A stretch of 64,000 bases of DNA, from contig NZ_JACCBN010000001.1 of the NCBI RefSeq assembly GCF_013409505.1, forward strand, positions 2,356,001-2,420,000, given 5' to 3'. Position 1 is the first letter of the stretch; every line of letters starts with the position of its first letter. Of the stretch, positions 1 through 64,000 are shown one piece after another. A program made the translations under genes and the position numbers. Origin of the DNA: Actinomycetospora corticicola. Its GTDB lineage: Bacteria > Actinomycetota > Actinomycetes > Mycobacteriales > Pseudonocardiaceae. The notes beneath the pieces are model-generated. The model did no database searches. It was not told the DNA's origin and worked only from the letters and a program-made list of their open reading frames with translations.

Positions 1-1
1 G

Positions 2-979
2 GCCTGCCTGCTCATCGTGCTCGCCGCGACGGCGTGCTCTTCGGCCGCCACACCAGCCGCGGCGCCGGCTGAGTCGGATGTCGTGCAGACCGTGGCCGCA
101 CAGGTCGACCCGAGTGCCGTCACCATCCTGACCGACGGCGGCAACGGTAGCGGCGTGGTGTTCGACGCGGACGGACTGATCGTGACGAACGAGCACGTGG
201 TTCGCGGACGCACCGACGTCGAGGTCGCGTTCGTCGACGGGCAGCGCGTGGCGGGAACGGTGCGCGCGACCGACCCGGTCACCGACATCGCACTGGTTCA
301 GGCGCAACGGCGAGGTCTACCGGCCGCTCGCTTCGAGCCGGCGCCGCCGGTGGTCGGGAGCCTGGCGATCGTGATCGGCAGTCCCCTGGGCTTCGAGAAC
401 AGCGTCACCGCGGGAGTCATCTCGGGGCTGCACCGAGAGGTCCCCGGCAGTGCCGCATACGGCCAGTCACTCGTCGATCTCATCCAGACCGACGCCGCGA
501 TCAGCCCAGGCAACAGCGGGGGCGCGCTGGTCAACCCGGCCGGCGCGGTCACCGGTATCAGCCTGGCCTACATCCCGCCGCAGTCCGGGGCGGTATCCAT
601 CGGGTTCGCCATTCCCGCAGCCACCGTGCTCGACGTCGTCGACCAGTTGCAGCGCACCGGCCGCGCCACCCATGCCTTCGCCGGGCTCGCGCCGGCGGCC
701 ATCACCCAGCAGATGGTCGATCGGCTCGGACTGCCCGACACCAACGGCGTGATCACCGCCGGGGTCGTGCCCGGAGGCCCGGCCGCCAGGGCCGGGATCC
801 GCGCCGGCGACATCATCCGCAGCGTGAACGGCACCCCCGTCACGACACCGGAGAGCTTCCAGGCGGCACTCCGGACGCGACAGCCGGGCGAGTCGGCGAC
901 CCTGGGCATTCGAGGGATCGACGGACAAGAACGCAACGTCACCATCACCCTCACCGACCGACCCGCTGTCAGCGGCTGA
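2..979 (+). CDS. HtrA/DegP-like serine protease lipoprotein, 5' end missing
   Basis: Trypsin-fold protease with a C-terminal PDZ domain, expected outside the membrane in protein quality control. The reading frame is open to the window edge, so the true start lies upstream; the hydrophobic stretch ending in ATAC (about codons 1-12 of the visible frame) looks like a lipoprotein signal peptide with the Cys to be lipidated. Counting from the GTG at 17, the catalytic triad is His60 (NEHVV), Asp90 (DIALV) and Ser167 (GNSGG), all intact. PDZ covers about residues 222-313. Assignment to the family is secure; the substrate is unknown. Confidence 0.9.
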   Translation, partial: ACLLIVLAATACSSAATPAAAPAESDVVQTVAAQVDPSAVTILTDGGNGSGVVFDADGLIVTNEHVVRGRTDVEVAFVDGQRVAGTVRATDPVTDIALVQAQRRGLPAARFEPAPPVVGSLAIVIGSPLGFENSVTAGVISGLHREVPGSAAYGQSLVDLIQTDAAISPGNSGGALVNPAGAVTGISLAYIPPQSGAVSIGFAIPAATVLDVVDQLQRTGRATHAFAGLAPAAITQQMVDRLGLPDTNGVITAGVVPGGPAARAGIRAGDIIRSVNGTPVTTPESFQAALRTRQPGESATLGIRGIDGQERNVTITLTDRPAVSG

Positions 980-1163
980 GCACTCGAGTCACCGAAGCAC
1001 CCGACCCGGGAACACCCAGGCCCGTTCGCCCGATCAGCACGTGCCGCTTCCCCGGAGCAGCGAGCCTGCGCGCCTGTTGCTCCGCCATGCCCGGTCCCGG
1101 ACCGCCGCGCCCCTGATCCCGACTCGAGTCGAACCGCCGACCACCGACAACACGGAGGACAAC

Positions 1164-2141
1164 ATGGGCGTCCCGCTCTGGGTCTGGCTCGTCACCATCG
1201 GCGTGACGATCGCGTTCTTCGTCATCGAGTTCATCGCGCACGTGCGGACCCCGCACGAGCCGACCATGCGGGAGTCGACCATCTGGTCGGCCTTCTACAT
1301 CGGCCTCGCGCTGCTCTTCGGCGTCGGGATCGGCACGGTCAGCGGATGGGAGTTCGGAGCGGAGTACTTCGCGGGATACCTCACCGAAAAAGCCCTCTCG
1401 GTCGACAACCTGTTCGTGTTCCTGCTGGTGATGAGTGCGTTCGCGGTACCCAAGGCCTACCAGCAGAAGGTGCTGCTGATCGGCATCGTGATCGCACTCG
1501 TCATGCGCGGCGGGTTCATCGCCGTCGGCGCGGCTCTCATCGAGAACTTCTCGTGGATCTTCTACCTGTTCGGCGCGCTCCTCCTGGTCCTGGCGTGGCG
1601 CCAGCTCCAGCACGACAACGAGGACGACGCCGGCGACAACGCTCTCACCCGCTGGTCCCGGCGAGTCCTGCCCGTCACGGACGACTTCCGCGGCGACCGG
1701 CTATTCGTCACAGAACACGGCAAGCGGTGGGTGACGCCGCTGTTCATCACTGTTCTCGCCATCGGCGTCGTCGACCTGATCTTCGCCGTCGACTCGATCC
1801 CGGCCATCTACGGCCTCACGGAGGAGGCGTATATCGTCTTCACGGCGAACGCCTTCGCCCTCATGGGACTAAGGCAGCTCTACTTCCTGCTCGGCGGAGT
1901 ACTGGAACGACTGATCTACCTCGCGCAGGGTTTAGCGTTCATCCTCGCCTTCATCGGCGTGAAACTGGTTCTGCACGCGCTGCACGTCAACGAACTGCCG
2001 TTCATCAACGGCGGCGAGCCAGTCCTGTGGATCCCAGAGATCCCGACCTGGCTCTCGCTCGTCGTCATCGCCGGCGCAATCGCAGTAGCAACGGTGGCCA
2101 GCTTGATGACGACCCGCGGGAAGGTGACCGACCCGGCCTAG
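1164..2141 (+). CDS. TerC/Alx-family integral membrane protein
   Basis: 325-residue polytopic membrane protein of the TerC family, members of which export Mn2+ or give tellurite resistance. The family's acidic membrane motifs are present: EKALSVDNLF at about residues 75-84 and VVDLIFAVDSIPAI at about 202-215; their Asp residues are the likely metal ligands. The ATG at 1164 is chosen because GGAGG lies 7 nt upstream and the protein then begins directly with a membrane helix; an in-frame start at 1041 would add an unlikely Arg/Pro-rich leader. It is convergent with the integrase gene, 25 bp away. The upstream 184 bp hold two copies of ACTCGAGTC (982-990 and 1122-1130). Confidence 0.9.
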   Translation: MGVPLWVWLVTIGVTIAFFVIEFIAHVRTPHEPTMRESTIWSAFYIGLALLFGVGIGTVSGWEFGAEYFAGYLTEKALSVDNLFVFLLVMSAFAVPKAYQQKVLLIGIVIALVMRGGFIAVGAALIENFSWIFYLFGALLLVLAWRQLQHDNEDDAGDNALTRWSRRVLPVTDDFRGDRLFVTEHGKRWVTPLFITVLAIGVVDLIFAVDSIPAIYGLTEEAYIVFTANAFALMGLRQLYFLLGGVLERLIYLAQGLAFILAFIGVKLVLHALHVNELPFINGGEPVLWIPEIPTWLSLVVIAGAIAVATVASLMTTRGKVTDPA

Positions 2142-2166
2142 GTCCCGCCCGCGCGGCTTCCCGACA

Positions 2167-3363
2167 TCAAACGAGCCAGTGGGTGGGGTTGGTGGGGTCG
2201 AAGGTGCGAGCGGCGTCGATGTAGGGGTCCATGGAGGCGCGGGAGCGCCAGCGGCCGTGGCGTTGGACGTCGCGTTCGGGAACCCCGGCGGCGATGGCTT
2301 CGGTGGCGAACCCGCGCCGCAGGCTGTGTCCGCCCCACAGGTCGGCGTCCTCGAGCCCGGCGGCGTGGGCGCGCCGTTTGATGATCTCGGCGATCGAGTT
2401 GCGGTGCAGTCCACCGGCGCGGGGGCGGCGGCCGTAGCGATCGATCCCGCGCCAGGCGGGGCCGTCCGTGATGCCGTGGGAGCCGAGCAGATCGCGCCAA
2501 CGGGTCCAGGCGGCACCGGCGTCGAGCAGCGTCGATTCGCCACTCCCCTCCCCCGCGCTGACTTCTGGTGAGGGTGCGGCGATGCCGATGGTGGCGCCGG
2601 TGCCGTGCTGGTCGGTCTTAGAGCGGGATAGGTGCACCGAGAGGCCCTGCTCGGAGGCGTGCAGGTCGGACATGTGCAGCCGGGCGAGGTCGTCGGTCCG
2701 CAGCGCCGCCTTCCACCCGACCAGCAGCAGCGCGTGGTCCCGGGCGTCCGCCAGCAACTCCTCCGGCTTCAACAACCGCAGGACCTCGACCAGCGGCTCG
2801 CGACGGGCAGCAGCCCGGCGGCGGGTCGGCGCGACGCCGGGATGACGGCGGATGCCGGTGATGGTGCGCCGGACAGCTTCGGCCTGGACCGGGTTGTCGA
2901 GCTGCGCGGTCTGGTGGACCACCGAGATCGCTGCCAGGTAGCCGGACAACGTGCCTGGTCGCAGGCCCTCCCGCTCGCACACCTGCCCGGCGATCACCGA
3001 ACTCGACGGGTCGGCCGGGGTGGCCGGGCGCCAGACCGAGGCGAGGTCGGCGACGAAGCGGGCAACCGTCAACGGGTCCGCCGGCAGCGCCCGCTCCCCC
3101 ACCGCCGCGCACCAGGCCTCGAAGCGGCGCCACTGCCGCTCGTACGCCGACCAGGTGTTCGCCGCCCGGGCGCCGCGGGCGTAGGACTCGGCCCGCGCGG
3201 TCAGCTCGTCGCGCACCTCGACGACGGCACCGAGCTCGTCGTCGGAAACGACCTCAGGGAGCTCCGCGGCGGTCACCGGACCAGCCTCGCAGCCCCGAAA
3301 GCCCAGGTTCGAGAGGCGCGCAGCGCCAACCGGGCAGATACGGCGGTTGTGCACAGTTGGCAA
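2167..3363 (-). CDS. Tyrosine recombinase / phage-type integrase
   Basis: 398 residues with an N-terminal SAM-like core-binding domain (about 60-165) and a C-terminal catalytic domain. All catalytic residues of the family are visible: Arg222 (ALRTDD), Lys249 (SKTDQ), His346 and Arg349 (HSLR), His369 (HGRW) and nucleophile Tyr381 (DPYID). An alternative GTG start at 3276 with GAGG upstream would remove 29 residues. No other mobile-element genes, tRNA or att-like repeat were found beside it, so it is either a domesticated recombinase or the relic of a lost element. It separates terC from a membrane-enzyme cluster. Confidence 0.88.
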   Translation of the reverse strand: MPTVHNRRICPVGAARLSNLGFRGCEAGPVTAAELPEVVSDDELGAVVEVRDELTARAESYARGARAANTWSAYERQWRRFEAWCAAVGERALPADPLTVARFVADLASVWRPATPADPSSSVIAGQVCEREGLRPGTLSGYLAAISVVHQTAQLDNPVQAEAVRRTITGIRRHPGVAPTRRRAAARREPLVEVLRLLKPEELLADARDHALLLVGWKAALRTDDLARLHMSDLHASEQGLSVHLSRSKTDQHGTGATIGIAAPSPEVSAGEGSGESTLLDAGAAWTRWRDLLGSHGITDGPAWRGIDRYGRRPRAGGLHRNSIAEIIKRRAHAAGLEDADLWGGHSLRRGFATEAIAAGVPERDVQRHGRWRSRASMDPYIDAARTFDPTNPTHWLV

Positions 3364-3420
3364 CGTGAGCAGGAAAGTACCGTCCGGTCGGGTTCCACGA
3401 ACGGGCTACTCTGATCCGGC

Positions 3421-3472
3421 GACGGGCATCTGCACCGGCCGCCGTCGGGGGACGGCCGGGCGGATGCCCGTC
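3421..3472. repeat. 10-bp perfect inverted repeat with nested hairpin
   Basis: GACGGGCATC at 3421-3430 pairs perfectly with 3463-3472. Inside it GCCGTC at 3441-3446 pairs with GACGGC at 3451-3456 across a 4-nt loop. It lies upstream of the integrase start and downstream of the fusion gene that ends at 3609. It could be a terminator-like structure or a recombinase site; neither is shown. Confidence 0.5.
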
Positions 3473-3497
3473 GCGCGTCCGCGCCCGGAGAATGAAC

Positions 3498-3539
3498 GAG
3501 CCCGGGCCGTCAGGTCGGGGGTCTGACGGCGCCGGGCTC
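3498..3539 (-). terminator. Strong hairpin downstream of CDP-alcohol transferase/sulfatase gene
   Basis: Arms 3498-3513 and 3523-3539 pair over about 16 bp with one bulged base and a 9-nt loop. It lies about 70 bp past the stop codon of the minus-strand gene, as expected for a GC-rich actinobacterial terminator. No long U tract is present. Confidence 0.6.
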
Positions 3540-3608
3540 GCAGATGGATTCGCTCCGGGAACGCCAGGCGTTATCGAGCTTTGATGTGACCACGGTCACA
3601 TGGGTTGC

Positions 3609-5972
3609 TCACTGTGCCGGCGGCCCCGAGAACGCCCCGAGGAACCGGTCGCGGAAGGCCTCCATCGGCCACGTCGGGGCGTCCGTCGCCGGACGCAGGC
3701 CGGGCGTGAACCCCCAGGCACCGACCCGCTCGAGGACCGCCGGGTCGCGGCTGAGCACCGACAGCGGGACGTCCCGCCCGGCACCGCGCCCGGTGACCGT
3801 GAGCGCCGGCTGGTGGTCGCCCACCACGACGACGACGAGGTTCGGGTCGGCCGAGCGCTGCACCCACGAGGTGAGGGCGTCCATCGTGTAGGCCACCGAG
3901 TGCGCGTAGTCCGCACGGACCTGCGCGTCGTTGCGCCCCACGGCGCCGGGGACGGACTGCCCCCGGAACACCGAGCCGTCGCCGATCGCGTCCCAGTCGA
4001 CCATCCGCGGCAGCGGCGTCCACGGCGCGTGGCTCGACACGAGGTCGACCTCGGCCATCACCGGCCCGCGGTCGGCCCGGTCGAGCTCCATCCGCGAGAG
4101 CCGGTCCAGGACGACCTGGTCGGGCATCGACGCCCAGCCGAACGACGGCCCGCGGTAGCCGAGGTCGTGCACGGAGTACGCCCGCTGGTAGCCGTAGAAC
4201 CGGCCCTCCGGCCAGGCCCGGGTGGTGCCCGGCTGCATCGCGACCGTCTCCCACCCCGCCCGCGCGAAGGCGGCGGACAGCGTGAACCGGTCCGAGGACG
4301 TCAGCGTGAGGTAGCGCTGCTGGTTGTCCACCCGCAGCCCCGACAGCAGGGTCGCGTGCGCGAGCCAGCTGCCCGAGCCGACCACGCTCGACGTCAGGAA
4401 GCCGCTGCGGGCGCCGTAGCCCGCCCCGTCGAGCCGGGCCTGGCCAGCGTCCAGGGCGGGGTCGACCGTGCCCGCGAGGCCCGGGTCGGTGAGCGCCGAG
4501 CGGCCGTAGCTCTCCACCACGGCGACGACGACGTCCTTGCCGCGCAGCGCGCCGAGCAGGTCCGGCCCCGGCGTCGCGGCCCAGGCGTCGGTGCCCGCCT
4601 CGGCCCGGAACCGCTGGGCGTCGGCGAGCGCGGTCCGGGTCCGGTCGACGCGGTCGACCGCCGCGGCCGCCGTGGTCGCCGCCGCGACCGGGACCCCCGG
4701 CGCCGCGGTGAGCCCCGCGACCGCGCCGACGAGCCACACCCCGCCGAGCGCCGCCAGCACGCGCAGCGACCCCCGCCGGTGCCGGGCCGCGGCGCCCGCG
4801 ACCCGCCGCGCGGCGAGCCCGACGCCCCCGACGAGCACCACGGCGAGGACCACCGCGCCCACCACCGCCGCGACCTCGGCCGCCGGACCGTAGGTCGAGC
4901 CGACGAAGCCGACGCCGTCGGAGATCAGCGGGCTGTCGAGGATCGGGTCGAACGGGCGGGCCAGGACCGAGACGAACCCGACGTCGAACGCGGTGAGCAC
5001 CGCACCCAGCCCGATCGCGACCCCCGCCACGAGGGCGAGCGGCCGACGCCACCGGTCGGGCAGGAGCAGCAGCAGCGCGAGCCCGGCGATCCCCTCGATC
5101 GGCAGCCGCAGGTAGGAGCCCCACACCAGCGCCGACGGGTCCCGCGGGGCCACGAGTGCGACCGTCAGCACCAGCACGGCCAGCCCGGTCGCCAGCCCCC
5201 GCCACCACGAGAAGTCCTTCCCGACGACGGGACTGGCGCGTTCGGTCGGTCGCGGGTGGCGCGCCAGGTACTCGACCGACACCCCGAACGACCACACCAG
5301 CGCCGCGAGCGCGCCGCCGACCAGCACCGTCTCCGCCCAGCCCGGCAGGAGACGGGTGCTCGCGACCACGAGCGCGACGCCCTGCAGGGCCGCGACGACC
5401 TTGGCCGAGTACCGGGTCGGGAGCTCCCCGCGCAGCCACGGCCACACCCAACCGGCGGCGACGAACAGGTAGCGCATCCCGCCGACCAGCAGCACCCACG
5501 GCCCGAGGTCGGCCGCGACGTGCACCGCGAGCAGGAGCAGCAGGAACGCGTCGGTCTCCATGTCGAACCGCGCGCCGAGGTCGGTGCAGGTGTCGGTGCG
5601 GCGCGCGACCCACCCGTCGACCGCGTCGAGGGCGAGGGCGGTGACGGCGAGCCCGACGAGGACGGCGGTCGGGATCAGCCGGCCCGCGAGGTGCTGCACC
5701 GCGAGGGCAGTCACTCCGGCGACGAGGACCAGCCGGAGCAGCGTGACGGTGCCCGCCGGGCCGAGCGAGCGGGCCCCACTGCGCGCCAGCATCGCGAGGC
5801 CGAGGACCAGCACGAGGAGCCCCCCGAGGAGCCCGACGCCGCCCAGACCGGCCGTCGTGCGCAGGACCGCGAGCAGCCCCAGCCCGACCGCACCCGCCGT
5901 CGGGAGCTGGAGGGCGAGCGGGGGGTGCAGGACCCGCTGCGCTCGCGCGGGGGTCGCGTCTCGACCGGCCAT
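3609..5972 (-). CDS. CDP-alcohol phosphatidyltransferase fused to membrane sulfatase-superfamily domain
   Basis: 787-residue membrane protein with two enzymes in one chain. The N-terminal half carries the complete CDP-alcohol phosphotransferase signature: DG at 119-120, AR at 123-124, Gly133, Asp137 and Asp141. Many hydrophobic segments follow. From about residue 490 there is an alkaline-phosphatase-superfamily (sulfatase/LtaS-like) domain, with VVESYGRS, SSHAPWTPL and VVGDHQPA as its metal-site regions. The ATG at 5972 has GGGAGG upstream. It is divergent from the dehydrogenase operon, only 48 bp from that operon's proposed start. I infer that it makes and then modifies or trims a phospholipid-like head group; the substrate is unknown. 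Confidence 0.85.
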   Translation of the reverse strand: MAGRDATPARAQRVLHPPLALQLPTAGAVGLGLLAVLRTTAGLGGVGLLGGLLVLVLGLAMLARSGARSLGPAGTVTLLRLVLVAGVTALAVQHLAGRLIPTAVLVGLAVTALALDAVDGWVARRTDTCTDLGARFDMETDAFLLLLLAVHVAADLGPWVLLVGGMRYLFVAAGWVWPWLRGELPTRYSAKVVAALQGVALVVASTRLLPGWAETVLVGGALAALVWSFGVSVEYLARHPRPTERASPVVGKDFSWWRGLATGLAVLVLTVALVAPRDPSALVWGSYLRLPIEGIAGLALLLLLPDRWRRPLALVAGVAIGLGAVLTAFDVGFVSVLARPFDPILDSPLISDGVGFVGSTYGPAAEVAAVVGAVVLAVVLVGGVGLAARRVAGAAARHRRGSLRVLAALGGVWLVGAVAGLTAAPGVPVAAATTAAAAVDRVDRTRTALADAQRFRAEAGTDAWAATPGPDLLGALRGKDVVVAVVESYGRSALTDPGLAGTVDPALDAGQARLDGAGYGARSGFLTSSVVGSGSWLAHATLLSGLRVDNQQRYLTLTSSDRFTLSAAFARAGWETVAMQPGTTRAWPEGRFYGYQRAYSVHDLGYRGPSFGWASMPDQVVLDRLSRMELDRADRGPVMAEVDLVSSHAPWTPLPRMVDWDAIGDGSVFRGQSVPGAVGRNDAQVRADYAHSVAYTMDALTSWVQRSADPNLVVVVVGDHQPALTVTGRGAGRDVPLSVLSRDPAVLERVGAWGFTPGLRPATDAPTWPMEAFRDRFLGAFSGPPAQ

Positions 5973-6020
5973 GGAGCACGATCCTCCCCGATCCCGTGAC
6001 CCGATCGTGGTGGAGGAACT

Positions 6021-6995
6021 CTGTACTCCGCACGCACCTTTCGCGTACTCCGTCCCGGCGAGTCCGCGGTGGTCGACGTCGACCTCCCGGACCCCGGTCC
6101 CGACGACGTGGTGGTGCGGACGCGCTGGTCGGCCATCAGCCGCGGGACGGAGCTGCTCGTGTACCGGGGCGGGGTGCCGGCCGGGCAGGCCGAGCGGATG
6201 CGGGCGCCGTTCCAGGTGGGCGACTTCCCCGGGCCGGTGACCTACGGCTACCTCGCCGTGGGCGTGGTGGAGTCGGGCCCGGCGGAGCTCGTCGGGCGCG
6301 ACGTGTTCTGCCTGCACCCGCACCAGACGCGGTTCGTGGTGCCGGCGTCGGCGGTGTCGGTGGTCCCGGACGACGTACCCGCGGGGCGGGCGGTGCTGAC
6401 GGGGACGGTCGAGACCGCGGTGAACGCGCTGTGGGACGCCGGACCGCGGGTCGGCGACCGGATCGCCGTCGTCGGGGCCGGGATGGTCGGGTGCTCGGTC
6501 GCGGCGCTGCTGGCGACGATCCCGGGCGTGCGGGTGGAGCTGGTCGACGTCGACGCGTCGCGGGCGTCCGTGGCGGCGGCGCTCGGCGTCGGGTTCGCGG
6601 CCCCGGCGGACGCGCTCGGCGACTGCGACCTGGTGTTCCACACGAGCGCCACGTCCGCCGGCCTCGCCCGGTCGCTGGAACTCCTCGGCGTCGAGGGCGA
6701 GGTGATCGAGATGTCCTGGTACGGCGACCGTGAGGTGTCGGTGCCGCTCGGCGAGGGCTTCCACGCGGGGCGGCTGGCCGTCCGGTCGAGCCAGGTCGGG
6801 ATGGTCTCGGGCGCCCGGCGGGCCCGGCGCACCTACGCCGACCGGATGGCGCTCGCGCTGCGGCTGCTCGCCGACGACCGGTTCGAGGCGATCGTCACCG
6901 ACACCGTGCCCTTCGAGACGTTGCCGGAGACCATGGCGCGGCTCGCCGCCGGGGCACCCGGGCTCGCGGTGCGGGTCGACTACGGAGGAGCCTGA
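6021..6995 (+). CDS. Zinc-type medium-chain dehydrogenase (MDR superfamily)
   Basis: GroES-like N-terminal domain followed by a Rossmann fold with [10 protein letters not shown] (about residues 150-160), so an NAD(P)-dependent oxidoreductase. The classical catalytic-zinc Cys/His set is not evident; [12 protein letters not shown] replaces the usual CGTD region, as in bchC/threonine-dehydrogenase-like relatives. The start is debatable. CTG at 6021 follows GGAGGA by 4 nt and restores the first strand ([12 protein letters not shown]). The first canonical start, GTG 6069, would cut into the fold. The stop TGA shares one base with the ATG of the next gene, so this is the first gene of a coupled operon. 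Confidence 0.8.
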
Positions 6996-7393
6996 TGTTC
7001 TCGGTGACGGTCCGCGACCACGTGATGGTCGCCCACAGCTTCCGCGGCGAGGTGTTCGGCCCGGCGCAGGCGCTGCACGGCGCGACCTTCGTCGTCGACG
7101 CCACGTTCCGCCGTCCCGAGCTCGACGCCGACAACATCGTCGTCGACATCGGCCTCGCCACCACCGCGCTCGGCTCTGCCCTCGAGGACCTGCGCTACCG
7201 CAACCTCGACGAGGTCGAGGCCTTCGGCGGCGAGAACACGACGACGGAGTTCCTGGCGCGGGTGATCGCCGACCGCCTCGCCGCCGCGATCCACGGCGGT
7301 GAGCTCGGCGAGGGAGCCAAGGCGATCGCGACGATCGCGGTGGAGCTGCACGAGTCGCACGTCGCACGGGCGGGCTACGAGCGGGCCCTGTGA
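6995..7393 (+). CDS. 6-pyruvoyl-tetrahydropterin synthase / QueD-like protein
   Basis: 132 residues of T-fold type resembling PTPS/QueD, which act on dihydroneopterin triphosphate. His14 (VAHSF) and His28 (LHG) match two of the three zinc ligands, but the third ligand, normally the second His of HGH, is Ala30 (LHGATF). The C-terminal ELHESH matches the substrate-binding Glu/His region. No obvious catalytic Cys sits before LHG. It may therefore have changed chemistry or use another ligand such as His9. Its start overlaps the dehydrogenase stop by 1 nt and its stop overlaps the next start (GTGA), so it is translationally coupled in the cluster. Confidence 0.8.
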
Positions 7394-8406
7394 CGGTGCA
7401 CGTCGTCGTCCCGGACGACGTCGACACGGTCCCCAGCGGCGGCAACGTCTACGACCGCCGGGTCCTCGAGGTGTCCGGGTGGCGGGCGCTGCGGGTGCCG
7501 GTCGGGGACGGTCCGGCGCTGGGTGCGGCTCTCGCGGCGGTTCCCGACGGCGGGTCGGTGCTGGTCGACGGGCTCGTCGGCAGCCGCTTCCCGGAGGTGC
7601 TCGCACCGCACGCGGCCCGCCTGCGCGTCGTCCCGCTCGTGCACCTGCCGCTGGCCGACGAGCGCGGACTCTCCCCCGCCCGGGCCCGCGAGCTGCGCGC
7701 GCTCGAGACCGCGACCCTCGGCCACGCCACCGCCGTGGCCGCAACGAGCCGGTGGACGGCGACGCGACTCGGGGCCTTCGGCGTGGACCCCGCGGCGGTG
7801 GTCGTGGCACCGCCGGGCGCCGATCCCGCGTGCGCCGCGCCCGGATCGGCGGTGACCGGCGCGCGGCCCCACCTGCTGTGTCTCGGTGCGCTCACCCCGA
7901 CCAAGGGACAGGACCTGCTCGTCGAGGCCCTCGCCGCGGTGCGGGACCGGGACTGGACGTGCTCCCTGGTCGGGCCGGTCGACCGCGACCCGGGGTTCGT
8001 CGTCCGGCTGCGGGCGCGGGTGGTCGCGCACGGGCTGGCCGACCAGGTCACGGTGCGGGGGCCGCTCGTCGGCGGTCGCCTCGACGCGGTGTGGGCGGCG
8101 ACCGATCTGCTGGTGGTGCCGTCGCGGACCGAGACGTTCGGGATGGTGGTGACGGAGTCGCTCGCCCGGGGCATCCCGGTCCTGGCGGCCGACGTCGGCG
8201 GGATCCGCGAGGCGGGACCGACCGTCTTAGTGCCCGCTGAGAACGTTGGTGCGCTCGCCGGAACCCTGCGGGACTGGCTGGTGGACCCGGTGCGCCGGTC
8301 CGGGTGGACGCTCTCAGCGTCCGCGCGTCGGGGCAGGCTGCAGTCGTGGATCACGACCGTGCACCGGCTGCGCCCGGCGGTGGAACCCGGGCCAGGGCCC
8401 GCCTGA
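7390..8406 (+). CDS. GT4-family glycosyltransferase
   Basis: 338-residue GT-B glycosyltransferase. The C-terminal half has the donor-binding block [14 protein letters not shown] and the retaining GT4 E-x7-E motif (ETFGMVVTE) followed by [14 protein letters not shown]. The N-terminal half begins [21 protein letters not shown], a typical acceptor-domain opening. No signal or membrane segments, so it is likely cytoplasmic or peripheral. The GTG start overlaps the upstream stop as GTGA, and the stop overlaps the methyltransferase CTG as CTGA. Donor and acceptor cannot be read from sequence; neighbours suggest a lipid or pterin-related acceptor. Confidence 0.88.
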
Positions 8407-9194
8407 GCGAGCCCGGCTCCCCCGTCTGCACCCCGGACTGGCTGACGCTGCGCGAGCCCGCCGACCACGCCGCCCGGTCGGAGTCGCTCGCCGTCGAGCT
8501 GGACCGGTGGCTGGGGTCGGACGAGACGGTGGGGTCGGACGACACGGTGGTGGTGCGAGACCTCGGGTGCGGGACCGGCTCGATGGGGCGGTGGCTCGCC
8601 CCACGGCTGCGCGCGCCGCAGCAGTGGTTCGTCCACGACCGCGACGCCGATCTGGCCCGCCGGGCCGCCGCGTCGCTGCCCGTCCCGGCCACCCCCGTCG
8701 TCGGGAACGTGGAGTCGATCGACCTGACCGGGACCGACGTGGTCGTCTGCTCCGCGCTGCTCGACCTGCTCACCGCGGACGGGCTCGAGGCGCTCGTCGA
8801 CGCCTGTGCCGCGGCCGGGGCGGCGGTGCTGTTCACGCTGTCGGTGTCCGGGCGGGTCCGTTTCGACCCGGTCGATCCCGAGGACGCCCGGCTCGCGGCG
8901 GCGTTCGACGCGCATCAGCGTCGTGACCGCCTCGCGGGGCCGGACGCCGCCGACCTGGCCGCCGACGCACTCGCGCGGGCCGGGCACGTGGTCCGGCGGG
9001 AGCCGTCCCCCTGGCGGCTCGCGGGCGGGAGCGACGGCAGTCGGCCGCTCGCCGAGGAGTGGCTGCGCGGCTGGCTGGACGCCGCGGCCGTGCAGGACCC
9101 GTCGCTCGACGTGGACGGTTACCTCCCGCGGCGGCTGGCGGCGCCGTTCGCGGTCGAGGTGGGCCACACCGACGTCCTGGGGCTGCCGCGGTGA
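8403..9194 (+). CDS. Class I SAM-dependent methyltransferase
   Basis: 263 residues with SAM motif I RDLGCGTGSMGRWL (about residues 60-73) and a downstream HDRDADL acidic loop. I place the start at CTG 8403, whose last two bases plus A form the glycosyltransferase stop (CTGA). The protein then begins with the conserved stretch PDWLTLREPADHAAR, and the junction type matches its neighbours (GTGA at 7390 and 9191). Canonical starts exist at 8304 and 8346 but need 60-100 nt overlap with the glycosyltransferase. A tandem 18-bp duplication near 8511-8548 encodes GSDETV/GSDDTV. Substrate unknown. Confidence 0.8.
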   Translation: MSEPGSPVCTPDWLTLREPADHAARSESLAVELDRWLGSDETVGSDDTVVVRDLGCGTGSMGRWLAPRLRAPQQWFVHDRDADLARRAAASLPVPATPVVGNVESIDLTGTDVVVCSALLDLLTADGLEALVDACAAAGAAVLFTLSVSGRVRFDPVDPEDARLAAAFDAHQRRDRLAGPDAADLAADALARAGHVVRREPSPWRLAGGSDGSRPLAEEWLRGWLDAAAVQDPSLDVDGYLPRRLAAPFAVEVGHTDVLGLPR

Positions 9195-10330
9195 AGGTGG
9201 TCAGGCTGCTGGTCGGGGCGCTGCTGGTGGGCGCGGTCGTCGTGCACCTCGGGACGGGCGCGGTGCTGGACGGACTGCGCGCGGTGTCGGGCGGTGCGGT
9301 GCTCGCGGCCCTCGGGATCGGGCTGGTGACGACGGCGGCCGCGGCGGCCCGGTGGTGCCTGGTCGCGCGTGGGGTGGGGCTGCGGCTGCGCTTCCCGCGG
9401 GCGCTGGCCGACTGCTACCGCGCCCAGTTCCTCAATTCGGTGCTGCCCGCCGGGGTGCTCGGTGACGTGCACCGGGCCGTCGACCACGGGCGGCGCAACG
9501 CCGACGTGGCGCGCGGGGTGCGGGCGGTGGTGATCGAGCGGGTCGCGGGCCAGGTGGTGGTGGTCGCGGCGTGTGCGGTGCTGCTGATCGCCCTGCCGGC
9601 GCCGGTGCGGGACCGCGTGGAGCCGGTGACGGTGCTGTGGGTGCTCGCCGTGGCGGCGGCGGTGGCCCTCGCGGTGGTGCCGTGGGTGCGGCGGCGCCCG
9701 GACGTGGTGGTCCCGGCGCAGCGGACCGGCTCGGCGCCGGGGTCGGTCCCGGGGTCGGTCCCGGTGTCGGTCCCGGGGCAACGGACCGGCCCGATGGCGG
9801 GGTCGGCGGTGGGTTCCTCGAGGGCCGGGCAGGTGGCCGGGCCGGCGGCGGCGTCCGGTCGGGGGTGGGTCGACCCGGTGGTGCGGGCGGTGGCCGCGTT
9901 CGGGGCCGACCTGCGGGCCGGGCTGTTCCGCCGCGGGACCGGACCCGGCGTCGTGGTCCTCTCGCTCGTCGCGACGGCCGGGCACCTGGCGCTGCTGGCC
10001 GTCGCCGCGGGACCGGTCGCACCGGTCGAGGTGCTGCTGCCCCTCCTCGCGCTCGCCCTGCTCGCGATGGGGCTGCCGATCAACGTGGGCGGCTGGGGAC
10101 CGCGCGAGGCGATGATGGCCGCGTCGTTCGGTGCTGCGGGCCTCGGAGCCGCGGCGGGCCTGACCGCCGCGGTGACCTATGGCGTCCTCGCCCTCGTCTC
10201 GTGTGCGCCGGGCCTGGGGGTGCTCCTGCTCGGCCGAGTCGCGCTGCCCCGTCCGGCGGATCGGGACACGGCCGCTGTGCCGAACTCCGGTCGCCTCACA
10301 TATCGGACACGTCCCGCGTCAGTAGCGTGA
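9191..10330 (+). CDS. UPF0104 / lysylphosphatidylglycerol-synthase-like membrane protein
   Basis: 379-residue polytopic membrane protein of the family that includes the flippase half of MprF and AglD-like proteins. Family features include FLNSVLPAGVLGDVHRA (about residues 79-95) and GLPINVGGWGPREA near the C-terminus. I infer a role in moving or presenting a lipid-linked product of the preceding enzymes. The GTG start overlaps the methyltransferase stop (GTGA), and the stop overlaps the next start (GTGA). A Gly/Ser/Pro/Val-rich insert of about 45 residues (about 175-220), encoded partly by 12-bp repeats, interrupts the cytoplasmic or loop region. Confidence 0.85.
   Translation: MKVVRLLVGALLVGAVVVHLGTGAVLDGLRAVSGGAVLAALGIGLVTTAAAAARWCLVARGVGLRLRFPRALADCYRAQFLNSVLPAGVLGDVHRAVDHGRRNADVARGVRAVVIERVAGQVVVVAACAVLLIALPAPVRDRVEPVTVLWVLAVAAAVALAVVPWVRRRPDVVVPAQRTGSAPGSVPGSVPVSVPGQRTGPMAGSAVGSSRAGQVAGPAAASGRGWVDPVVRAVAAFGADLRAGLFRRGTGPGVVVLSLVATAGHLALLAVAAGPVAPVEVLLPLLALALLAMGLPINVGGWGPREAMMAASFGAAGLGAAAGLTAAVTYGVLALVSCAPGLGVLLLGRVALPRPADRDTAAVPNSGRLTYRTRPASVA
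9739..9774 (+). repeat. Three 12-bp tandem repeats inside UPF0104-like gene
   Basis: Units GGGGTCGGTCCC at 9739-9750 and 9751-9762 and GGTGTCGGTCCC at 9763-9774 encode repeated GSVP/VSVP. The repeat length keeps the frame, consistent with slippage growth of a disordered loop. Confidence 0.8.
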
Positions 10331-10926
10331 CGCCGATGCTCATCCTCGTGCGCCACGGCCAGACGCAGGCGAACCGCCACGGGTTGATGCTGGGCCGCGC
10401 CGACCCGCCGTTGTGCGACTCGGGGCTCGAGCAGGCCGCGGTCCTCGCCCGGGGCCTGCCGCGTCCGGCCCGGCTCGTGTGCAGCCCGCTCGTCCGGGCC
10501 CGCCAGACCGCCGCGTGCTTCGGGGTGCCGGTGGAGCTCGACGACCGGTGGATCGAGATGGACTACGGCCGGCTCGACGGCTGCGCGGCCTCGGAGCTCG
10601 ACGCCGCCGGGTGGCAGGCGTGGCGCGACGACCCGCACCACGTCCCGGCCGGCGGGGAGTCGATGGCCGCCGTCGGCGAGCGGGTGCGGGACGCCTGCGC
10701 CGACCTCGTGGCGGACGCGGCCGCGGCGGACGTCGTGGTGGTCAGCCACGTCTCCCCCATCAAGGCGGCGATCGCGTGGGCGCTCGGGGTCGGCGACGAG
10801 GTCGCGTGGCGGATGTGGGTCGAGGACGCGGCGGTGTGTCGGATCGACACGTCCGGCTCCACCCCACGGCTGCTCGCCTTCAACGACCACGCCGTCCACG
10901 CCGCGGCACTCCAGCCCTCGCGGTAG
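10327..10926 (+). CDS. Histidine phosphatase (phosphoglycerate-mutase-like)
   Basis: About 199 residues of the histidine phosphatase superfamily. The phosphohistidine motif LVRHGQTQANR is at the N-terminus, the second Arg region is CSPLVRARQTA, and the second His is in VVSHVSP. The GTG at 10327 overlaps the upstream stop as GTGA, continuing the operon's junction pattern; ATG 10336 three codons later is also possible. It may remove a phosphate from an intermediate of the 6-10 kb pathway, but relatives act on many small molecules. It is convergent with the RibD-like gene. Confidence 0.85.
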   Translation: MTPMLILVRHGQTQANRHGLMLGRADPPLCDSGLEQAAVLARGLPRPARLVCSPLVRARQTAACFGVPVELDDRWIEMDYGRLDGCAASELDAAGWQAWRDDPHHVPAGGESMAAVGERVRDACADLVADAAAADVVVVSHVSPIKAAIAWALGVGDEVAWRMWVEDAAVCRIDTSGSTPRLLAFNDHAVHAAALQPSR

Positions 10927-10964
10927 GTCACGCCCTCCGGTAGGTCACGCCTTCCGGTAGGTGC
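10921..10964. repeat. 17-bp tandem repeat across two convergent stop codons
   Basis: Units CGGTAGGTCACGCCCTC (10921-10937) and CGGTAGGTCACGCCTTC (10938-10954) are followed by a partial third copy to 10964. Each full unit holds TAG on the plus strand and TCA (a minus-strand TGA). The phosphatase stops in the first unit and the RibD-like gene in the second. Confidence 0.85.
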
Positions 10965-11508
10965 AGACGAGCGTGCCGGTGGCGGCCGTCGTGGCCTCGA
11001 CCAGTTCGAGGCCGCGGCTGTTCCCCGTCGTCGGGAAGATGGACTTCCCGCCGCCGAGGAGCACCGGCTCGATCATGAGGCGGTACTCGTCGACGAGGTC
11101 GGCGTCGACGAGCTCGCGGACGACCGACGGGCTGCCCATCACCAGCAGCCGCCCCTCCCCCTCGGGCAGGCGACGCGGGTCGGCGAGCACGGTCGAGTTC
11201 GCCCACGCGCTCGCGTCGGTGAGGGAGCGGCTCACGACGTACTTCGGGATGGCGTTCATGCGGTCGGCGAACGGGTCGCCGGCCTGGGCCGACCACACCG
11301 GCCCCGACACCTCCCAGGTCCGCCGACCGAACAGCATCGCGTCGGCCGAGGCGAGCGCGTCGTTCCAGGCCGCGCCCATCACCTCCGGGTCGAAGTAGCG
11401 CATCGACCAGCCGCCGTGGGCAAATCCGCCGTCACGATCCTCGTCGGGGCCGCCGGGTGCCTGGACGACGCCGTCGAGGCTGGTGAAGGCGGTGACGACG
11501 ATGTGCAT
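10945..11508 (-). CDS. RibD C-terminal / dihydrofolate-reductase-like protein
   Basis: 187 residues of the DHFR-like fold shared with the reductase domain of RibD. Visible family regions are the N-terminal VVTAFTSLDGV, the pocket segment DAMLFGRRTWE, the nucleotide-binding stretch LLVMGSPSVVREL and LIEPVLLGGGKSIF. The ATG at 11508 has GGAGG 6 nt upstream. Members are usually NADPH-dependent reductases of unknown substrate. Whether it belongs functionally with the PTPS-like cluster ending just beside it is only suggestive. It is divergent from the Imm-5-like gene. Confidence 0.85.
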   Translation of the reverse strand: MHIVVTAFTSLDGVVQAPGGPDEDRDGGFAHGGWSMRYFDPEVMGAAWNDALASADAMLFGRRTWEVSGPVWSAQAGDPFADRMNAIPKYVVSRSLTDASAWANSTVLADPRRLPEGEGRLLVMGSPSVVRELVDADLVDEYRLMIEPVLLGGGKSIFPTTGNSRGLELVEATTAATGTLVCTYRKA

Positions 11509-11595
11509 GATGTCCTCCGGTGTCATGGCGGCTCGCGGTACACCGGTGCGTCGGACGGGGCCGCTCGGTTTCGACAGGGAGGTCGGAGGAATCTC

Positions 11596-12108
11596 GTGAT
11601 CTTCTCGAGCGACCGTGACCCGCGGCTGGTGACGATCCACCGCGGCGGGACCCTGACCGACGAGGACCACCATCTCCTGGCCCTGTGGGCGGCGACGTGT
11701 GCCGAGCACGTGGTCGGGCTCTTCGAGGCGGTCCGGCCCGACGACGCCCGGCCGCGCGAAGCGATCGAGGCGGTCCGCGCCTGGGTGCGGGGTGAGCTCC
11801 GGATGATGGAGTCCCGGGCGCTCGGGGGTCACGCGATGGGTGCCGCACGCGACCTGTCCGGCGCGGCCCGGTTCGCCGCCTACGCGGCCGGCCAGGCAGG
11901 AGCGGTCGCCCACGTCGCCGAGCACGACCTCGGCGCGGCCGCCTACGCGATCAAGGCGGTGCGCGAGTCGGTGGCGGCGGACGAGCGCGAGGACGCCGGA
12001 CGCCAGGAATGCGCCTGGCAGCGGGCCCAGCTGCCCGAGGCCGTGCGCGAGCTCGTGCTGTCCGACCAGGAGCGCCGCAACCACCTGTGCTGGTCGGTCT
12101 TCACCTGA
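11596..12108 (+). CDS. Imm-5-like putative immunity protein
   Basis: 170-residue helical protein resembling the Imm-5 family: DPRLVTIHRGGTLTDEDHHLLALWAATCAEH, followed by GELRMMESRALGGHAMGAARDLSGAARFAAYAAGQA and AAYAIKAVRES. I place the start at GTG 11596, with GGAGG 7 nt upstream; an in-frame start at 11416 would run through the neighbouring promoter region and is not supported. No polymorphic toxin or other nuclease gene is adjacent, so it may be an orphan immunity gene or a family member with a housekeeping role. Family call is from memory of the conserved segments. Confidence 0.7.
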   Translation: MIFSSDRDPRLVTIHRGGTLTDEDHHLLALWAATCAEHVVGLFEAVRPDDARPREAIEAVRAWVRGELRMMESRALGGHAMGAARDLSGAARFAAYAAGQAGAVAHVAEHDLGAAAYAIKAVRESVAADEREDAGRQECAWQRAQLPEAVRELVLSDQERRNHLCWSVFT

Positions 12109-12300
12109 GGCAGCTCAGAACGGTGGGTCGTCGTCGACCGCCATGATTCGAACACTAGGACGAACCCCCGACAGTCACGGCCGAGAACGCCCACCTCGGA
12201 GGACAGCCCGAGATCACGAGATGATCACGATCCGCAGGAGCCGATCAGGAGGCCGAGCACCACTCCCGCACCGACCCGCCGTCGGGAAGACTCATGCTCG

Positions 12301-14154
12301 ATGACCGATACCACCCTGCGCGGACCCAGCCGCTTCCACGGGGTCCTCGAACGCATCGCCGAAGCCCGGCGGGGCGACTCGTCGGAGACCCTCGCCGCGG
12401 TGTTCCTGCTGGTCGCGACGCTGCTCGCCCTCATCTGGGCCAACTCGCCGTGGGGCTGGACCTACGACGTCTTCTGGCACGGCCACATCGCGATCTCGAT
12501 CGCCGGGACGGGCATCGACCTCGACCTGCAGCACTGGGTCAACGACGGCCTGATGGCGCTGTTCTTCTTCGTCATCGGGCTGGAGGTCAAGCGGGAACTG
12601 GCGATCGGGGAGCTGCGCGACCGGTCGCAGGCCGCGGTCCCGCTCGCGGCGGCGATCGCCGGGCTGGCCCTGCCGGCGGTGCTGTTCCTGCTGCTGAACC
12701 CGTCGGGACCGGCGGCCGCCGCGTGGGGCGTGGTCATCTCCACCGACACCGCGTTCCTGCTGGGGGCGCTCGCCGTCGTCGGGCCGGGGCGGGCCGAGCG
12801 GCTCCGGATCTTCCTGCTGACGCTCGCGGTCGCCGACGACGTCGGGGCGCTCGCGATCATCGCGCTGGTCTACACCGACGAGCTCCACTGGATCCCGCTG
12901 CTGGTCGCGGTCGTGGGGCTCGCCGCGGTGTGGCAGCTGCGCCGCCTGCAGGTCTGGCGCGGCGGGGGCTACCTCGTGGTGTCGCTGGTGACGTGGGTGG
13001 CGCTGCACGAGTCGGGCGTGCACGCGACGCTCGCCGGGGTCCTGATCGCCCTGCTGCTGCCGGTCTACCCGCCGCGGCGCCGCGAGGTGGAGCGGGCCGC
13101 GGAGCTCACGCGCCGGTTCCGGCAGTCACCGAACCCGGAGTACGCCCGCACCGCGCGGCTCGGGCTGGACCGGGCGGTGAGCGTCAACGAACGCCTCATG
13201 CAGCTCTTCCAGCCCTACACGGCGTTCATCATCGTGCCGCTGTTCGCCCTGGCCAACGCGGGTGTCGCGCTCGACGGCGAGACCCTGGCCGCCGCCGCGA
13301 CCTCGCCGCTGACCTGGGGCATCGTCCTCGGCCTCGTCGTCGGGAAGTTCATCGGGATCAGCGGGGCCACCGCGCTGCTCAGGCGGAAGCTGCCGCCCGG
13401 GCTGACCATGCCGCAGGTCGCGGGCGGGGCGGCGCTCTCCGGGATCGGGTTCACGATCTCGCTCTTCATCGTCGACCTCGCGCTCGCCGACGAGCCGGCG
13501 CTGGCCGACCAGGCCCGCATCGGCGTGCTGGCCGCCTCGGCGCTCGCGCTGGTGCTCGGCACCGTGGTGTTCAAGGCCGCCCCGCAGCCCGAGGGTCCGT
13601 CCCTCGACCTGCTCCGCCCGGTCGACCCGAAGCGGGACCACATCCGCGGACCGGTCGACGCCCCGCTGACGATCGTCGAGTACGCCGACTTCGAGTGCCC
13701 GTTCTGCGGGAAGGCGACCGGCGGCATCCGGCAGGTCCGGGAGCACTTCGGCGACCGGCTGCGCTACGTCTTCCGGCACTTCCCGCTGCACGAGTACCAC
13801 CCCGATGCGCAGCAGGCGGCCGAGTTCGCCGAGGCGGCCGCCGAGCAGGGCCGGTTCTGGGAGGCGCACGACCACTTCTTCGCCCACGCCGACGCGCTCG
13901 ACCGCGACAGCCTCTACGCGCACGCCACGGCGCTCGGCCTCGACCAGGACCGGCTCGAGGAGGACCTGCGCGACGGCGACACCGCCAACCGGGTCTCCGA
14001 CGACGAGATCGACGCACGGACCAGCGAGCTGCCCGGCACCCCGACGTTCTTCCTCGGGGTCACCGGCCGGACCCCGCAGCGCCTCGAGGGGCCGCACGAC
14101 GCCGCGACCCTCATCGCCGCGCTGGAGGCGATGGAGGCCGCGGCGAGCCGGTGA
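12301..14154 (+). CDS. nhaA: NhaA-type Na+/H+ antiporter fused to DsbA/thioredoxin domain
   Basis: 617 residues. The first ~430 form an NhaA antiporter with Asp149 (STDTAF) and the adjacent pair Asp179/Asp180 (VADDVGAL), corresponding to the ion-binding aspartates of E. coli NhaA. The last ~190 form a DsbA/FrnE-like domain with the redox pair C466-P-F-C469 and the family's cis-Pro region GTPTFFLG. Such NhaA-DsbA fusions are known in actinobacteria. A copy of the dispersed motif (see 57909) lies 15 nt before the start. Probable role: pH/sodium homeostasis, with thiol redox chemistry tied to it. Confidence 0.92.
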
Positions 14155-14172
14155 GACCCGGCTCCGGAGGAC

Positions 14173-15378
14173 TCAGACCTGCGGCTCCCAGAACCGGAGC
14201 CACAGGGTCTGCGGGGCCCGGTTCAGCTCGGTGAGCACGTGCTCGGCGAGCGGCTTGTCGGTGTCGGTGACGACGTAGCCCTGCTCCCCGCGGGTGGACA
14301 GTGCCTGCCCGATGACGTTGGCGCCGCTGTCCGCGAGCAGCTTGTTCAGGCCGGCGAGGACACCCGGCTCGCTGGAGTGCAGGTAGCCCATCCGGTAGGC
14401 CCCGGGCGGGTTCGGCGGCATGACCTCGGGGAGGTTGACCGACAGCGCGGTCGACCCGCCACCCACGAAGCCCAGGAGCTTGGTGGACACGAAGTGCCCG
14501 ATCTCCTCCTGCGCCTCGGCGGTCGAGCCGCCGACGTGCGGGGTGAGGATGACGTTGTCGAGGCCCCTCAGCGGCGACTCGAACGCGTCACCCTGGGCCT
14601 TCGGCTCCACCGGGAACACGTCGATCGCCGCGCCCGCGACGTGCCCGGAGAGGATGCACTCGCGCAGGGCGTCGTAGTCGACGACCATGCCGCGCGAGGC
14701 GTTGATGAAGATCGACCGTGGCTTCATCGCGGCGAACTGCTCGGCGCCGAACAGGCCCGCGTTCCCGGGCCGGCCGTCGACGTGGAGGCTGACCACGTCC
14801 GCCTCGGCGAGCAGCTCCTCCAGCGAGCCCACCCGGGTCGCGTTGCCGTGCGCGAGACGGTCGGCGGTGTCGAAGAAGATCACCCGGAGGCCGACGGCCT
14901 CGGCGACGTTCGACAGCTGGGTGCCGATGTTGCCGTAGCCGACGATGCCGAGCGTGCGACGGCGGATCTCGTGGCTGCCCTTGGCCGACTTGTCCCAGAT
15001 GCCCTCGTGCATGCGCTGGGTCTTCTCGGTGAGCCGCCGCGCGAGCGCGATGATCTCGCCGAGGACGAGCTCGACGACGCTGCGGGTGTTGGAGAACGGC
15101 GCGTTGAACACCGCGATCCCGCGCTGGGCGGCGGAGGCGAGGTCGACCTGGTTGGTCCCGATGCAGAAGCAGCCGACCGCGAGCAGGTCCTTGCCGGCGT
15201 CGAGCACCTCGGCGGTGACGGTGGTGTTGGAGCGGATCCCGAGCAGGGACACCCCCTCGAGCGCGTCGACGAGCTCGGCACCGGACAGGGACCCGGGCCG
15301 CGCGTCGACCTCGAGCCCGGCGCGGCGGAACGCCTCGGCAGCGGTCGGGTGGATGTTCTCGAGCAGGAGCACCTTCAC
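14173..15378 (-). CDS. serA: D-3-phosphoglycerate dehydrogenase
   Basis: 401 residues of the E. coli-type SerA: substrate domain, Rossmann NAD-binding segment LGIVGYGNIGTQ, catalytic region with the family Arg (INASRGMVVD), Glu (DVFPVEPK) and His (LTPHVGGST), then a C-terminal ACT domain (GVLAGLNKLL onwards) that in this class gives serine feedback control. It catalyses the first step of serine biosynthesis. GTG 15378 (VKVLLLENIHP) is preferred over upstream GTG codons because it begins at the conserved N-terminus and lies 7 nt from a TAGGGT -10 box. Confidence 0.92.
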   Translation of the reverse strand: MKVLLLENIHPTAAEAFRRAGLEVDARPGSLSGAELVDALEGVSLLGIRSNTTVTAEVLDAGKDLLAVGCFCIGTNQVDLASAAQRGIAVFNAPFSNTRSVVELVLGEIIALARRLTEKTQRMHEGIWDKSAKGSHEIRRRTLGIVGYGNIGTQLSNVAEAVGLRVIFFDTADRLAHGNATRVGSLEELLAEADVVSLHVDGRPGNAGLFGAEQFAAMKPRSIFINASRGMVVDYDALRECILSGHVAGAAIDVFPVEPKAQGDAFESPLRGLDNVILTPHVGGSTAEAQEEIGHFVSTKLLGFVGGGSTALSVNLPEVMPPNPPGAYRMGYLHSSEPGVLAGLNKLLADSGANVIGQALSTRGEQGYVVTDTDKPLAEHVLTELNRAPQTLWLRFWEPQV

Positions 15379-15385
15379 CCGGAGC

Positions 15386-15391
15386 ACCCTA
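15386..15391 (-). promoter_or_regulatory. Leaderless -10 box for serA
   Basis: TAGGGT on the minus strand ends 7 nt before GTG 15378, placing the transcription start at or next to the start codon. No Shine-Dalgarno sequence is present. Confidence 0.5.
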
Positions 15392-15580
15392 GGCCGGTCT
15401 GCCGCCCCTGTCGGCCCCCTACGCATCAGTACGGGGCGCTGACCGGGCGAAAGGGCGCAGCGGACGCGACGCAGGTCACGTTCCCGCCGGGCCTTCCCGA
15501 CGGCGGGTCGGGTCGACCGGCCGCGGCAGATGCTCGGCGATCATGACAGGGGCCGCCCGACCGGGACAGGATCACCGCTC

Positions 15581-16348
15581 GTGAGCGAACCCGGTGGTGC
15601 CCCCGTCGTCGCCGTGGTCGGCGCCGTGCCCGGTGCCCTCGCCGACGCGGCCGTCGCGGCGGCCCGGCTGGGGGCGGACGTCCGGCTGGTGGGTCACGCC
15701 GGCGACGAGCGGCAGGTCGGTGACCTCGCCGCCGAGGGGGTCGACGTCGCCGCGGTGAGCACGGCGGACCACCTCGACGCGGACCCCGTTCGGCACACCC
15801 TGGAGGCCATCGGGGGCCTGGGCGCCGTGCTGGTCGGCACCGACGTCTCGGCAGCCGTCGTGGCGGCCGCGGTGGGCACGGCGGCCCAGCGGCAGGTCCC
15901 GTGTGTGCTCGACCCGGACCCCGTGATCCCCACGGTCATCGGCCTGCTCGACCTCGGGGCCGTGCTGACCCCGGACGCCGGGGAGCTCGCCGACCTGGTG
16001 CGCCGCGGCGCGGGGCCGGAGGTCCCGGACCGGGCGCCCGCCGAGGCCGCCGCGACGCTGCACTCCTGGAGCGGCGCACCCGTCGTCGTGACCCTCGGGG
16101 CCGAGGGGGTGCTGCTCGCGGCCGACGGGCGGGTGCGGCGGCTCCCGGCACACCCGGTCCGGGCCGTCGACCCCACCGGCGCGAAGAGCGCGCTGCTCGG
16201 GGCGCTCGCCCTCCTGCTCGCGGCCGGCGAGGAGCTGACCGACGCGCTGGAGGTCGCGGTCGTCGCGGCAGGTCTCGCCGTGGGCGCTCCCGGAGGTCGG
16301 TCGAGCCTGCCCGACGGGGACGCGCTGCAGGCCGCGCTGGACGACTGA
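15581..16348 (+). CDS. PfkB/ribokinase-like protein lacking the catalytic Asp
   Basis: 255-residue protein with the ribokinase fold: AVVGAVPGALADAAVAAARLGADVRLVGHAGD at the N-terminus, VLDPDPV and VLTPDAGELADL in the middle, VVVTLGAEGVLL near the nucleotide site. The PfkB signature, normally D-T-x-G-A-G-D, reads DPTGAKSALLGAL, so the catalytic base Asp is replaced by Ser and the anion-hole Gly-Ala-Gly is altered. A real kinase activity is doubtful; it may be a regulatory or binding protein. Start GTG 15581 fits the fold; ATG 15530 is an alternative. It is convergent with the polymerase-domain gene, 18 bp away. Confidence 0.75.
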   Translation: MSEPGGAPVVAVVGAVPGALADAAVAAARLGADVRLVGHAGDERQVGDLAAEGVDVAAVSTADHLDADPVRHTLEAIGGLGAVLVGTDVSAAVVAAAVGTAAQRQVPCVLDPDPVIPTVIGLLDLGAVLTPDAGELADLVRRGAGPEVPDRAPAEAAATLHSWSGAPVVVTLGAEGVLLAADGRVRRLPAHPVRAVDPTGAKSALLGALALLLAAGEELTDALEVAVVAAGLAVGAPGGRSSLPDGDALQAALDD

Positions 16349-16366
16349 GCCGACCGAGCCGGCCGG

Positions 16367-17398
16367 TCAGACCTGCTTGCCGGTCGTGTCCGCGCGGGAC
16401 TTCGACGGCTGCACCCGCTTCGGCTCGCCGGGCATCTTGGGGTACTCCGGCGGGTATGGCTGGTCGCCGAGGCCGTGGTCGCGCTGGTCGCGCTCGACCC
16501 ACTCCAGCACCGTCTCGAGGCCGGCCGGGTCGTCGTGCAGCCCCGCGTGCGCGTCGCCGCGCTCGGCGTGGAGACCCGGCACGGTGAGCACGGTGAAGTC
16601 GTCCGGCTCGACGTCGGGGAGGTCGGCCCAGGTCAGGGGGAAGGAGACGGTCGCCCGCGGCGTCCCGCGCACCGACCAGGCGGACGCGATGGTCCGGTCC
16701 CGGGCGGCCTGGTTGTAGTCCAGGAAGACGCGCTCGCCGCGCTCCTCCTTCCACCAGTCGACGGTCGCCGCGTCGGGCAGTCGCCGGCAGACCTCGCGGC
16801 CGATCGCGATGACGCACCGGCGGACCGCGACGAAGTCCCACTCGGCCCGGATCGGGACCGTCACGTGGATCCCGCGCCCGCCGGAGGTCTTCGGCCAGCC
16901 GACGAGCCCGGCGTCGGCGAGCACCTCGCGCAGGGTCGCGGCGACGACGGCCGCGTCGGCGAAGTCGGTGCCCGGCTGCGGGTCGAGGTCGATGCGCAGC
17001 TCGTCGGGCGCGTCGACCTGCGGCCGGCGCACCGGCCACGGGTGGAAGTCGAACGTGCCGAGGTTGGCCGCCCACGCGAGGACCGCGGGCTCGGTCGGGC
17101 ACAGGACGTCGGCGCCGCGCCCGGAGGGGAAGCGCACCTGCACCGTCTCGACGTAGTCGGGCGCGCCCTTGGCGAGACGCTTCTGGTAGAAGAACTCGCC
17201 GGTCACGCCGTCGACGAACCGCTTGAGGTGGGTCGGCCGGTCGCGCAGCACCCCGAGCAGCGGCTCCGCGACGCCGACGTAGTACTCCACCACCTGGCGC
17301 TTCGTGATCCCCGGCTCCGGGAAGTAGATCTTGTCGGGGTTGGACACACGGACCTCGCGTCCGGAGACCTCGATTTCCACCGCCGCCGACCGCGCCAC
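16367..17398 (-). CDS. LigD-type non-homologous end-joining polymerase/primase domain
   Basis: 343-residue stand-alone archaeo-eukaryotic primase-type polymerase domain as in LigD. Family motifs: SNPDKIYFPEPGITK at the N-terminus, metal-binding RIDLDPQPGTDF (the two catalytic Asp), SGGRGIHVTVPI and the downstream Asp/Pro segment VRGTPRATVSFPLTW. It adds ribo- or deoxynucleotides during break repair; no Ku or ligase domain is adjacent, so partners lie elsewhere. The GTG at 17398 (MARSAAVEIEV) fits the family N-terminus and lies 8 nt after a TAACCT box. It is divergent from a small membrane-protein gene with only 24 bp between starts. Confidence 0.88.
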   Translation of the reverse strand: MARSAAVEIEVSGREVRVSNPDKIYFPEPGITKRQVVEYYVGVAEPLLGVLRDRPTHLKRFVDGVTGEFFYQKRLAKGAPDYVETVQVRFPSGRGADVLCPTEPAVLAWAANLGTFDFHPWPVRRPQVDAPDELRIDLDPQPGTDFADAAVVAATLREVLADAGLVGWPKTSGGRGIHVTVPIRAEWDFVAVRRCVIAIGREVCRRLPDAATVDWWKEERGERVFLDYNQAARDRTIASAWSVRGTPRATVSFPLTWADLPDVEPDDFTVLTVPGLHAERGDAHAGLHDDPAGLETVLEWVERDQRDHGLGDQPYPPEYPKMPGEPKRVQPSKSRADTTGKQV

Positions 17399-17406
17399 GG
17401 CTGCGG

Positions 17407-17416
17407 AGGTTACCGT
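17407..17416. promoter_or_regulatory. Overlapping divergent leaderless -10 boxes
   Basis: TAACCT on the minus strand (17412-17407) is 8 nt from GTG 17398, and TACCGT on the plus strand (17411-17416) is 6 nt from ATG 17423. The two -10 hexamers share two base pairs, so the two promoters should exclude each other. Confidence 0.5.
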
Positions 17417-17422
17417 GAGGCC

Positions 17423-17722
17423 ATGACCTGGGCTGCTCGTCCGGATCCGGCGCGCCGGTTCCACGACGACCTCGTCGGCCTCGACCCCGAGGACCCGGAG
17501 GCGCGCGCCTTCGCCGAGCACCTCGACCGCATGGAACGCGTGCGGCCGATGTTCACCGTCGAGGGCGAGCTGAACGGCGTGCGGGACTTCGCCGAGTCGG
17601 CCAACCGCATCGGCGGCCTGCAGCGGTGGGCGGCATGGCTGCTCGTGGTCCTCGTCCTGCTCGGGGCGGGCTACGTGATCTACGGGGTGCTGGAGTTCGT
17701 GATGGCCTCCTACCTGTCCTGA
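17423..17722 (+). CDS. Small single-pass membrane protein, unknown function
   Basis: 99 residues: an acidic, soluble N-terminal part (about 1-65, with DPEDPEARAFAEHLDRMERV suggesting a short helix) and one clear transmembrane helix (about 68-92, WAAWLLVVLVLLGAGYVIYGVL). The N-terminus is likely cytoplasmic. I do not recognise a family. Start ATG 17423 sits 6 nt from a TACCGT box, so it is probably translated from a leaderless message. Divergent from the LigD-type polymerase gene and upstream of msrB, which has its own promoter. Confidence 0.7.
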   Translation: MTWAARPDPARRFHDDLVGLDPEDPEARAFAEHLDRMERVRPMFTVEGELNGVRDFAESANRIGGLQRWAAWLLVVLVLLGAGYVIYGVLEFVMASYLS

Positions 17723-17729
17723 GCCGTAT

Positions 17730-17735
17730 TAGCCT
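17730..17735 (+). promoter_or_regulatory. Leaderless -10 box for msrB
   Basis: TAGCCT ends 6 nt before ATG 17742; no ribosome binding site lies between the upstream stop and this start. Confidence 0.5.
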
Positions 17736-17741
17736 GGACGC

Positions 17742-18161
17742 ATGAGCAGTGCGATCGGCAAGCCGAAGGTCGAGAAGTCCGACGCCGAGTGGCGGGAGCA
17801 GCTCTCGCCCGAGGAGTACCAGGTGCTGCGCCGGGCGGGCACCGAACGTCCCTTCACCGGGGAGTACGACGAGGTCTTCACCGAGGGCGTCTACCACTGC
17901 CGGGCGTGCGACGCGGAGCTCTTCCGCTCGGACACGAAGTTCGCGAGCCACTGCGGGTGGCCGTCGTTCTACGCCCCCTCCGCGGACGACAACGTGATCC
18001 TGCGCGAGGACAACGCCATGGGGATGCGGCGGGTCGAGGTGCTGTGCGGCACCTGCCACTCGCACCTCGGCCACGTCTTCCACGGCGAGGGCTACGGGAC
18101 CCCCACCGACGACCGCTACTGCATGAACTCGGTCTCGCTCCGGCTCGAGCCGAAGGCCTGA
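17742..18161 (+). CDS. msrB: Peptide-methionine (R)-S-oxide reductase
   Basis: 139 residues of full MsrB length. Zinc-binding Cys pairs CRAC and CGTC, the substrate-pocket motif HCGWPSF, HLGHVF, and the catalytic Cys in RYCMNS are all present. It repairs methionine-R-sulfoxide using thioredoxin in the cytoplasm. The gene keeps the relative position it has in mycobacteria, upstream of the haem genes on the opposite strand. It is followed by a copy of the dispersed CCCGACGACGGG motif at 18176 in the 34-bp gap to the convergent DUF2252 gene. Confidence 0.95.
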   Translation: MSSAIGKPKVEKSDAEWREQLSPEEYQVLRRAGTERPFTGEYDEVFTEGVYHCRACDAELFRSDTKFASHCGWPSFYAPSADDNVILREDNAMGMRRVEVLCGTCHSHLGHVFHGEGYGTPTDDRYCMNSVSLRLEPKA

Positions 18162-18195
18162 TCCCGAGCACTCATCCCGACGACGGGTCCCGGCG

Positions 18196-19587
18196 TCAGG
18201 CGGTGCCGCTGACGCCGGGGATGCGGTCGGACCGGAACGCCTCGACGAACCGACGGTGGTCGTCGCGCACCACCCGCGCGTAGGCGTGCGCGAACCCGAC
18301 CAGGTCGGCGACGAACTCGTCCTCACGGCCCGACACGACCTCCAGCACCGCGTCCTCCACCTGGAAGCCGACGAGATCGGCGTCCTCGGCGTCGCGGTCG
18401 GCCACCGCGTGCGCGCGGGCGGTGGCGTGCCCGAGGTAGCGGAGCACGGCGTCGACGTCGGCGGGCTCGGTGACGTCGTCCCAGTCCAGGTCGGCCTCGT
18501 ACGGGGAGAGCTCGGAGACGACGTAGCCGACCCCGCGCAGCTCGGTCCAGCCGAGCAGCCGGTCCGCGTGGGCCTGCAGGGCCCGCTGCGACAGGGCGGT
18601 GCGCTGGCCGTGGTGGACGAAGGCCGACGCGACCCGCTCGTCGGTGACCACGCGACTCGGTGCCGCCACCACGGCCTGCTTCATGCTGATGACGACGTCG
18701 TTGTCGAGCGCCTCGTTGAAGCCCTCGATCAGCACGTTGTAGGCGGGCAGGCCGGCGCTGCCGATCCCGAAGCCGCTGCGGCCGACCACGTCGACGACCT
18801 CGTAGGCGACGTCGGGCAGGCGCTTGTCGGCCGGGATCGTGTCCAGGTAGCGGCCGAACGCCTCGACCACCTCCGCGCGCTCGGCGTCGTCGAGCCGCCG
18901 GACGCCCGGGCCGGACCGGAAGACGCGGTCGTCGCCCTCGATCTCGGTGATCCGGGCGAGGAGCGCCTCCCGGCTCGACTCCCGGGATCGCTGCAGGGCC
19001 GCCCGGACCGCACCGTCGGTGCCGGAGCGGCGTAGGGCGTGGTCCAGCTCGCCCGCGTTGCCGTGGAAGGAGCGCAGGGCCGCGAGGTAGGCACGCACGT
19101 ACGTCGTGACGAGCGCCGACACCGTCTCGTCGGAGAACGCCTTCGACCACCCCAGCAGCGCCACGCTCGCCACGAGCCGGCGCAGATCCCAGGTGAAGGC
19201 CCCGAGGTAGGCCTCGTCGAAGTCGTTCAGGGCGAAGACGAGCGCGCCGTCGCCGTCCATGTAGGTGCCGAAGTTCTCGGCGTGCAGGTCGCCCTGGATC
19301 CACACCCGCGACGTCCGCTCGTCGGCCCACGGGTCGTCCAGCCGCACCACGTCGGCGTAGAACAGGCACGCGCTGCCGCGGTAGAAGGCGAACGGGTCGC
19401 CCGCCATCTTCCGGAACTTGCTGCGGAACGCGGCGGGGCTCGCCGTCATGAGGTCGGCGAAGGCGTCGGTGAGGGTGTCGACGATGAACCCGGTGCGGGC
19501 CTCGTCGTCGTCGATGGCGAGGGCGGACAGGTCGGCCTGCGCGGTCTCGGCGGGCCCGGTCTCGACGTGCTGGGTCACGGGCGCCAT
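18196..19587 (-). CDS. DUF2252 protein (kinase-like fold)
   Basis: 463-residue DUF2252 protein. The segment VWIQGDLHAENFGTY and the following ALNDFDEAYLGAF resemble the HxD and D-F-D metal/catalytic motifs of aminoglycoside-phosphotransferase-type kinases, and the N-terminal FRSKFRKMAGDPFAFYRGSA block is characteristic of the family. Substrate is unknown. ATG 19587 follows a weak ACAGG. The next gene upstream on this strand is the SDR, 32 bp away, so the two may share a transcript with the haem genes. Confidence 0.88.
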   Translation of the reverse strand: MAPVTQHVETGPAETAQADLSALAIDDDEARTGFIVDTLTDAFADLMTASPAAFRSKFRKMAGDPFAFYRGSACLFYADVVRLDDPWADERTSRVWIQGDLHAENFGTYMDGDGALVFALNDFDEAYLGAFTWDLRRLVASVALLGWSKAFSDETVSALVTTYVRAYLAALRSFHGNAGELDHALRRSGTDGAVRAALQRSRESSREALLARITEIEGDDRVFRSGPGVRRLDDAERAEVVEAFGRYLDTIPADKRLPDVAYEVVDVVGRSGFGIGSAGLPAYNVLIEGFNEALDNDVVISMKQAVVAAPSRVVTDERVASAFVHHGQRTALSQRALQAHADRLLGWTELRGVGYVVSELSPYEADLDWDDVTEPADVDAVLRYLGHATARAHAVADRDAEDADLVGFQVEDAVLEVVSGREDEFVADLVGFAHAYARVVRDDHRRFVEAFRSDRIPGVSGTA

Positions 19588-19619
19588 CCTGTCGCGCCCG
19601 ATCCGCCCCGGGAACTCCC

Positions 19620-20360
19620 CTACTGTCCGCCGGAGATGCGCAGCGTCTGGCCGGTCATCCAGCCGCTCTCGGGCGAGGCGAGGAAGCGCACCAGCGGCGT
19701 GATGTCCTCCGGCTCGCCGTAGCGACCCATCGGCCACGCGATCGGCGCGAGGTCGTTGTCGTAGTGCTTGCCGTTCTCGGCCGACATGTCGCTCGTGGTC
19801 CCGCCGGGCGCGATCGCGTTGATCGTGATGCCGCGCGGGACGAGGTCGAGCGCGAGGACCTTCACCATCGCCTCGACCGCGGCCTTCGACCCGGCGTAGA
19901 GCGCGTGGCCGGGGACCGGGGTGGAGGCGGCGATCGAGGAGGTGCACACGATGCGCCCGCCCGAGCCCATGTGCGCCGCGGCGGCCTGGACGGCGAGGAG
20001 CTGCCCGCGGGTGTTCACGGCGAAGACGTGGTCGAACTCCTCGGCCGTGATCGTGCCGAGCGCCCCGAAGTGCTCGATGCCCGCGTTCGACACCAGCACG
20101 TCGATGCCACCGAGCAGTTCGGCGGCCCGGTCCATGAGGGCGGTGACCGCCGCCGGGTCGGCCATGTCGGCCGCCACGGCGTGGGCCTCGCCGCCGGCGT
20201 CGGTGATCTCCGCGACGACGGCGTCGGCCGCGTCCGCGCTGCGGCCGTAGCCCACGACCACGCGGGCGCCCTCGGCGGCCAGGGCGAGCGCCTCGGCCCG
20301 CCCGATCCCGCGGCTGGCGCCGGTGACGACGACGCGGGTGCCCGCGACGACGCCCGTCAC
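19620..20360 (-). CDS. Short-chain dehydrogenase/reductase
   Basis: 246-residue classical SDR. Cofactor motif TGASRGIG (about 14-21), structural NAG (about 92-94), catalytic Ser in CTSSIAAS, and YAGSK with the catalytic Tyr and Lys are intact; [21 protein letters not shown] and the C-terminal [13 protein letters not shown] are typical of NADP-type fungal-naphthol-reductase-like members. Substrate cannot be predicted. Its ATG overlaps the hemQ stop as ATGA, so it is translationally coupled to the haem operon. Confidence 0.9.
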
Positions 20361-21055
20361 GACAGCGCGAGCAGGGCGCCGGGCTCGACCCGCGGGCCGG
20401 TGAAGAACGGCGTCTCCTCGCGCACGTGGCGGCGGGCCTCGGTGGCGCGCAGGTCACGCATCAGGTCGACGATGCGGTCGAGCTCGTCGGCCTCGAAGGC
20501 GAGGATCCACTCGTAGTCGCCCAGCGCGAACGCGGGCACGGTGTTGGCGCGGACGTCGGCGTAACCCCGGGCGGCCTTGCCGTGGTCGGCCAGCATCTGG
20601 CGCCGCTCCGGGTCGGGCAGCAGGTACCAGTCCAACGAGCGCACGAAGGGGTAGAGGCAGAGGTAGCCCTTCGGCTCCTCCCCCGCGATGAACGCCGGGA
20701 CGTGGCTCTTGTTGAACTCCGCCGGGCGGTGCAGCGCGGTGTTCGACCAGACCGGCTCGGACGCCCGCCCGAGGGCCGTGCGGCGCAGCGCGGTGTAGGT
20801 CGCCTGGAGCGCCTCGACGTCCTTCGCGTGTGTCCAGACCATCCAGTCGGCGTCGGCGCGCATGCCCGCGAGGTCGTACACCCCGCGCACGACGACGTCC
20901 TTGGACTCCTGCTCGTCGATCACGGCGGCGAACTCCTCGGCGGCGGTGCGCCGGTCCTCGCCCAGCTTCGCCTGGTCGGTGCGGAACACCGACCACATGG
21001 CGTAGCGGATCGTCGAGTTCAGCTCGTCGTAGTTCAGCCTGGCCACGCCCTCCAT
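20357..21055 (-). CDS. hemQ: Coproheme decarboxylase HemQ (chlorite-dismutase family)
   Basis: 232 residues. It converts coproheme to protoheme in the coproporphyrin-dependent haem pathway of Gram-positive bacteria. Family features: [11 protein letters not shown] at the N-terminus, [22 protein letters not shown], and [20 protein letters not shown]. The catalytic Tyr in YPFVRS is present, and a His of the NKSH region is the likely haem ligand. Located directly after hemY and hemE in the expected order. Confidence 0.93.
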
Positions 21056-21092
21056 CGTGCCACGCGGCCGTGAGGGGAGGATCCCAGCGCTC

Positions 21093-22532
21093 CTACGGCG
21101 CGAGGGTTCCCCTCACGTGAGAGGTGACGTGGTCGGCGATCCGGGCGGCCGCGGCATCGCCGGTCGCGAGGCAGGCCGGCACGCCGACCCCGTGCAGTGC
21201 CGCACCCGCCACGGCGAGCCCGTCGGGCAGCGCCGACTCCAGGCGCGCGACCGTCCCGCCGTGCCCGACGCCGTACTGCGGCAGCCCCCCGCCCCAGCGC
21301 GCCACCACGGTCTCGAGGGGCTCCGCATGCAGGTCCAACAGTACGGCGAGGTCGGCCCGGGCGGCGGTGACGAGCTCGTCGTCGTCGCGCTGCAGCGTCT
21401 CGTTCTCCCCGAAGCGCCCGATCGAGGCCCGCACCACGACCGCGTCCTCCCCCACGAGGTGCGGCCACTTCACCGACGAGACGGTGACGGCCTTGATCGT
21501 CCACGGCGTCCCGTCCGGCCGCCGCTCCCCCGAGCCGATCAGCACCCCGGAGCGGGCGCCGAGGTCGGTGTCGGGCGGCAGGGCCAGCGCGACGACGGCG
21601 GAGGACGCGAGCTCGATGCCCGCCGCGGCCGAGGCCGCCACGGGGGCGACGTCGGCCAGCAGGCGCCGCAGGGCCGGGGCGGGCACCGCGAGCACCACGG
21701 CGTCCGCGTCGAGGACCTCGGTCCCGGCCGGTCCGGCGGCGACCACCCGCCACCCCGTCCCGTGCCGCTCCAGGGACGTCACCGTCCGGGCGAGCCGGAC
21801 GTCGGCCCGCGCCGCGACGGCCAGTGCGGGCGGGAGGTCGGCGAGCGAGGTGCGGAGCGTCCCGAACACCGGGCCGGGGAGGGTGGTGCCGGCCGGGAGC
21901 GCGGCCCGCGCGGCGGCCACGAGCGACGACGGGTCCCGGTCGAGGGCGGCGGCCAGCGCCGGCACCGTCGCGCGGATCCCGAGGGCGTCCGCGCGCCCCG
22001 AGTACACGCCGCCGAGCAGCGGGTCGACGAGCCGGTCGGCGACCTCGTCCCCGAGCCGGGCCCGGACCAGGCCGCCGACGCTGTCGTCCCCGGTCCACGT
22101 CACCGGACCGAGCTCGTCGTCGGCCGTCAGCGCCGCCCGTCCGGCGTCGGACAGCAGGCTCCCGACGGCGGGTGGGTCGGCCGGGACCCCCATCACGGTG
22201 CGCTTCGGCATCGCGTGCGTGGCGCCCCCGGCGCGGATCCCGGACGACGCCGCGGACGGGTGGACGAGGTCGTCGGCCAGCCCGAGCTCGACGAGCCGGT
22301 CGGAGGCCTCCGGACGGCGGGCGAGGAACGCCTCCGCCCCGACGTCCACCCGCAGCCCGCCGAGCTCGACCGCCGCGAGCTTGCCGCCGAGCACCCGGGT
22401 GGACTCGAGGACGACGATCTCCGCGGCGTCGCCGAGGGTCGTGCGGAGCCGGTGCGCGGCCGCGAGACCGCTCACCCCGCCGCCGACCACGACGACGCGG
22501 GGCGGGGACCCGCCGTCGGGAAGGCCGGTCAC
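21093..22532 (-). CDS. hemY: Coproporphyrinogen/protoporphyrinogen oxidase
   Basis: 479-residue FAD-dependent oxidase (HemY/CgoX type). The N-terminal dinucleotide motif [17 protein letters not shown] and downstream [12 protein letters not shown] bind FAD; the C-terminal [18 protein letters not shown] closes the FAD site. It oxidises coproporphyrinogen III to coproporphyrin III in the HemQ-dependent pathway. GTG 22532 overlaps the hemE stop as GTGA, which fixes the start. The first codons carry a copy of the dispersed 12-bp motif (22509-22520), giving LPDGG. Confidence 0.93.
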
Positions 22533-23632
22533 GCCCGGACGGGCAGGGAGTGCACGGTCTCGACGACGCGCAGCAGCGCGTCCGGGTCGGTCTCCGGCAG
22601 CACCCCGTGGCCGAGGTTGAACACGTGGGCCGGGGCGGCGTGGCCCTCGGCGACGATGCGCCGCACCTCGGACTCGACGACGGCGGGGCCCGCGAAGAGC
22701 ACCGCCGGATCGAGGTTGCCCTGCAGGACCTTGCCGGGCGCCCGGCGGGCGGCGACGTCGAGCGGGATGCGCCAGTCGACGCCGACGACGTCCGCGCCGG
22801 CCTCGCCCATCGCGCCGAGCAGCTCCCCGGTGCCGACGCCGAAGTGCGTGCGCGGGATCCCGGCGTCGGCCAGGCCCTCGAGGACCTTCGTCGAGTGCGG
22901 GAGCACGAGGGCGCGGTAGTCGCGCTCGGACAGCGCGCCGGCCCACGAGTCGAACAGCTGGACCGCGTCCACCCCGGCCTCGATCTGCACACGCAGGAAG
23001 GTCAGCGTGAGGTCGGCGAGGTGGTCGAGCAGCGCGTGCCACGTGGCGGGCTCGGCGTGCATCAGCGCCTTGGTGCGCTCGTGGTTGCGGCTCGGGCCGC
23101 CCTCGACGAGGTAGGAGGCGAGCGTGAAGGGCGCACCCGCGAAGCCGATCAGCGGCGTCTCGCCCAGCTCGCCGATGAGCAGGCGGACCGCCTCCGCGAC
23201 CGGGGCGGCCTGCGCCGGGTCGAGCCGGCGCAGCCGCGCGACGTCCGCGGCGGTGCGCACCGGCGACTCGATCACCGGACCGGTGCCGGCGACGATGTCG
23301 ACCCCGATGCCCGCGACCTTGAGCGGCACCACGATGTCGGAGAAGAGGATCGCCGCGTCCACGCCGTAGCGGCGGACGGGCTGCAGCGTGATCTCGCAGG
23401 CGAGGTCGGGCGTCAGGCAGGACTCGAGCATCCCGGTGCCCTGCCGGGCGCGCCGGTACTCCGGCAGCGAGCGGCCCGCCTGGCGCTGGAACCACACCGG
23501 CAGGTGCTCGGGCGTCCCGCCCCGCGCCGCCGTCAGGAAGGCCGATCCGGGCAGGGCGCGCCTGCGTTCGCTCGGACCCGCCGGGGCGAGCGGAGCGACG
23601 GGGTGGGGATCGGGCTGCGTCGGCGCGCTCAT
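22529..23632 (-). CDS. hemE: Uroporphyrinogen decarboxylase
   Basis: 367 residues. Decarboxylates uroporphyrinogen III to coproporphyrinogen III. Family hallmarks [16 protein letters not shown] near the N-terminus and [18 protein letters not shown] in the middle are present, with the catalytic Asp region [15 protein letters not shown] 23632 is preferred: it precedes the family start by about 30 residues, while the upstream frame is antisense to DUF3000. First gene of the hemE-hemY-hemQ-SDR operon; divergent from DUF3000. Confidence 0.95.
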
Positions 23633-23733
23633 GGTGGTCCCAGTCTGCCAGCCCGCGACCGCACCCCGCCGGGCCGCCCGATCGGCGTGGCGCCGCCCGG
23701 CGCGTCGGTCTCCCGCGCACGGCGCGGGCGACC

Positions 23734-23739
23734 TACGCT
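23734..23739 (+). promoter_or_regulatory. Leaderless -10 box for DUF3000 gene
   Basis: TACGCT ends 7 nt before GTG 23747; no Shine-Dalgarno sequence in between. Confidence 0.5.
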
Positions 23740-23746
23740 CCGGCGG

Positions 23747-24373
23747 GTGAGTGCACCCGCGACCGCCCCCGAGACGTTCCGCCGGGCCGTGGAGTCGCTG
23801 GCCGCCCTGCGCCCCCGCCCCGAGATCGAGCTGGCCGAGATGCGCCCGCCGCAGCGCCTGGCGCCCTGGTCGGCCGCCTGGAGCGCCGAGGTGGTCTCCG
23901 CGGCACCGGCGGGCGAGCCGGAGCCGGACGTGCTCGTCACCGGACGCCTCGTCCTGCTGCACGACCCGGAGGGCCAGGAGGCCTGGGACGGCACCCTGCG
24001 GCTCGTGACCTTCGTGCGCGCCGAGCTCGATCCCGAGCACGCGAACGACCCGATGCTGCCCGAGGTGGCGTGGTCGTGGCTCACGGGCGCGCTCGAGGAG
24101 TCCGGGGCGCACGCGACGGCGGTCGGCGGCACCGTCACCCAGACCTCGTCGGTGCGCTTCGGCGACATCTCCGGGCCCGCCCAGGTGTGCGACCTCGAGC
24201 TGCGCGCCTCCTGGACGCCCGTACTCCCCGACGGGACCGACACCGGCACCGACACCGGGGTCGACGCCGCCGACCTGACCGAGCACGGCACGGCCTTCAC
24301 GACGGTCCTCGCGACGGCGGCCGGGCTGCCGCCGGTCGGCGTCGCGACCCTCGGCGCCCGCCGGCTCGGCTGA
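23747..24373 (+). CDS. DUF3000 family protein
   Basis: 208-residue actinobacterial DUF3000 protein of unknown function. Recognised from the N-terminal [34 protein letters not shown] and the central [15 protein letters not shown] and [15 protein letters not shown]. No membrane segment. In mycobacteria as I recall it lies between the haem genes and rnd, as here. A short Asp/Thr/Gly repeat ([12 protein letters not shown]) occurs near the C-terminus. Confidence 0.88.
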
Positions 24374-24524
24374 GCCCGCCCGGGCGCGGCCCGGGAACCG
24401 TGTGCGATCGAGACGACGACGGTTCTCGCGTCTCAACTCGGGACCCACGGCAGTTCACCATTCAGCGAACTCTCAGCAGTTTCCCGGTACCACTGGTGCC
24501 GTTTCCGGCCTTTCCGCAGGTCGC

Positions 24525-24577
24525 CCGCCCGCCGCGGGCGTTGCGGAGGGCGGGTGAACGCCCGACGGCGGGCGGGT
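24525..24577 (+). terminator. 19-bp GC-rich hairpin after DUF3000
   Basis: Arm 24525-24543 pairs with 24558-24577 over 19 bp with one bulged A, leaving a 14-nt loop. It lies about 150 bp past the DUF3000 stop. Its right arm contains the dispersed motif CCCGACGGCGGG. It may be a terminator or part of a structured leader. Confidence 0.5.
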
Positions 24578-24702
24578 CACGAACCGGACTCCGAACGCTG
24601 CCGCCGTGTTGCGTCCGTTACCAGGATGAGATTGGACCGATGAGCGCAACGGCGCTGCGCCGGTCGGAGCCTTCAGCAACGGACAGTCACATCGATCACA
24701 CA

Positions 24703-24755
24703 GAGTGTCACCAGTAGCACACGGAGAGTGCGACACTCACACCGTGGAGTGACCG
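24703..24755. promoter_or_regulatory. Repeated GAGTG half-sites, possible operator
   Basis: Half-sites occur as GAGTG at about 24703, the dyad GAGTGCGACACTC at 24726-24738, and GAGTGACC at about 24747. Spacing of roughly two helical turns between elements suggests cooperative binding by an unknown regulator. Confidence 0.4.
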
Positions 24756-24934
24756 AGAAGCCGTATCGGGCGAAACTCCACCGAGCGAAGTTGGCCCTAA
24801 TGCTCTCGTTAACTCGCCAGGGGGGATATGTTCTCTCGCGGCGCACTTCCTCGGCCGTTCGGCGGCGCGGTCGGACACCGAGGAGCCCGGTGCGTCCGTC
24901 GGGGGGCAAGACCGACTTCAGGGAGGTAGTTGAC

Positions 24935-25651
24935 GTGGCTACCGTTGGCCCAGGTATGGCACTTCGCGGCGTCGCGAGTGGCCTGCTGCCACCGGCCATG
25001 GTCCCGCATCCGCGGGAAGAGATGTTCTCGGTGCTGGTGGTCGACGACCACCCGCTGTTGCGCGAGGCGATCGCGCAACGACTGACCTCGATGGGCGCGG
25101 GCACCGTCCACGAGGCCGCCTCGATCTCCGAGGCGCGCACCAGGGCACTCGCTTCCGGGCCGTGCGATCTCGCGATCCTCGACCTCGGACTCCCGGACGG
25201 GTCCGGACTGGACCTGATCGCGGAGCTGCGGGCACAGGGCTGGAACCGGATCGTGGTGCTGGCCGCCTCGGACGACCCGTCCGCGGTGCGGGCGGCGTTC
25301 CAGGCCGGGGCGCAGGCGTATCTGCTCAAGTCCGCCTCGCCGGGCATCGTGACCGACGGCGTCCGACGCGTGCTGGAGGGCGGCCTCTACGCCGACCCCT
25401 CGGTCGCGCCGCTGCTGGCGGCGGGCACCCGGGTGCCGGCCACCGACAACACCCCACGGGAGCTCTCGGCCCGTGAGGTCGAGGTGCTGCAGCTCGTGGC
25501 GGACGGGCGCTCGAACAAGGAGATCGGCGAGGCGTTGAGTCTCTCGGCCCTCACGGTCAAGAGCCACCTCTCGCGGATCGGCCGCAAGCTCGGCACGGGC
25601 GACCGCGCCCAGATGGTCGCGCTGGCCATGCGGGCCGGCGTCATCCGCTGA
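24935..25651 (+). CDS. LuxR/NarL-family response regulator
   Basis: 238 residues. A ~30-residue N-terminal extension (MALRGVASGLLPPAMVPHPREEM) precedes a receiver domain with the acidic pair in VVDDHPLLRE, phospho-acceptor Asp in LAILDLGLPDGSG and Lys in YLLKSA. A C-terminal LuxR HTH follows (LSAREVEVLQLVADGRSNKEIGEALSLS). The start GTG 24935 is set by GGGAGG 8 nt upstream; the alternative at 24728 is in low-GC regulatory DNA. The protein is very similar to one I remember as conserved across Pseudonocardiales. No kinase is adjacent. Its stop forms CTGA with the rnd start. Confidence 0.88.
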   Translation: MATVGPGMALRGVASGLLPPAMVPHPREEMFSVLVVDDHPLLREAIAQRLTSMGAGTVHEAASISEARTRALASGPCDLAILDLGLPDGSGLDLIAELRAQGWNRIVVLAASDDPSAVRAAFQAGAQAYLLKSASPGIVTDGVRRVLEGGLYADPSVAPLLAAGTRVPATDNTPRELSAREVEVLQLVADGRSNKEIGEALSLSALTVKSHLSRIGRKLGTGDRAQMVALAMRAGVIR

Positions 25652-27108
25652 GCACCGCAGCGACCCCGGAGCCCGTCGACGGGGGCGAGGAGACCGGTGA
25701 CGAGATCACCGAGCTCCTCGCCCCCGCCGACGGCGTTCCCGACCTCATCACCGATCGGGACCGCCTCTCGGCGCTCGCCGACGACCTGGCCGCGGGCAGC
25801 GGTCCGGTCGCCGTCGACGCCGAGCGGGCCTCGGGCTTCCGGTACTCCGCGCGGGCCTACCTGGTGCAGCTGCGCCGGGAGGGTGCGGGCAGTGCCCTCG
25901 TCGACCCGATCGCCCTCGACGGCGATCTCTCCCTGCTCGGCGACGCCCTGCGCGGCGTCGAGTGGGTGCTCCACGCCGCGTCGCAGGACCTGCCGTGCCT
26001 CGCCGAGGTCGGCATGCGTCCCGACGCCCTCTTCGACACCGAACTGGCCGGCCGCCTCGCGGGCTACCCGAGGGTGGGCCTCGGTCCGCTCGCCGAGCGC
26101 CTGCTCGGCGTCCACCTGCGCAAGGGCTACGGCGCCGCGGACTGGTCGACCCGCCCGCTGCCCGACGACTGGCTGGTCTACGCCGCGCTCGACGTCGAGC
26201 TCCTCGTCGAGATGCGCGACCTGCTGGCCGCCGACCTCGAGCGGCAGGGCAAGGCCGAGTGGGCCCGCCAGGAGTTCGAGGCCGTCCGCCTCGCCGGTCC
26301 GCCGCCGCGGCGCGCGGAACCCTGGCGCCGCACCTCCGGGCTGCACAAGGTGCGCCGCCCGCGCCAGCTCGCGGTGGTCCGCGCGTTGTGGGAGTCCCGC
26401 GACGAGCTCGCCGAGTCCCGCGACGTCGCCCCGGGTCGTCTGCTGCCCGACGCCGCGATCGTCGACGCCGCGCTGCGCGAGCCCGCCGACAAGGACGCGC
26501 TGACCGAGATGCCGGTGTTCCGCGGCAGCCGGCAGCGACGGCTGGCCGACCGCTGGTGGCGCGCGGTCCGGACCGGACGCGGCCTGCCGGCCGAGGACCT
26601 GCCCGACCCCTCCCCCGCCGGGGACGGTCCCCCGCCGGTGAACCGGTGGGCCGACAAGGACCCCGACGCCGCGGCACGCCTCACGGCCGCCCGCGCCCAC
26701 CTCGCCACGCTCGGCGAGCAGTGGGACACCCCGGTGGAGAACCTGCTGCAGCCCGACCTCGTCCGCCGCCTCTGCTGGACCCCTCCGGTCCCGGCCGACG
26801 CGGCGTCGGTCGAGGCGTTCCTGACGACGGGTGGTGCCCGGCCCTGGCAGCGGGAGCTCGCGCTGCCCGGGCTCGTCGCCGCGCTCGCCGAGACCGCCCC
26901 GCCCGCGGCGGCCACCCCCGCCGTCGGGAACGGGAACGGCGACGGGGACACGGCGGAGGACGCCGACGGCCCCCGTCGGTCGCCGCGTCGCCGACGACGC
27001 CGGAGCACCAGCAGCGGCGGTGCCACGGACACGGCCGGGACCGGGGACGGCGGGACGCCCGCTCAGGTCGGGACGGTCACGCCGGTGTTCAGCGACCCGG
27101 AGACCTGA
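25648..27108 (+). CDS. rnd: Ribonuclease D
   Basis: 486-residue 3'-5' exoribonuclease of the DEDD superfamily with an HRDC-type region (about 230-310). Exo motifs: Asp and Glu in VAVDAERA (about 57-61), Asp in HAASQDL, and YAALDVELL at the third motif. There is no ATG, GTG or TTG in frame from 25648 to 25863, and the first catalytic motif lies upstream of GTG 25864. The gene must therefore start at a non-canonical codon. CTG 25648 overlaps the regulator stop as CTGA and is the best candidate. The C-terminal ~70 residues are low-complexity and Arg/Ser-rich. The last 46 bp overlap the convergent sensor kinase gene. Confidence 0.88.
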   Translation: MSTAATPEPVDGGEETGDEITELLAPADGVPDLITDRDRLSALADDLAAGSGPVAVDAERASGFRYSARAYLVQLRREGAGSALVDPIALDGDLSLLGDALRGVEWVLHAASQDLPCLAEVGMRPDALFDTELAGRLAGYPRVGLGPLAERLLGVHLRKGYGAADWSTRPLPDDWLVYAALDVELLVEMRDLLAADLERQGKAEWARQEFEAVRLAGPPPRRAEPWRRTSGLHKVRRPRQLAVVRALWESRDELAESRDVAPGRLLPDAAIVDAALREPADKDALTEMPVFRGSRQRRLADRWWRAVRTGRGLPAEDLPDPSPAGDGPPPVNRWADKDPDAAARLTAARAHLATLGEQWDTPVENLLQPDLVRRLCWTPPVPADAASVEAFLTTGGARPWQRELALPGLVAALAETAPPAAATPAVGNGNGDGDTAEDADGPRRSPRRRRRRSTSSGGATDTAGTGDGGTPAQVGTVTPVFSDPET

Positions 27109-28289
27109 CCGGGCAGACCCACCCGCACCGCGAGCCCGCCGCCCTCGACGGGCTCCGCGGTGACGGTGCCGCCGTGCGCGCGGACGACGGCGCGCACGAT
27201 CGACAGGCCGAGCCCGGAGCCGGGGCCGACCCGGTCGGCCCCGCGGCGGAACGGCTCGAACAGGGCGGGGACGCGGGCCGGGTCGAGCACCGGGCCGGAC
27301 GAGGCGACGACCAGCTCGACCCGGTCCTCGGCGCTCCCGGTCCGCACCGTGATCCAGCCGCCGTCGACGTTGTGACGCACGGCGTTCTCCACGAGGTTGC
27401 CCACGACCCGCTCCAGCAGCGCCGCGTCGCCGACGACGACCGCCCCCGGGCCGACCGACCCGTCGTCCGGACCGATCTCCACGGACAACCGGCGGGCCTC
27501 GACCTCGGCGCGCACCGCGTCGAGCGCGCCGCGGGCGGCCAGGTCGAGGTCGACCGGCTCGTCGCCGTCGGAGGCCCGGCGCTCGGCGGCCTCGGTGCGG
27601 GCGAGCAGCAGCAACCCGTCGACGAGCCCCTCGGCGCGCTTGGTGGCGTCCCGCAGGACGCCCGCCATGCGGCGCAGCTCGTCGACGTCGGCGTCCGGGT
27701 CGGCCAGCGTCACGTCGATCTCGGTGCGCAGCACGGCCAGCGGGGTGCGCAGCTCGTGGCTGGCGTTGGCGACGAACCGGCGCTGGGCGTCGAACGCGGC
27801 CTGCAGCCGGTCGAGCATCTCGTCGAAGGTGTCGGCGAGCTCGGCGACCTCGTCACGCGGGCCCTCGAGGTCGATCCGGGCGTCGAGGGACTCGGCGGAG
27901 AGCCGGCGGGCGGTCGCGGTGACGTCGTGCACCGGCTGCAGCACGTGCCCGGTCAGCACCCAGGACACCAGCGCCGCGGCGAGCACCACGAACGCGAAGG
28001 CGACCGAGCCGACCTGCAGGACCTCGGATCGCGCGCTGTGCCCGAGCGCCGCGGCGATCTCCCCGGCCGGGACGGAGACGCCGTCGACCAGCACCGGGGT
28101 GCCCGGCGGGAGCGTGGGCAGGCTCGCGGCGACCTCGCCCACGAGCATCCAGCCGAGCCAGAGCAGCACGGCGCTCACCGCCGCCACCAGCCCGGTGGCG
28201 AGCAGCGTCAGGCGCACCCGCAGGCCGGGCCCGCGTCGACGGCGGGCCCGCGCGGGGCGCGACCCGGTCCGGTCCTCGCGGCGCAGCAC
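27063..28289 (-). CDS. Two-component sensor histidine kinase
   Basis: 408 residues: TM1 (about 28-50), short extracytoplasmic loop, TM2 (about 92-113), HAMP (about 114-166), HisKA with phospho-acceptor His178 in ASHELRTPLAV, and an HATPase domain with N-box VVGNLVENAVRHN and G-box GSGLGLSIV. Start GTG 28289 lies 8 nt from a TAGGCT box and removes an antisense-derived leader. Likely partner is the OmpR-type regulator at 29799-30479, although a secreted-protein gene and a BKACE gene lie between them. The extracytoplasmic loop is short (about 40 residues), so it may sense envelope rather than a bulky ligand. Confidence 0.88.
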   Translation of the reverse strand: MLRREDRTGSRPARARRRRGPGLRVRLTLLATGLVAAVSAVLLWLGWMLVGEVAASLPTLPPGTPVLVDGVSVPAGEIAAALGHSARSEVLQVGSVAFAFVVLAAALVSWVLTGHVLQPVHDVTATARRLSAESLDARIDLEGPRDEVAELADTFDEMLDRLQAAFDAQRRFVANASHELRTPLAVLRTEIDVTLADPDADVDELRRMAGVLRDATKRAEGLVDGLLLLARTEAAERRASDGDEPVDLDLAARGALDAVRAEVEARRLSVEIGPDDGSVGPGAVVVGDAALLERVVGNLVENAVRHNVDGGWITVRTGSAEDRVELVVASSGPVLDPARVPALFEPFRRGADRVGPGSGLGLSIVRAVVRAHGGTVTAEPVEGGGLAVRVGLPGQVSGSLNTGVTVPT

Positions 28290-28297
28290 GGTCGCAG

Positions 28298-28303
28298 AGC
28301 CTA
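28298..28303 (-). promoter_or_regulatory. Leaderless -10 box for sensor kinase
   Basis: TAGGCT on the minus strand ends 8 nt before GTG 28289, with no Shine-Dalgarno sequence between. Confidence 0.4.
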
Positions 28304-28364
28304 CGACCGGTCGGGCACCGGGGAGGTGAAGGTGGCCCGGTGGCACACACCCCCGGCACGCCAT

Positions 28365-28405
28365 GGGCCCGGGTCGCGCCCCTCGTGGGGGTGCGGCCCG
28401 GGCCC
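28365..28405 (-). terminator. 18-bp terminator hairpin after the small secreted-protein gene
   Basis: Arms 28365-28382 and 28388-28405 pair over 18 positions with one G-U pair and one mismatch, loop TCGTG. It lies 15 bp past the stop codon of the minus-strand gene at 28420 and upstream of the sensor-kinase promoter, so it should isolate the two genes. Confidence 0.7.
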
Positions 28406-28419
28406 GGGTGACGACGCGA

Positions 28420-28728
28420 CTAGTTGATCGCGTGGATCGGGGACTTGCAGCTCTTGGCGATGGCCGCGCCGTTGCCCTCGTGCGCCTTCGAGGCGACGGG
28501 GACGCCCACGGCGTTGTCCTGCACGGGGACCTGGATGCCACCGACGTTGACCGGCACGTCGTTGTTGCAGACGTTGACCGGGGTGTTCGGGGCGAAGTCC
28601 GAGGAGTTGACGAGGCCCTTCTGCACCGTGTCGCCGCCGTGCTCGTGCGCCATGGCCATGCCGGCGGTGGAGACGAGGCCCGAGCTGATCAGGGCGGACG
28701 CGAGGACGGCCTTGCGCATCATCGACAC
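28420..28728 (-). CDS. Small secreted chaplin-like protein
   Basis: 102 residues. A Sec signal peptide (MSMMRKAVLASALISSGLVSTAGMAMA, cleavage about residue 27) precedes a short mature domain with NTPVNVCNNDVPVNVGGIQVPVQD. This V-N-V/N-D-V pattern with one Cys recalls chaplin/DUF320 surface proteins of actinomycetes, but the second Cys is far away (AKSCKS), so membership is uncertain. GTG 28728 has AAAGGA 8 nt upstream. A dedicated terminator follows. Its place between a sensor kinase and an OmpR-type regulator suggests control by that system or a role at the cell surface. Confidence 0.65.
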   Translation of the reverse strand: MSMMRKAVLASALISSGLVSTAGMAMAHEHGGDTVQKGLVNSSDFAPNTPVNVCNNDVPVNVGGIQVPVQDNAVGVPVASKAHEGNGAAIAKSCKSPIHAIN

Positions 28729-28914
28729 GATGAGGTTCCTTTCGTGGGGAGCTGTTCGGCACTCACGTGGAGTCAGTGTCCGAATACGTGCAGTGAACGA
28801 GGCTCCGGATCCTCGGGACACGCTTTCCGACACCCCTTCCGTCGATCGGGTGATGGTGGACGGGAAAGGTGTTCCCCTGCGCCCGATCGGGCAGGTGCGG
28901 CATCCTCGGGTCCC

Positions 28915-29802
28915 ATGACCGACACCGTGATCGTCGAGGTCGCCGTCAACGGCACCACGACGCGGGAGACGAACCCGCACGTCCCCCGTACCCCGGCGGA
29001 GATCGCCGCCGCGATGTCGGCGTGCCTGGGTCGCGGTGCCGCGATCGTCCACAACCACAACGACGAGCCGATGTTCACCGCCGACGCGGTGCACTCCCCC
29101 GACCCCTACGTGGCGGCCTGGACCCCGGTCGTCGCCGAGCACCCGGACGCCCTGCTCTACCCGACGATGGGTGCGGGGGCGCGCGGGATCCCGGTGGAAC
29201 AGAAGTGGGCGCACGTCGAGGAGCTCGCCCGGCGCCGCCTCGGCGGGATGACGCTGGTGGACCCGGGCTCGGTGAACGTCGGGCTGCTCGGGTCCGGCGA
29301 GTGCGCCCCGGCGGCCGCCGCGGAGCCGTACCAGAACAGCATCGCCGACACCGAGTACATGTTCCGGCGCACCGCGGAACTCGGCGCCGCGCCGTCGATC
29401 TCGATCTTCGAGCCGGGCTTCCTGCGGACCACGTTGACCCTGCAGCGCCACGGCCGGGTGCCGGCGGGGGCGATGGTGAAGCTGTACTTCGGCGGCGACC
29501 TGCAGTTCGGCCTCCCGCCCACCGAGCGGGCTCTCGACGCCTACGTCGAGCTGCTCGACGGCTCGGGCCTGCCGTGGTCGGTCGCGGTGCTCGGCGGCGA
29601 CGTCGTGGGCTGCGGGCTCGCCGCGCTCGCCCTGGAGCGCGGCGGCCACGTGCGGGTGGGTCTCGAGGACTACGCCGGCCCGCGGAAGCCCACGAACGTC
29701 GAGCTGCTCGACGAGCTGCTGGAGCTGCTCGCCGCCTCCGGACGCCGGGCGGCGACCTGCGCCGAGGCCCGCGCGACGCTGGGGATCGCGCCGGCCGGCT
29801 AG
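28915..29802 (+). CDS. BKACE family beta-keto acid cleavage enzyme (DUF849)
   Basis: 295-residue TIM-barrel enzyme of the BKACE/Kce family, which condense a beta-keto acid with acetyl-CoA to give an acetoacetate-type and an acyl-CoA product using zinc. Signature elements: VAVNGTTTRETNPHVPRTPAEIA at the N-terminus, zinc-binding His pair in IVHNHNDEP, and GLEDYAGPRKPTN with the conserved Glu near the C-terminus. Substrate unknown. It is convergent with the OmpR-type regulator, with a 4-bp overlap of stops. Confidence 0.88.
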   Translation: MTDTVIVEVAVNGTTTRETNPHVPRTPAEIAAAMSACLGRGAAIVHNHNDEPMFTADAVHSPDPYVAAWTPVVAEHPDALLYPTMGAGARGIPVEQKWAHVEELARRRLGGMTLVDPGSVNVGLLGSGECAPAAAAEPYQNSIADTEYMFRRTAELGAAPSISIFEPGFLRTTLTLQRHGRVPAGAMVKLYFGGDLQFGLPPTERALDAYVELLDGSGLPWSVAVLGGDVVGCGLAALALERGGHVRVGLEDYAGPRKPTNVELLDELLELLAASGRRAATCAEARATLGIAPAG

Positions 29803-30479
29803 ACCCCGGCGTGCGCGTCGCTGCGGACGCGGTAGCCCGAGCCGACCACGGTGTCGATGATCCCGGGCTCGCCGAGCTTCTTGCGCAGCGTCATGACCGT
29901 GACGCGCACCGTCGTGGTGAACGGGTCGGCGTTCTCGTCCCAGACGCGCTCGAGCAGTTCCTCGGAGGACACGACCGCCCCGCCGGCGGCCATGAGCACC
30001 TCGAGGACGCCGAACTCCTTGCGGGTGAGGTCGACGGCCGCGCCCTCGCGCACGACGGTGCGCTTGGCCGGGTCGAGCACGACGCCCGCGGCCTCGAGGA
30101 TCGGCGGCGTGGCGGGCACGGCGCGGCGGCCGAGGGCCCGGATGCGGGCGACCAGCTCGGGGAAGTCGAAGGGCTTCGCCAGGTAGTCGTCGGCTCCGAG
30201 GGCGAGCCCGGCGACCTTGTCGCGCAGGGTGCCGCTCGCGGTCAGCATGATCACCCGGGTCACCCCGCCGGCGATCTCGGCACACAGGTCGTCCCCGGAC
30301 CGCCCCGGCAGGTCGCGGTCGAGCACGACGACGTCGTACCGCGTCACCGAGGCCTTCTCCGAGCCGGTGTCGCCGTCGTAGGCGACGTCGACGGCCATGC
30401 CCTCACGCCGCAGCCCGCGCGCCAGCGCGTCGGCCAGGGCCTGCTCGTCCTCCACGATCAGAATGCGCACGTCATCCAC
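29799..30479 (-). CDS. OmpR/PhoB-family response regulator
   Basis: 226 residues: receiver domain with acidic pocket ILIVEDEQ, phospho-acceptor Asp in VVLDRDLPG and Lys in YLAKPFDFPEL, then a winged-helix DNA-binding domain (LTRKEFGVLEVLMAAGGAVVSSEELLERVWDE to GSGYRV). Likely partner of the sensor kinase at 27063-28289. GTG 30479 and GTG 30470 are both possible starts. A dyad GCCACC-g-GGTGGC lies just upstream (30483-30495) and could be its own binding site. Confidence 0.9.
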   Translation of the reverse strand: MDDVRILIVEDEQALADALARGLRREGMAVDVAYDGDTGSEKASVTRYDVVVLDRDLPGRSGDDLCAEIAGGVTRVIMLTASGTLRDKVAGLALGADDYLAKPFDFPELVARIRALGRRAVPATPPILEAAGVVLDPAKRTVVREGAAVDLTRKEFGVLEVLMAAGGAVVSSEELLERVWDENADPFTTTVRVTVMTLRKKLGEPGIIDTVVGSGYRVRSDAHAGV

Positions 30480-30560
30480 CTTGCCACCGGGTGGCTGAAC
30501 GGACGCTGAGAATCAGCTGGGTGGACGCTCTCGGTCCGGGCCCGGTCCGGGCCCGGGTAC

Positions 30561-32564
30561 TCAGGAGGCGGACTTCTCGTCGCGGGTGAGCACGGCCCCG
30601 TCGTCCCCGCGGGCCGCCGCGACCCACTCGGTGACGCGCCGGGCGACGTCCTGGTCGGTGAGCCCCGCCGCCGCGAGCAGCGCCGCGCGGCTGTCGTGGA
30701 CGAGGAACTCCTGCGCGAGCGCGATGCGCCGCACCGGCACGTCCACCTCCGCCTCGGAGAGCGCGTCGGCGAGGGCCGACCCGAAGCCGCCGTGCCGGCC
30801 GCCGTCCTCGACGGTGACGACGAGGCGGTGCGACGCGGCGAGGTCGAGCAGCGCGGGCGGCACCGGCTGGAGCCAGCGCGGGTCCACGACGGTGACGCCG
30901 ATGCCCTGCGCGGTGAGCCGGTCGGCCGCCTCCACGCCGAGCTGGCCGAACGCGCCGACGCACACCAGCAGGACGTCGGGGACCTGCGGCGGCTCGTCGT
31001 CGTCCCGCTCGAGCCGCTCGATCGCGGTCGGGCGCGGGGCGGCGCGCGAGAGACGACCGGGCTCGGCGAGCACGTCGACGGCCCCCGGCCCGGAGGCGGG
31101 ACCCAGCCGGCGCAGAGCGGGGACCTCGCCGGGCACCGCGCCCTTCGACCAGCGCAGGGCGGTGGGTCCGTCGTCGACGGCGACAGCCTCGCGCAGCTCC
31201 TCGCGGAGGGTCACCGCGTCGCGTGGGGAGGCCACCCGCAGGCCCGGCACGATCCCCATCACCGAGAGGTCCCACATGCCGTTGTGCGAGGCGCCGTCGT
31301 CGCCGGTGACCCCGGCCCGGTCGAGGACGACCGTGACCGGCTCCCGGTGCAGGGCGACGTCCATGAGCAGCTGGTCGAACGCACGGTTGAGGAAGGTCGA
31401 GTAGATCGCGACGACCGGGTGCAGGCCACCGTGCGCGAGCCCCGCGGCCGAGGTGAGGGCGTGCTGCTCGGCGATCCCGACGTCGAAGAGCCGCTCGGGG
31501 TAGACCTCGCCGAACGCCGCCAGGCCGGTCGGGCCGGGCATGGCCGCGGTGATGGCGACGACGTCGGAGCGCTCGCGGCCGAGCTCCAGCATCGTGTCGG
31601 TGAACTCCGCGGTCCAGCTGCGGGGCTTGGGTCCCACCGGCAGCCCGGTCTCGGGGTCGATGACGCCGACGGCGTGCATCTGCTCGGCGAGGTCCTGCTC
31701 GGCGGACGCGAAGCCGCGGCCCTTGCCGGTGACCGCGTGCACGATCACCGGGCCGCCGAAGGCCCGCGCGGCGCGCAGCGCCGTCTCGAGCGCCTCGGTG
31801 TCGTGCCCGTCGACGGGCCCGAAGTACTTCAGCCCGAGGTCGGAGAACAGTGCCTGCGGGGTGAAGGCGTCCTTCACCCCGGCCTTGGCCGCGTGCATCG
31901 CCGAATAGAGGGTGTTCCCGACGACGGGGATCTTCTGCAGCGCCTTGCGGCCCTGCTCGAGGACGTCCTCGTAGCGGGGGGCGAGCCGCAGCGTGGAGAG
32001 GCGCTCGGAGAGCCCCCCGATGGTCGGCGCGTAGGACCGCCCGTTGTCGTTGACCACGACGACGACGGGGCGGTCCGACCCGGCGATGTTGTTGAGCGCC
32101 TCCCAGCACATCCCGCCGGTCAGCGCGCCGTCGCCGACCACGGCGACGACGGAGCGGTCCCGGCCGAGCAGCTGGTCGGCCTTCGCGAGCCCGTCGGCCC
32201 AGGAGAGCGCGGTGGAGGCGTGCGAGTTCTCCACCAGGTCGTGCTCGGACTCCGCCCGGCTCGGGTAGCCCGAGAGGCCCCCGCCCTGGCGGAGGCCGCC
32301 GAACTCCCCGGCGCGGCCGGTCACGATCTTGTGGACGTAGCTCTGGTGTCCGGTGTCGAACAGCAGCGCGTCCCGCGGGGAGTCGAAGACCCGGTGCAGC
32401 GCGAGGGTGAGCTCGACGACCCCGAGGTTGGGGCCGAGGTGGCCACCCGTCCGGCACACCGCGTCGATCAGGAAGCCCCGGATCTCCGCCGCGAGAGCGT
32501 CGACCTCGCCGGCGTCCAGGGACCGCAGGTCGGCCGGGGTCCGTACGCGCTGGAGCAGACTCAC
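30561..32564 (-). CDS. dxs: 1-deoxy-D-xylulose-5-phosphate synthase
   Basis: 667-residue thiamine-diphosphate enzyme opening the MEP isoprenoid pathway. Features: [18 protein letters not shown] near the N-terminus with catalytic His, TPP-binding [18 protein letters not shown], second domain [18 protein letters not shown] and [15 protein letters not shown], and a transketolase C-terminal domain. An insert around [37 protein letters not shown] (about 515-550) is longer than usual. GTG 32564 is 7 nt from a TAGACT box. The gene follows rnd in the same relative order I recall from mycobacteria. Confidence 0.95.
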
Positions 32565-32571
32565 ATCAGGC

Positions 32572-32577
32572 AGTCTA
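32572..32577 (-). promoter_or_regulatory. Leaderless -10 box for dxs
   Basis: TAGACT on the minus strand ends 7 nt before GTG 32564; no ribosome binding site between them. Confidence 0.55.
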
Positions 32578-32605
32578 CGGAGCCCGCGACGGCTCGCAGG
32601 GCCGT

Positions 32606-33190
32606 TCAGGTGGTGCGGGGGCGCCGCGCGACGTAGACCACGGCCGGCGGTGCGTTCAACCACACGGTGCGGCTGACCACGACCTCCTCGAAGGTCGCCT
32701 CGAGGTTGCGCTGCACCTGCTTGGCGGTCGGGAAGAACCGGATCCAGGCGTGCGCGAGCTGCGTCACGGCCCCACCGGGCGCCGCCATGCGGGCCAGCAG
32801 CGGGAAGATCGACCGGTCCTTCGGTGCGGTCGCGAGCCACGGCAGGCCCGAGACGGACAGGTCCGCGCGCACCCCCTCGGCCAGCAGCTTCTCCACCGCG
32901 GTGTGGGCGTCGGTGCACATCACCTCGACCTCGGGGTGGCGCTTCGCCAGCACCTCCGCCATGTCCTCGTCCATCTCGACGGCGATGTGCCGGCCACGGC
33001 CCTGCAGCCGCTTCTGGATCTCGTCGGTGACCGAGCCGGTGCCGGCCCCGAGGTCCAGCACCACGGGGTCGCCGGTGGCCGGCAGCGGGGCGATCGCCTG
33101 GCGGCACAGCGGCGGGAAGCTCGGGAACAGCGCGGCGACGTGCAACGGGTCACGCAGGAAGGCGGTCGAGAAGTGCCTGATCTCGGTCAC
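32606..33190 (-). CDS. Class I SAM-dependent methyltransferase (rRNA/lipid MTase-like)
   Basis: 194 residues. SAM motif I is [15 protein letters not shown] (about 45-59), followed by [12 protein letters not shown]. The N-terminal [18 protein letters not shown] resembles the phosphatidylethanolamine N-methyltransferase/KsgA-like subgroup. Substrate uncertain: lipid or rRNA are both possible. GTG 33190 overlaps the M20 gene stop as GTGA, so the two are translationally coupled. The dxs promoter lies in the 41-bp gap that follows. Confidence 0.82.
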
Positions 33191-34494
33191 GGGGCCTCTT
33201 CAGCAGGGGACACGGTGGGAGCCAGAGTGTGGCCCGCCGCCACGACGGCCGCGAGCAGGGCGCGTGCGACCTCGCCCACCATCGCGTCGTCGGGCGAGAA
33301 GCCGGGGTGGTGCAGGCCGGGGGCGCTGCCGGGCTCGGCGTCGGGGTCGGCCGTGCCCACGAACAGCATCGTCGAGGGGATGTCCGCCGCCGAGTAGTGC
33401 GAGAAGTCGTCCGCCCCGCAGGAGCGGAACCCGGTGTCGAGGCGCAGGCCGGTCGGGGCCGCGCGCTCCTCGCCGCGCCGGCCGCCCAGCGTCGCGGCGA
33501 TGGCCGCGGTCAGGCGCCCGTGGTTCACGACGGCGGGCTCGTTCGGCACCACGGCCACCTCGCCCGTGCAGCCGTGGGCGGCCGCGGTGTGCTCCACGAC
33601 CTGCGTGACGGCCGCGAGGATCGCGTCCCGGTCGGCGTCGAGGGCGCGCACGGTGCCGCGCGCGGTGGCCGCGCCGGGCACGACGTTCGGGGCGGACCCA
33701 GCGGTGATCTGCCCGATCGTCACCACGCCCGCCTCGAGCGGGTTCACCCGCCGGGCCACGATCTGCTGCAGGGCGACGACGACCGCGGCGACGGCGAGGA
33801 CCGGGTCCCGGGTGCGGTGCGGGTATCCGCCGTGCCCCGCGCGCCCGGTGACCGTGATCTCGATCTCGTCGGCCGAGGCGTTCACCGGACCGGGCCGGGC
33901 GGACACGACCCCGCGCGGCAGCTCGGGCTGGACGTGCACGCCGAGCATCGCGGCGGGCGCGTGCGCGCGGAACGCGGGCTCGACCACGACGTCGGCGGCC
34001 CCGCTCGGCGCCGCCTCCTCCCGCGGCTGGAACACCGCGAGCAGCGGGGCGGCGAGCAGATCGGGACCGGCCGCCTCGACCGCCCGCACGACGGCGACGA
34101 GGGCGGCGGTGTGCACGTCGTGGCCGCACACGTGCGCGGCGCCGTCGCGGCGCGAGGCGAACTCCAGCCCGGTGTCCTCCCGGACGGGCAGGGCGTCGAG
34201 CTCGCCCCGCACGGCGACGGCGGGGCCCGTCCCCCCGAGCCGCAGCATGCCGCCGGTCCCGGCGACGGGTTCGAGGTCGTGGCCCAGCGCGGCCGCCACC
34301 GCGTCGCGCGAGTCGGCCTCGTCACCGGAGACCCGCGGCTCGCGGTGCAGCGCGTGGCGCAGCGCGACCGCGCCCGGGAGCTCCGTCTCGAGGGCCTCGA
34401 CCAGGGCGGCCGGGACCGGCACCGGGCGCGCAGCCCGCACCGGCCCGGCGTCGGGAACCTGCAGATCCCCGGAGATCGGCACCTCCACCGTCAC
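33187..34494 (-). CDS. M20-family amidohydrolase
   Basis: 435-residue zinc-dependent peptidase/amidohydrolase of the M20D (aminoacylase/hippurate hydrolase) type. Metal-site motifs: GHDVHTAAL, catalytic Glu pair in FQPREEAAPSG, and His in GYPHRTRDP; the family's TAGSAPNVVPG is intact. Probably cleaves N-acyl amino acids or related amides in the cytoplasm. GTG 34494 overlaps the upstream amidohydrolase stop (GTGA), and its stop overlaps the next start, so three genes form a coupled run. A variant of the dispersed motif (34444-34455) lies near the N-terminus. Confidence 0.9.
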   Translation of the reverse strand: MTVEVPISGDLQVPDAGPVRAARPVPVPAALVEALETELPGAVALRHALHREPRVSGDEADSRDAVAAALGHDLEPVAGTGGMLRLGGTGPAVAVRGELDALPVREDTGLEFASRRDGAAHVCGHDVHTAALVAVVRAVEAAGPDLLAAPLLAVFQPREEAAPSGAADVVVEPAFRAHAPAAMLGVHVQPELPRGVVSARPGPVNASADEIEITVTGRAGHGGYPHRTRDPVLAVAAVVVALQQIVARRVNPLEAGVVTIGQITAGSAPNVVPGAATARGTVRALDADRDAILAAVTQVVEHTAAAHGCTGEVAVVPNEPAVVNHGRLTAAIAATLGGRRGEERAAPTGLRLDTGFRSCGADDFSHYSAADIPSTMLFVGTADPDAEPGSAPGLHHPGFSPDDAMVGEVARALLAAVVAAGHTLAPTVSPAEEAP

Positions 34495-35681
34495 GCGGGC
34501 ATCCGCGGGTAGACCCGGAGGGCGTTGTCGCGAGCGATCATGGTGGCCACCCGTTCGGCGTCGGCGGGAGAGATCTCGTCGGTCGAGCACGCGTGCTCGA
34601 GCAGCCCGCCCAGGGCCGCCCGGAAGCGCAGCGCGGCGAGCAGGTGCAGCTCCGGCAGCCCGTAGGCGTCCGAGGCGTAGAGCACCTTGCCGAAGGGTGC
34701 CAGCTCCAGCACCTCGGCGATCACCTCGGGGGCCCGGGACCCGACGTAGGGCACGGCGAGGCTCACGTCGGCGTGGACGCAGGAGAACACCTGGGCCATC
34801 CACGCGGCCTGGCGGTGGTACGGGTAGGTGTGCAGCAGCATCAGCGGCACCCCGAGCGGTTCGACGAGGCGGGCGAGGCCCACGAGCAGGGCGGGGTCGG
34901 CGCGGTGCAGGTCCTCGTCGGGGTCGCCGAACCCGCTGTGCAGCTGCAGCGGCAGGCCGGTGTCGAGCCCGGCCCAGAGGCCGTGGCGCAGCAGCACCGG
35001 GTCGCGCAGCGGCTCGCGGTCGCGGGCGCGCCGGGGCAGCCACGCGGACGCGGCGGCCGCCACCTCCGCGGGCTCGGGGCGGTGCGGGTCGACGTCGAGA
35101 CCCGCCCGGTAGGCCAGCACGGTCTTGCAGGCGACCGGGAGCGGACGGCGGGCGGCGTCGGTGCGGCGCGCGACCTCGTCGGCGACCGCCGTCCCGAAGC
35201 CGCCGGCGTCCACCCCGGCGTCCGCGACCTCCTCGGCCACCGCCTCGAGCCGCACCACCTCGCCGACCGGCGCCCCCGCCACCGCGGACAGCGCGTCGAG
35301 ATCGAGCAGGCCGCCCGCGTCGAACCCGTGGTCGACGAGCAGGGCCCCGGAGCCGGCGGCGCGCAGCATCGCCCGGGACACGGCCTCGGCCCCGAGCTCC
35401 GCCCGCCGCGCGACGTAGTCGGCCGCCGGGGCGTGCGGGGGCAGGCCGAGCACCGGCGAGCACCAGCGGCGCACCGAGAAACCGAGCCGCGAGTCGAACG
35501 CCGAGAGCCCCGGCGCCGGCCCGGTCCCCTCGGTGAGCAGGGCCTCGAACGCCGGCCGGTCGAGATCGCCGGCCACCACCGAGTGGCAGTGGTGGTCGAC
35601 CAGCGGGACGCCGTCGAGGAAGCTGACCGGCCCCGCCGGCACCAGCCCGAGCGAGACCAGGCTGCCTCCGTCGGCGCACAC
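34491..35681 (-). CDS. Amidohydrolase related to the FluG N-terminal domain
   Basis: 396-residue TIM-barrel amidohydrolase. N-terminal HxH-like metal motif VDHHCHS (about 29-35), LQLHSGFGDPDEDLHRADPALL, LHTYPYHRQAAWMAQVF and the C-terminal metal Asp in LYASDAYGLPEL match the family linked to glutamine-synthetase-type FluG proteins. The reaction is not known. It starts 3 bp after the TrmA-like gene ends, so it is probably co-transcribed with it and with the M20 amidohydrolase. A probable glutamine synthetase remnant is seen much further on (63871), not adjacent. Confidence 0.8.
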   Translation of the reverse strand: MCADGGSLVSLGLVPAGPVSFLDGVPLVDHHCHSVVAGDLDRPAFEALLTEGTGPAPGLSAFDSRLGFSVRRWCSPVLGLPPHAPAADYVARRAELGAEAVSRAMLRAAGSGALLVDHGFDAGGLLDLDALSAVAGAPVGEVVRLEAVAEEVADAGVDAGGFGTAVADEVARRTDAARRPLPVACKTVLAYRAGLDVDPHRPEPAEVAAAASAWLPRRARDREPLRDPVLLRHGLWAGLDTGLPLQLHSGFGDPDEDLHRADPALLVGLARLVEPLGVPLMLLHTYPYHRQAAWMAQVFSCVHADVSLAVPYVGSRAPEVIAEVLELAPFGKVLYASDAYGLPELHLLAALRFRAALGGLLEHACSTDEISPADAERVATMIARDNALRVYPRMPA

Positions 35682-35684
35682 GGG

Positions 35685-36941
35685 TCAGGTCCGATTCGAC
35701 GGGTCGAGCTCCGCTGCGCTCCGTCTCCGTACGAGGGTCGCCACGCACTCCACGTGGTGGGTCATCGGGAAGGCGTCGAACACCCGCAGGCGCTCGAGGG
35801 TGTAGCCGGCCTCCGCCAGCGCGGCGACGTCGCGGGCCAGGGCGGCCGGGTCGCACGCGACGTGCACGATCCGGCGGGCGCCGACGGCCCCGATCCGGCC
35901 GGCGAGCTCGCGGCCCAGGCCCTTGCGGGGCGGGTCGGCCACGATGACGTCGGGCGGGGTGGTGCGAGCCAGGGAGTCCAGCACCTTCTCCACGCGCCCG
36001 CGGACGACGCGGGCCGCCGGGAGGTCGGCGAGGTTCTCCCCCGCCGCGGCGGTCGCGTCCGGGTCGGACTCGACGATCGAGACGTCGCCCGCCCGGTCGG
36101 CGAGCGCCGCGGCGATCAGCCCGGCGCCGCCGTAGAGGTCCCAGACGACGTCGTCGGCGCCGAGCTCGCCGACGCCCTCGACCGCGGCCGAGACGACCGC
36201 GTCCGCGGCGCCGGGGTGGACCTGCCAGAACGCGGGCGCGGGCAGCGCCCAGTCCCGGCCGGCGGCGTGCTCGTGGGCCGTCCCCGACCCGATCTCGAGC
36301 CGCCGCGTCCCCTCGAGGAGCTCGGTCGCGTGCGTCTCACCGGCCGCGTCGGCGACGATCTCGATCTCCGCCGTGGGCGTCCACGTCCGCGCGACGACGG
36401 GGTCGAGGGCGCCGCGGACCGCGATCGGGCAGTCGCCGACCGGCAGCACCTCGTGGCTGCGGTGCGCCCGCAGGCCGGGGCGGCCGTCGTCGGTCACCGC
36501 CATGCGCATCCGGGTCCGCCAGCCGAGCGGGCCGCCGGGCAGGGCCTCGCAGACCACGTCGCGCTCGATCCCGGCGAGGCGGGAGAGCTGCTCGGCGACC
36601 ACCGCCGCCTTGAGGTCGCGCTGGGTGTCGTGGTCGGCGTGCTGCCAGTCGCAGCCGCCGCACCCGCCGGGTCCGGCCCACGGGCAGGCCGGGGTGACCC
36701 GGCCCGGGGCCGCGTCGAGCACCGTCACCGCGTCGGCCCGGCAGAACGACCCGCCGTGGTCCTCGGTGACGACCGCGTGCACCCGCTCCCCGGGCAGCGC
36801 GTGCCGGACGAACACGACCCGTCCCTCGTGACGGGCCACGCAGTGCCCGCCGTGGGCCACCGCCCCCACCTCGAGGTCGAGCATCCGGTCGGTCCAGTCG
36901 GGCCGCTCCGGCGCACCCGTCGTCGGGATGGAGGCGCTCAT
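35685..36941 (-). CDS. TrmA/RlmCD-type RNA (uracil-5-)-methyltransferase
   Basis: 418-residue SAM-dependent RNA methyltransferase. N-terminal TRAM domain (about 17-75), Cys-rich ACPWAGPGGCGGCDW suited to a 4Fe-4S cluster, SAM-binding VWDLYGGAGLIAAALA, DPPRKGL, and catalytic Cys in VHVACDPAALARDV. The target is probably uridine in 23S rRNA or tRNA. ATG 36941 overlaps the permease stop as ATGA. A dispersed-motif copy (36916-36927) lies in the first codons. Confidence 0.9.
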   Translation of the reverse strand: MSASIPTTGAPERPDWTDRMLDLEVGAVAHGGHCVARHEGRVVFVRHALPGERVHAVVTEDHGGSFCRADAVTVLDAAPGRVTPACPWAGPGGCGGCDWQHADHDTQRDLKAAVVAEQLSRLAGIERDVVCEALPGGPLGWRTRMRMAVTDDGRPGLRAHRSHEVLPVGDCPIAVRGALDPVVARTWTPTAEIEIVADAAGETHATELLEGTRRLEIGSGTAHEHAAGRDWALPAPAFWQVHPGAADAVVSAAVEGVGELGADDVVWDLYGGAGLIAAALADRAGDVSIVESDPDATAAAGENLADLPAARVVRGRVEKVLDSLARTTPPDVIVADPPRKGLGRELAGRIGAVGARRIVHVACDPAALARDVAALAEAGYTLERLRVFDAFPMTHHVECVATLVRRRSAAELDPSNRT

Positions 36942-38998
36942 CGGGCGTCCGCCCGCTCGGACCCGGTGGCCGGCTCCGACGTCGAGCCCGGCTTGACGCC
37001 GTTGGTGGGAGGGGCCCCGTACCCGCGGCGGGCGCTGCCCGGCGCGCCCTGCGGACGCGGGGTGGCGAGCCGACGGGACGACTCGAGCTGCCAGGGCACG
37101 GACACGACCATGACACCCTTCTGGAACAGCAGCCGTCCCTTGAGGCGCAGCGCACTCTGGTTGTGCAGCAGCTGCTCCCACCAGTGCCCGAGGACGTACT
37201 CGGGGATGAACACGGTGACCACGTCGCGTGGGTTGTCGGTCCGGATGCGCTTGACGTACTGCAGGATCGGCCGGGTGATCTCGCGGTAGGGCGACTCGAG
37301 GACCTTGAGCGGCACCGGCAGCTGCCGCCGCTCCCAGTCCGAGGTGACCCGGCGGGTGTCGGCGTCGTCGACGTTGACCGTGACGGCCTCGAGCACGTCG
37401 GGGCGGGTGGCCCGGGCGTAGGCGACCGCCCGCAGCGTCGGCCGGTGCACCGTGGAGACCAGCACGATCGCGTGGTTGCGGCTGGGCAGCACGGCGTCGA
37501 TGACGTCGGGGGCGGCGATCTCCTCGGCGACCCGGTCGTAGTGCCGGCGGATGGAGAGCATCAGCAGGAAGGCGAGCCCGCCCGCGACGATCGCGATCCA
37601 CGCGCCGACCAGGAATTTCGTGATGAGCACGACGACGAGCACGACCCCGGTCATGGCCGCGCCGAAGCCCGAGACCAGGCGGGAACGCCGCAGCCCGGAG
37701 CGGGCCTCGTCGTCGGTCTCGGTGCCCAGCAGCCGGTTCCAGTGCCGCACCATGCCGAGCTGGGAGAGCGTGAAGGAGACGAACACACCCACGGTGTAGA
37801 GCGGGATGAGGGCCGTGACCTCGGCGGAGAACCCGACGACCAGCACGATCGCGAAGAACGCGAGGAACAGGATGCCGTTGGAGAAGGCGAGCCGGTCGCC
37901 ACGGGTGTGCAGCTGCCGCGGCAGGTAGCGGTCCTGCGCGAGGATCGAGCCGAGCACCGGGAAGCCGTTGAACGCCGTGTTCGCGGCCAGCACGAGGATC
38001 AGGGCGGTGAAGATCGTGACCGCCCAGAAGCCGGGCGGGAACCCGGAGAAGATGGTCTCCGCGAGCTGCGCGATCAGCGTCTCCTGCTTGTAGCCGGGAG
38101 GGGCGCCGACGAGCTGGGTGGCCGGGTCCTCGGCCATCTTCACGCCGGTGGCGCGCGCGAGGGCGAGCATCCCCGCGAACATCACGACCGCGATGAGCCC
38201 CAGCATGGCCAGGGTGGTCGCCGCGTTGCGCGACTTCGGCTTGCGGAAGGCCGGCACGCCGTTGGAGATCGCCTCGACGCCGGTCAGCGCCGCGCAGCCC
38301 TGGGTGAACGAGCGCAGCACGATGAACATCAGGGCGAGGCTGGAGAGCTGGTGGTCGGCCTCGCTGCGGACGTCGAGCCCCGCGCTGGGGGCCACCATGT
38401 CCTGGCCCAGCAGCAGCCGGACGACGCCGACGACGATCATCCCGCCCAGGCAGACGATGAAGCAGTAGACCGGGATCGCGAACGCCGCCCCGGACTCCCG
38501 CAGGCCGCGCAGGTTGACCGCCGTCAGCACGACGATCGCGAGGACGCTGAAGAGCACCTTGTGCTCGCCGACGAACGGGATGAGGGCGCCGAGGTTGTCC
38601 GCGGCCGAGGACACCGAGACCGCGACGGTCAGCGTGTAGTCGACCAGCAGGGCGGACGCGACGGTGAGGCCCGCGTGCCGCCCGAGGTTCGTCGTCGCGA
38701 TCTCGTAGTCGCCGCCGCCCGAGGGGTAGGCGTGGACGTTCTGGCGGTAGCTGACCACCACCGTCGTCAGGACGACGATGACCGCGAAACCGATCCACGG
38801 GGAGAAGACGTAGGCCCCGAGCCCGGCCAGCGAGAGGGTGATCAGCACCTCCTGCGGCGCGTAGGCCACGGAGGAGAGGGCGTCGGACGCGAACACCGGC
38901 AGCGCGATGCGTTTGCGCAGCAGCGTGTCCGAGAGCTCGTCGCTGCGGAACGGCAGTCCGAGCACGAGGCGTTTCGCCGCGGTAGCGAGCCTGGGCAC
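36938..38998 (-). CDS. APC-superfamily permease (KimA-like)
   Basis: 686-residue membrane transporter with about 12 transmembrane helices followed by a ~200-residue cytoplasmic tail with a UspA-like segment (AIVLVSTVHRPTLRAVAYARAT). N-terminal SSVAYAPQEVLITL and the SGGGDYEIATTNLG loop are typical of KimA-type potassium importers. The position next to two TrkA-type regulator genes on the opposite strand supports a role in K+ uptake. GTG 38998 is the start. As I recall, the same gene precedes ceoBC in mycobacteria. Confidence 0.85.
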   Translation of the reverse strand: MPRLATAAKRLVLGLPFRSDELSDTLLRKRIALPVFASDALSSVAYAPQEVLITLSLAGLGAYVFSPWIGFAVIVVLTTVVVSYRQNVHAYPSGGGDYEIATTNLGRHAGLTVASALLVDYTLTVAVSVSSAADNLGALIPFVGEHKVLFSVLAIVVLTAVNLRGLRESGAAFAIPVYCFIVCLGGMIVVGVVRLLLGQDMVAPSAGLDVRSEADHQLSSLALMFIVLRSFTQGCAALTGVEAISNGVPAFRKPKSRNAATTLAMLGLIAVVMFAGMLALARATGVKMAEDPATQLVGAPPGYKQETLIAQLAETIFSGFPPGFWAVTIFTALILVLAANTAFNGFPVLGSILAQDRYLPRQLHTRGDRLAFSNGILFLAFFAIVLVVGFSAEVTALIPLYTVGVFVSFTLSQLGMVRHWNRLLGTETDDEARSGLRRSRLVSGFGAAMTGVVLVVVLITKFLVGAWIAIVAGGLAFLLMLSIRRHYDRVAEEIAAPDVIDAVLPSRNHAIVLVSTVHRPTLRAVAYARATRPDVLEAVTVNVDDADTRRVTSDWERRQLPVPLKVLESPYREITRPILQYVKRIRTDNPRDVVTVFIPEYVLGHWWEQLLHNQSALRLKGRLLFQKGVMVVSVPWQLESSRRLATPRPQGAPGSARRGYGAPPTNGVKPGSTSEPATGSERADAR

Positions 38999-39094
38999 CC
39001 ACAGAGCGTAGGCCGAGCGGGTGGCGCGGTGGGATCGGGCGGTGCACCGGATACCGTGCGCGCGTCAGGAGCGGGTACCGGGACCGGAGGTCGC

Positions 39095-39760
39095 GTGCAC
39101 ATCGTCGTCATGGGCTGCGGCCGCGTGGGGTCCGCGCTGGCCCTGTCGCTGGAGCGCCTCGGCCACGAGGTCTCCGTCGTCGACCGGGACCCGCAGGCCT
39201 TCCGCCGGCTCGGCAGCGACTTCCACGGCCAGGAGATCGTCGGCGTGGGCTTCGACCGCGAGGTGCTGACGGCGGCGGGCATCCACCGCGCGGAGGCGTT
39301 CGCCGCGGTCTCCTCCGGGGACAACTCCAACATCATCTCCGCGCGCGTCGCACGCGAGACCTTCGGCGTCGAGACCGTCGTCGCCCGCATCTACGACGCC
39401 AAGCGCGCCGCGGTCTACGAGCGGCTCGGCATCCCGACCGTGGCCACCGTCCCCTGGACCACCGACCGCTTCCTGCGGATGCTGCTGCCCGACGGCGTGG
39501 CCACCGCGTGGCGGGACCCGTCCGGCACGGTCGCGATCATGCAGCTGCCCTTCCACGAGGACTGGTCGGGGCGCCCGGTCACCGAGCTCGAGGAGGCGAC
39601 CGGCAGCCGGGTCGCGTTCATCGTGCGCTTCGGCACCGGGGTGCTGACGAAGCCCGGCACCATCATCCAGGCCGACGACGTGGTGTACGCGGCGGCCGTC
39701 AGCGGCACGGTGGCCTCGGTCACCCAGGCGGCCCAGACGGCGCCTGCGGAGCGGGGGTAG
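39095..39760 (+). CDS. TrkA/CeoB-type K+ uptake regulatory protein (first copy)
   Basis: 221 residues: Rossmann RCK_N domain (VVMGCGRVGSALALSLERLGHEV) followed by an RCK_C domain. Acidic loop VVDRDPQAFRRL gives NAD(H)/ATP binding. It binds nucleotides and gates a Trk/KimA-type potassium transporter from the cytoplasm. GTG 39095 has GGAGG just 4 nt upstream. The next gene begins within 6 bp, and the divergent permease lies 96 bp upstream. Confidence 0.88.
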   Translation: MHIVVMGCGRVGSALALSLERLGHEVSVVDRDPQAFRRLGSDFHGQEIVGVGFDREVLTAAGIHRAEAFAAVSSGDNSNIISARVARETFGVETVVARIYDAKRAAVYERLGIPTVATVPWTTDRFLRMLLPDGVATAWRDPSGTVAIMQLPFHEDWSGRPVTELEEATGSRVAFIVRFGTGVLTKPGTIIQADDVVYAAAVSGTVASVTQAAQTAPAERG

Positions 39761-39765
39761 TGGCC

Positions 39766-40449
39766 ATGCGCGTGACCATCGCCGGGGCGGGCGCGGTGGG
39801 GAAGTCGATCGCCTCCGAGCTCATCGAGAACGGCCACGAGGTGATGCTCATCGAACGTGACCTCGCCGAGGTCGCGCCGGAGGCGGTGCCGCAGGCCGAG
39901 TGGGTGCACGCCGACGCCTGCGAGGTCGCCTCGCTCGAGGACGCCTCGGTGCAGAACTGCGACGTGGTGATCGCGGCGACCGGGGACGACAAGGTCAACC
40001 TCGTCGTCTCGCTGCTCGCGAAGACCGAGTTCGCCGTGCGCCGCGTGGTCGCCCGGGTGAACAACCCGCGCAACGAGTGGCTGTTCACCGAGTCCTGGGG
40101 CGTCGACGTCGCCGTGTCCACCCCGCGCATGCTCGCCGCGATGGTCGAGGAGGCGGTGTCGGTCGGCGACCTGGTCCGCCTGCTCACCCTGCGGCAGGGC
40201 AAGGCGAACCTCGTCGAGGTCACGCTGGCCGAGAACACCGCGTTGGCGGGACGGCCGGTGCGGGACGTGCCGCTGCCCGCGGACGCGGCGCTCGTCGCGA
40301 TCCTGCGGGGCGGCCGCGTGATCGTCCCGCAGTCCGACGACCCGCTCGAGCCCGGCGACGAGATGATGTTCGTCGCCGGCGAGGGCGTCGAGGACGAGAT
40401 CCACCGGGTGCTCACCTCGGGCGACCCGGGTGGGCGGGAGCTGATCTGA
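39766..40449 (+). CDS. TrkA/CeoC-type K+ uptake regulatory protein (second copy)
   Basis: 227 residues with the same RCK_N/RCK_C layout as its neighbour: VTIAGAGAVGKSIASELIENGHEVMLIERD, then an RCK_C domain around GRPVRDVPLPADAALVAILRGGRVIVPQSDDPLEPGDEM. Typically forms hetero-oligomers with the first copy. ATG 39766; GTG 39760 in the same frame overlaps the previous stop by one base and is possible. This is the last gene of the core block before the accessory interval. Confidence 0.88.
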   Translation: MRVTIAGAGAVGKSIASELIENGHEVMLIERDLAEVAPEAVPQAEWVHADACEVASLEDASVQNCDVVIAATGDDKVNLVVSLLAKTEFAVRRVVARVNNPRNEWLFTESWGVDVAVSTPRMLAAMVEEAVSVGDLVRLLTLRQGKANLVEVTLAENTALAGRPVRDVPLPADAALVAILRGGRVIVPQSDDPLEPGDEMMFVAGEGVEDEIHRVLTSGDPGGRELI

Positions 40450-40514
40450 GGCGCCCTGGCCGTGGCAGCGAAGCGTCGTTGCTGTCGTCCGGTGGCAGGA
40501 AGGTCACATCGTCG

Positions 40515-40955
40515 ATGGTCACGTTGCCGGGCGGCCGGAGCGTCGGGGCGCGGTCCCTGCGGGTGCCGCCCCCGGAGCCGCCGGCCTTCGGCCTCTACCT
40601 CGGGTCGGCCCGCGCGGCCCGTCGTCGGGACGCGGGCATGACCTGGCCGCGGCGCTGGCTCGTCTGGCCGGACTTCCGCACGCCGCGCCATCCCGACGAG
40701 GCGCGGGCCGCGATCGCGGCGCTGTACGAGCGGGCCGCCACCGAGGCCGTCGAGGTCGCCTGCGGCGGCGGGATCGGGCGGACGGGCACCGTCCTCGCGT
40801 GCGTCGCGACGCTGGACGGGCTGGGCCCGGACGAGGCCGTGGCCTGGGTCCGGGCGCACCACCACCGGCGTGCGGTGGAGACGCCGGGCCAGCGACGGTG
40901 GGTGCGGTGGTTCGCGGACGGGTTCGCCGACGGGTTCGCGGAACGGCCCCGGTAG
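40515..40955 (+). CDS. Small protein-tyrosine-phosphatase-like protein
   Basis: 146 residues with the C-x5-R phosphatase loop CGGGIGRTGT (about 77-86), typical of dual-specificity/PTP-like enzymes; the Cys is the nucleophile and the Arg binds phosphate. The usual HC is AC here. An upstream general-acid Asp could be in WPDFRTPRHPDEA. ATG 40515 is the start I prefer. The C-terminus carries a short repeat (FADGFADGFAE). First gene of the interval that interrupts the conserved trkA-DUF3159 order. Confidence 0.78.
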   Translation: MVTLPGGRSVGARSLRVPPPEPPAFGLYLGSARAARRRDAGMTWPRRWLVWPDFRTPRHPDEARAAIAALYERAATEAVEVACGGGIGRTGTVLACVATLDGLGPDEAVAWVRAHHHRRAVETPGQRRWVRWFADGFADGFAERPR

Positions 40956-40972
40956 CTGGCAGGGTGCGCGCC

Positions 40973-41320
40973 ATGGACCCGCGGGAGCTGTACCGCCGCT
41001 GGATCGACGAGCTGTGGAACGGGTCGGTCGAGGTGGCCGGGGAGCTCGTGGCGCCGGACTTCGTCGGCCACTGGCCCGACCGCGACGTCCACGGCCCGGC
41101 CGAGCTCGCCGCGATCATCGACGAGACGCACGGGATGCTCGACGTGCTGACCTTCGTGGTCGAGGTCGGGCCGCTCGTCGACGGCGACCTGCTGGCGGGC
41201 CGCTGGCGCGGTCGCGGCGCGCAGGACGGCAACCCGGTCACGTTCGTCGGCAACGACCTGCTGCGGGTCGCCGACGGGCGCGTCGTCGAGTACTGGGTGG
41301 CGTCCCTGCCGCTGCCGTAG
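40973..41320 (+). CDS. SnoaL/NTF2-like protein
   Basis: 115 residues with an NTF2-like fold: LYRRWIDELWNGSVEVAGELVAPDFVGHWPDRDVHG followed by two blocks ending in the C-terminal strand GNDLLRVADGRVVEYWV. Family members include polyketide cyclases and small-molecule isomerases or binding proteins. His and Asp residues that could be catalytic (HWPDRDVHG) are present, but function cannot be assigned. ATG 40973 follows the phosphatase gene by 17 bp, so it may be co-transcribed. Confidence 0.75.
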   Translation: MDPRELYRRWIDELWNGSVEVAGELVAPDFVGHWPDRDVHGPAELAAIIDETHGMLDVLTFVVEVGPLVDGDLLAGRWRGRGAQDGNPVTFVGNDLLRVADGRVVEYWVASLPLP

Positions 41321-41372
41321 CCGGCCGGGGCCGAGGCGAGCGCATGATCGTTCGGCACGCCAGACTGCCCGC

Positions 41373-43034
41373 GTGCCCGAGCGACGCGTGAGAGGGAGCG
41401 CAGCGGAGCCCGATCGTCGACGCCGCTGGTCCCTGCACCCGCTCGGGCTGACGCTCGGGGTCGGGCTCGCGACGCTCGCCTGCACGCCGACGCTGATCCC
41501 GCGCACCGGGTTCTTCCAGGGCCTCGTCAGCGGCGTCATGCTCGCGGCGGGCTACCTGCTCGGCGTCGTGCTCGCCCGGCTCGGCCGCCGGCGGTGGTCC
41601 CGCCCCTCCCCCACGGCCCGTGCGGTCGGGTGGGTGCTGCTCGCGATGCTGCTCGTGCCCGTCGTCGTGCTGGCGCTGCGGTACGGCTACCGGGAGCAGG
41701 TCGCGCAGGCGGCGTTGCTCGGGGTCCGGCCGCCGACGGTCGCCGCCTGGCTGCTCGCGGTACCGGTCGCGGTGGCCGTGCTCGCGGTGCTGGTGGCGAT
41801 CGTGCGGGGTGTCCGGGCGCTGCCCCGGTGGCCACGGCGGGTCGTGGTGGGGCTCGGCGTCGTGGTGCTCGCGCTGGCGCTGGTGTCGATCGCCGGCATC
41901 CCGGGTGTGAACCCGGCCCGCGCGGCGCTCGACCCGGCCTTCGCGGCCCAGGACGCGGGGGTGTTCGGCGGCGCCACGCAGCCCACCTCCCCGCTGCGCT
42001 CCGGGTCGCCCGCCTCGGCGCTGAGCTGGGAGTCGTTGGGGCGCGGCGGGCGCACGTTCGTCTCGTCCGGCCCTCCTGCGGCGGCGCTCGCGGCCGCCTC
42101 CGGGCGACCCGCCGTCGAGCCGATCCGGGTGTACGTCGGGCTCGGGAGCTCCTCCGACGCGGGTGAACGGGCCCGGCTCGCCGTCGACGAGCTGCGCCGG
42201 ACCGGCGCGTTCGACCGGCCCGTGATCGCCGTCCTGACGACGACGGGCACCGGCTTCGTCGACGCCGAGGCCGTCGACGCCCTGGAGCTCGCCTGGGGCG
42301 GGGACACCGCCGTCGTCACCAGCCAGTACTCCCTCATGCCGAGCGCCCTGTCGCTGCTGCTCGACGGCGACCGGGTGGCCGCCGCGGGCACGACGATGTA
42401 CGACGCCGTGCGGTCCGCGGTCGACACGCTCCCGCCCGGCCGGCCGCGGCCGCGGGTGGTCGTGTTCGGCGAGTCCCTGGGCGCGCTGGGCTCGCAGGCG
42501 GCGTTCGCCTCGGTCGACCAGGTCCGCGACGGCGCCCTGTGGAACGGCCCGCCGAACTCCTCGCCGCTGTGGCGCTCCCTCGTCGCGGGCCGGGACCCCG
42601 GCACCCGGGAGGTCCGACCCGTCGTCGGGAACGGGGAGCGGGTGCGGTTCGGCGGGGGCTCCGCCACCCCCGTCCTGACGACGAGCCCTCCCGCCCCCTG
42701 GCCCGCGCCGCGCACGGTCTACCTGCAGCACCCGAGCGACCCGGTGGTGTGGTGGTCCCCACGGCTGCTGTTCCAACGGCCGGACTGGCTCGCCGAACCG
42801 CACGGTGACGACGTGCTGCCGAGCGTGCGCTGGTACCCGCTCGTGACGTTCTGGCAGGTCACGATGGACATGATCCGCGCGCAGGAGGTGCCGTTCGGGC
42901 ACGGCCACAACTACGGGCCGGAGTCCCTGGACGCGTGGATGGACGTCGTCCCGCCGCCGGGCTGGACCCCGGCCGACACCGCCCGCGTGCACGCCGTGCA
43001 GGAGGCGGGCGGGCTCCCGACGCCGGGGGCCTAG
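41373..43034 (+). CDS. Membrane-anchored alpha/beta hydrolase (Abhydrolase_9 type)
   Basis: 553 residues: four to five transmembrane helices in the first ~190 residues, then an extracellular-type alpha/beta-hydrolase domain with nucleophile Ser in VVFGESLGALGSQ and a late His in GHGHNYGPESLD that fits the catalytic His. Homologues in actinobacteria are of unknown substrate; lipid or wax ester hydrolysis is a guess. GTG 41373 is a typical start; a second GTG near 41387 is less likely. The last codons carry a variant of the dispersed motif (43016-43027). Confidence 0.82.
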   Translation: MPERRVRGSAAEPDRRRRWSLHPLGLTLGVGLATLACTPTLIPRTGFFQGLVSGVMLAAGYLLGVVLARLGRRRWSRPSPTARAVGWVLLAMLLVPVVVLALRYGYREQVAQAALLGVRPPTVAAWLLAVPVAVAVLAVLVAIVRGVRALPRWPRRVVVGLGVVVLALALVSIAGIPGVNPARAALDPAFAAQDAGVFGGATQPTSPLRSGSPASALSWESLGRGGRTFVSSGPPAAALAAASGRPAVEPIRVYVGLGSSSDAGERARLAVDELRRTGAFDRPVIAVLTTTGTGFVDAEAVDALELAWGGDTAVVTSQYSLMPSALSLLLDGDRVAAAGTTMYDAVRSAVDTLPPGRPRPRVVVFGESLGALGSQAAFASVDQVRDGALWNGPPNSSPLWRSLVAGRDPGTREVRPVVGNGERVRFGGGSATPVLTTSPPAPWPAPRTVYLQHPSDPVVWWSPRLLFQRPDWLAEPHGDDVLPSVRWYPLVTFWQVTMDMIRAQEVPFGHGHNYGPESLDAWMDVVPPPGWTPADTARVHAVQEAGGLPTPGA

Positions 43035-43121
43035 CCCTTCCGCCCGACCAGCGCGGGGGCGCCGACCACCCGCTCGCCGGTCGGCTCCGGCCGATGCACG
43101 ACGTCCACCCTGGCGGGCTCC

Positions 43122-43808
43122 TCAGATGTGCGGCCAGGTCCGGAGGACGGCGGGATCGCCGCCGACGTGCAGGGAGAGCGGGTCGCGCCGGTGCCAGAGG
43201 GCCAGGACGACGTCCGACGCGGTCCCGCGGACGACGGTCTCCGCACCGGGACGCGGGAGGTCGTGCCGCAGCGTCTCGTCGAGGTCGGTGAGCTCCAGGA
43301 CCATCGTCCCGTCCTTCGGCGGGATGCGTCCGTAGGTGACGGCGGTCGCGACGAACGCCTCGAAGAACTCCTCGATGCCGTCGCGGGCGAGGTCGGCGGG
43401 GACCGGGGCGGGCTCATCCTCGGCGGTGGTCGCGGCGTCCCAGCGGTGGATCGCGAACTCGTGGGCCGCCCGCCGGTACCAGTAGGCGGCGTCGTCCGGG
43501 CGGACGCTCCAGTTCACGACGGGCGTGGCGGGGTCGGTCGTGGCGAGGAGCTGCAGGAGGGCGGCCAGGTCGTCGTCCCAGGAGGTCAGGGCCTCGTCGC
43601 GCCGGACGTCGAGGGCGGGCTCGCGCGCGTCGCGGCCGCCGGCGAACAACTCGGCCAGGGTGCGGCAGAACCCGGACGCGTGGGCGAGCAGCTCGGCCCC
43701 CGTCCAGTCCGGGCAGCTGCGGACGACCGCCTCGGGCCGCTCCCGACAGAGCCGGCCCAGCTCGCGCCCGTCGGCCTCGACCGCCTCGGTCCACCGCTGC
43801 GTATCCAC
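43122..43808 (-). CDS. Maleylpyruvate isomerase-like (MDMPI/DinB-fold) protein
   Basis: 228 residues with the mycothiol-dependent maleylpyruvate isomerase N-terminal four-helix fold: RSCPDWTGAELLAHASGFCRTLAEL and HEFAIHRWDA, which supply the metal-binding His residues of the DinB-like superfamily. A C-terminal SCP2/MDMPI_C-like part follows (TDLDETLRHDLPRPGAETVVRGTASDVVLAL). Probable mycothiol-linked transferase or isomerase; the substrate is unknown. It has an isolated position on the minus strand, divergent from the HNH gene. Confidence 0.8.
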   Translation of the reverse strand: MDTQRWTEAVEADGRELGRLCRERPEAVVRSCPDWTGAELLAHASGFCRTLAELFAGGRDAREPALDVRRDEALTSWDDDLAALLQLLATTDPATPVVNWSVRPDDAAYWYRRAAHEFAIHRWDAATTAEDEPAPVPADLARDGIEEFFEAFVATAVTYGRIPPKDGTMVLELTDLDETLRHDLPRPGAETVVRGTASDVVLALWHRRDPLSLHVGGDPAVLRTWPHI

Positions 43809-43876
43809 GGGGAGAGTGTGCCCGGTCGTGGGGCCGGGTTGCTCCGATCGTCAGGACGGAGGATGGCGAACGCTGA

Positions 43877-43892
43877 TCGAACATGCGTTCGA
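43877..43892. promoter_or_regulatory. LexA (SOS) box upstream of HNH endonuclease gene
   Basis: TCGAACATGCGTTCGA is a perfect dyad and fits the Gram-positive/mycobacterial SOS box CGAAC-RNRY-GTTCG at every position. It lies just upstream of the -35 region, so the downstream gene should be DNA-damage-inducible. Confidence 0.85.
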
Positions 43893-43923
43893 ACAGCGGA
43901 TGTTCCCGCAGGTCAGCGGACCC

Positions 43924-43929
43924 TAGACT
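43924..43929 (+). promoter_or_regulatory. Leaderless -10 box for HNH endonuclease gene
   Basis: TAGACT ends 7 nt before ATG 43937, so the transcript should begin at or near the start codon. A -35-like TGTTCC at 43901-43906 is 17 bp upstream. No ribosome binding site is present. Confidence 0.65.
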
Positions 43930-43936
43930 GATCGAC

Positions 43937-45526
43937 ATGAGCATCAGCGCCGCCGACCAGGCGGTGATCGACCGGGCCCGCCAGGCCATGACGGCCGCCC
44001 GCCTCGCCGAGCACGCCCTGCTCACCGCGATCGGCGAAGTGGCTGAGACCGCCGCCTGGACCGCCACGGGACACCGCGACCTCGGCCGCTTCCTCGAAGA
44101 ACTCTGGCGCCTCGACCACGCCCACGCCGCCCACCTGCTCCGCCACGCCGAACAGACCCTGCCCATGGTCGCGCTCTCCGGCCAGGACCTCCCCCCACGG
44201 CTCCCAGCGTCCGCCCGCGCCGCCGCCGACGGCGCCATCGGCGAGGAACACCTCCGCGTCCTGGTACGGACCATGGACCGCATCCGCGCGATCGCCGACA
44301 TCGAACCCGAACAGGTCACCGCCGCCGAGGACCTCCTCGCGCAGACCGCCCGACAGCTCTCCCCGCGCGGCCTCGAACGCGTCGCCGCCCGCCTGCTCGC
44401 CACCCTCGACCCCGACGGCGCCGCCCCCGGCGAACCCGACGAACCCGACGACGAATGGCTGCTCGTCCACCGCCGCGACGGCACCCTCGCCTTCACCGGC
44501 CACATCCACAGCGCCGCCGACGTCGAACTGCTCCTCGAAACCCTCGACGCCCTCTCTGGACCCGCCGGCCCCGACGACACCCGCCCCCTCGGCGCCCGCC
44601 GCGCCGAAGCCCTGCTCGACCTCTGCGCCGCCGCCCACACCCCCACCGGACTCATCGACCCCCACCACCCCGAACCCCGGGCCGAGGCGACCGGCGAGAG
44701 CGGAGGATCCGACGAGGACACCGACGAGGACACCGACCCGGACACCGACCTGGACACCGACCTGGACACCGACCCGTGGCCGACCGGCCCCGCGGACTTC
44801 CGCGACCCCGACGGCGAGGACTCCGACCTCGACCGCCGCCACGGCCGACTCCACCTCGTCCCCGACGACCCCGACGACACCGACGACACCGACGACACCG
44901 ACGACACCGACGAGCCCGACCTCATGGGCGACGAGCCCCACCCCATGGGCGGCGAGCCGCGCGCGGCACCGCCCGTGACCCCGCCGCCCGCACCCTCCCG
45001 ACCCGGCGCCCACCGAGCCGCGCGGCTACCCATCCCCGCCCGCGCCCAGATCGCGGTCACCATCCCCCTGGACTGGTTGCGCGACCAGGTCGGCCACGCC
45101 GAATTCGACACCGGACGGGCGCTGGACCCCGCCACCGCGCGGCGCCTCGCCTGCGACGCCCAAATCCTCCCCGTCGTCCTGGGCACCCGCAGCGAACCCC
45201 TCGAACTCGGCCGCGCCACCTACGCCGTCACCGAAGCCCTCCGCCGCCTGCTGACCCTGCGCGACCGCGGCTGCGCCCACCCCGGCTGCACCCGCCGACC
45301 CCGCCGCTGCCACGCCCACCACATCCGGCACTGGATCGACGGCGGCCCCACCGACCCCGACAACCTCGTCCTGCTCTGCCGCTACCACCACCACCTCATC
45401 CACCACGGCGGCTGGGACATCCACATGATCAACGGCCGCCCCTGGTTCCTCCCCCCACCCTGGACCGACCCCCAACGACAACCCATCCCCGGCAACGGCA
45501 ACCCACCCGGCACCGTCGCCGCGTGA
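43937..45526 (+). CDS. DUF222 / HNH endonuclease (13E12 repeat family)
   Basis: 529 residues. N-terminal DUF222 region (VIDRARQAMTAARLAEHALLTAIGEVAE to about residue 380) and a C-terminal HNH nuclease: GCAHPGCTRRPRRCHAHHIRHWIDGGPTDPDNLVLLCRYHHHLIHH, which supplies two zinc-binding Cys pairs and the catalytic His. A highly acidic Asp/Thr repeat region lies in the middle. Members are numerous in actinobacteria, and several in mycobacteria are, as I recall, LexA-regulated. Start ATG 43937 is leaderless. Perfect SOS box and C-rich third positions suggest an active, mobile-type gene. Confidence 0.9.
   Translation: MSISAADQAVIDRARQAMTAARLAEHALLTAIGEVAETAAWTATGHRDLGRFLEELWRLDHAHAAHLLRHAEQTLPMVALSGQDLPPRLPASARAAADGAIGEEHLRVLVRTMDRIRAIADIEPEQVTAAEDLLAQTARQLSPRGLERVAARLLATLDPDGAAPGEPDEPDDEWLLVHRRDGTLAFTGHIHSAADVELLLETLDALSGPAGPDDTRPLGARRAEALLDLCAAAHTPTGLIDPHHPEPRAEATGESGGSDEDTDEDTDPDTDLDTDLDTDPWPTGPADFRDPDGEDSDLDRRHGRLHLVPDDPDDTDDTDDTDDTDEPDLMGDEPHPMGGEPRAAPPVTPPPAPSRPGAHRAARLPIPARAQIAVTIPLDWLRDQVGHAEFDTGRALDPATARRLACDAQILPVVLGTRSEPLELGRATYAVTEALRRLLTLRDRGCAHPGCTRRPRRCHAHHIRHWIDGGPTDPDNLVLLCRYHHHLIHHGGWDIHMINGRPWFLPPPWTDPQRQPIPGNGNPPGTVAA
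44714..44911 (+). repeat. Short Asp/Thr-coding tandem repeats in HNH gene
   Basis: GACACC-containing units recur between 44714 and 44773 and 9-bp GACGACACC-type units between about 44862 and 44911. They encode EDTDEDTDPDTD and DDTDDTDDTD stretches. Frame is preserved, consistent with slippage within a disordered acidic linker. Confidence 0.75.
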
Positions 45527-45541
45527 TCCACGCCCGGATGG

Positions 45542-45557
45542 TCCACCTCGAGGTGGA
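45542..45557. repeat. 16-bp perfect palindrome after HNH gene
   Basis: TCCACCTCGAGGTGGA lies 15 bp past the HNH stop and 4 bp before the iron box. It may act as a terminator hairpin or an extra operator. Confidence 0.5.
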
Positions 45558-45561
45558 GGAG

Positions 45562-45580
45562 TTAGGTTAGGCGAGCCTCA
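45562..45580. promoter_or_regulatory. IdeR/DtxR iron box
   Basis: TTAGGTTAGGCGAGCCTCA matches 16 of 19 positions of the IdeR consensus TTAGGTTAGGCTAACCTAA. It lies 20 bp before the siderophore-binding protein gene, so the operon should be repressed by iron-loaded IdeR. Confidence 0.85.
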
Positions 45581-45600
45581 GTCGCCTGCCCGAAAGGTCC

Positions 45601-46593
45601 GTGGTGCGTAGATCGCTCGTCGCCGTCGTCGCCGTGCTCGTCGCCCTCCTCGCCGGCTGTTCCGGCGGGGAGCAGCCGGCCGGCGCCCCTGGCGCTCCGG
45701 CCGGGGACGGGACCTTCCCCGTCACCGTGCCGACCGCCTTCGGCGACGTGACCGTCCCGCAGGCACCGCAGCGGGTGGTCGCCCTCGGCTGGAGCGACGC
45801 CGAGACCGCCCTGGCGCTCGGCGTCCAGCCTGTCGGCGCGTCGGACTGGCTCGCCGTCGGCGGCGACGGCCTCGGCCCGTGGGTGACCCAGCGCTACACG
45901 ACGCCGCCGCAGAAGCTCGGCACGCTGGAGGTCGACCTCGAGCAGGTCGCCGCCCTGCAGCCCGACCTCATCCTCGACACCCGCGCGTCGGGCACCCGGG
46001 AGCGGCACGACCAGCTCGCCCAGCTCGGGGTTCCCGTCGTCGGGATCCCGGCCGGCGGCGAGAACTACCTGACGCCGTGGCGCGACCAGCTCCGGATGGT
46101 CGGCGCGGCGCTCGGGAAGTCCCAGGAGGCCGCCCGCCTGCAGTCCGAGCTGGAGAACCGCTTCGCGCAGGCCCGGCAGCAGAATCCGGCCCTGAACGGC
46201 GCGACCGTCGTCTCCGGCGCCAAGAACACGCTCGGCGAGTACGCGGCGTACGTCGGCCGGACCGGCCGTGTCGAGTTCCTGCGGGAGCTCGGGCTCGTGA
46301 ACTCCCCGGCGGTCGAGGCCGTCCCGACGGAGAACTTCTCGGTGCCCGTCAGCCGCGAGCGGATGAACCTGCTCGACGCCCGCGTGACGATCATGCAGGC
46401 GATCAGCGGCAACGCCGCCGACATCACGGGCGACCCGCTCTGGGGCACCGTGCCGTCCGTCGCCGCGGGCCGCGGGATCGTGCTCGACGACCAGGCACTG
46501 TCGAACGCGTTCGCCAGCTCCTCGGTGCCGGGCCAGCTCTACGCCCTGGACCGCATGGTCGCGCCGATCGCCGCGGCGGTCGCCAAGCCGTGA
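45601..46593 (+). CDS. Ferric-siderophore ABC transporter, substrate-binding lipoprotein
   Basis: 330 residues of the FepB/FhuD/BtuF class III binding-protein fold. Lipoprotein signal: AVVAVLVALLAGC with lipobox LAGC. It then has PQRVVALGWSDAETALALGVQPVGASD, PDLILDTRASGTRERHDQLAQLGVPVVGIPAG and the two-lobed class III pattern. It should capture ferric siderophore outside the membrane. GTG 45601 (or GTG 45604) follows AAAGG. IdeR box upstream. Its stop TGA overlaps the first GTG of a chain of nested short frames leading to the permease. Confidence 0.9.
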   Translation: MVRRSLVAVVAVLVALLAGCSGGEQPAGAPGAPAGDGTFPVTVPTAFGDVTVPQAPQRVVALGWSDAETALALGVQPVGASDWLAVGGDGLGPWVTQRYTTPPQKLGTLEVDLEQVAALQPDLILDTRASGTRERHDQLAQLGVPVVGIPAGGENYLTPWRDQLRMVGAALGKSQEAARLQSELENRFAQARQQNPALNGATVVSGAKNTLGEYAAYVGRTGRVEFLRELGLVNSPAVEAVPTENFSVPVSRERMNLLDARVTIMQAISGNAADITGDPLWGTVPSVAAGRGIVLDDQALSNAFASSSVPGQLYALDRMVAPIAAAVAKP

Positions 46594-46651
46594 ACCGAGC
46601 CGTGAGGACCCAGCCGTGAGGACCGAGCCGTGAAGACCCGGCCGTGACCGC
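46586..46651 (+). repeat. 14-bp tandem repeat forming a chain of GTGA stop/start junctions
   Basis: Units of AGCCGTGAGGACC type start at 46586, 46598, 46612 and 46626, with a partial copy at 46640. GTGA occurs at 46590, 46602, 46616, 46630 and 46644. The binding-protein TGA overlaps GTG 46590. Short frames 46590-46619, 46616-46633 and 46630-46647 each end in a TGA that overlaps the next GTG, and the last leads to the permease start GTG 46644. Confidence 0.85.
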
Positions 46652-47681
46652 CGTCGCCACCGTGCCCGAGCCGCCCCGCACCCGGCGCGGCGCGGGCACG
46701 GCGACGACGCTGCTCACGGCGGCCGCCCTGCTCGTCGCCGTCGTCGCGAGCCTCGCCGTCGGGCCCCGGGCCCTGCCGCCGTCGGTGGTGCTCGACGCGC
46801 TCACCGCGTTCGACCCGACGAACGCCGACCACCTGGTCGTCACCGAGGTCCGCCTCCCCCGCACCCTGATCGGGCTGCTCGCCGGGCTGGCCCTCGGTCC
46901 GGCCGGGGTCCTCGCGCAGGGGCTCACCCGCAATCCGATCGCCGAGCCCGGCATCCTCGGGCTCAACACCGGCGCCGCACTGGCCGTGGTGCTCGCGATC
47001 GGGGTGCTCGGCATCCGCTCGCTCACCGCCTACGTCTGGTTCGGCTTCCTGGGCGCCGGGCTCGCGGCGGTGGTCGTCGCCGGGGTCGCCGGGATCGGCG
47101 GGCGGTCGGCCAGCTCCCCCGCCACCCTCGCGCTCGCCGGCGCCGCCCTGACCGCGGGCCTCGGCTCCGTCACCACCGCCGTCCTGCTCACCGACCCGGA
47201 CGCCTTCGAGGACTACCGCTTCTGGCAGGTCGGCTCGCTCGCCGGTCGCGACCTCGGGATCGCCGGACAGGCCGCACCCTTCGTCCTCGCGGGCCTCGCC
47301 CTCGCGCTGCTGTGCGGCCCGACGCTCAACGCCCTGGCCCTCGGCGACGACGTCGCCCGGTCCTTCGGCCGGCACGTCGGCCGGGACCGCGCGGTCTGCG
47401 GGCTCGCCCTCGTCGTGCTCGCGGGCGCCGCCACCGCCGTGGCCGGACCCATCGCCTTCGTCGGGCTGACCGTCCCGCACCTCGTGCGCGCGCTCGCCGG
47501 CCCCGACCACCGCAGGCTCCTCCCCCTGGCCGCCCTCGCGGCGCCGACCCTGCTGCTGGTCGCCGACGTCGTCGGCCGCGTGGTCGCGTCCCCCCGTGAG
47601 GTGCAGGTGGGCATCGTGACCGCCGTGATCGGGGCCCCGGTCTTCATCTGGTTCGTGCGACGGAAGCGCTTCGTCCGGTGA
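46644..47681 (+). CDS. FecCD-type siderophore ABC permease (first)
   Basis: 345 residues, BtuC/FepD-fold permease with about ten membrane helices. Family signature RLPRTLIGLLAGLALGPAGVLAQGLTRNPIAEPGILGLNTGAALAVV near the N-terminus and GPIAFVGLTVPHLVRALAGPDHRRLLP near the end, the coupling region with the ATPase. GTG 46644 is the end of the repeat-borne GTGA chain. It should form a heterodimer with the next permease in the membrane. Confidence 0.92.
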   Translation: MTAVATVPEPPRTRRGAGTATTLLTAAALLVAVVASLAVGPRALPPSVVLDALTAFDPTNADHLVVTEVRLPRTLIGLLAGLALGPAGVLAQGLTRNPIAEPGILGLNTGAALAVVLAIGVLGIRSLTAYVWFGFLGAGLAAVVVAGVAGIGGRSASSPATLALAGAALTAGLGSVTTAVLLTDPDAFEDYRFWQVGSLAGRDLGIAGQAAPFVLAGLALALLCGPTLNALALGDDVARSFGRHVGRDRAVCGLALVVLAGAATAVAGPIAFVGLTVPHLVRALAGPDHRRLLPLAALAAPTLLLVADVVGRVVASPREVQVGIVTAVIGAPVFIWFVRRKRFVR

Positions 47682-48751
47682 CGGGGACGGAGCGCACCGG
47701 AGCTCGACCCGACGGGGCCGCGGCCCTGCAGGAGGCCCGGGCCCGGTCCCGACGACGGGTCGGGGTGGCCGGGGCGGTCCTCGCCGCCGCCGTGGTGGTC
47801 GCGTTCCTGGCGACCATCTCGCTCGGCGACTACCCGATCGCCCCGGGCGAGCTGCTGCCGTCGCTGGTCGGGAGCGGACCGGCCCGCGTCGAGTTCGTGG
47901 TCACCCGGCTCCGGCTGCCCCGTGCCCTGGCCGGGCTCGCCGTGGGCGCCGCCCTCGGCCTCGCGGGCGCGCTCTTCCAGCGGCTGCTCCGCAACCCCCT
48001 CGCCAGCCCGGACGTGATCGGCGTCGGGGCGGGCGCGAGCGCGGCCGCGGTCACGGCGTTCACCGTGTTCGGGCTGTCCGGGGCCGGGGTGTCCGCGGCC
48101 GCCGTGCTCGGGGCCGCCGGCACCGCCACCGCGATCGTGCTCCTCGCCCGCCGCGGGCGGGCCGGGGGCAGCGGCCTGCACGGCGTGCGGTTCGTGCTGA
48201 TTGGGGTGGGCCTCGGCTCCGCCCTGCTCGCGGTCGTGTCCTGGCTCATGACGACGGCGTCGCTGACCACCGCCCAGCAGACCCTGCTCTGGCTCACCGG
48301 CAGCCTGAACAACGTCACGTGGGCGGCGACGACCCCGCTCCTCGTGGCCGTCGCGGTCCTCCTCCCGGCGGCGTTCGTGGCCGCCCGGGCCCTGCCCCGG
48401 CTCGAACTGGGCGACGAGACGGCAGCGGCGCTGGGCCTGCCGGTGGAGCGCGCCCGCCTCGCGCTGCTCGCGGTCGGCGTACTCCTGGTGGCCGCAGCGG
48501 TCGCCGTCGCGGGGCCGGTGTCGTTCGTCGCGCTGGTCGCCGGGCCGGTGGCCGCCCGCCTCGCGGGTCCCGGTCGGTCGTCGCTGCCGCACGCCGCCCT
48601 CGTCGGCGCCCTGCTCCTGCTGGCCGCCGACCTCGTCGCCCGCCACCTGATCGGCGACGTCCCCCTCCCGGTCGGCGTCGTCACCGGCGTCGTCGGCGCG
48701 CCCTACCTGTTGTGGCTGCTGGCCCGGTCACGGACCCGAGGAGCGACATGA
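47678..48751 (+). CDS. FecCD-type siderophore ABC permease (second)
   Basis: 357 residues, second BtuC-fold permease: RLRLPRALAGLAVGAALGLAGALFQRLLRNPLASPDVIGVGAGASAAAV and, near the end, GPVSFVALVAGPVAARLAGPGRSSLPHAALVGA. GTG 47678 overlaps the preceding stop (GTGA), and its stop overlaps the ATPase ATG (ATGA). A dispersed-motif copy (47748-47759) lies in the hydrophilic N-terminus. Confidence 0.92.
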   Translation: MTGTERTGARPDGAAALQEARARSRRRVGVAGAVLAAAVVVAFLATISLGDYPIAPGELLPSLVGSGPARVEFVVTRLRLPRALAGLAVGAALGLAGALFQRLLRNPLASPDVIGVGAGASAAAVTAFTVFGLSGAGVSAAAVLGAAGTATAIVLLARRGRAGGSGLHGVRFVLIGVGLGSALLAVVSWLMTTASLTTAQQTLLWLTGSLNNVTWAATTPLLVAVAVLLPAAFVAARALPRLELGDETAAALGLPVERARLALLAVGVLLVAAAVAVAGPVSFVALVAGPVAARLAGPGRSSLPHAALVGALLLLAADLVARHLIGDVPLPVGVVTGVVGAPYLLWLLARSRTRGAT

Positions 48752-50148
48752 GCCTGAGCGCGGAGCGCCTCACCCTGCGCTACGACGACCGCGTCGTGGT
48801 CGACGGGCTGTCCGTGCGCCTGCCGCCCGGTCGGATCACCGCGATCGTCGGCCCCAACGCCTGCGGCAAGTCGACGCTGCTGCGCGGGCTCGGCCGGCTG
48901 ATCGCGCCCGCGGCGGGCCGGGTCCTGCTCGACGGGACCGACGTGCGCGAGCTGCCCGCCCGGGAGCTGGCCCGCCGGCTCGGGCTGCTGCCGCAGTCAC
49001 CGGTCGCCCCCGAGGGCATCACGGTCGCCGACCTCGTCGAACGCGGCCGCTCGCCCCACCAGGGCTGGTTCCGGGGGCGCTCCGCCGCCGACGACGCGGC
49101 GGTCGCCCGGGCCATGACGGCCACGGGGGTCGCCGACCTCGCCGGCCGTCCCGTCGACGAGCTGTCCGGCGGCCAGCGCCAGCGGGTGTGGATCGCGATG
49201 GTGCTCGCCCAGGACACCCCGACGCTGCTGCTCGACGAGCCGACGACCTACCTGGACATGGCACACGCGGTCGAGGTCCTCGACCTGCTCGTCGACCGCA
49301 ACCTCGGCGAGTCCACGACGGTGGCCGTGGTGCTGCACGACCTCGACCTCGCCGCCCGCTACGCCGACCACCTGATCGCGATGCGGGACGGGGCGGTCGT
49401 CGCGGAGGGCACGCCCGCCGAGGTCGTCACCGAAGCGATCGTCGAGCAGGTCTTCGGCATCCCGGCGCGGGTCGTCCCCGACCCGGTCTCCGGCACCCCG
49501 CTCGTCGTCCCGATCGGCCGGCACCGGGTCACCCCGCCGACGCCCGTGCCGGAGGCCGTCGACGACGCCGACGCCCTTCCCGACGACCGGTGCGGCTTCA
49601 CCTCCGAGGCCGACCTGCGGGCCGTGGTGGACGACCCGCACCCGCTCGCCGTCACGAAGGTCGGCGACCACGTCGACCCCACCGCCGCCGCGTTCGTCGC
49701 TGCGGCGCCGCTCGTGGTGCTCGCCTCGGGCCGGGCCGACGGCGGGCTGGACGTCTCGCCGCGCGGCGACCCGGCGGGCTTCGTCCGCGTGCTCGACGAC
49801 GGGCGGCGGCTGGTCCTGCCGGAGCGTCCCGGGAACCGACGCATCGACACCCTGCGCAACGTCGTGGAGCGGCCCGGCACGGGCCTGCTGTTCCTGGTCC
49901 CCGGGGTCACCCACGTGCTGCGGGTCTCCGGTCGGGCCCGGGTGGTGGACGACCCGGCCGTGCTCGCGCTGTGGGAGGACCCACCGCCGCTGGCGCTCGT
50001 CGTCGAGGTGACCGACTGCTTCGTGCACTGCTCACGAGCCCTGACCCGCTCCGAGGTGTGGACCCGCACGGAGCCGGTGGCCGACGTCCCGGGGATCAAG
50101 GCCCTCGCCGAGGCCGTGTGGTCGGCGCGGGAGCAGGAGCAGGCCTGA
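48748..50148 (+). CDS. Siderophore ABC ATPase fused to a PPOX-type flavin-binding domain
   Basis: 466 residues. Residues about 1-255 are a FecE/FhuC-type ATPase: Walker A VGPNACGKST, signature LSGGQRQR, Walker B LLLDEPTTYLD and switch VVLHDLDL. From about residue 281 a second domain starts (CGFTSEADLRAVVDDPHPLAVTKV), with LVVLASGRADGGLDVSPRGD, LVLPERPGNRRIDTLRNVVERPGTGLLF and VLRVSGRARVV, typical of pyridoxamine-phosphate-oxidase-like split-barrel flavoproteins of the MSMEG_1061 type. The frame is continuous without any break. I infer a role for the flavin domain in reducing imported ferric siderophore; this is not shown. Coupled to the permease by ATGA. Confidence 0.88.
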   Translation: MSLSAERLTLRYDDRVVVDGLSVRLPPGRITAIVGPNACGKSTLLRGLGRLIAPAAGRVLLDGTDVRELPARELARRLGLLPQSPVAPEGITVADLVERGRSPHQGWFRGRSAADDAAVARAMTATGVADLAGRPVDELSGGQRQRVWIAMVLAQDTPTLLLDEPTTYLDMAHAVEVLDLLVDRNLGESTTVAVVLHDLDLAARYADHLIAMRDGAVVAEGTPAEVVTEAIVEQVFGIPARVVPDPVSGTPLVVPIGRHRVTPPTPVPEAVDDADALPDDRCGFTSEADLRAVVDDPHPLAVTKVGDHVDPTAAAFVAAAPLVVLASGRADGGLDVSPRGDPAGFVRVLDDGRRLVLPERPGNRRIDTLRNVVERPGTGLLFLVPGVTHVLRVSGRARVVDDPAVLALWEDPPPLALVVEVTDCFVHCSRALTRSEVWTRTEPVADVPGIKALAEAVWSAREQEQA

Positions 50149-50155
50149 CCCGCGG

Positions 50156-50992
50156 TCAGGCGGGGGCGGCGTCCTGGGTCGCGGCCTCGGCCTTCGCCGC
50201 CTCGGTGGCCCGGCGGATCGCCCACACGGTCACGGCGGCGGCCAGCAGCGCGAGCGGCACCCCCATCGCGAGGCGCACCCAGCCGAGCCAGGTGTCGGCG
50301 TAGGCCGAGTCGTAGAGCCAGCGCTGCACCGCGAACCGCGCCCCGAACACGACCACCCAGGCGAGCGTCGCGAGGTCGTAGGCCCGCAGCAGGGACGGCG
50401 ACCGGCGCCAGCCCTGACCGTCGCCGTTGACCAGGTGCCACAGCACCCCGACCAGCGGGCGGCGGACCAGTACCGACACCAGGAACACCCCGCCGTAGAC
50501 GAGGCTCGTCCAGATCCCGAGCAGGAAGAAGCCCTTGGCCTCCCCCGTGCGCCAGGCGATCACGGCGCAGACGGCGACGCCGAAGAGCCCGGACAGCGCG
50601 GGTTGGACCTTCTCCCCGCGGACCAGCCGCCAGATCGCGACGGCCACGGCCGAGGCGACGGCCGCGACGATGGAGGCGACGAGGTTCTTGAACACGGCCT
50701 GGACCAGCACGAACACCACCACGGGCACCGCCGAGGTGATCACCCCGGCGACCCCGCCCATCTGCTCGAGCAGGGTGGGGCTGCGCTCCTCGGCGGCCTC
50801 CTCCGGCGCCTCGGGGGCCTCGGGCGCCGGCGGCACCGGTCCACCCGGCCCGACGACGGGCGCGGTCGGGGCGTCCGGCCGGACCGGGGCGAAGGCGACG
50901 GTGGGCGGCTCGGCGGGACCGGGAGGGCTCGCCGGTCGGCCGGTCGGGCGTCCGGCGGAGTGTCGGGGGGTGATGGCGGGTGCTCCTGTCAG
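50156..50992 (-). CDS. DUF3159 membrane protein
   Basis: Up to 278 residues: Pro/Ala-rich hydrophilic N-terminus (about 1-75), then a DUF3159 domain with five or so membrane helices (LLEQMGGVAGVITSAVPVVVFVLVQ to LAMGVPLALLAAAVTVW). Start uncertain. CTG 50992 overlaps the OB-gene stop as CTGA; GTG 50836 is the first canonical start that retains the domain. The domain call is firm. Order DUF3159-OB-DUF3710-dut matches the mycobacterial core, and this gene marks re-entry into it after the accessory interval. Confidence 0.82.
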   Translation of the reverse strand: MTGAPAITPRHSAGRPTGRPASPPGPAEPPTVAFAPVRPDAPTAPVVGPGGPVPPAPEAPEAPEEAAEERSPTLLEQMGGVAGVITSAVPVVVFVLVQAVFKNLVASIVAAVASAVAVAIWRLVRGEKVQPALSGLFGVAVCAVIAWRTGEAKGFFLLGIWTSLVYGGVFLVSVLVRRPLVGVLWHLVNGDGQGWRRSPSLLRAYDLATLAWVVVFGARFAVQRWLYDSAYADTWLGWVRLAMGVPLALLAAAVTVWAIRRATEAAKAEAATQDAAPA

Positions 50993-51366
50993 GGGGCTCG
51001 CTGCAGCTCGTAGTACGGGTTGTAGATGACCTTGCGACCGTCCCGGACGGCGACCCGGCCGCTCGCGCGCAGCGTGCGACCCGGCTCGATGCCGGGGATG
51101 CGGCGTCGGCCCATCCACACCAGCGTGACACCGTCGGTCCCGTCGAAGAGCTCGGCCTCCAACGTGGCGACCGAGTCCCGCGGGCAGATCTCCACCGACC
51201 GCAGACGACCCTTCACGGTGATCGCCTCGCCCGTCCCGGAGCACTCACTGGCCTTCTGGCACCCGGAGCGCTCGACCTCGGCGGAGAGGTCCGCCGCGTC
51301 CAGATCGGACACGTCGGAGGTGAGCTTCTTGACCATCCGCGACATGAACCCGGGGCTCTTGCCCAT
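50989..51366 (-). CDS. OB-fold nucleic-acid-binding protein
   Basis: 125 residues with a single OB-fold: AITVKGRLRSVEICPRDSVATLEAELFDGTDGVTLVWMGRRRIPGIEPGRTLRASGRVAVRDGRKVIYNPYYEL, similar to the RecG/aspartyl-tRNA-synthetase-type OB domain. Binds nucleic acid presumably; function unknown, conserved in the actinobacterial dut-sigA region. ATG 51366 has GAGGAG 7 nt upstream and is preferred to the upstream ATG 51390. Confidence 0.88.
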   Translation of the reverse strand: MGKSPGFMSRMVKKLTSDVSDLDAADLSAEVERSGCQKASECSGTGEAITVKGRLRSVEICPRDSVATLEAELFDGTDGVTLVWMGRRRIPGIEPGRTLRASGRVAVRDGRKVIYNPYYELQRAP

Positions 51367-51441
51367 CCGGCTGCTCCTCGCTGCAGGCACCCGCGGGTGC
51401 CACCCGGGCCCGGCCTTGGACCCGTCGTCAGGATAACGCGA

Positions 51442-52173
51442 TCAGGAACGCCCGGGCGACGTCCCGGAATCCGCCTTCTGCGGCAGCATCATGGGGATCA
51501 CAGGGCCGTCCTGGCCCGCGATCTGGCGCGGCCGGGTGGGCAGCGTCTGGTAGAGCGTCTCGCGGAAGGGCTCCGGCACGTCGTCCGGCACCTCGAGGGG
51601 CAGCAGCGAGCGCACGGGCAGCGGATCGGGCGAGCGGACCACCACGGTGCCGCGGACCATGTCGCGCAGCATGGTGTGCAGGGTCAGGGCGTGCTGGGCC
51701 GGGCCGGTGCCGACCCCGCGGAGCAGCCAGCGCGGTCCCTCGACCGCCACCACGCGCGCCACGACGTCGCCGTTGCGCGCCACGAGCTCGCGCCCCCACT
51801 CGCCCCGGTCGCGCCGGATGGTGGCGCCCTCGTTGTGCAGCTGGGCGCCGAGTTCCTCCACGAGCTCGGCCCAGAGCCCGCCCGTGCGCGGTGCGGCGAA
51901 GGCACTCACCGTGAGGCGGCCCTCGGGGACCATGACGTGGACCGCACGCAGCGGGCCCGACGGGTCGGGCTCCGCGATCAGCGTCGCGTCCGGGGGCACC
52001 GGGAGCTGGACCGACCCGAGGTCGAGGCGCAGTCGCCCGTCGCGCGGGGCGTTCTCGCCGTCCCACGGACCGTGGTGCTGGTGGTGTCGGCGGCCCGCGG
52101 GCTCGCCGGGGCCGGGCACCTGGGCGATGCGGCCCTTGCGGTGCCGTCCGCGCGCCGGCTCGGTCGCGACCAC
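51442..52173 (-). CDS. DUF3710 family protein
   Basis: 243 residues of the actinobacterial DUF3710 family: a basic/hydrophilic N-terminus (RGRHRKGRIAQ), then the conserved LRLDLGSVQLPVPPDATLI, VHVMVPEGRLTVSAFAAPRTGGLW and PRWLLRGVGTGPAQ. Soluble, function unknown. GTG 52173 has GAGG upstream and gives the usual family length; in-frame starts further upstream (to 52323) run into the dut 3' end. The 134-bp gap to dut holds nothing I recognise. Confidence 0.82.
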   Translation of the reverse strand: MVATEPARGRHRKGRIAQVPGPGEPAGRRHHQHHGPWDGENAPRDGRLRLDLGSVQLPVPPDATLIAEPDPSGPLRAVHVMVPEGRLTVSAFAAPRTGGLWAELVEELGAQLHNEGATIRRDRGEWGRELVARNGDVVARVVAVEGPRWLLRGVGTGPAQHALTLHTMLRDMVRGTVVVRSPDPLPVRSLLPLEVPDDVPEPFRETLYQTLPTRPRQIAGQDGPVIPMMLPQKADSGTSPGRS

Positions 52174-52306
52174 TGCCCTCAGAGCTCCCTCGTCCGCGAC
52201 CGCGGTGTGCGGCCGTCCCGGTCCTGCGTCGAACTGTCCATCGGCGGTGTCCGCCCCGTACTCAATACCCTGCCCGTGACCAACTCGTGATGTAAACGGT
52301 CCCAGG

Positions 52307-52756
52307 TCACCCGAGGTCTTCACCCGACCCGGTCGATCCGAACCCGTTCGCCCCGCGCAGGGACCCCGGGAGTTCGTCCACGACCCGGACGACGGGCAGC
52401 TCCACCCGCTGGACCAGCAGCTGGGCCACGCGATCGCCCCGGTGCAGCTCGACGGCCCGGTGCGGGTCGTGGTTCACCAGACACACCCGGATCTCCCCGC
52501 GGTACCCCGCGTCGATCACCCCGGGGGCGTTGACCAGGCCGATCCCGTCGCGCGCCGCGAGCCCGGAGCGGGGGCAGACGAGGCCGACGTGGCCCGGCGG
52601 CAGCGCGATCGCCACCCCGGTCCCCACCAGGGCCCGCTCCCCCGGGGCGAGCCGGACGTCGGTGGTGGTGCGCAGGTCGAGCCCCGCGTCGTCCGGGTGC
52701 GCACGACCGGGCGGCGGCAGCCCCGGATCGAGACGGACGAGGTCGAGCTCGGACAC
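52307..52756 (-). CDS. dut: dUTP diphosphatase
   Basis: 149-residue trimeric dUTPase. The five motifs are present in order: [47 protein letters not shown] and the C-terminal [10 protein letters not shown], which closes the active site. It hydrolyses dUTP to dUMP, keeping uracil out of DNA and feeding thymidylate synthesis. GTG 52756 is 8 nt from a TATCCT box. Divergent from DUF3093. Confidence 0.95.
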
Positions 52757-52764
52757 GGCAGGTC

Positions 52765-52770
52765 AGGATA
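52765..52770 (-). promoter_or_regulatory. Leaderless -10 box for dut
   Basis: TATCCT on the minus strand ends 8 nt before GTG 52756; no ribosome binding site between. Confidence 0.5.
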
Positions 52771-52816
52771 GTCCGGGACGGCGGGCACTCCGGGGCAGGC
52801 CTCCCCGCCGTCGTCC

Positions 52817-52822
52817 TACCCT
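52817..52822 (+). promoter_or_regulatory. Leaderless -10 box for DUF3093 gene
   Basis: TACCCT ends 6 nt before GTG 52829. Back to back with the dut promoter in the 72-bp intergenic region. Confidence 0.5.
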
Positions 52823-52828
52823 GGAGCC

Positions 52829-53311
52829 GTGACCCGAGCTCCCGCCCCGAGCGCGTCCCCGGCCGGCCTGGAACGTCTGCGGCTGCCCTGGTGGGCGTGG
52901 CCGCCGTCGCTGCTCGTCGCCGGGCTGCTCGCCGCCGAGGTGCACATGGGGTTCCCCGGCGTGCGGTCCTGGCTGCCGTACGTGCTCCTGCTGCCGCTCG
53001 CGGTGCTGATCCTCTCCCGCATCGGGCGGACCCGGGTCGGGGTCGCGGAGGGCGCCGACGGCGAGCGCGAGGTCTGGGCCGGGCCGGCCCACCTGCCCGT
53101 GCGCTTCGTGGGGCGCGCCGACGTGGTGCGCGGGGAGAGCAAGCAGCGGGCCCTCGGGCCCCAGCTCGACCCGGCCGCCTTCGTCCTGCACCGGCCGTGG
53201 ATCGCGAGCGCCGTGCGGCTCGAGGTCGTCGACCCCGACGACCCGACGCCCTACTGGGTCGTGTCGACCCGGCGCCCGGAACGCCTGCTCGCGGAGATCC
53301 GGGGCGAGTAG
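52829..53311 (+). CDS. DUF3093 membrane protein
   Basis: 160 residues of the actinobacterial DUF3093 family: two membrane helices (WWAWPPSLLVAGLLAAEVHM and SWLPYVLLLPLAVLILS, about 21-64), then a C-terminal soluble domain with HLPVRFVGRADVV, ALGPQLDPAAFVLHRPWI and TPYWVVSTRRPERL. Function unknown. It lies between dut and DUF4193 as in mycobacteria, facing DUF4193 across a bidirectional terminator. Confidence 0.85.
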   Translation: MTRAPAPSASPAGLERLRLPWWAWPPSLLVAGLLAAEVHMGFPGVRSWLPYVLLLPLAVLILSRIGRTRVGVAEGADGEREVWAGPAHLPVRFVGRADVVRGESKQRALGPQLDPAAFVLHRPWIASAVRLEVVDPDDPTPYWVVSTRRPERLLAEIRGE

Positions 53312-53342
53312 GGGCTCGAGCAACGGGAGCAGGAACGGAAGA

Positions 53343-53370
53343 GCCCGGCCCGGGGAGTCCCGGACCGGGC
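53343..53370. terminator. Bidirectional terminator between DUF3093 and DUF4193
   Basis: Arms 53343-53353 and 53360-53370 pair at 10 of 11 positions with a 6-nt loop, midway between the two convergent genes. Confidence 0.65.
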
Positions 53371-53385
53371 GGACGGATCGGTGTG

Positions 53386-53688
53386 TCAGGCCGCGCAGTC
53401 GCGGCAGATGAACGCGTTGCCCCGGGTCTCGGCCAGCCGGCTCCGGTGGTGGACCAGGAAGCAGCTGCCGCAGGTGAACTCGTCGGCCTGCTTCGGCAGC
53501 ACGCGGACCGTGAGCTCCTCACCGGAGAGGTCCGCTCCCGGGAGCTCGAAGCTCTCGGCCGTGTCGGTCTCGTCGACGTCGACGGCCGCGGACTGCGCCT
53601 CGTTCCGCCGGGCCTTCAGCTCCTCGAGCGAGTCCTCCCCGATCTCGTCGGACTCGTTGCGGCGCGGGGCGTCGTAGTCGGTCGCCAT
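53386..53688 (-). CDS. DUF4193 zinc-ribbon-like protein
   Basis: 100 residues: acidic N-terminal region (DEIGEDSLEELKARRNEAQSAAVDVDETD) and a C-terminal CGSC...CRDC pair (about 74-77 and 96-99) able to bind zinc. Highly conserved in actinobacteria, function unknown; this resembles RNA-polymerase-associated small proteins only in size. ATG 53688 begins the characteristic MATDYDAPR. The 279-bp gap to cei holds promoters and a palindrome. Confidence 0.88.
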   Translation of the reverse strand: MATDYDAPRRNESDEIGEDSLEELKARRNEAQSAAVDVDETDTAESFELPGADLSGEELTVRVLPKQADEFTCGSCFLVHHRSRLAETRGNAFICRDCAA

Positions 53689-53898
53689 ATGGTGTGTCCC
53701 ACCCTCGTCATGCCGTGTTCGATGTGCGCCCGCACAACGCGGGACGAGCACGGTTTGTGCCGGTCGTCTGAGTGACCCGGGTCTCACCGGCGAAGCAGTC
53801 GAGAGTCTTTCCGTGCCGCGGGCGGCGGAAGGGTAGCCGACGCGGACGACGGATGCCCACGGGTTCGCTGGTCCGTCCGTGTGGTGTGGGTGACCGTT

Positions 53899-53914
53899 CG
53901 ATCGCGCGCGATCG
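53899..53914. repeat. 16-bp perfect palindrome upstream of cei
   Basis: CGATCGCGCGCGATCG is a perfect palindrome about 40 nt upstream of the cei -10 box. It may be a regulator site; alternatively it is chance alternation of CG in GC-rich DNA. Confidence 0.4.
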
Positions 53915-53954
53915 GACCGGAGCGGCGGAGACGTCGACCCGACGACGCGGCGTC

Positions 53955-53960
53955 TACGCT
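53955..53960 (+). promoter_or_regulatory. Leaderless -10 box for cei
   Basis: TACGCT ends 7 nt before GTG 53968; no Shine-Dalgarno sequence. Confidence 0.5.
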
Positions 53961-53967
53961 GCCGGGC

Positions 53968-54603
53968 GTGGCCGCCTCGTCCTCCCTCCCGCGCGCCGGC
54001 GGGTACCGGCGGCGGCACCTGCTGCCGATGGCGCTCCTGGTGATCGTGCTGGCCGTCGCCAGCATCCTCACCTGGGTCGTGGTGTTCGTGAACTCGACGG
54101 CGACGTCGGTCACCTCCTGCAACGCCCCGCCCTCCGGCGGCGGCACGGTGGAGGCCCGCACCGCCCTCGACCAGACGGCCGCGGCCGCGCCCTCCGCGGT
54201 GGCCGTGCGGGTGCTCAACGGCGCGGGACAGCGCGGCCAGGCCCAGCTCGCCGCGGTGGAGCTGGGTGAACTCGGCATGCCCGAGGCCGCCCAGCCCGAC
54301 AACGACCCGCTCTACCCCGCCCAGGACCTGAGCTGCGTCGGACAGATCCGCTACGGGCCGGACGGCGCCTCCGCCGCCCGCACCCTCTCCCTCGTGGTGC
54401 CGTGCGCGGAGCTGGTGGACGACGGGCGACAGGGCGCGACCGTCGACCTGGCCCTGGGGAGCGACTTCCGCGACATCACCCCGGGGGCGGGCGTGAACGA
54501 CGCGCTCAAGGCGCTCGCGCGCGGCAACGAGTCGGGGCAGGCGGTCCCCGGGACCGACCCGGCCTCGCTGTCCACCCTGCGCGACGTCGACTGCTCCCAG
54601 TAG
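53968..54603 (+). CDS. cei: Envelope integrity protein Cei
   Basis: 211 residues. One N-terminal membrane helix (HLLPMALLVIVLAVASILTWVVVFV, about 17-42) anchors an extracytoplasmic LytR C-terminal-like domain (VAVRVLNGAGQRGQAQLAAVELGELGM) with two Cys positions that may pair (SLSCNAPP/DLSCVG and VVPCAEL/DVDCSQ). In mycobacteria Cei is needed for envelope integrity. GTG 53968 is supported by the -10 spacing; an upstream GTG at 53881 gives an Arg-rich, unlikely leader. Located, as expected, between DUF4193 and suhB. Confidence 0.88.
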   Translation: MAASSSLPRAGGYRRRHLLPMALLVIVLAVASILTWVVVFVNSTATSVTSCNAPPSGGGTVEARTALDQTAAAAPSAVAVRVLNGAGQRGQAQLAAVELGELGMPEAAQPDNDPLYPAQDLSCVGQIRYGPDGASAARTLSLVVPCAELVDDGRQGATVDLALGSDFRDITPGAGVNDALKALARGNESGQAVPGTDPASLSTLRDVDCSQ

Positions 54604-54631
54604 TCCATCGCAGGAGGAGATCCGGGACCGC

Positions 54632-55483
54632 TCAGAGCTCCGCCGCGCCCGCGCCCCGCAGCAGGTCGGCCAGCGCCGCCGCGAGCGCGGGACCGGCGGC
54701 GAACGTCGCCTCCGGGCCCCACCCGTCGTCGAGACCGGGGCCGTCGGTGGCCGGGCGCCGCACCACCGCGCCGGCCTCCTCGGCGATCAGCGCCCCCGCC
54801 GACCAGTCCCACGGCTTGAGGCCGTGCTCGTAGAAGCCGTCGATCCAGCCCGCGGCGACCGAGCACAGGTCCAGCGAGGCACATCCCTGCCGGCGGACGT
54901 CGCCGATCGACGACGCGATCCGCCCGAGGAGGGCGGCCTGCCGGGCCCGGCGGGCCGGGTCGTAGGCCAGTCCCGTCCCGACGACGGCGATGTCCACGCG
55001 GTCGAGCGCGGACGCCCGCAGCGGTCGGTCGTCGAGGCGCGCGCCGTGTCCCGCCGCGGCGCTCCAGATCCGGCCCGAGACCGGCTCGACCACCGCGCCC
55101 GCGACGGCCCGGCCGTCGACCTCGACCCCGAGCGAGACCGAGAACCACGGCAGGCCGTGGGTGTAGTTCACGGTGCCGTCGATCGGGTCGACCACCCAGC
55201 GGAGCTGTCCGGGCCGGGGCGCGGTCACCCCGCCCTCCTCCTCGCCGAGCACGGCGTCGTCGGGACGCAGCGCCGCCAGCCGTTCCCGCACGAGGGCCTC
55301 GCACTCGCGGTCGCCCGCGGTGACGACGTCGGTGGCCGAGCTCTTGGTCGTCATGTCCGCGACGGAGCGGTCGCCGACGACCCGGTCGCGCACCGCGAGG
55401 GCCAGCGCGGCGGTCTCCTGCGCCACCTCGACCGCGATCTTCTCCAGGCCGGTCGCGAGTTCGTGGACGTCCCCGTCGATCAC
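54632..55483 (-). CDS. suhB: Inositol-1-monophosphatase
   Basis: 283 residues of the IMPase/SuhB family. Metal-binding motifs: [23 protein letters not shown] and the C-terminal [17 protein letters not shown], all intact. Makes free myo-inositol for phosphatidylinositol and mycothiol synthesis, and may modulate rRNA transcription complexes. GTG 55483 fits; ATG 55501 is a slightly longer alternative. Divergent from ppgK. Confidence 0.92.
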
Positions 55484-55506
55484 GTCCCCATCCGACCACA
55501 TCTGGC

Positions 55507-55512
55507 TAGGCT
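55507..55512 (+). promoter_or_regulatory. -10 box for ppgK
   Basis: TAGGCT 29 nt before GTG 55541. Unlike many genes here, ppgK keeps a short leader with GAGGGGA as ribosome binding site. Confidence 0.4.
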
Positions 55513-55540
55513 CGCCCGAAATCGCACGAGGGGACGGGGT

Positions 55541-56296
55541 GTGAACGGGATGCGACGGCTGGGGATCGACGTCGGCGGCACCGGCGTGAAGGGCAACGTG
55601 GTCGACACCGAGACCGGGGAGCTGGTGGCCGACCGCGTCCGGATCGAGACGCCCCACCCCGCCACCCCGGAGGCGGTCGCCGACACCGTGGCGGCGGTGG
55701 TCGAGGCCTGCGCCTACGAGGGGCCGGTGGGCATCACCCTGCCCTCGGTGGTCAAGGACGGGATCGCCCACACCGCGGCCAACATCGACCCCACGTGGCC
55801 CGGCACGGACGCGGTGACCCTGTTCTCCGAGCGCCTCGGGCGCCGGCCGGTGTTCGTGCTCAACGACGCCGACGCGGCCGGGCTCGCCGAGGTGCGCTTC
55901 GGCGCCGGGGCCGGCCGGCGTGGCGTCGTCTGCCTGCTGACCATCGGGACGGGGATCGGGTCGGCGCTCTTCCTCGACGGCCGGCTGCTCCCCTCCACCG
56001 AGTTCGGGCACCTGCAGGTCGACGGCCACGACGCGGAGACCCGGGCGTCGGCGTCCGCGCGGGAGCGCGAGGACCTGTCGTGGGCGAAGTGGGCCAAGCG
56101 CTTCTCCCGCTACCTGCAGACCCTCGAGGACCTGATCTGGCCGGACCTCTTCGTGCTCGGCGGCGGGGTGAGCAAGAAGCCGGACAAGTGGCTCCCGCTG
56201 CTGGAGGCGCGCACCGAGATCGCGGTCGCCCAGCTGCAGAACCAGGCGGGCATCGTCGGCGCGGCGATGGCCGCGGCGGAGGACACGAGCCCCTGA
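55541..56296 (+). CDS. ppgK: Polyphosphate glucokinase
   Basis: 251-residue ROK-fold kinase that phosphorylates glucose with polyphosphate (or ATP). N-terminal phosphate motif [12 protein letters not shown], catalytic Asp in [23 protein letters not shown], and EFGHLQVDG are intact. GTG 55541 has GGGGA at a suitable distance; ATG 55550 is an in-frame alternative. Gene order suhB-ppgK-sigA matches mycobacteria. A dispersed-motif copy lies just past the stop (56310). Confidence 0.94.
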
Positions 56297-56384
56297 CCTG
56301 CGAGTTCTCCCCGACGACGGGTGGTCCACCCCGCCACGACGTCGCGGGAGCTGTGAGGTACGGGCGCCGGTCACCCGGCGTCGT

Positions 56385-56390
56385 TACAAT
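56385..56390 (+). promoter_or_regulatory. -10 box upstream of sigA
   Basis: TACAAT is the best -10 match in the window, about 140 nt upstream of the sigA start; no clear -35 hexamer is visible. The implied leader is about 130 nt. Confidence 0.55.
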
Positions 56391-56531
56391 GGTTCTCAGC
56401 TTGCGGCGGTTCACCGCCGGAGCCGGAGCCCAAACCGTCCCGGACACCCTGTGTCGAGATCGTTCGCGCCCCGGGTCCGTCGATCGGTGCCCGTCGTCGC
56501 CCCAGCAGTCGATCGTCCCGAAAGGTCGTTT

Positions 56532-57902
<1,371 letters not shown>

Positions 57903-57908
57903 ATCCTT

Positions 57909-57920
57909 CCCGACGACGGG
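57909..57920. repeat. Dispersed 12-bp motif CCCGACGACGGG (representative copy)
   Basis: One of at least 23 copies found by eye. Exact CCCGACGACGGG (or reverse complement) begins at 5220, 8694, 11024, 18176, 31917, 36916, 40618, 42618, 46033, 47748, 50849, 56310 and 57909. CCCGACGGCGGG begins at 5893, 7543, 12275, 15496, 22161, 22509, 24562 and 26917. CCCGACGCCGGG begins at 34444 and 43016. Most are preceded by TT or T on the motif strand. Six are intergenic and many others fall in hydrophilic protein termini. Confidence 0.8.
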
Positions 57921-57953
57921 CCCGGTCACCTCGCGGTGGCCGGGCCCGTCGTC
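57912..57953 (+). terminator. sigA terminator
   Basis: Arms 57912-57930 and 57935-57953 pair over 19 positions with one mismatch, loop TCGC. It begins 10 bp past the sigA stop. The left arm contains the dispersed motif. Confidence 0.75.
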
Positions 57954-57991
57954 GTTGCGTGGGCGATCGTTCTCGCGTTGGCTGATCTCCC

Positions 57992-58909
57992 GTGACGTCG
58001 TCGCGGTGGACCGTCCCGCTGCTCAGCGCGCTGTTCGTGCTGCTGTGGGCCTCGGGGTTCATCGCGGCGAAGCTCGCCACGCGCACCACCGACGTCCCCA
58101 CCGTGCTGTTCTGGCGGTTCGTCATCGCCGCCGCCGTGACCGGTGCGGTCGCCGCGTGGCTGCGGCCCGGCCTGCCGCGCGGCCGGGCACTCGGCCACCT
58201 GGTGGTCACCGCGCTGCTGCTGCAGGTCGGGGTGTTCTCGGCGGTGTTCACCGGGCTCGCCCGGGGCGTGCCCGCGGGCCTGACCAGCCTCATCGTCGGC
58301 CTCGCGCCGCTGCTCGTCGGGCTGCTCACGCCGCTCGTGCTCTCCACCCGCCTCGGCGCGGCGCCGGTGATCGGCCTGATCATCGGTGCAGGCGGGGTCT
58401 ACATCGTCGTCTCCGGTGACCTGACCGGCGGCGGGCCGGTCGGTCCGGTGCTGCTCCCGGTGCTCGGGATGGCCTTCCTGACGGCGGGCACGCTCTACCA
58501 GAAGCGCTTCAACGACGACACGCCCGTCGCCGCCAGCGTGGTCGTCCAGATGGTCACCTCGATGGTGGTCCTCGCGGCGGCGATGCCGTTCCTCGGGCCG
58601 CAGTGGCTCCCGACCGGAGCGGGCGGCTGGTTCGCCGTGACGTGGCTCGGCGTCGTGAACTCGGCCGGCACGTTCGCGGTGATGTTCGTGCTCCTGCGCC
58701 GCCGCTCCACCGTCCACGTCTCCGCGCTGCTCAACCTCTCCCCGGCTACGACGGCGCTGCTGGCGGTGCCGCTGCTCGCCGAGCCGCTGACCGGCCGAGC
58801 CGTGCTCGGCCTCGCCGTCGCCCTCGTCGGGATGTTCGTCGGCCTCGGCACGTGGCCCCGGCGCCGCGGGGCCGACCAGCACGCCGCTGCGCAGCTCCAG
58901 GGGCGCTAG
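57992..58909 (+). CDS. EamA/DMT-family transporter
   Basis: 305-residue membrane protein with ten predicted helices arranged as two EamA repeats: LLSALFVLLWASGFIAAKLATR at the start and GMAFLTAGTLYQKRFND mid-chain, ending with LVGMFVGLG. Transports small metabolites; the substrate cannot be predicted. GTG 57992 is the start. The sigA terminator separates it from the preceding gene. Confidence 0.85.
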   Translation: MTSSRWTVPLLSALFVLLWASGFIAAKLATRTTDVPTVLFWRFVIAAAVTGAVAAWLRPGLPRGRALGHLVVTALLLQVGVFSAVFTGLARGVPAGLTSLIVGLAPLLVGLLTPLVLSTRLGAAPVIGLIIGAGGVYIVVSGDLTGGGPVGPVLLPVLGMAFLTAGTLYQKRFNDDTPVAASVVVQMVTSMVVLAAAMPFLGPQWLPTGAGGWFAVTWLGVVNSAGTFAVMFVLLRRRSTVHVSALLNLSPATTALLAVPLLAEPLTGRAVLGLAVALVGMFVGLGTWPRRRGADQHAAAQLQGR

Positions 58910-58925
58910 CGTGGGAGGCGTGCCG

Positions 58926-59126
58926 ATGGAGGAGCGGGTCCGCCCCGACGAACGCCGCCGCTACGTGTTCCTGCTGTGGTTCAACGTCACGCTGGGCGTC
59001 CTCTGGGCCGCCGTCCTGGTGCTGACCGGGGTGTGGTGGTTCGCGGCGCTGCTGGTCGTCTCGGTGGTGCTCGGCAGCCTCTCGGCCTGGGCGCTGAGCG
59101 TGCTGAACCGCGAAGGCCTGCGGTGA
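58926..59126 (+). CDS. Small two-helix membrane protein, unknown
   Basis: 66 residues with two adjacent membrane helices (YVFLLWFNVTLGVLWAAVLVLTG and WWFAALLVVSVVLGSLSAWAL). No family recognised. ATG 58926 has GGGAGG 7 nt upstream; an upstream GTG (58911) is possible. The stop overlaps the thioesterase start as GTGA, so it is translationally coupled to it. Confidence 0.7.
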   Translation: MEERVRPDERRRYVFLLWFNVTLGVLWAAVLVLTGVWWFAALLVVSVVLGSLSAWALSVLNREGLR

Positions 59127-59536
59127 CCGGAGCGTCGACCGCCGAGCGCGCCGCGGCGGCGCTCGCGATCCCGCTGCAGGAGGCCCTCGGGGCTCGGCCG
59201 GCCGACCCGGCGGCGCCCACCGCGGGACTGCTCTTCCCGGTCCGCGGCCTCGCCATCAACCCCGGCGGGACGCTGCACGCCGGCGCGCTGGGCGCGATCC
59301 TCGAGCTGCAGGGCTTCCTCACGCTGCTGCCCGAGCTCGCCGACGACGAGCACGCCGTCACCCACCACATCTCGACCCAGCTGCTCAGCCCGGGGCAGCG
59401 GGACGAGGAGGTGCTGGTGACCGCGATCCTGGAGCGCCGCACCCGGCGGCTCGGGTTCGTCAGCGCCACCGCGACCGTCGGCGAGCGGCTCGTGGCGCGC
59501 AGCCAGATCACGAAGTCGGTCATCGCGGTCCGCTGA
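59123..59536 (+). CDS. Hotdog-fold thioesterase (PaaI-like)
   Basis: 137 residues with the PaaI-type hotdog motif NPGGTLHAGALGAILELQGFL (about 48-68), in which the HAG region supports thioester hydrolysis; the usual catalytic Asp/Glu could be Glu64 or a nearby residue. Acts on acyl-CoA or acyl-ACP. GTG 59123 overlaps the upstream stop (GTGA), which decides the start. Confidence 0.8.
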   Translation: MTGASTAERAAAALAIPLQEALGARPADPAAPTAGLLFPVRGLAINPGGTLHAGALGAILELQGFLTLLPELADDEHAVTHHISTQLLSPGQRDEEVLVTAILERRTRRLGFVSATATVGERLVARSQITKSVIAVR

Positions 59537-59570
59537 GCCCGCCCGCGACCGGTCTGTGATGCTCGTCTGC

Positions 59571-59861
59571 ATGACCCAGCACCCCGCCGCCGACGATCTT
59601 CCCGGCCCCGATCCCGCCGACGTGCACGAGCGCTCCGTCGCCGTCATCCGCGCCATGGACGCCGGGGACCTGCCGGCCGTCGGCGCCCTGCTCGGCGAGC
59701 TCGGGGGCCCCGAGGAGTACGGCGCCCAGGTGATCAGCCTCGCCAGCCTCGCGCGCCTCCTGCTCGACCAGAACCCGCAGACCGTGCCGGAGCGCGACGA
59801 CGCCCGGGCCGCGATGCTCGACGAGCTCGCCCGGGTGCTGATCGCCGCGGAGACGCCCTGA
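59571..59861 (+). CDS. Hypothetical small acidic protein
   Basis: 96 residues, mostly helical and acidic (DDLPGPDPADVHERSVAVIRAMDAGDLPAVGALLGELGG; SLARLLLDQNPQTVPERDD). Looks like a small helical repeat or TPR-like fragment; not recognised. ATG 59571 gives a plausible soluble protein, though an ATG at 59556 is also in frame. No ribosome binding site stands out, so it may be leaderless or mis-started. Confidence 0.55.
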   Translation: MTQHPAADDLPGPDPADVHERSVAVIRAMDAGDLPAVGALLGELGGPEEYGAQVISLASLARLLLDQNPQTVPERDDARAAMLDELARVLIAAETP

Positions 59862-59913
59862 CGCCCGCGGGAACCGTGGGAGCATGGGCGACGTCGGAGG
59901 AGGTGAGAGGTCC

Positions 59914-60459
59914 GTGACGACGGCGCAGCCCTGGCCCGACCACCTGCTCTCGCTCGACGAGTGGGAGGCGCTCGACGAGGAACTGGTCAAGACGGCCGAG
60001 CTCGTCGAGGGGGTGCTGGTCGTGTCCCCGAGCCCGGGCCCGCCGCACCAGAACCTCATGTGGCGGCTCTGTGCCGCCCTCGCTCCCCAGGTCGCGCCCG
60101 ACCACGTCCTCGTGCCGGACATCGACGTCCTCATCGACGCCGGCCCTCCCCCGACGGTCCGCAAGCCCGACGTCGCCGTGGTCCGCGCCGAGGCCTTCCG
60201 ACGGGGTGGGCGACTCGTCCCCGTCGACCTGCTCGCCGCCGTCGAGATCCTGTCCCCGGGCAGTCGCCGCACCGACCGGGTCGCCAAGCTCGCGGAGTAC
60301 GCCGAGGGCGGCATCCCGCACTACGGCATCGTCGACCCCGACGGCCCGACGCTGACCGAGTTCGTGCTCGTCGACGGCGCCTACCGGGTCGTCACCGAGC
60401 ACCGCGGGGTCGCCCCGCTCGGGTTCGGTGCCACGCTCGACCTCGCGGCCCTGCGCTAA
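59914..60459 (+). CDS. Uma2/DUF820 family protein (PD-(D/E)XK fold)
   Basis: 181 residues of the Uma2 family, a restriction-endonuclease-like fold common in actinobacteria and cyanobacteria. Nuclease-type residues: Asp in VRKPDVAVV and Glu in LLAAVEILSPGS, with a following Lys (AKLAEY). Function in vivo is unknown. GTG 59914 has GGAGG about 10 nt upstream; ATG 59884 is an alternative. Confidence 0.85.
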   Translation: MTTAQPWPDHLLSLDEWEALDEELVKTAELVEGVLVVSPSPGPPHQNLMWRLCAALAPQVAPDHVLVPDIDVLIDAGPPPTVRKPDVAVVRAEAFRRGGRLVPVDLLAAVEILSPGSRRTDRVAKLAEYAEGGIPHYGIVDPDGPTLTEFVLVDGAYRVVTEHRGVAPLGFGATLDLAALR

Positions 60460-60510
60460 CTCCCACCCCGCCGTCGCGCCGCCCCTCGGGGCGTGGGCGA
60501 AGATCGTGGG

Positions 60511-61284
60511 GTGAGCGCAGCAGACACCGTGACGCCCGGCAGCCCCGCCTACGCGGAGGACGCCGCGCTCGCCCGGGAGCTCGCCGACGCCACCGGGCGT
60601 CTGCTGCTCGACCTCCGCGCGTCCACCCCGACGGGGCGCGACCGCGAGTACGCCGGCGACGAGCAGGCGCACGAGTACCTCACCACCGAACTCGCCCGAC
60701 GCCGCCCGGACGACGCGGTGCTCTCCGAGGAGGGTTCGCTGGACCCGGCCGACCGGCGGGGCCGGCGCCTCTGGATCGTCGACCCGCTCGACGGCTCCTC
60801 CGGCTTCGGGCGCGGCACCGACGAGTGGGGGGTGCACGTCGCGCTCGTCGTCGACGGGCAGCTCGCGGCGGGTGCGGTCGCGATACCGGGCCGCGGCGCG
60901 CTCGTCGACTCCGACACGGTGGCGCACATCCCGGACTCCCCCGTCGGCGACGAGCTCGCGGTCACCGTGAGCCGCTCCCGGCCCCCGCACGAGCTGCGCG
61001 CGGTCGAGCGGGCCTTCGACGTCCGACTGGTCAAGCGTTCGGCGGCCGGGGTGAAGACGCTCGCGGTGCTCGACGGCGAGGCCGACGTCTACCTGCACTC
61101 CGGCGGCCAGTACGAGTGGGACAACGCCGCGCCGATGGCGGTCGCGATGGCCGCGGGTCTGATCGCCACCCGCATCGACGGCTCGCCCGTGCCCTACGGG
61201 CAGGACGACCCCTACTCCCCCGACCTGCTCATCGCCCGGCCGAGCGTGCACGCGGCGGTGCTGGCGGTGCTGCGGGGTCACTGA
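60511..61284 (+). CDS. CysQ-like 3'(2'),5'-bisphosphate nucleotidase / IMPase family
   Basis: 257 residues. Metal-site motifs: DEQAHEYLTTEL with LSEEG, WIVDPLDGSSGFGRG and the C-terminal YEWDNAAPMAVAMAAG. The usual DGTREF of CysQ is replaced by DGSSGF; the chemistry is probably phosphoadenosine-phosphate or sugar-phosphate hydrolysis. GTG 60511 is the start. Its 3' end overlaps the convergent HAD-like gene by 56 bp. Confidence 0.82.
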   Translation: MSAADTVTPGSPAYAEDAALARELADATGRLLLDLRASTPTGRDREYAGDEQAHEYLTTELARRRPDDAVLSEEGSLDPADRRGRRLWIVDPLDGSSGFGRGTDEWGVHVALVVDGQLAAGAVAIPGRGALVDSDTVAHIPDSPVGDELAVTVSRSRPPHELRAVERAFDVRLVKRSAAGVKTLAVLDGEADVYLHSGGQYEWDNAAPMAVAMAAGLIATRIDGSPVPYGQDDPYSPDLLIARPSVHAAVLAVLRGH

Positions 61285-61795
61285 GCGGGACACCGGACGT
61301 CGCGTGCCCGGTGACGAGCAGCCGGCGCCAGCGCACGCCGACGAGCTCCTCGAGCACCACCACGACGTCCTCGGCGTCGACCACGCGGTGGGGCGCGCCT
61401 CCGGCCTCCTCGCGGTCGGCGTCCCGGTCGGCGTCGGCGTCCACGAGCACGGCGAGGTCACCGTCGCCGAGCGCCGCCAGCGAGGCCGGGTCCACGTCGA
61501 TGACGATCGCGGCGTCGACGCCCGCGCGCAGCGGCCCGACGTCGTCGCGGCCGATCATCCGCAGGCCACCCTTGGAGCCGGACAGGAACATCAGCTCCGA
61601 CATCTCCTCCGCCGGCCGGTCCGAGATGACGGCCACGACGGTGCCCGGCAGGGCCAGCAGCACGTTGAGCGCCTCGGACGACTCCGGCAGCGCCCGGTCC
61701 TCCCCGAGGTGCGCCAGCGCACCCTCGAAGCCGCAGGCCACCAGGATGTGCGGCGTCTCCCCGAGGACGGCGACGTCGGCGAGCAGGTCCTCCAT
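61229..61795 (-). CDS. HAD-like / trehalose-phosphatase-like protein
   Basis: 188 residues. N-terminal segment HILVACGFEGALAHLGEDRALPESSEALNVLLALPGTVVAVISDRPAEEM resembles the first motifs of OtsB-type HAD phosphatases, but the first nucleophile position reads CGFEG instead of SDFDG: both motif-I Asp residues are lost, so phosphatase activity is doubtful. The rest (GVDAAIVIDVDPASLAALGDGDLAVLVDAD) is rich in Asp and Val. ATG 61795 is the best start. Family call is tentative. Confidence 0.6.
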   Translation of the reverse strand: MEDLLADVAVLGETPHILVACGFEGALAHLGEDRALPESSEALNVLLALPGTVVAVISDRPAEEMSELMFLSGSKGGLRMIGRDDVGPLRAGVDAAIVIDVDPASLAALGDGDLAVLVDADADRDADREEAGGAPHRVVDAEDVVVVLEELVGVRWRRLLVTGHATSGVPLSDPAAPPAPPRARSAGR

Positions 61796-61885
61796 CCCGA
61801 CGACGGTGCCACCGGCCCCGACGCGTTCCAAGATCCCACCGGCGTGTGCAGGGTCTGCCCCGCGCGGGCCGGGTAGACCCCCGAC

Positions 61886-62824
61886 ATGACCTCTCTTCCT
61901 GACGACGGGCTCTGCCTGGGTGGGAACGTCTTCGGCTGGACCGCGGACGAACCGACCTCGCACGCCCTGCTCGACGCCTTCGTCGACGCCGGCGGCCGCA
62001 TGATCGACACCGCGGACTCCTACATGGCGCGGGCCGAGGGCAACTCCGGCGGCGAGTCCGAGACCGTGATCGGGAACTGGCTGGCGCGCACCGGGCGCCG
62101 CGACGACGTGGTCATCGCGACCAAGGTCGGCTCCTGGGAGCAGCGCAAGGGCCTGCGGCCGGAGAACATCCGCGCCGCCTGCGACGACTCGCTGCGCCGC
62201 CTGCAGACCGACCACATCGACCTCTACTACGCCCACCGCGACGACCCCGACACCCCGCAGGAGGACTACGTCGCGGCCTTCGACGAGCTGGTCCGCGCCG
62301 GGAAGGTCCGCGCCGTCGGCGCCTCCAACTTCGACGCCGACCGCCTGGCCTGCGCCCTCGAGCTCGCCGACAAGCACGACCTCACCCGGTTCTCGGCGGT
62401 GCAGCCGCACTACAACCTCGTCGAGCGGGACTACGAGCGGGACCTGGCGCCGCTGGTCGAGCGCGAGGGGCTGGTCTGCTACCCGTACTTCGGTCTGGCG
62501 AAGGGCTTCCTGACGGGGAAGTACCGGGCCGGGCAGGACACCGTCGACTCGGGGGCCTCCTCGGGCGCGATGGCGGGCGCCCGTGCCGAGGGCGCCCGCG
62601 CCTACCTCGACGACCACGGCGTGGCGGTGCTCGGGGTGCTCGACGAGATCGCCGCGGCGCACGACGTGCCGGTGGCCGCGGTGTCGCTGGCCTGGCTCGC
62701 GGCGCAGCCGACCGTCGGGGCGCCGATCGCCTCGGGCCGGACGCTGCAGCAGCTGGGCGAGATCCTGCCCGCGGTGTCGTTGCAGCTCAGCGACGACGAG
62801 CTGCGGCGCCTCTCGGACGTCTGA
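61886..62824 (+). CDS. Aldo/keto reductase
   Basis: 312-residue TIM-barrel NADPH reductase. Catalytic tetrad: Asp and Tyr in IDTADSYM, Lys in IATKVGSW and His in YYAHRDDP. C-terminal region GAPIASGRTLQQLGEI binds cofactor. Substrate unknown. ATG 61886 is 6 nt past a weak TAGACC box. Ends 38 bp inside the convergent EEP-family gene. Confidence 0.9.
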   Translation: MTSLPDDGLCLGGNVFGWTADEPTSHALLDAFVDAGGRMIDTADSYMARAEGNSGGESETVIGNWLARTGRRDDVVIATKVGSWEQRKGLRPENIRAACDDSLRRLQTDHIDLYYAHRDDPDTPQEDYVAAFDELVRAGKVRAVGASNFDADRLACALELADKHDLTRFSAVQPHYNLVERDYERDLAPLVEREGLVCYPYFGLAKGFLTGKYRAGQDTVDSGASSGAMAGARAEGARAYLDDHGVAVLGVLDEIAAAHDVPVAAVSLAWLAAQPTVGAPIASGRTLQQLGEILPAVSLQLSDDELRRLSDV

Positions 62825-63806
62825 GCCGCGCGAGCAGCGCGCGGTGGTCGCTGCCGGGGACGTCGAGGACCTCGACCGCCTCGACGCCCACGGCGGCGGA
62901 CACGAGGACGTGGTCGATCGCGACGCCGAGCCGGCGGGGCCGACCCGCCGGCCACGTCCCCACCCGGTCGCGACCCGTCTCGGCGGCGGCCGAGCGGGCG
63001 TGCCGCAGGACCGGCTGCAGCGCGTGGTGCTCCAGCGTCGCGTTCAGGTCGCCGACGACCACCGTGGGACGCGGGTCGTCGGCGACGAGTGCCGCGAGAC
63101 GGGCCAGGTCCCGGCGCCACTCGTGGGTGCGGCGCGGCAGCAGGACCGTGGGGTGCACGGCCAGGACGCGGACCTCCCCGAGGGCGCCGTCGGTGAGCTC
63201 GATCCAGCCCGACGACGTGTCCCGGGTGAGCGTCCGCACCGAGACGTCGCCGAGCCCGGGGGCCGCCAGCACGGTGGTGCAGGGGTGGTCGCCCGCCCCG
63301 GTGGCCTCGACCTCCGCGCGCCCCGGGGCGGCGGACCACCCGCGGTAGCCGAGATCGTCGATCCGGGTCGCGAGGCGGTGCCGGAACCGGTCGCCCGCCT
63401 CGAGCAGCGCCACGACGTCGGGCCGCTCCCGGCGGATCACGGCCGCGAGCGCCTCCGGGTCCGCCCGCCCGATCCACACGTTGGCCGAGAGCACGCACAG
63501 CGGCTCGGAGTCCGGGCTGCCGTCGAGGCTGCCGTCCCGGCTCCCGTCGGTGCCCGGCCGGTGCCGCACCGTCGAGACGGCGAGTGCGGCCCCGGCGACG
63601 AGCCCGGCCCCGAGCCCGACGTCCCGCCGTGCCCCCGGCCGGGACGCCGCGACCGCGGCGACGCCGGCCGTGCCGAGCGCGAGCCGTCGTCGGAACGCCG
63701 TGACGATCGGCCACGGCGGGGTCCGGTCGACCCCGAGGACCTCCGGGAGCAGGACGGCGGTGGCCACGAGCGCGCCCGCCGTCGCGCGCAGTACGGGGTG
63801 TCCCAC
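62787..63806 (-). CDS. Membrane-anchored endonuclease/exonuclease/phosphatase family protein
   Basis: 339 residues: N-terminal hydrophobic segments (about 5-80, including GAGLVAGAALAVSTV) then an EEP domain with ANVWIGRADPEALA, PDVVALLEAGD, TVVVGDLNATLEHHA and GSDHRALLARLRR, the metal and catalytic His/Asp motifs. Its catalytic domain probably faces outside. Function among nucleases or phosphodiesterases is open. A short Asp/Gly/Ser repeat (DGSRDGSLDGSPDS) precedes the domain. Confidence 0.82.
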   Translation of the reverse strand: MGHPVLRATAGALVATAVLLPEVLGVDRTPPWPIVTAFRRRLALGTAGVAAVAASRPGARRDVGLGAGLVAGAALAVSTVRHRPGTDGSRDGSLDGSPDSEPLCVLSANVWIGRADPEALAAVIRRERPDVVALLEAGDRFRHRLATRIDDLGYRGWSAAPGRAEVEATGAGDHPCTTVLAAPGLGDVSVRTLTRDTSSGWIELTDGALGEVRVLAVHPTVLLPRRTHEWRRDLARLAALVADDPRPTVVVGDLNATLEHHALQPVLRHARSAAAETGRDRVGTWPAGRPRRLGVAIDHVLVSAAVGVEAVEVLDVPGSDHRALLARLRRPRGAAARRR

Positions 63807-63870
63807 GACGGTCGATGATCGCCCACCGGCCGTCTCGTCGGTGCGAGGACGCTCCCCCGCCCGGGGGGAA

Positions 63871-64000
63871 TCAGTACTTCCAGCGCCAGGCGGCGAGGAC
63901 CTCCTCGGTGTCCTTCTGCGCCGCCCACGTCGCGTCGGCGCGGCGCACGGCCAGGAAGGCCTCCAGGAGCTCCTCGCCGAGCACCCCGGCGACGCGCGGG
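63871..64000 (-). CDS. C-terminus of a glutamine-synthetase-like protein, partial
   Basis: Only the last ~42 codons are visible, the gene entering from the right edge. The peptide GVLGEELLEAFLAVRRADATW and the ending AAWRWKY match the C-terminal tail of actinobacterial type III/FluG-like glutamine synthetases as I remember them. The catalytic part is outside the window, so the call is tentative. Confidence 0.5.
   Translation of the reverse strand, partial: PRVAGVLGEELLEAFLAVRRADATWAAQKDTEEVLAAWRWKY

Follow-up and report, generated by a model that had tools for sequence, protein, structure and literature searches.

A near-palindromic 12-base word, CCCGACGACGGG, is strongly over-represented in Actinomycetospora, a genus of soil bacteria, within the limits of a single clade, and there is, in our estimate, about an even chance that it is an uptake-sequence-like tag of self-DNA. 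The window, which is the whole 64-kb stretch of DNA analysed, contains 13 exact copies, eight G-variants, and two C-variants, in both orientations (Table 1). The recount reproduced every copy of the original prediction. The T-variant, a perfect palindrome, has no copy in the window. With at most one mismatch to the motif, 50 matches were found in the window, compared with a mean of 6.97 and a maximum of 15 in 100 dinucleotide shuffles, and the Markov expectation for the exact word is 0.04 to 2.16 (orders 1–6). Six of the predicted copies had been described as intergenic. Intergenic copies do occur, but a crude gene caller of our own gives their number as nine of 23 (five of the 13 exact ones).

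Table 1. Motif copies (first 5220, last 57909) and one hairpin in the 64-kb window. Coding and intergenic labels come from our own crude gene caller; G-numbers denote genomes.
Feature	Position	Strand	Context and state in other genomes
Exact motif	5220..5231	+	coding
G-variant	5893..5904	-	coding
G-variant	7543..7554	+	coding; intact in G014, G001
Exact motif	8694..8705	-	coding
Exact motif	11024..11035	-	coding
G-variant	12275..12286	-	intergenic
G-variant	15496..15507	+	intergenic
Exact motif	18176..18187	+	intergenic, 14 bases past stop
G-variant	22161..22172	+	coding; intact in G014, G001, G006; substitutions in G015, G009, G012, G010, G017
G-variant	22509..22520	-	coding (own gene caller)
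G-variant	24561..24572	+	intergenic
G-variant	26917..26928	-	intergenic
Exact motif	31917..31928	+	coding, PVVG on gene strand; intact in G014, G001
C-variant	34444..34455	-	coding
Exact motif	36916..36927	-	coding (own gene caller)
Exact motif	40618..40629	-	coding
Exact motif	42618..42629	-	coding; intact in G014, G001, G006
C-variant	43016..43027	+	coding
Exact motif	46033..46044	-	coding; gap-free substitutions in G014, G001, G016, G006, G015
Exact motif	47748..47759	+	intergenic; intact in G014, G001, G016
Exact motif	50849..50860	+	intergenic
Exact motif	56310..56321	+	intergenic, 13 bases past stop
Exact motif	57909..57920	+	intergenic, 6 bases past stop
Terminator-like hairpin	57904..57955	+	5' arm includes 10/12 bases of motif at 57909; -47.1 kcal/mol, z -7.1

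In the whole genome, the exact word occurs 813 times (404 forward and 409 reverse), compared with 14 occurrences of the reversed word (9 and 5). Synonymous shuffling reduces the A-form from 134 to 13.7 copies, a loss of ~90%; neither codon bias nor protein constraint accounts for the excess. The copies occupy all six classes of frame and orientation, and most of the sampled ones lie inside genes. As had been argued originally, protein selection is insufficient to explain them. The consensus, (C/G)(T/G)TCCCGACG[A/G]CGGGT, is near-palindromic, tight at its core and softer towards the ends, and the conserved flank is limited to a few bases on each side. Among 176 copies in 1.264 Mb of sampled sequence, 82% have the preceding T noted earlier as common to most copies, and 52% have a T directly after the motif, a feature absent from the original prediction. 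In the same sample, a degenerate PWM with a threshold of at least 14 bits detected 709 sites (0.56/kb), whereas the reversed PWM detected 13. The density obtained with this PWM is 0.03–0.035/kb in three motif-poor species.

The counts of TCCCGACGRCGGGT in 18 Actinomycetospora genomes are 595–735 in five close species, 43–117 in three others, and 0–5 in the other ten. The motif-rich branch consists of the former eight species; ten species are poor, and congeners of like GC are without the motif. Outside the genus, each of 295 sampled Actinomycetes has at most four copies. No alternative dialect was seen in the sister species (250 kb sampled) or in motif-poor species (465 kb sampled). Because one genus includes species with near-none, few, and many copies, the rise of such a word could be traced and its reader sought through close relatives.

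Most aligned coding sites arose through substitution. In alignments with the sister species, 146 of 176 coding motif sites are ungapped, although gaps are more frequent at the motif (30/176) than in the flanks (90/1225). The corresponding gap counts against motif-poor species are 98/252 and 210/1722, leaving 154 of 252 motif sites ungapped. Intergenic sites compared with the sister species are gapped in 38 of 50 cases and ungapped in 12. The base differences at motif sites include transversions. Conservation of individual sites in relatives had been proposed as a check. Within the core species, the motif is kept better than its flanks, with identical 12-mers in 201/332 versus 544/2317 ungapped coding comparisons and in 46/95 versus 57/323 intergenic ones, where species pairs were taken both ways and the comparisons are hence not independent. 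Intergenic sites of the strict word (21/43) are no better kept than the few composition-matched words (22/48). Turnover is high: the motif differs between close species in 131 of the 332 ungapped comparisons of coding sites.

Position relative to gene stops was also among the proposed checks. The PWM sites are densest 0–20 bases past stop codons, at 3.23/kb versus ~0.5 within genes, and composition-matched words have no such peak. Genes hold 93 of 147 copies of TCCCGACGRCGGGT (63%), though 87% of the sequence is coding. The 1.264-Mb sample has five inverted pairs with copies 21–25 bases apart, of which four point inward and one points outward; four pairs were folded, and each forms a strong hairpin. 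Stems with at least 14 pairs occur at 11/81 intergenic motif sites versus 20/250 other post-stop places, a modest excess. The hairpin association is weaker than it appeared at first look.

The sites are spread along the whole chromosome. With the origin placed at dnaA (4.5376 Mb) and the terminus assumed to lie opposite, the PWM sites exhibit neither a replication-strand bias (372 vs 337, p 0.20) nor a trend with distance from the origin. A polar signal of the Chi or KOPS type was rejected, there being no orientation bias along the replichores, and the suggested chromosome-organising role is unsupported in the sense of a replication-oriented signal. Intervals shorter than 100 bases make up 9.1% versus 6.0% expected, a slight short-range clustering among mostly scattered singles. 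Regular spacing was likewise rejected: of the 219 TTCCCGACGACGGGT sites, the first 100 have spacings that agree with an exponential distribution (KS p 0.58).

A prophage at ~3.0 Mb, with a GC of 73.7% and control words in their usual number, has one site in 20 kb compared with 11.2 expected; it was chosen post hoc as the sampled stretch lowest in the motif, and the per-stretch counts are overdispersed (index 1.63), so that the Poisson P of 1.6e-4 overstates its case. When genes were divided into octiles of codon typicality, the least typical had the lowest motif density (0.345/kb) while controls were flat, but the motif per control word was equally low in octile 6.

Of the four roles offered in the original prediction, the uptake-like one fits the whole pattern best. 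The protein-binding role, in the form of a genome-wide DNA-binding protein, is its main rival. We infer both that the motif would be read during DNA import and what its reader may be. In the ancestor of the eight-species branch, a component of DNA import might have begun to prefer the word, and the Tad/Flp pilus genes together with ComEA/ComEC of the genus would be the candidate route. Imported fragments bearing the motif would have replaced homologous chromosomal alleles, so that chance changes towards the word would have spread and been kept in genic and intergenic DNA with no mobile element. A more specific proposal, to which we give somewhat less than an even chance, is that the motif may be a DNA uptake sequence, the first in a high-GC Gram-positive lineage with a single membrane. 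It would be a self-recognition word, read by a natural-transformation system based on the Tad pilus and ComEA, and caught part-way through its evolution in one genus. An uptake word would also mean that genes are often exchanged, in a self-directed manner, within an actinobacterial lineage in which we found no such exchange reported.

ComEA, ComEC, the Tad ATPase, and further Tad genes are present in genome G000, and ComEC and the Tad pilus ATPase were found in 16 of 18 Actinomycetospora genomes. No pilin of family PF07963 was detected in the 18 genomes; a ComP-like receptor is thus not evident, and our search found no sequence-specific receptor for the motif. Comparison of the Tad and com loci gave no gene that tracks the presence of the motif, so its clade limit is unexplained by anything found in the machinery.

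Our literature search found no report of competence in Actinomycetospora and no earlier case of an uptake sequence from a bacterium with a single membrane. Among the matches listed, none reports uptake sequences in Actinobacteria or Actinomycetospora, and the motif strings matched eight papers, unrelated by title. Some Gram-negative bacteria select the DNA that they import by self tags. The DNA uptake sequence (DUS) of Neisseriaceae is 12 bases long, and Actinomycetospora belongs to a different phylum from Neisseriaceae and is without a Gram-negative outer membrane. Both Pasteurellaceae and Neisseriaceae have documented uptake sequences (excerpt of PMC7811141). Like the present motif, the DUS of Neisseriaceae is a short word with hundreds to thousands of genic and intergenic copies; it also occurs as inverted pairs at terminators, and its dialects track phylogeny (excerpt of PMC3630211). 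The Actinomycetospora word, a putative uptake word, differs in its unrelated sequence and its few inverted pairs. The uptake signal sequence (USS) of Pasteurellaceae shares with it an origin by substitution rather than insertion (excerpt of PMC1626085), a genic share below the coding fraction (65% in ORFs in a genome ~86% coding, quoted there from an older paper), and a bias to gene ends (excerpts of PMC2346458), whereas sequence and host are unrelated to those of the putative uptake word. Micrococcus luteus, an actinobacterium and hence of the same phylum, requires tad genes and ComEC for transformation (excerpt of PMC4322843), and Actinomycetospora has homologues of TadA, ComEA, and ComEC; the term 'uptake sequence' is absent from that paper.

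The main rival is that the motif is the site of an abundant sequence-specific chromosomal protein, acting in nucleoid architecture, segregation, repair, or transcription termination and maintained by ordinary selection. We regard this as possible but distinctly less probable than an uptake-like tag. A near-palindrome whose core is tight and whose edges are softer, conserved sites, a preference for gene ends, and a spread over the whole chromosome would all suit such a protein. However, strong sites exceed 700 in number, and those sampled lie mostly within genes and in every frame class. This is unfavourable to it, as are the absence of replication polarity and of a gradient from the origin, the high turnover, and the near-absence from a prophage of like GC. 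If the reader is a resident DNA-binding protein, it has hundreds to thousands of sites and is still to be found.

A word generated by DNA methylation and mismatch repair, as proposed for cyanobacterial HIP1, appears unlikely. HIP1 and the alternate HIPs resemble the motif as highly iterated, GC-rich, lineage-limited near-palindromes in which the palindromic form is enriched, and HIP-specific methyltransferases have been linked to these words (excerpt of PMC4390886). Here, the palindromic T-form, with 23 copies against 2.0 in synonymous shuffles, is enriched to the same degree as the A-form (134 vs 13.7). Unlike HIP1, the favoured form is an imperfect palindrome, the perfect one being the rarest in absolute number (28 vs 176 A-form copies), and the transversions among the site differences also argue against this origin. 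Neither methylase family searched tracks the motif: C5 methylases (PF00145) are present in 2/8 motif-rich and 4/10 motif-poor genomes, and N4/N6 methylases (PF01555) in 1/8 and 3/10, one of them below the curated cut-off.

Less likely still is a recognition word of a conjugative, FtsK/TraB-like DNA pump, which would have spread by conjugation and recombination rather than by uptake. The same transfer-coupled drive would be expected, and Streptomyces TraB reads short words; the mostly single and scattered sites, with their slight short-range clustering, are at odds with it.

The suggested small mobile sequence, a short or REP-like repeat inserted many times, is very improbable. High copy number, hairpins behind genes, and the surplus of gaps at motif sites are in its favour, and insertion is possible at the intergenic sites, which are mostly gapped. 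The substitution origin of most aligned coding sites, which are mostly gap-free in orthologues, largely contradicts insertion there, and the conserved flank is short. Viral stretches lend no support either, with one match each in 79 and two in one among the 80 listed of 90.

Composition or codon bias can practically be dismissed: CGACG-type strings are common in genes of this GC-rich genome, but the synonymous shuffle, the reversed-word count, and same-GC congeners without the motif rule it out. GC was also weighed and rejected as the cause of the uneven site density, with which its Spearman correlation is 0.42 for strict A/G sites and 0.27 for PWM sites.

The original prediction had tallied 13 exact copies of CCCGACGACGGG in the window, plus variants at position 8 (8 with G, 2 with C), and our recount returned the same numbers. 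Across the whole genome, a single contig of 6,166,488 bases, the exact word occurs 404 times forward and 409 times in reverse, compared with 9 and 5 times for the reversed word. The fuller motif was derived from a 1.264 Mb sample of this genome (the window and 60 stretches of 20 kb each). The 176 exact copies in the sample are preceded by T in 82% and followed by T in 52%, and the second upstream base is most often T (48%) or G (30%). Position 8 is A in 176 cases, G in 124, C in 57, and T, which gives a perfect palindrome, in 28. A weight matrix (PWM) with a threshold of at least 14 bits detected 709 sites (0.56/kb), extrapolating to some 3,400 in the full genome, whereas the reversed matrix, used as the control, detected 13.

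Synonymous codons were shuffled 40 times over unchanged proteins. The exact word was observed 134 times inside genes, with 13.7 expected and a shuffle maximum of 20; the corresponding values were 85 and 8.0 for the G-form, 41 and 5.6 for the C-form, and 23 and 2.0 for the T-form. Thus, the palindromic form is the rarest yet about equally strongly enriched. Copies fall in all six frame and orientation classes. Together with the shuffling, this rules out composition, codon usage and protein constraint as the cause, and bears out the earlier view that protein selection alone is insufficient.

The exact word was counted in 61 genomes. Five core Actinomycetospora species have 813, 743, 661, 592 and 499 copies, three further species 218, 174 and 102, and the other ten ("poor") species 19–43 each, and none of the 43 genomes outside the genus exceeds 19. 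For TCCCGACGRCGGGT, the core counts are 703, 636, 735, 595 and 613, the next three 117, 103 and 43, and the remaining ten 0–5; 295 additional Actinomycetes, drawn evenly from a larger group, have at most 4 per genome. The counts of 102 and 43 belong to one genome that is only 59% complete. PWM densities are 0.36–0.44/kb in three further core species, 0.09–0.12/kb in two sister species and 0.03–0.035/kb in three poor species. Within a single 12 kb region, the top DNA matches have 82–87% identity in the four other core species, 79% in the sister species G015 and 78% in the sparse species G009. Judging from these match identities, the word therefore appears to have been acquired in a single branch, with a higher density among that branch's inner members.

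Among core species, the 12-mer was identical in 201/332 ungapped coding comparisons (flanks, 544/2317) and 46/95 intergenic ones (flanks, 57/323); these counts leave out gapped comparisons (33/365 coding, 9/104 intergenic) and include pairs in both directions, which are not independent. The strict A/G word in coding regions was identical in 67/104 comparisons versus 90/320 for composition-matched words (summed rows), and in 2/92 with species outside the core. In intergenic regions it had no advantage over composition-matched words (21/43 versus 22/48). Amino-acid identity to outside species was 61–70% at motif codons and 73–82% at nearby codons, a reduction that is partly ascertainment because sites were picked where the word exists.

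The origin of coding sites was examined by aligning those of four core species, with flanks as the control. The 12 bases aligned without gaps in 146/176 comparisons with sister species (flanks, 1135/1225) and 154/252 with poor species (flanks, 1512/1722). By these alignments, substitution is the origin of most coding sites. Gaps were commoner at the motif than at adjoining flanks, which may reflect a preference of sites for variable sequence. Intergenic sites were mostly gapped, in 38/50 comparisons with sister species (flanks, 68/180), and may have arisen by substitution or insertion.

With genes called by our own crude codon-model caller, intergenic DNA makes up 13% of the bases and contains 155/709 PWM sites and 54/147 TCCCGACGRCGGGT sites. 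Downstream of stop codons, PWM density reaches 3.23/kb within 20 bases and is 2.13/kb over the following 20, compared with about 0.5/kb in genes; same-letter shuffled words gave 0.47 and 0.68/kb in these bins and 0.77/kb overall. Five copy pairs in the 1.264 Mb sample are spaced 21–25 bases apart, four of them facing inward, and four such pairs folded into hairpins of −33.7 to −41.4 kcal/mol. Stems of at least 14 pairs were found at 11/81 intergenic sites, 20/250 post-stop control places and 0/120 sampled coding sites.

The replication-strand skew suggested for checking with the original prediction was absent: 372 PWM sites are co-directional with replication and 337 point the other way (p 0.20), and every distance-from-origin bin has a density of 0.40–0.75/kb.

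In the literature, the uptake sequences of Neisseriaceae (DUS) and Pasteurellaceae (USS) share with the present motif its excess, substitution origin, absence of polarity, clade limits and preference for intergenic DNA and gene ends; they also form inverted pairs at terminators, of which the present genome has a few clear examples (PMC3630211, PMC1626085, PMC2346458, PMC1939737). Transformation of an actinobacterium is described as running via Tad/Flp pili and ComEC (PMC4322843, PMC6370729). Given these parallels, the most likely reason for the spread of the word is more frequent import and recombination of DNA that carries it; the import route would read the motif, a step that we infer. The motif is not yet a DUS by membership, of which uptake is the defining criterion. 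The chief rival is that a resident DNA-binding protein reads the word. An origin by methylation, as proposed for the iterated cyanobacterial word HIP, is less likely because neither of the two methylase families searched follows the motif across genomes. C5 DNA methylase genes occur in only 2/5 core species.

Regarding import-driven spread, ComEC and T2SSE (TadA-type) ATPase matches were each found in 16/18 genomes, and each of the 15 genomes with a completeness of 90% or more has one ComEC match and a T2SSE match, the latter being in two pieces in G015; a PF07963 pilin was found in 0/18. Besides the ATPase, the Tad locus of the studied genome encodes a DUF4244 protein, a Tad-domain protein and two T2SSF proteins; ComEC and a ComEA-like protein (HHH and SLBB) are encoded at its com locus. 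All six Tad genes were matched in four rich species and 3/4 poor species compared; the poor species G012 lacks a match to the last. In the sparse species G009 (Tad locus on C6), one T2SSF-type and one Tad-domain gene were unmatched, which may be a gene-calling miss. ComEA and ComEC were matched in 9/9 genomes. Because no Tad or com gene in these nine genomes follows the motif by its presence, no cause of the clade limit was found there.

Coordinates of features discussed in the text
Feature	Genome	Position	Remarks
Window	G000 (studied genome)	2,356,001-2,420,000	
Motif site	G000, window	46033	example of origin by substitution
Motif site	G000, window	22161	example of origin by substitution
dnaA	G000	4,537,604	taken as the replication origin
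Prophage	G000	3,000,001-3,020,000	encodes terminase, portal, head protease, major head and tail proteins
Probable integrated element	G000	6,100,001-6,115,105	encodes 1457-aa TrwC-type relaxase and phage-type integrase
C5 DNA methylase gene	G000, C1	291,217-292,230	
C5 DNA methylase gene	G014 (core species), C4	9,380-10,390	
T2SSE (TadA-type) match in two pieces	G015, C9	1,814,802-1,872,983	about 57 kb apart, same strand; as if split by a large insertion
Low-GC region	G000	1-20,000	>7 kb without a called gene (2200-9162)

Two stretches were singled out after the site counts. The one at 3.00–3.02 Mb has the fewest sites of those sampled (1 versus 11.2 expected), a host-like GC of 73.7% and 6 control words, with about 6 expected. 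Its phage genes, host-like GC and usual control words therefore identify it as a prophage almost without the motif. The other, a 20 kb stretch at 6.10 Mb with an overall GC of 69.9%, has two sites in its first 15 kb, which are probably an integrated element. The low-GC, gene-free region near the start of the contig is perhaps a ribosomal RNA operon.
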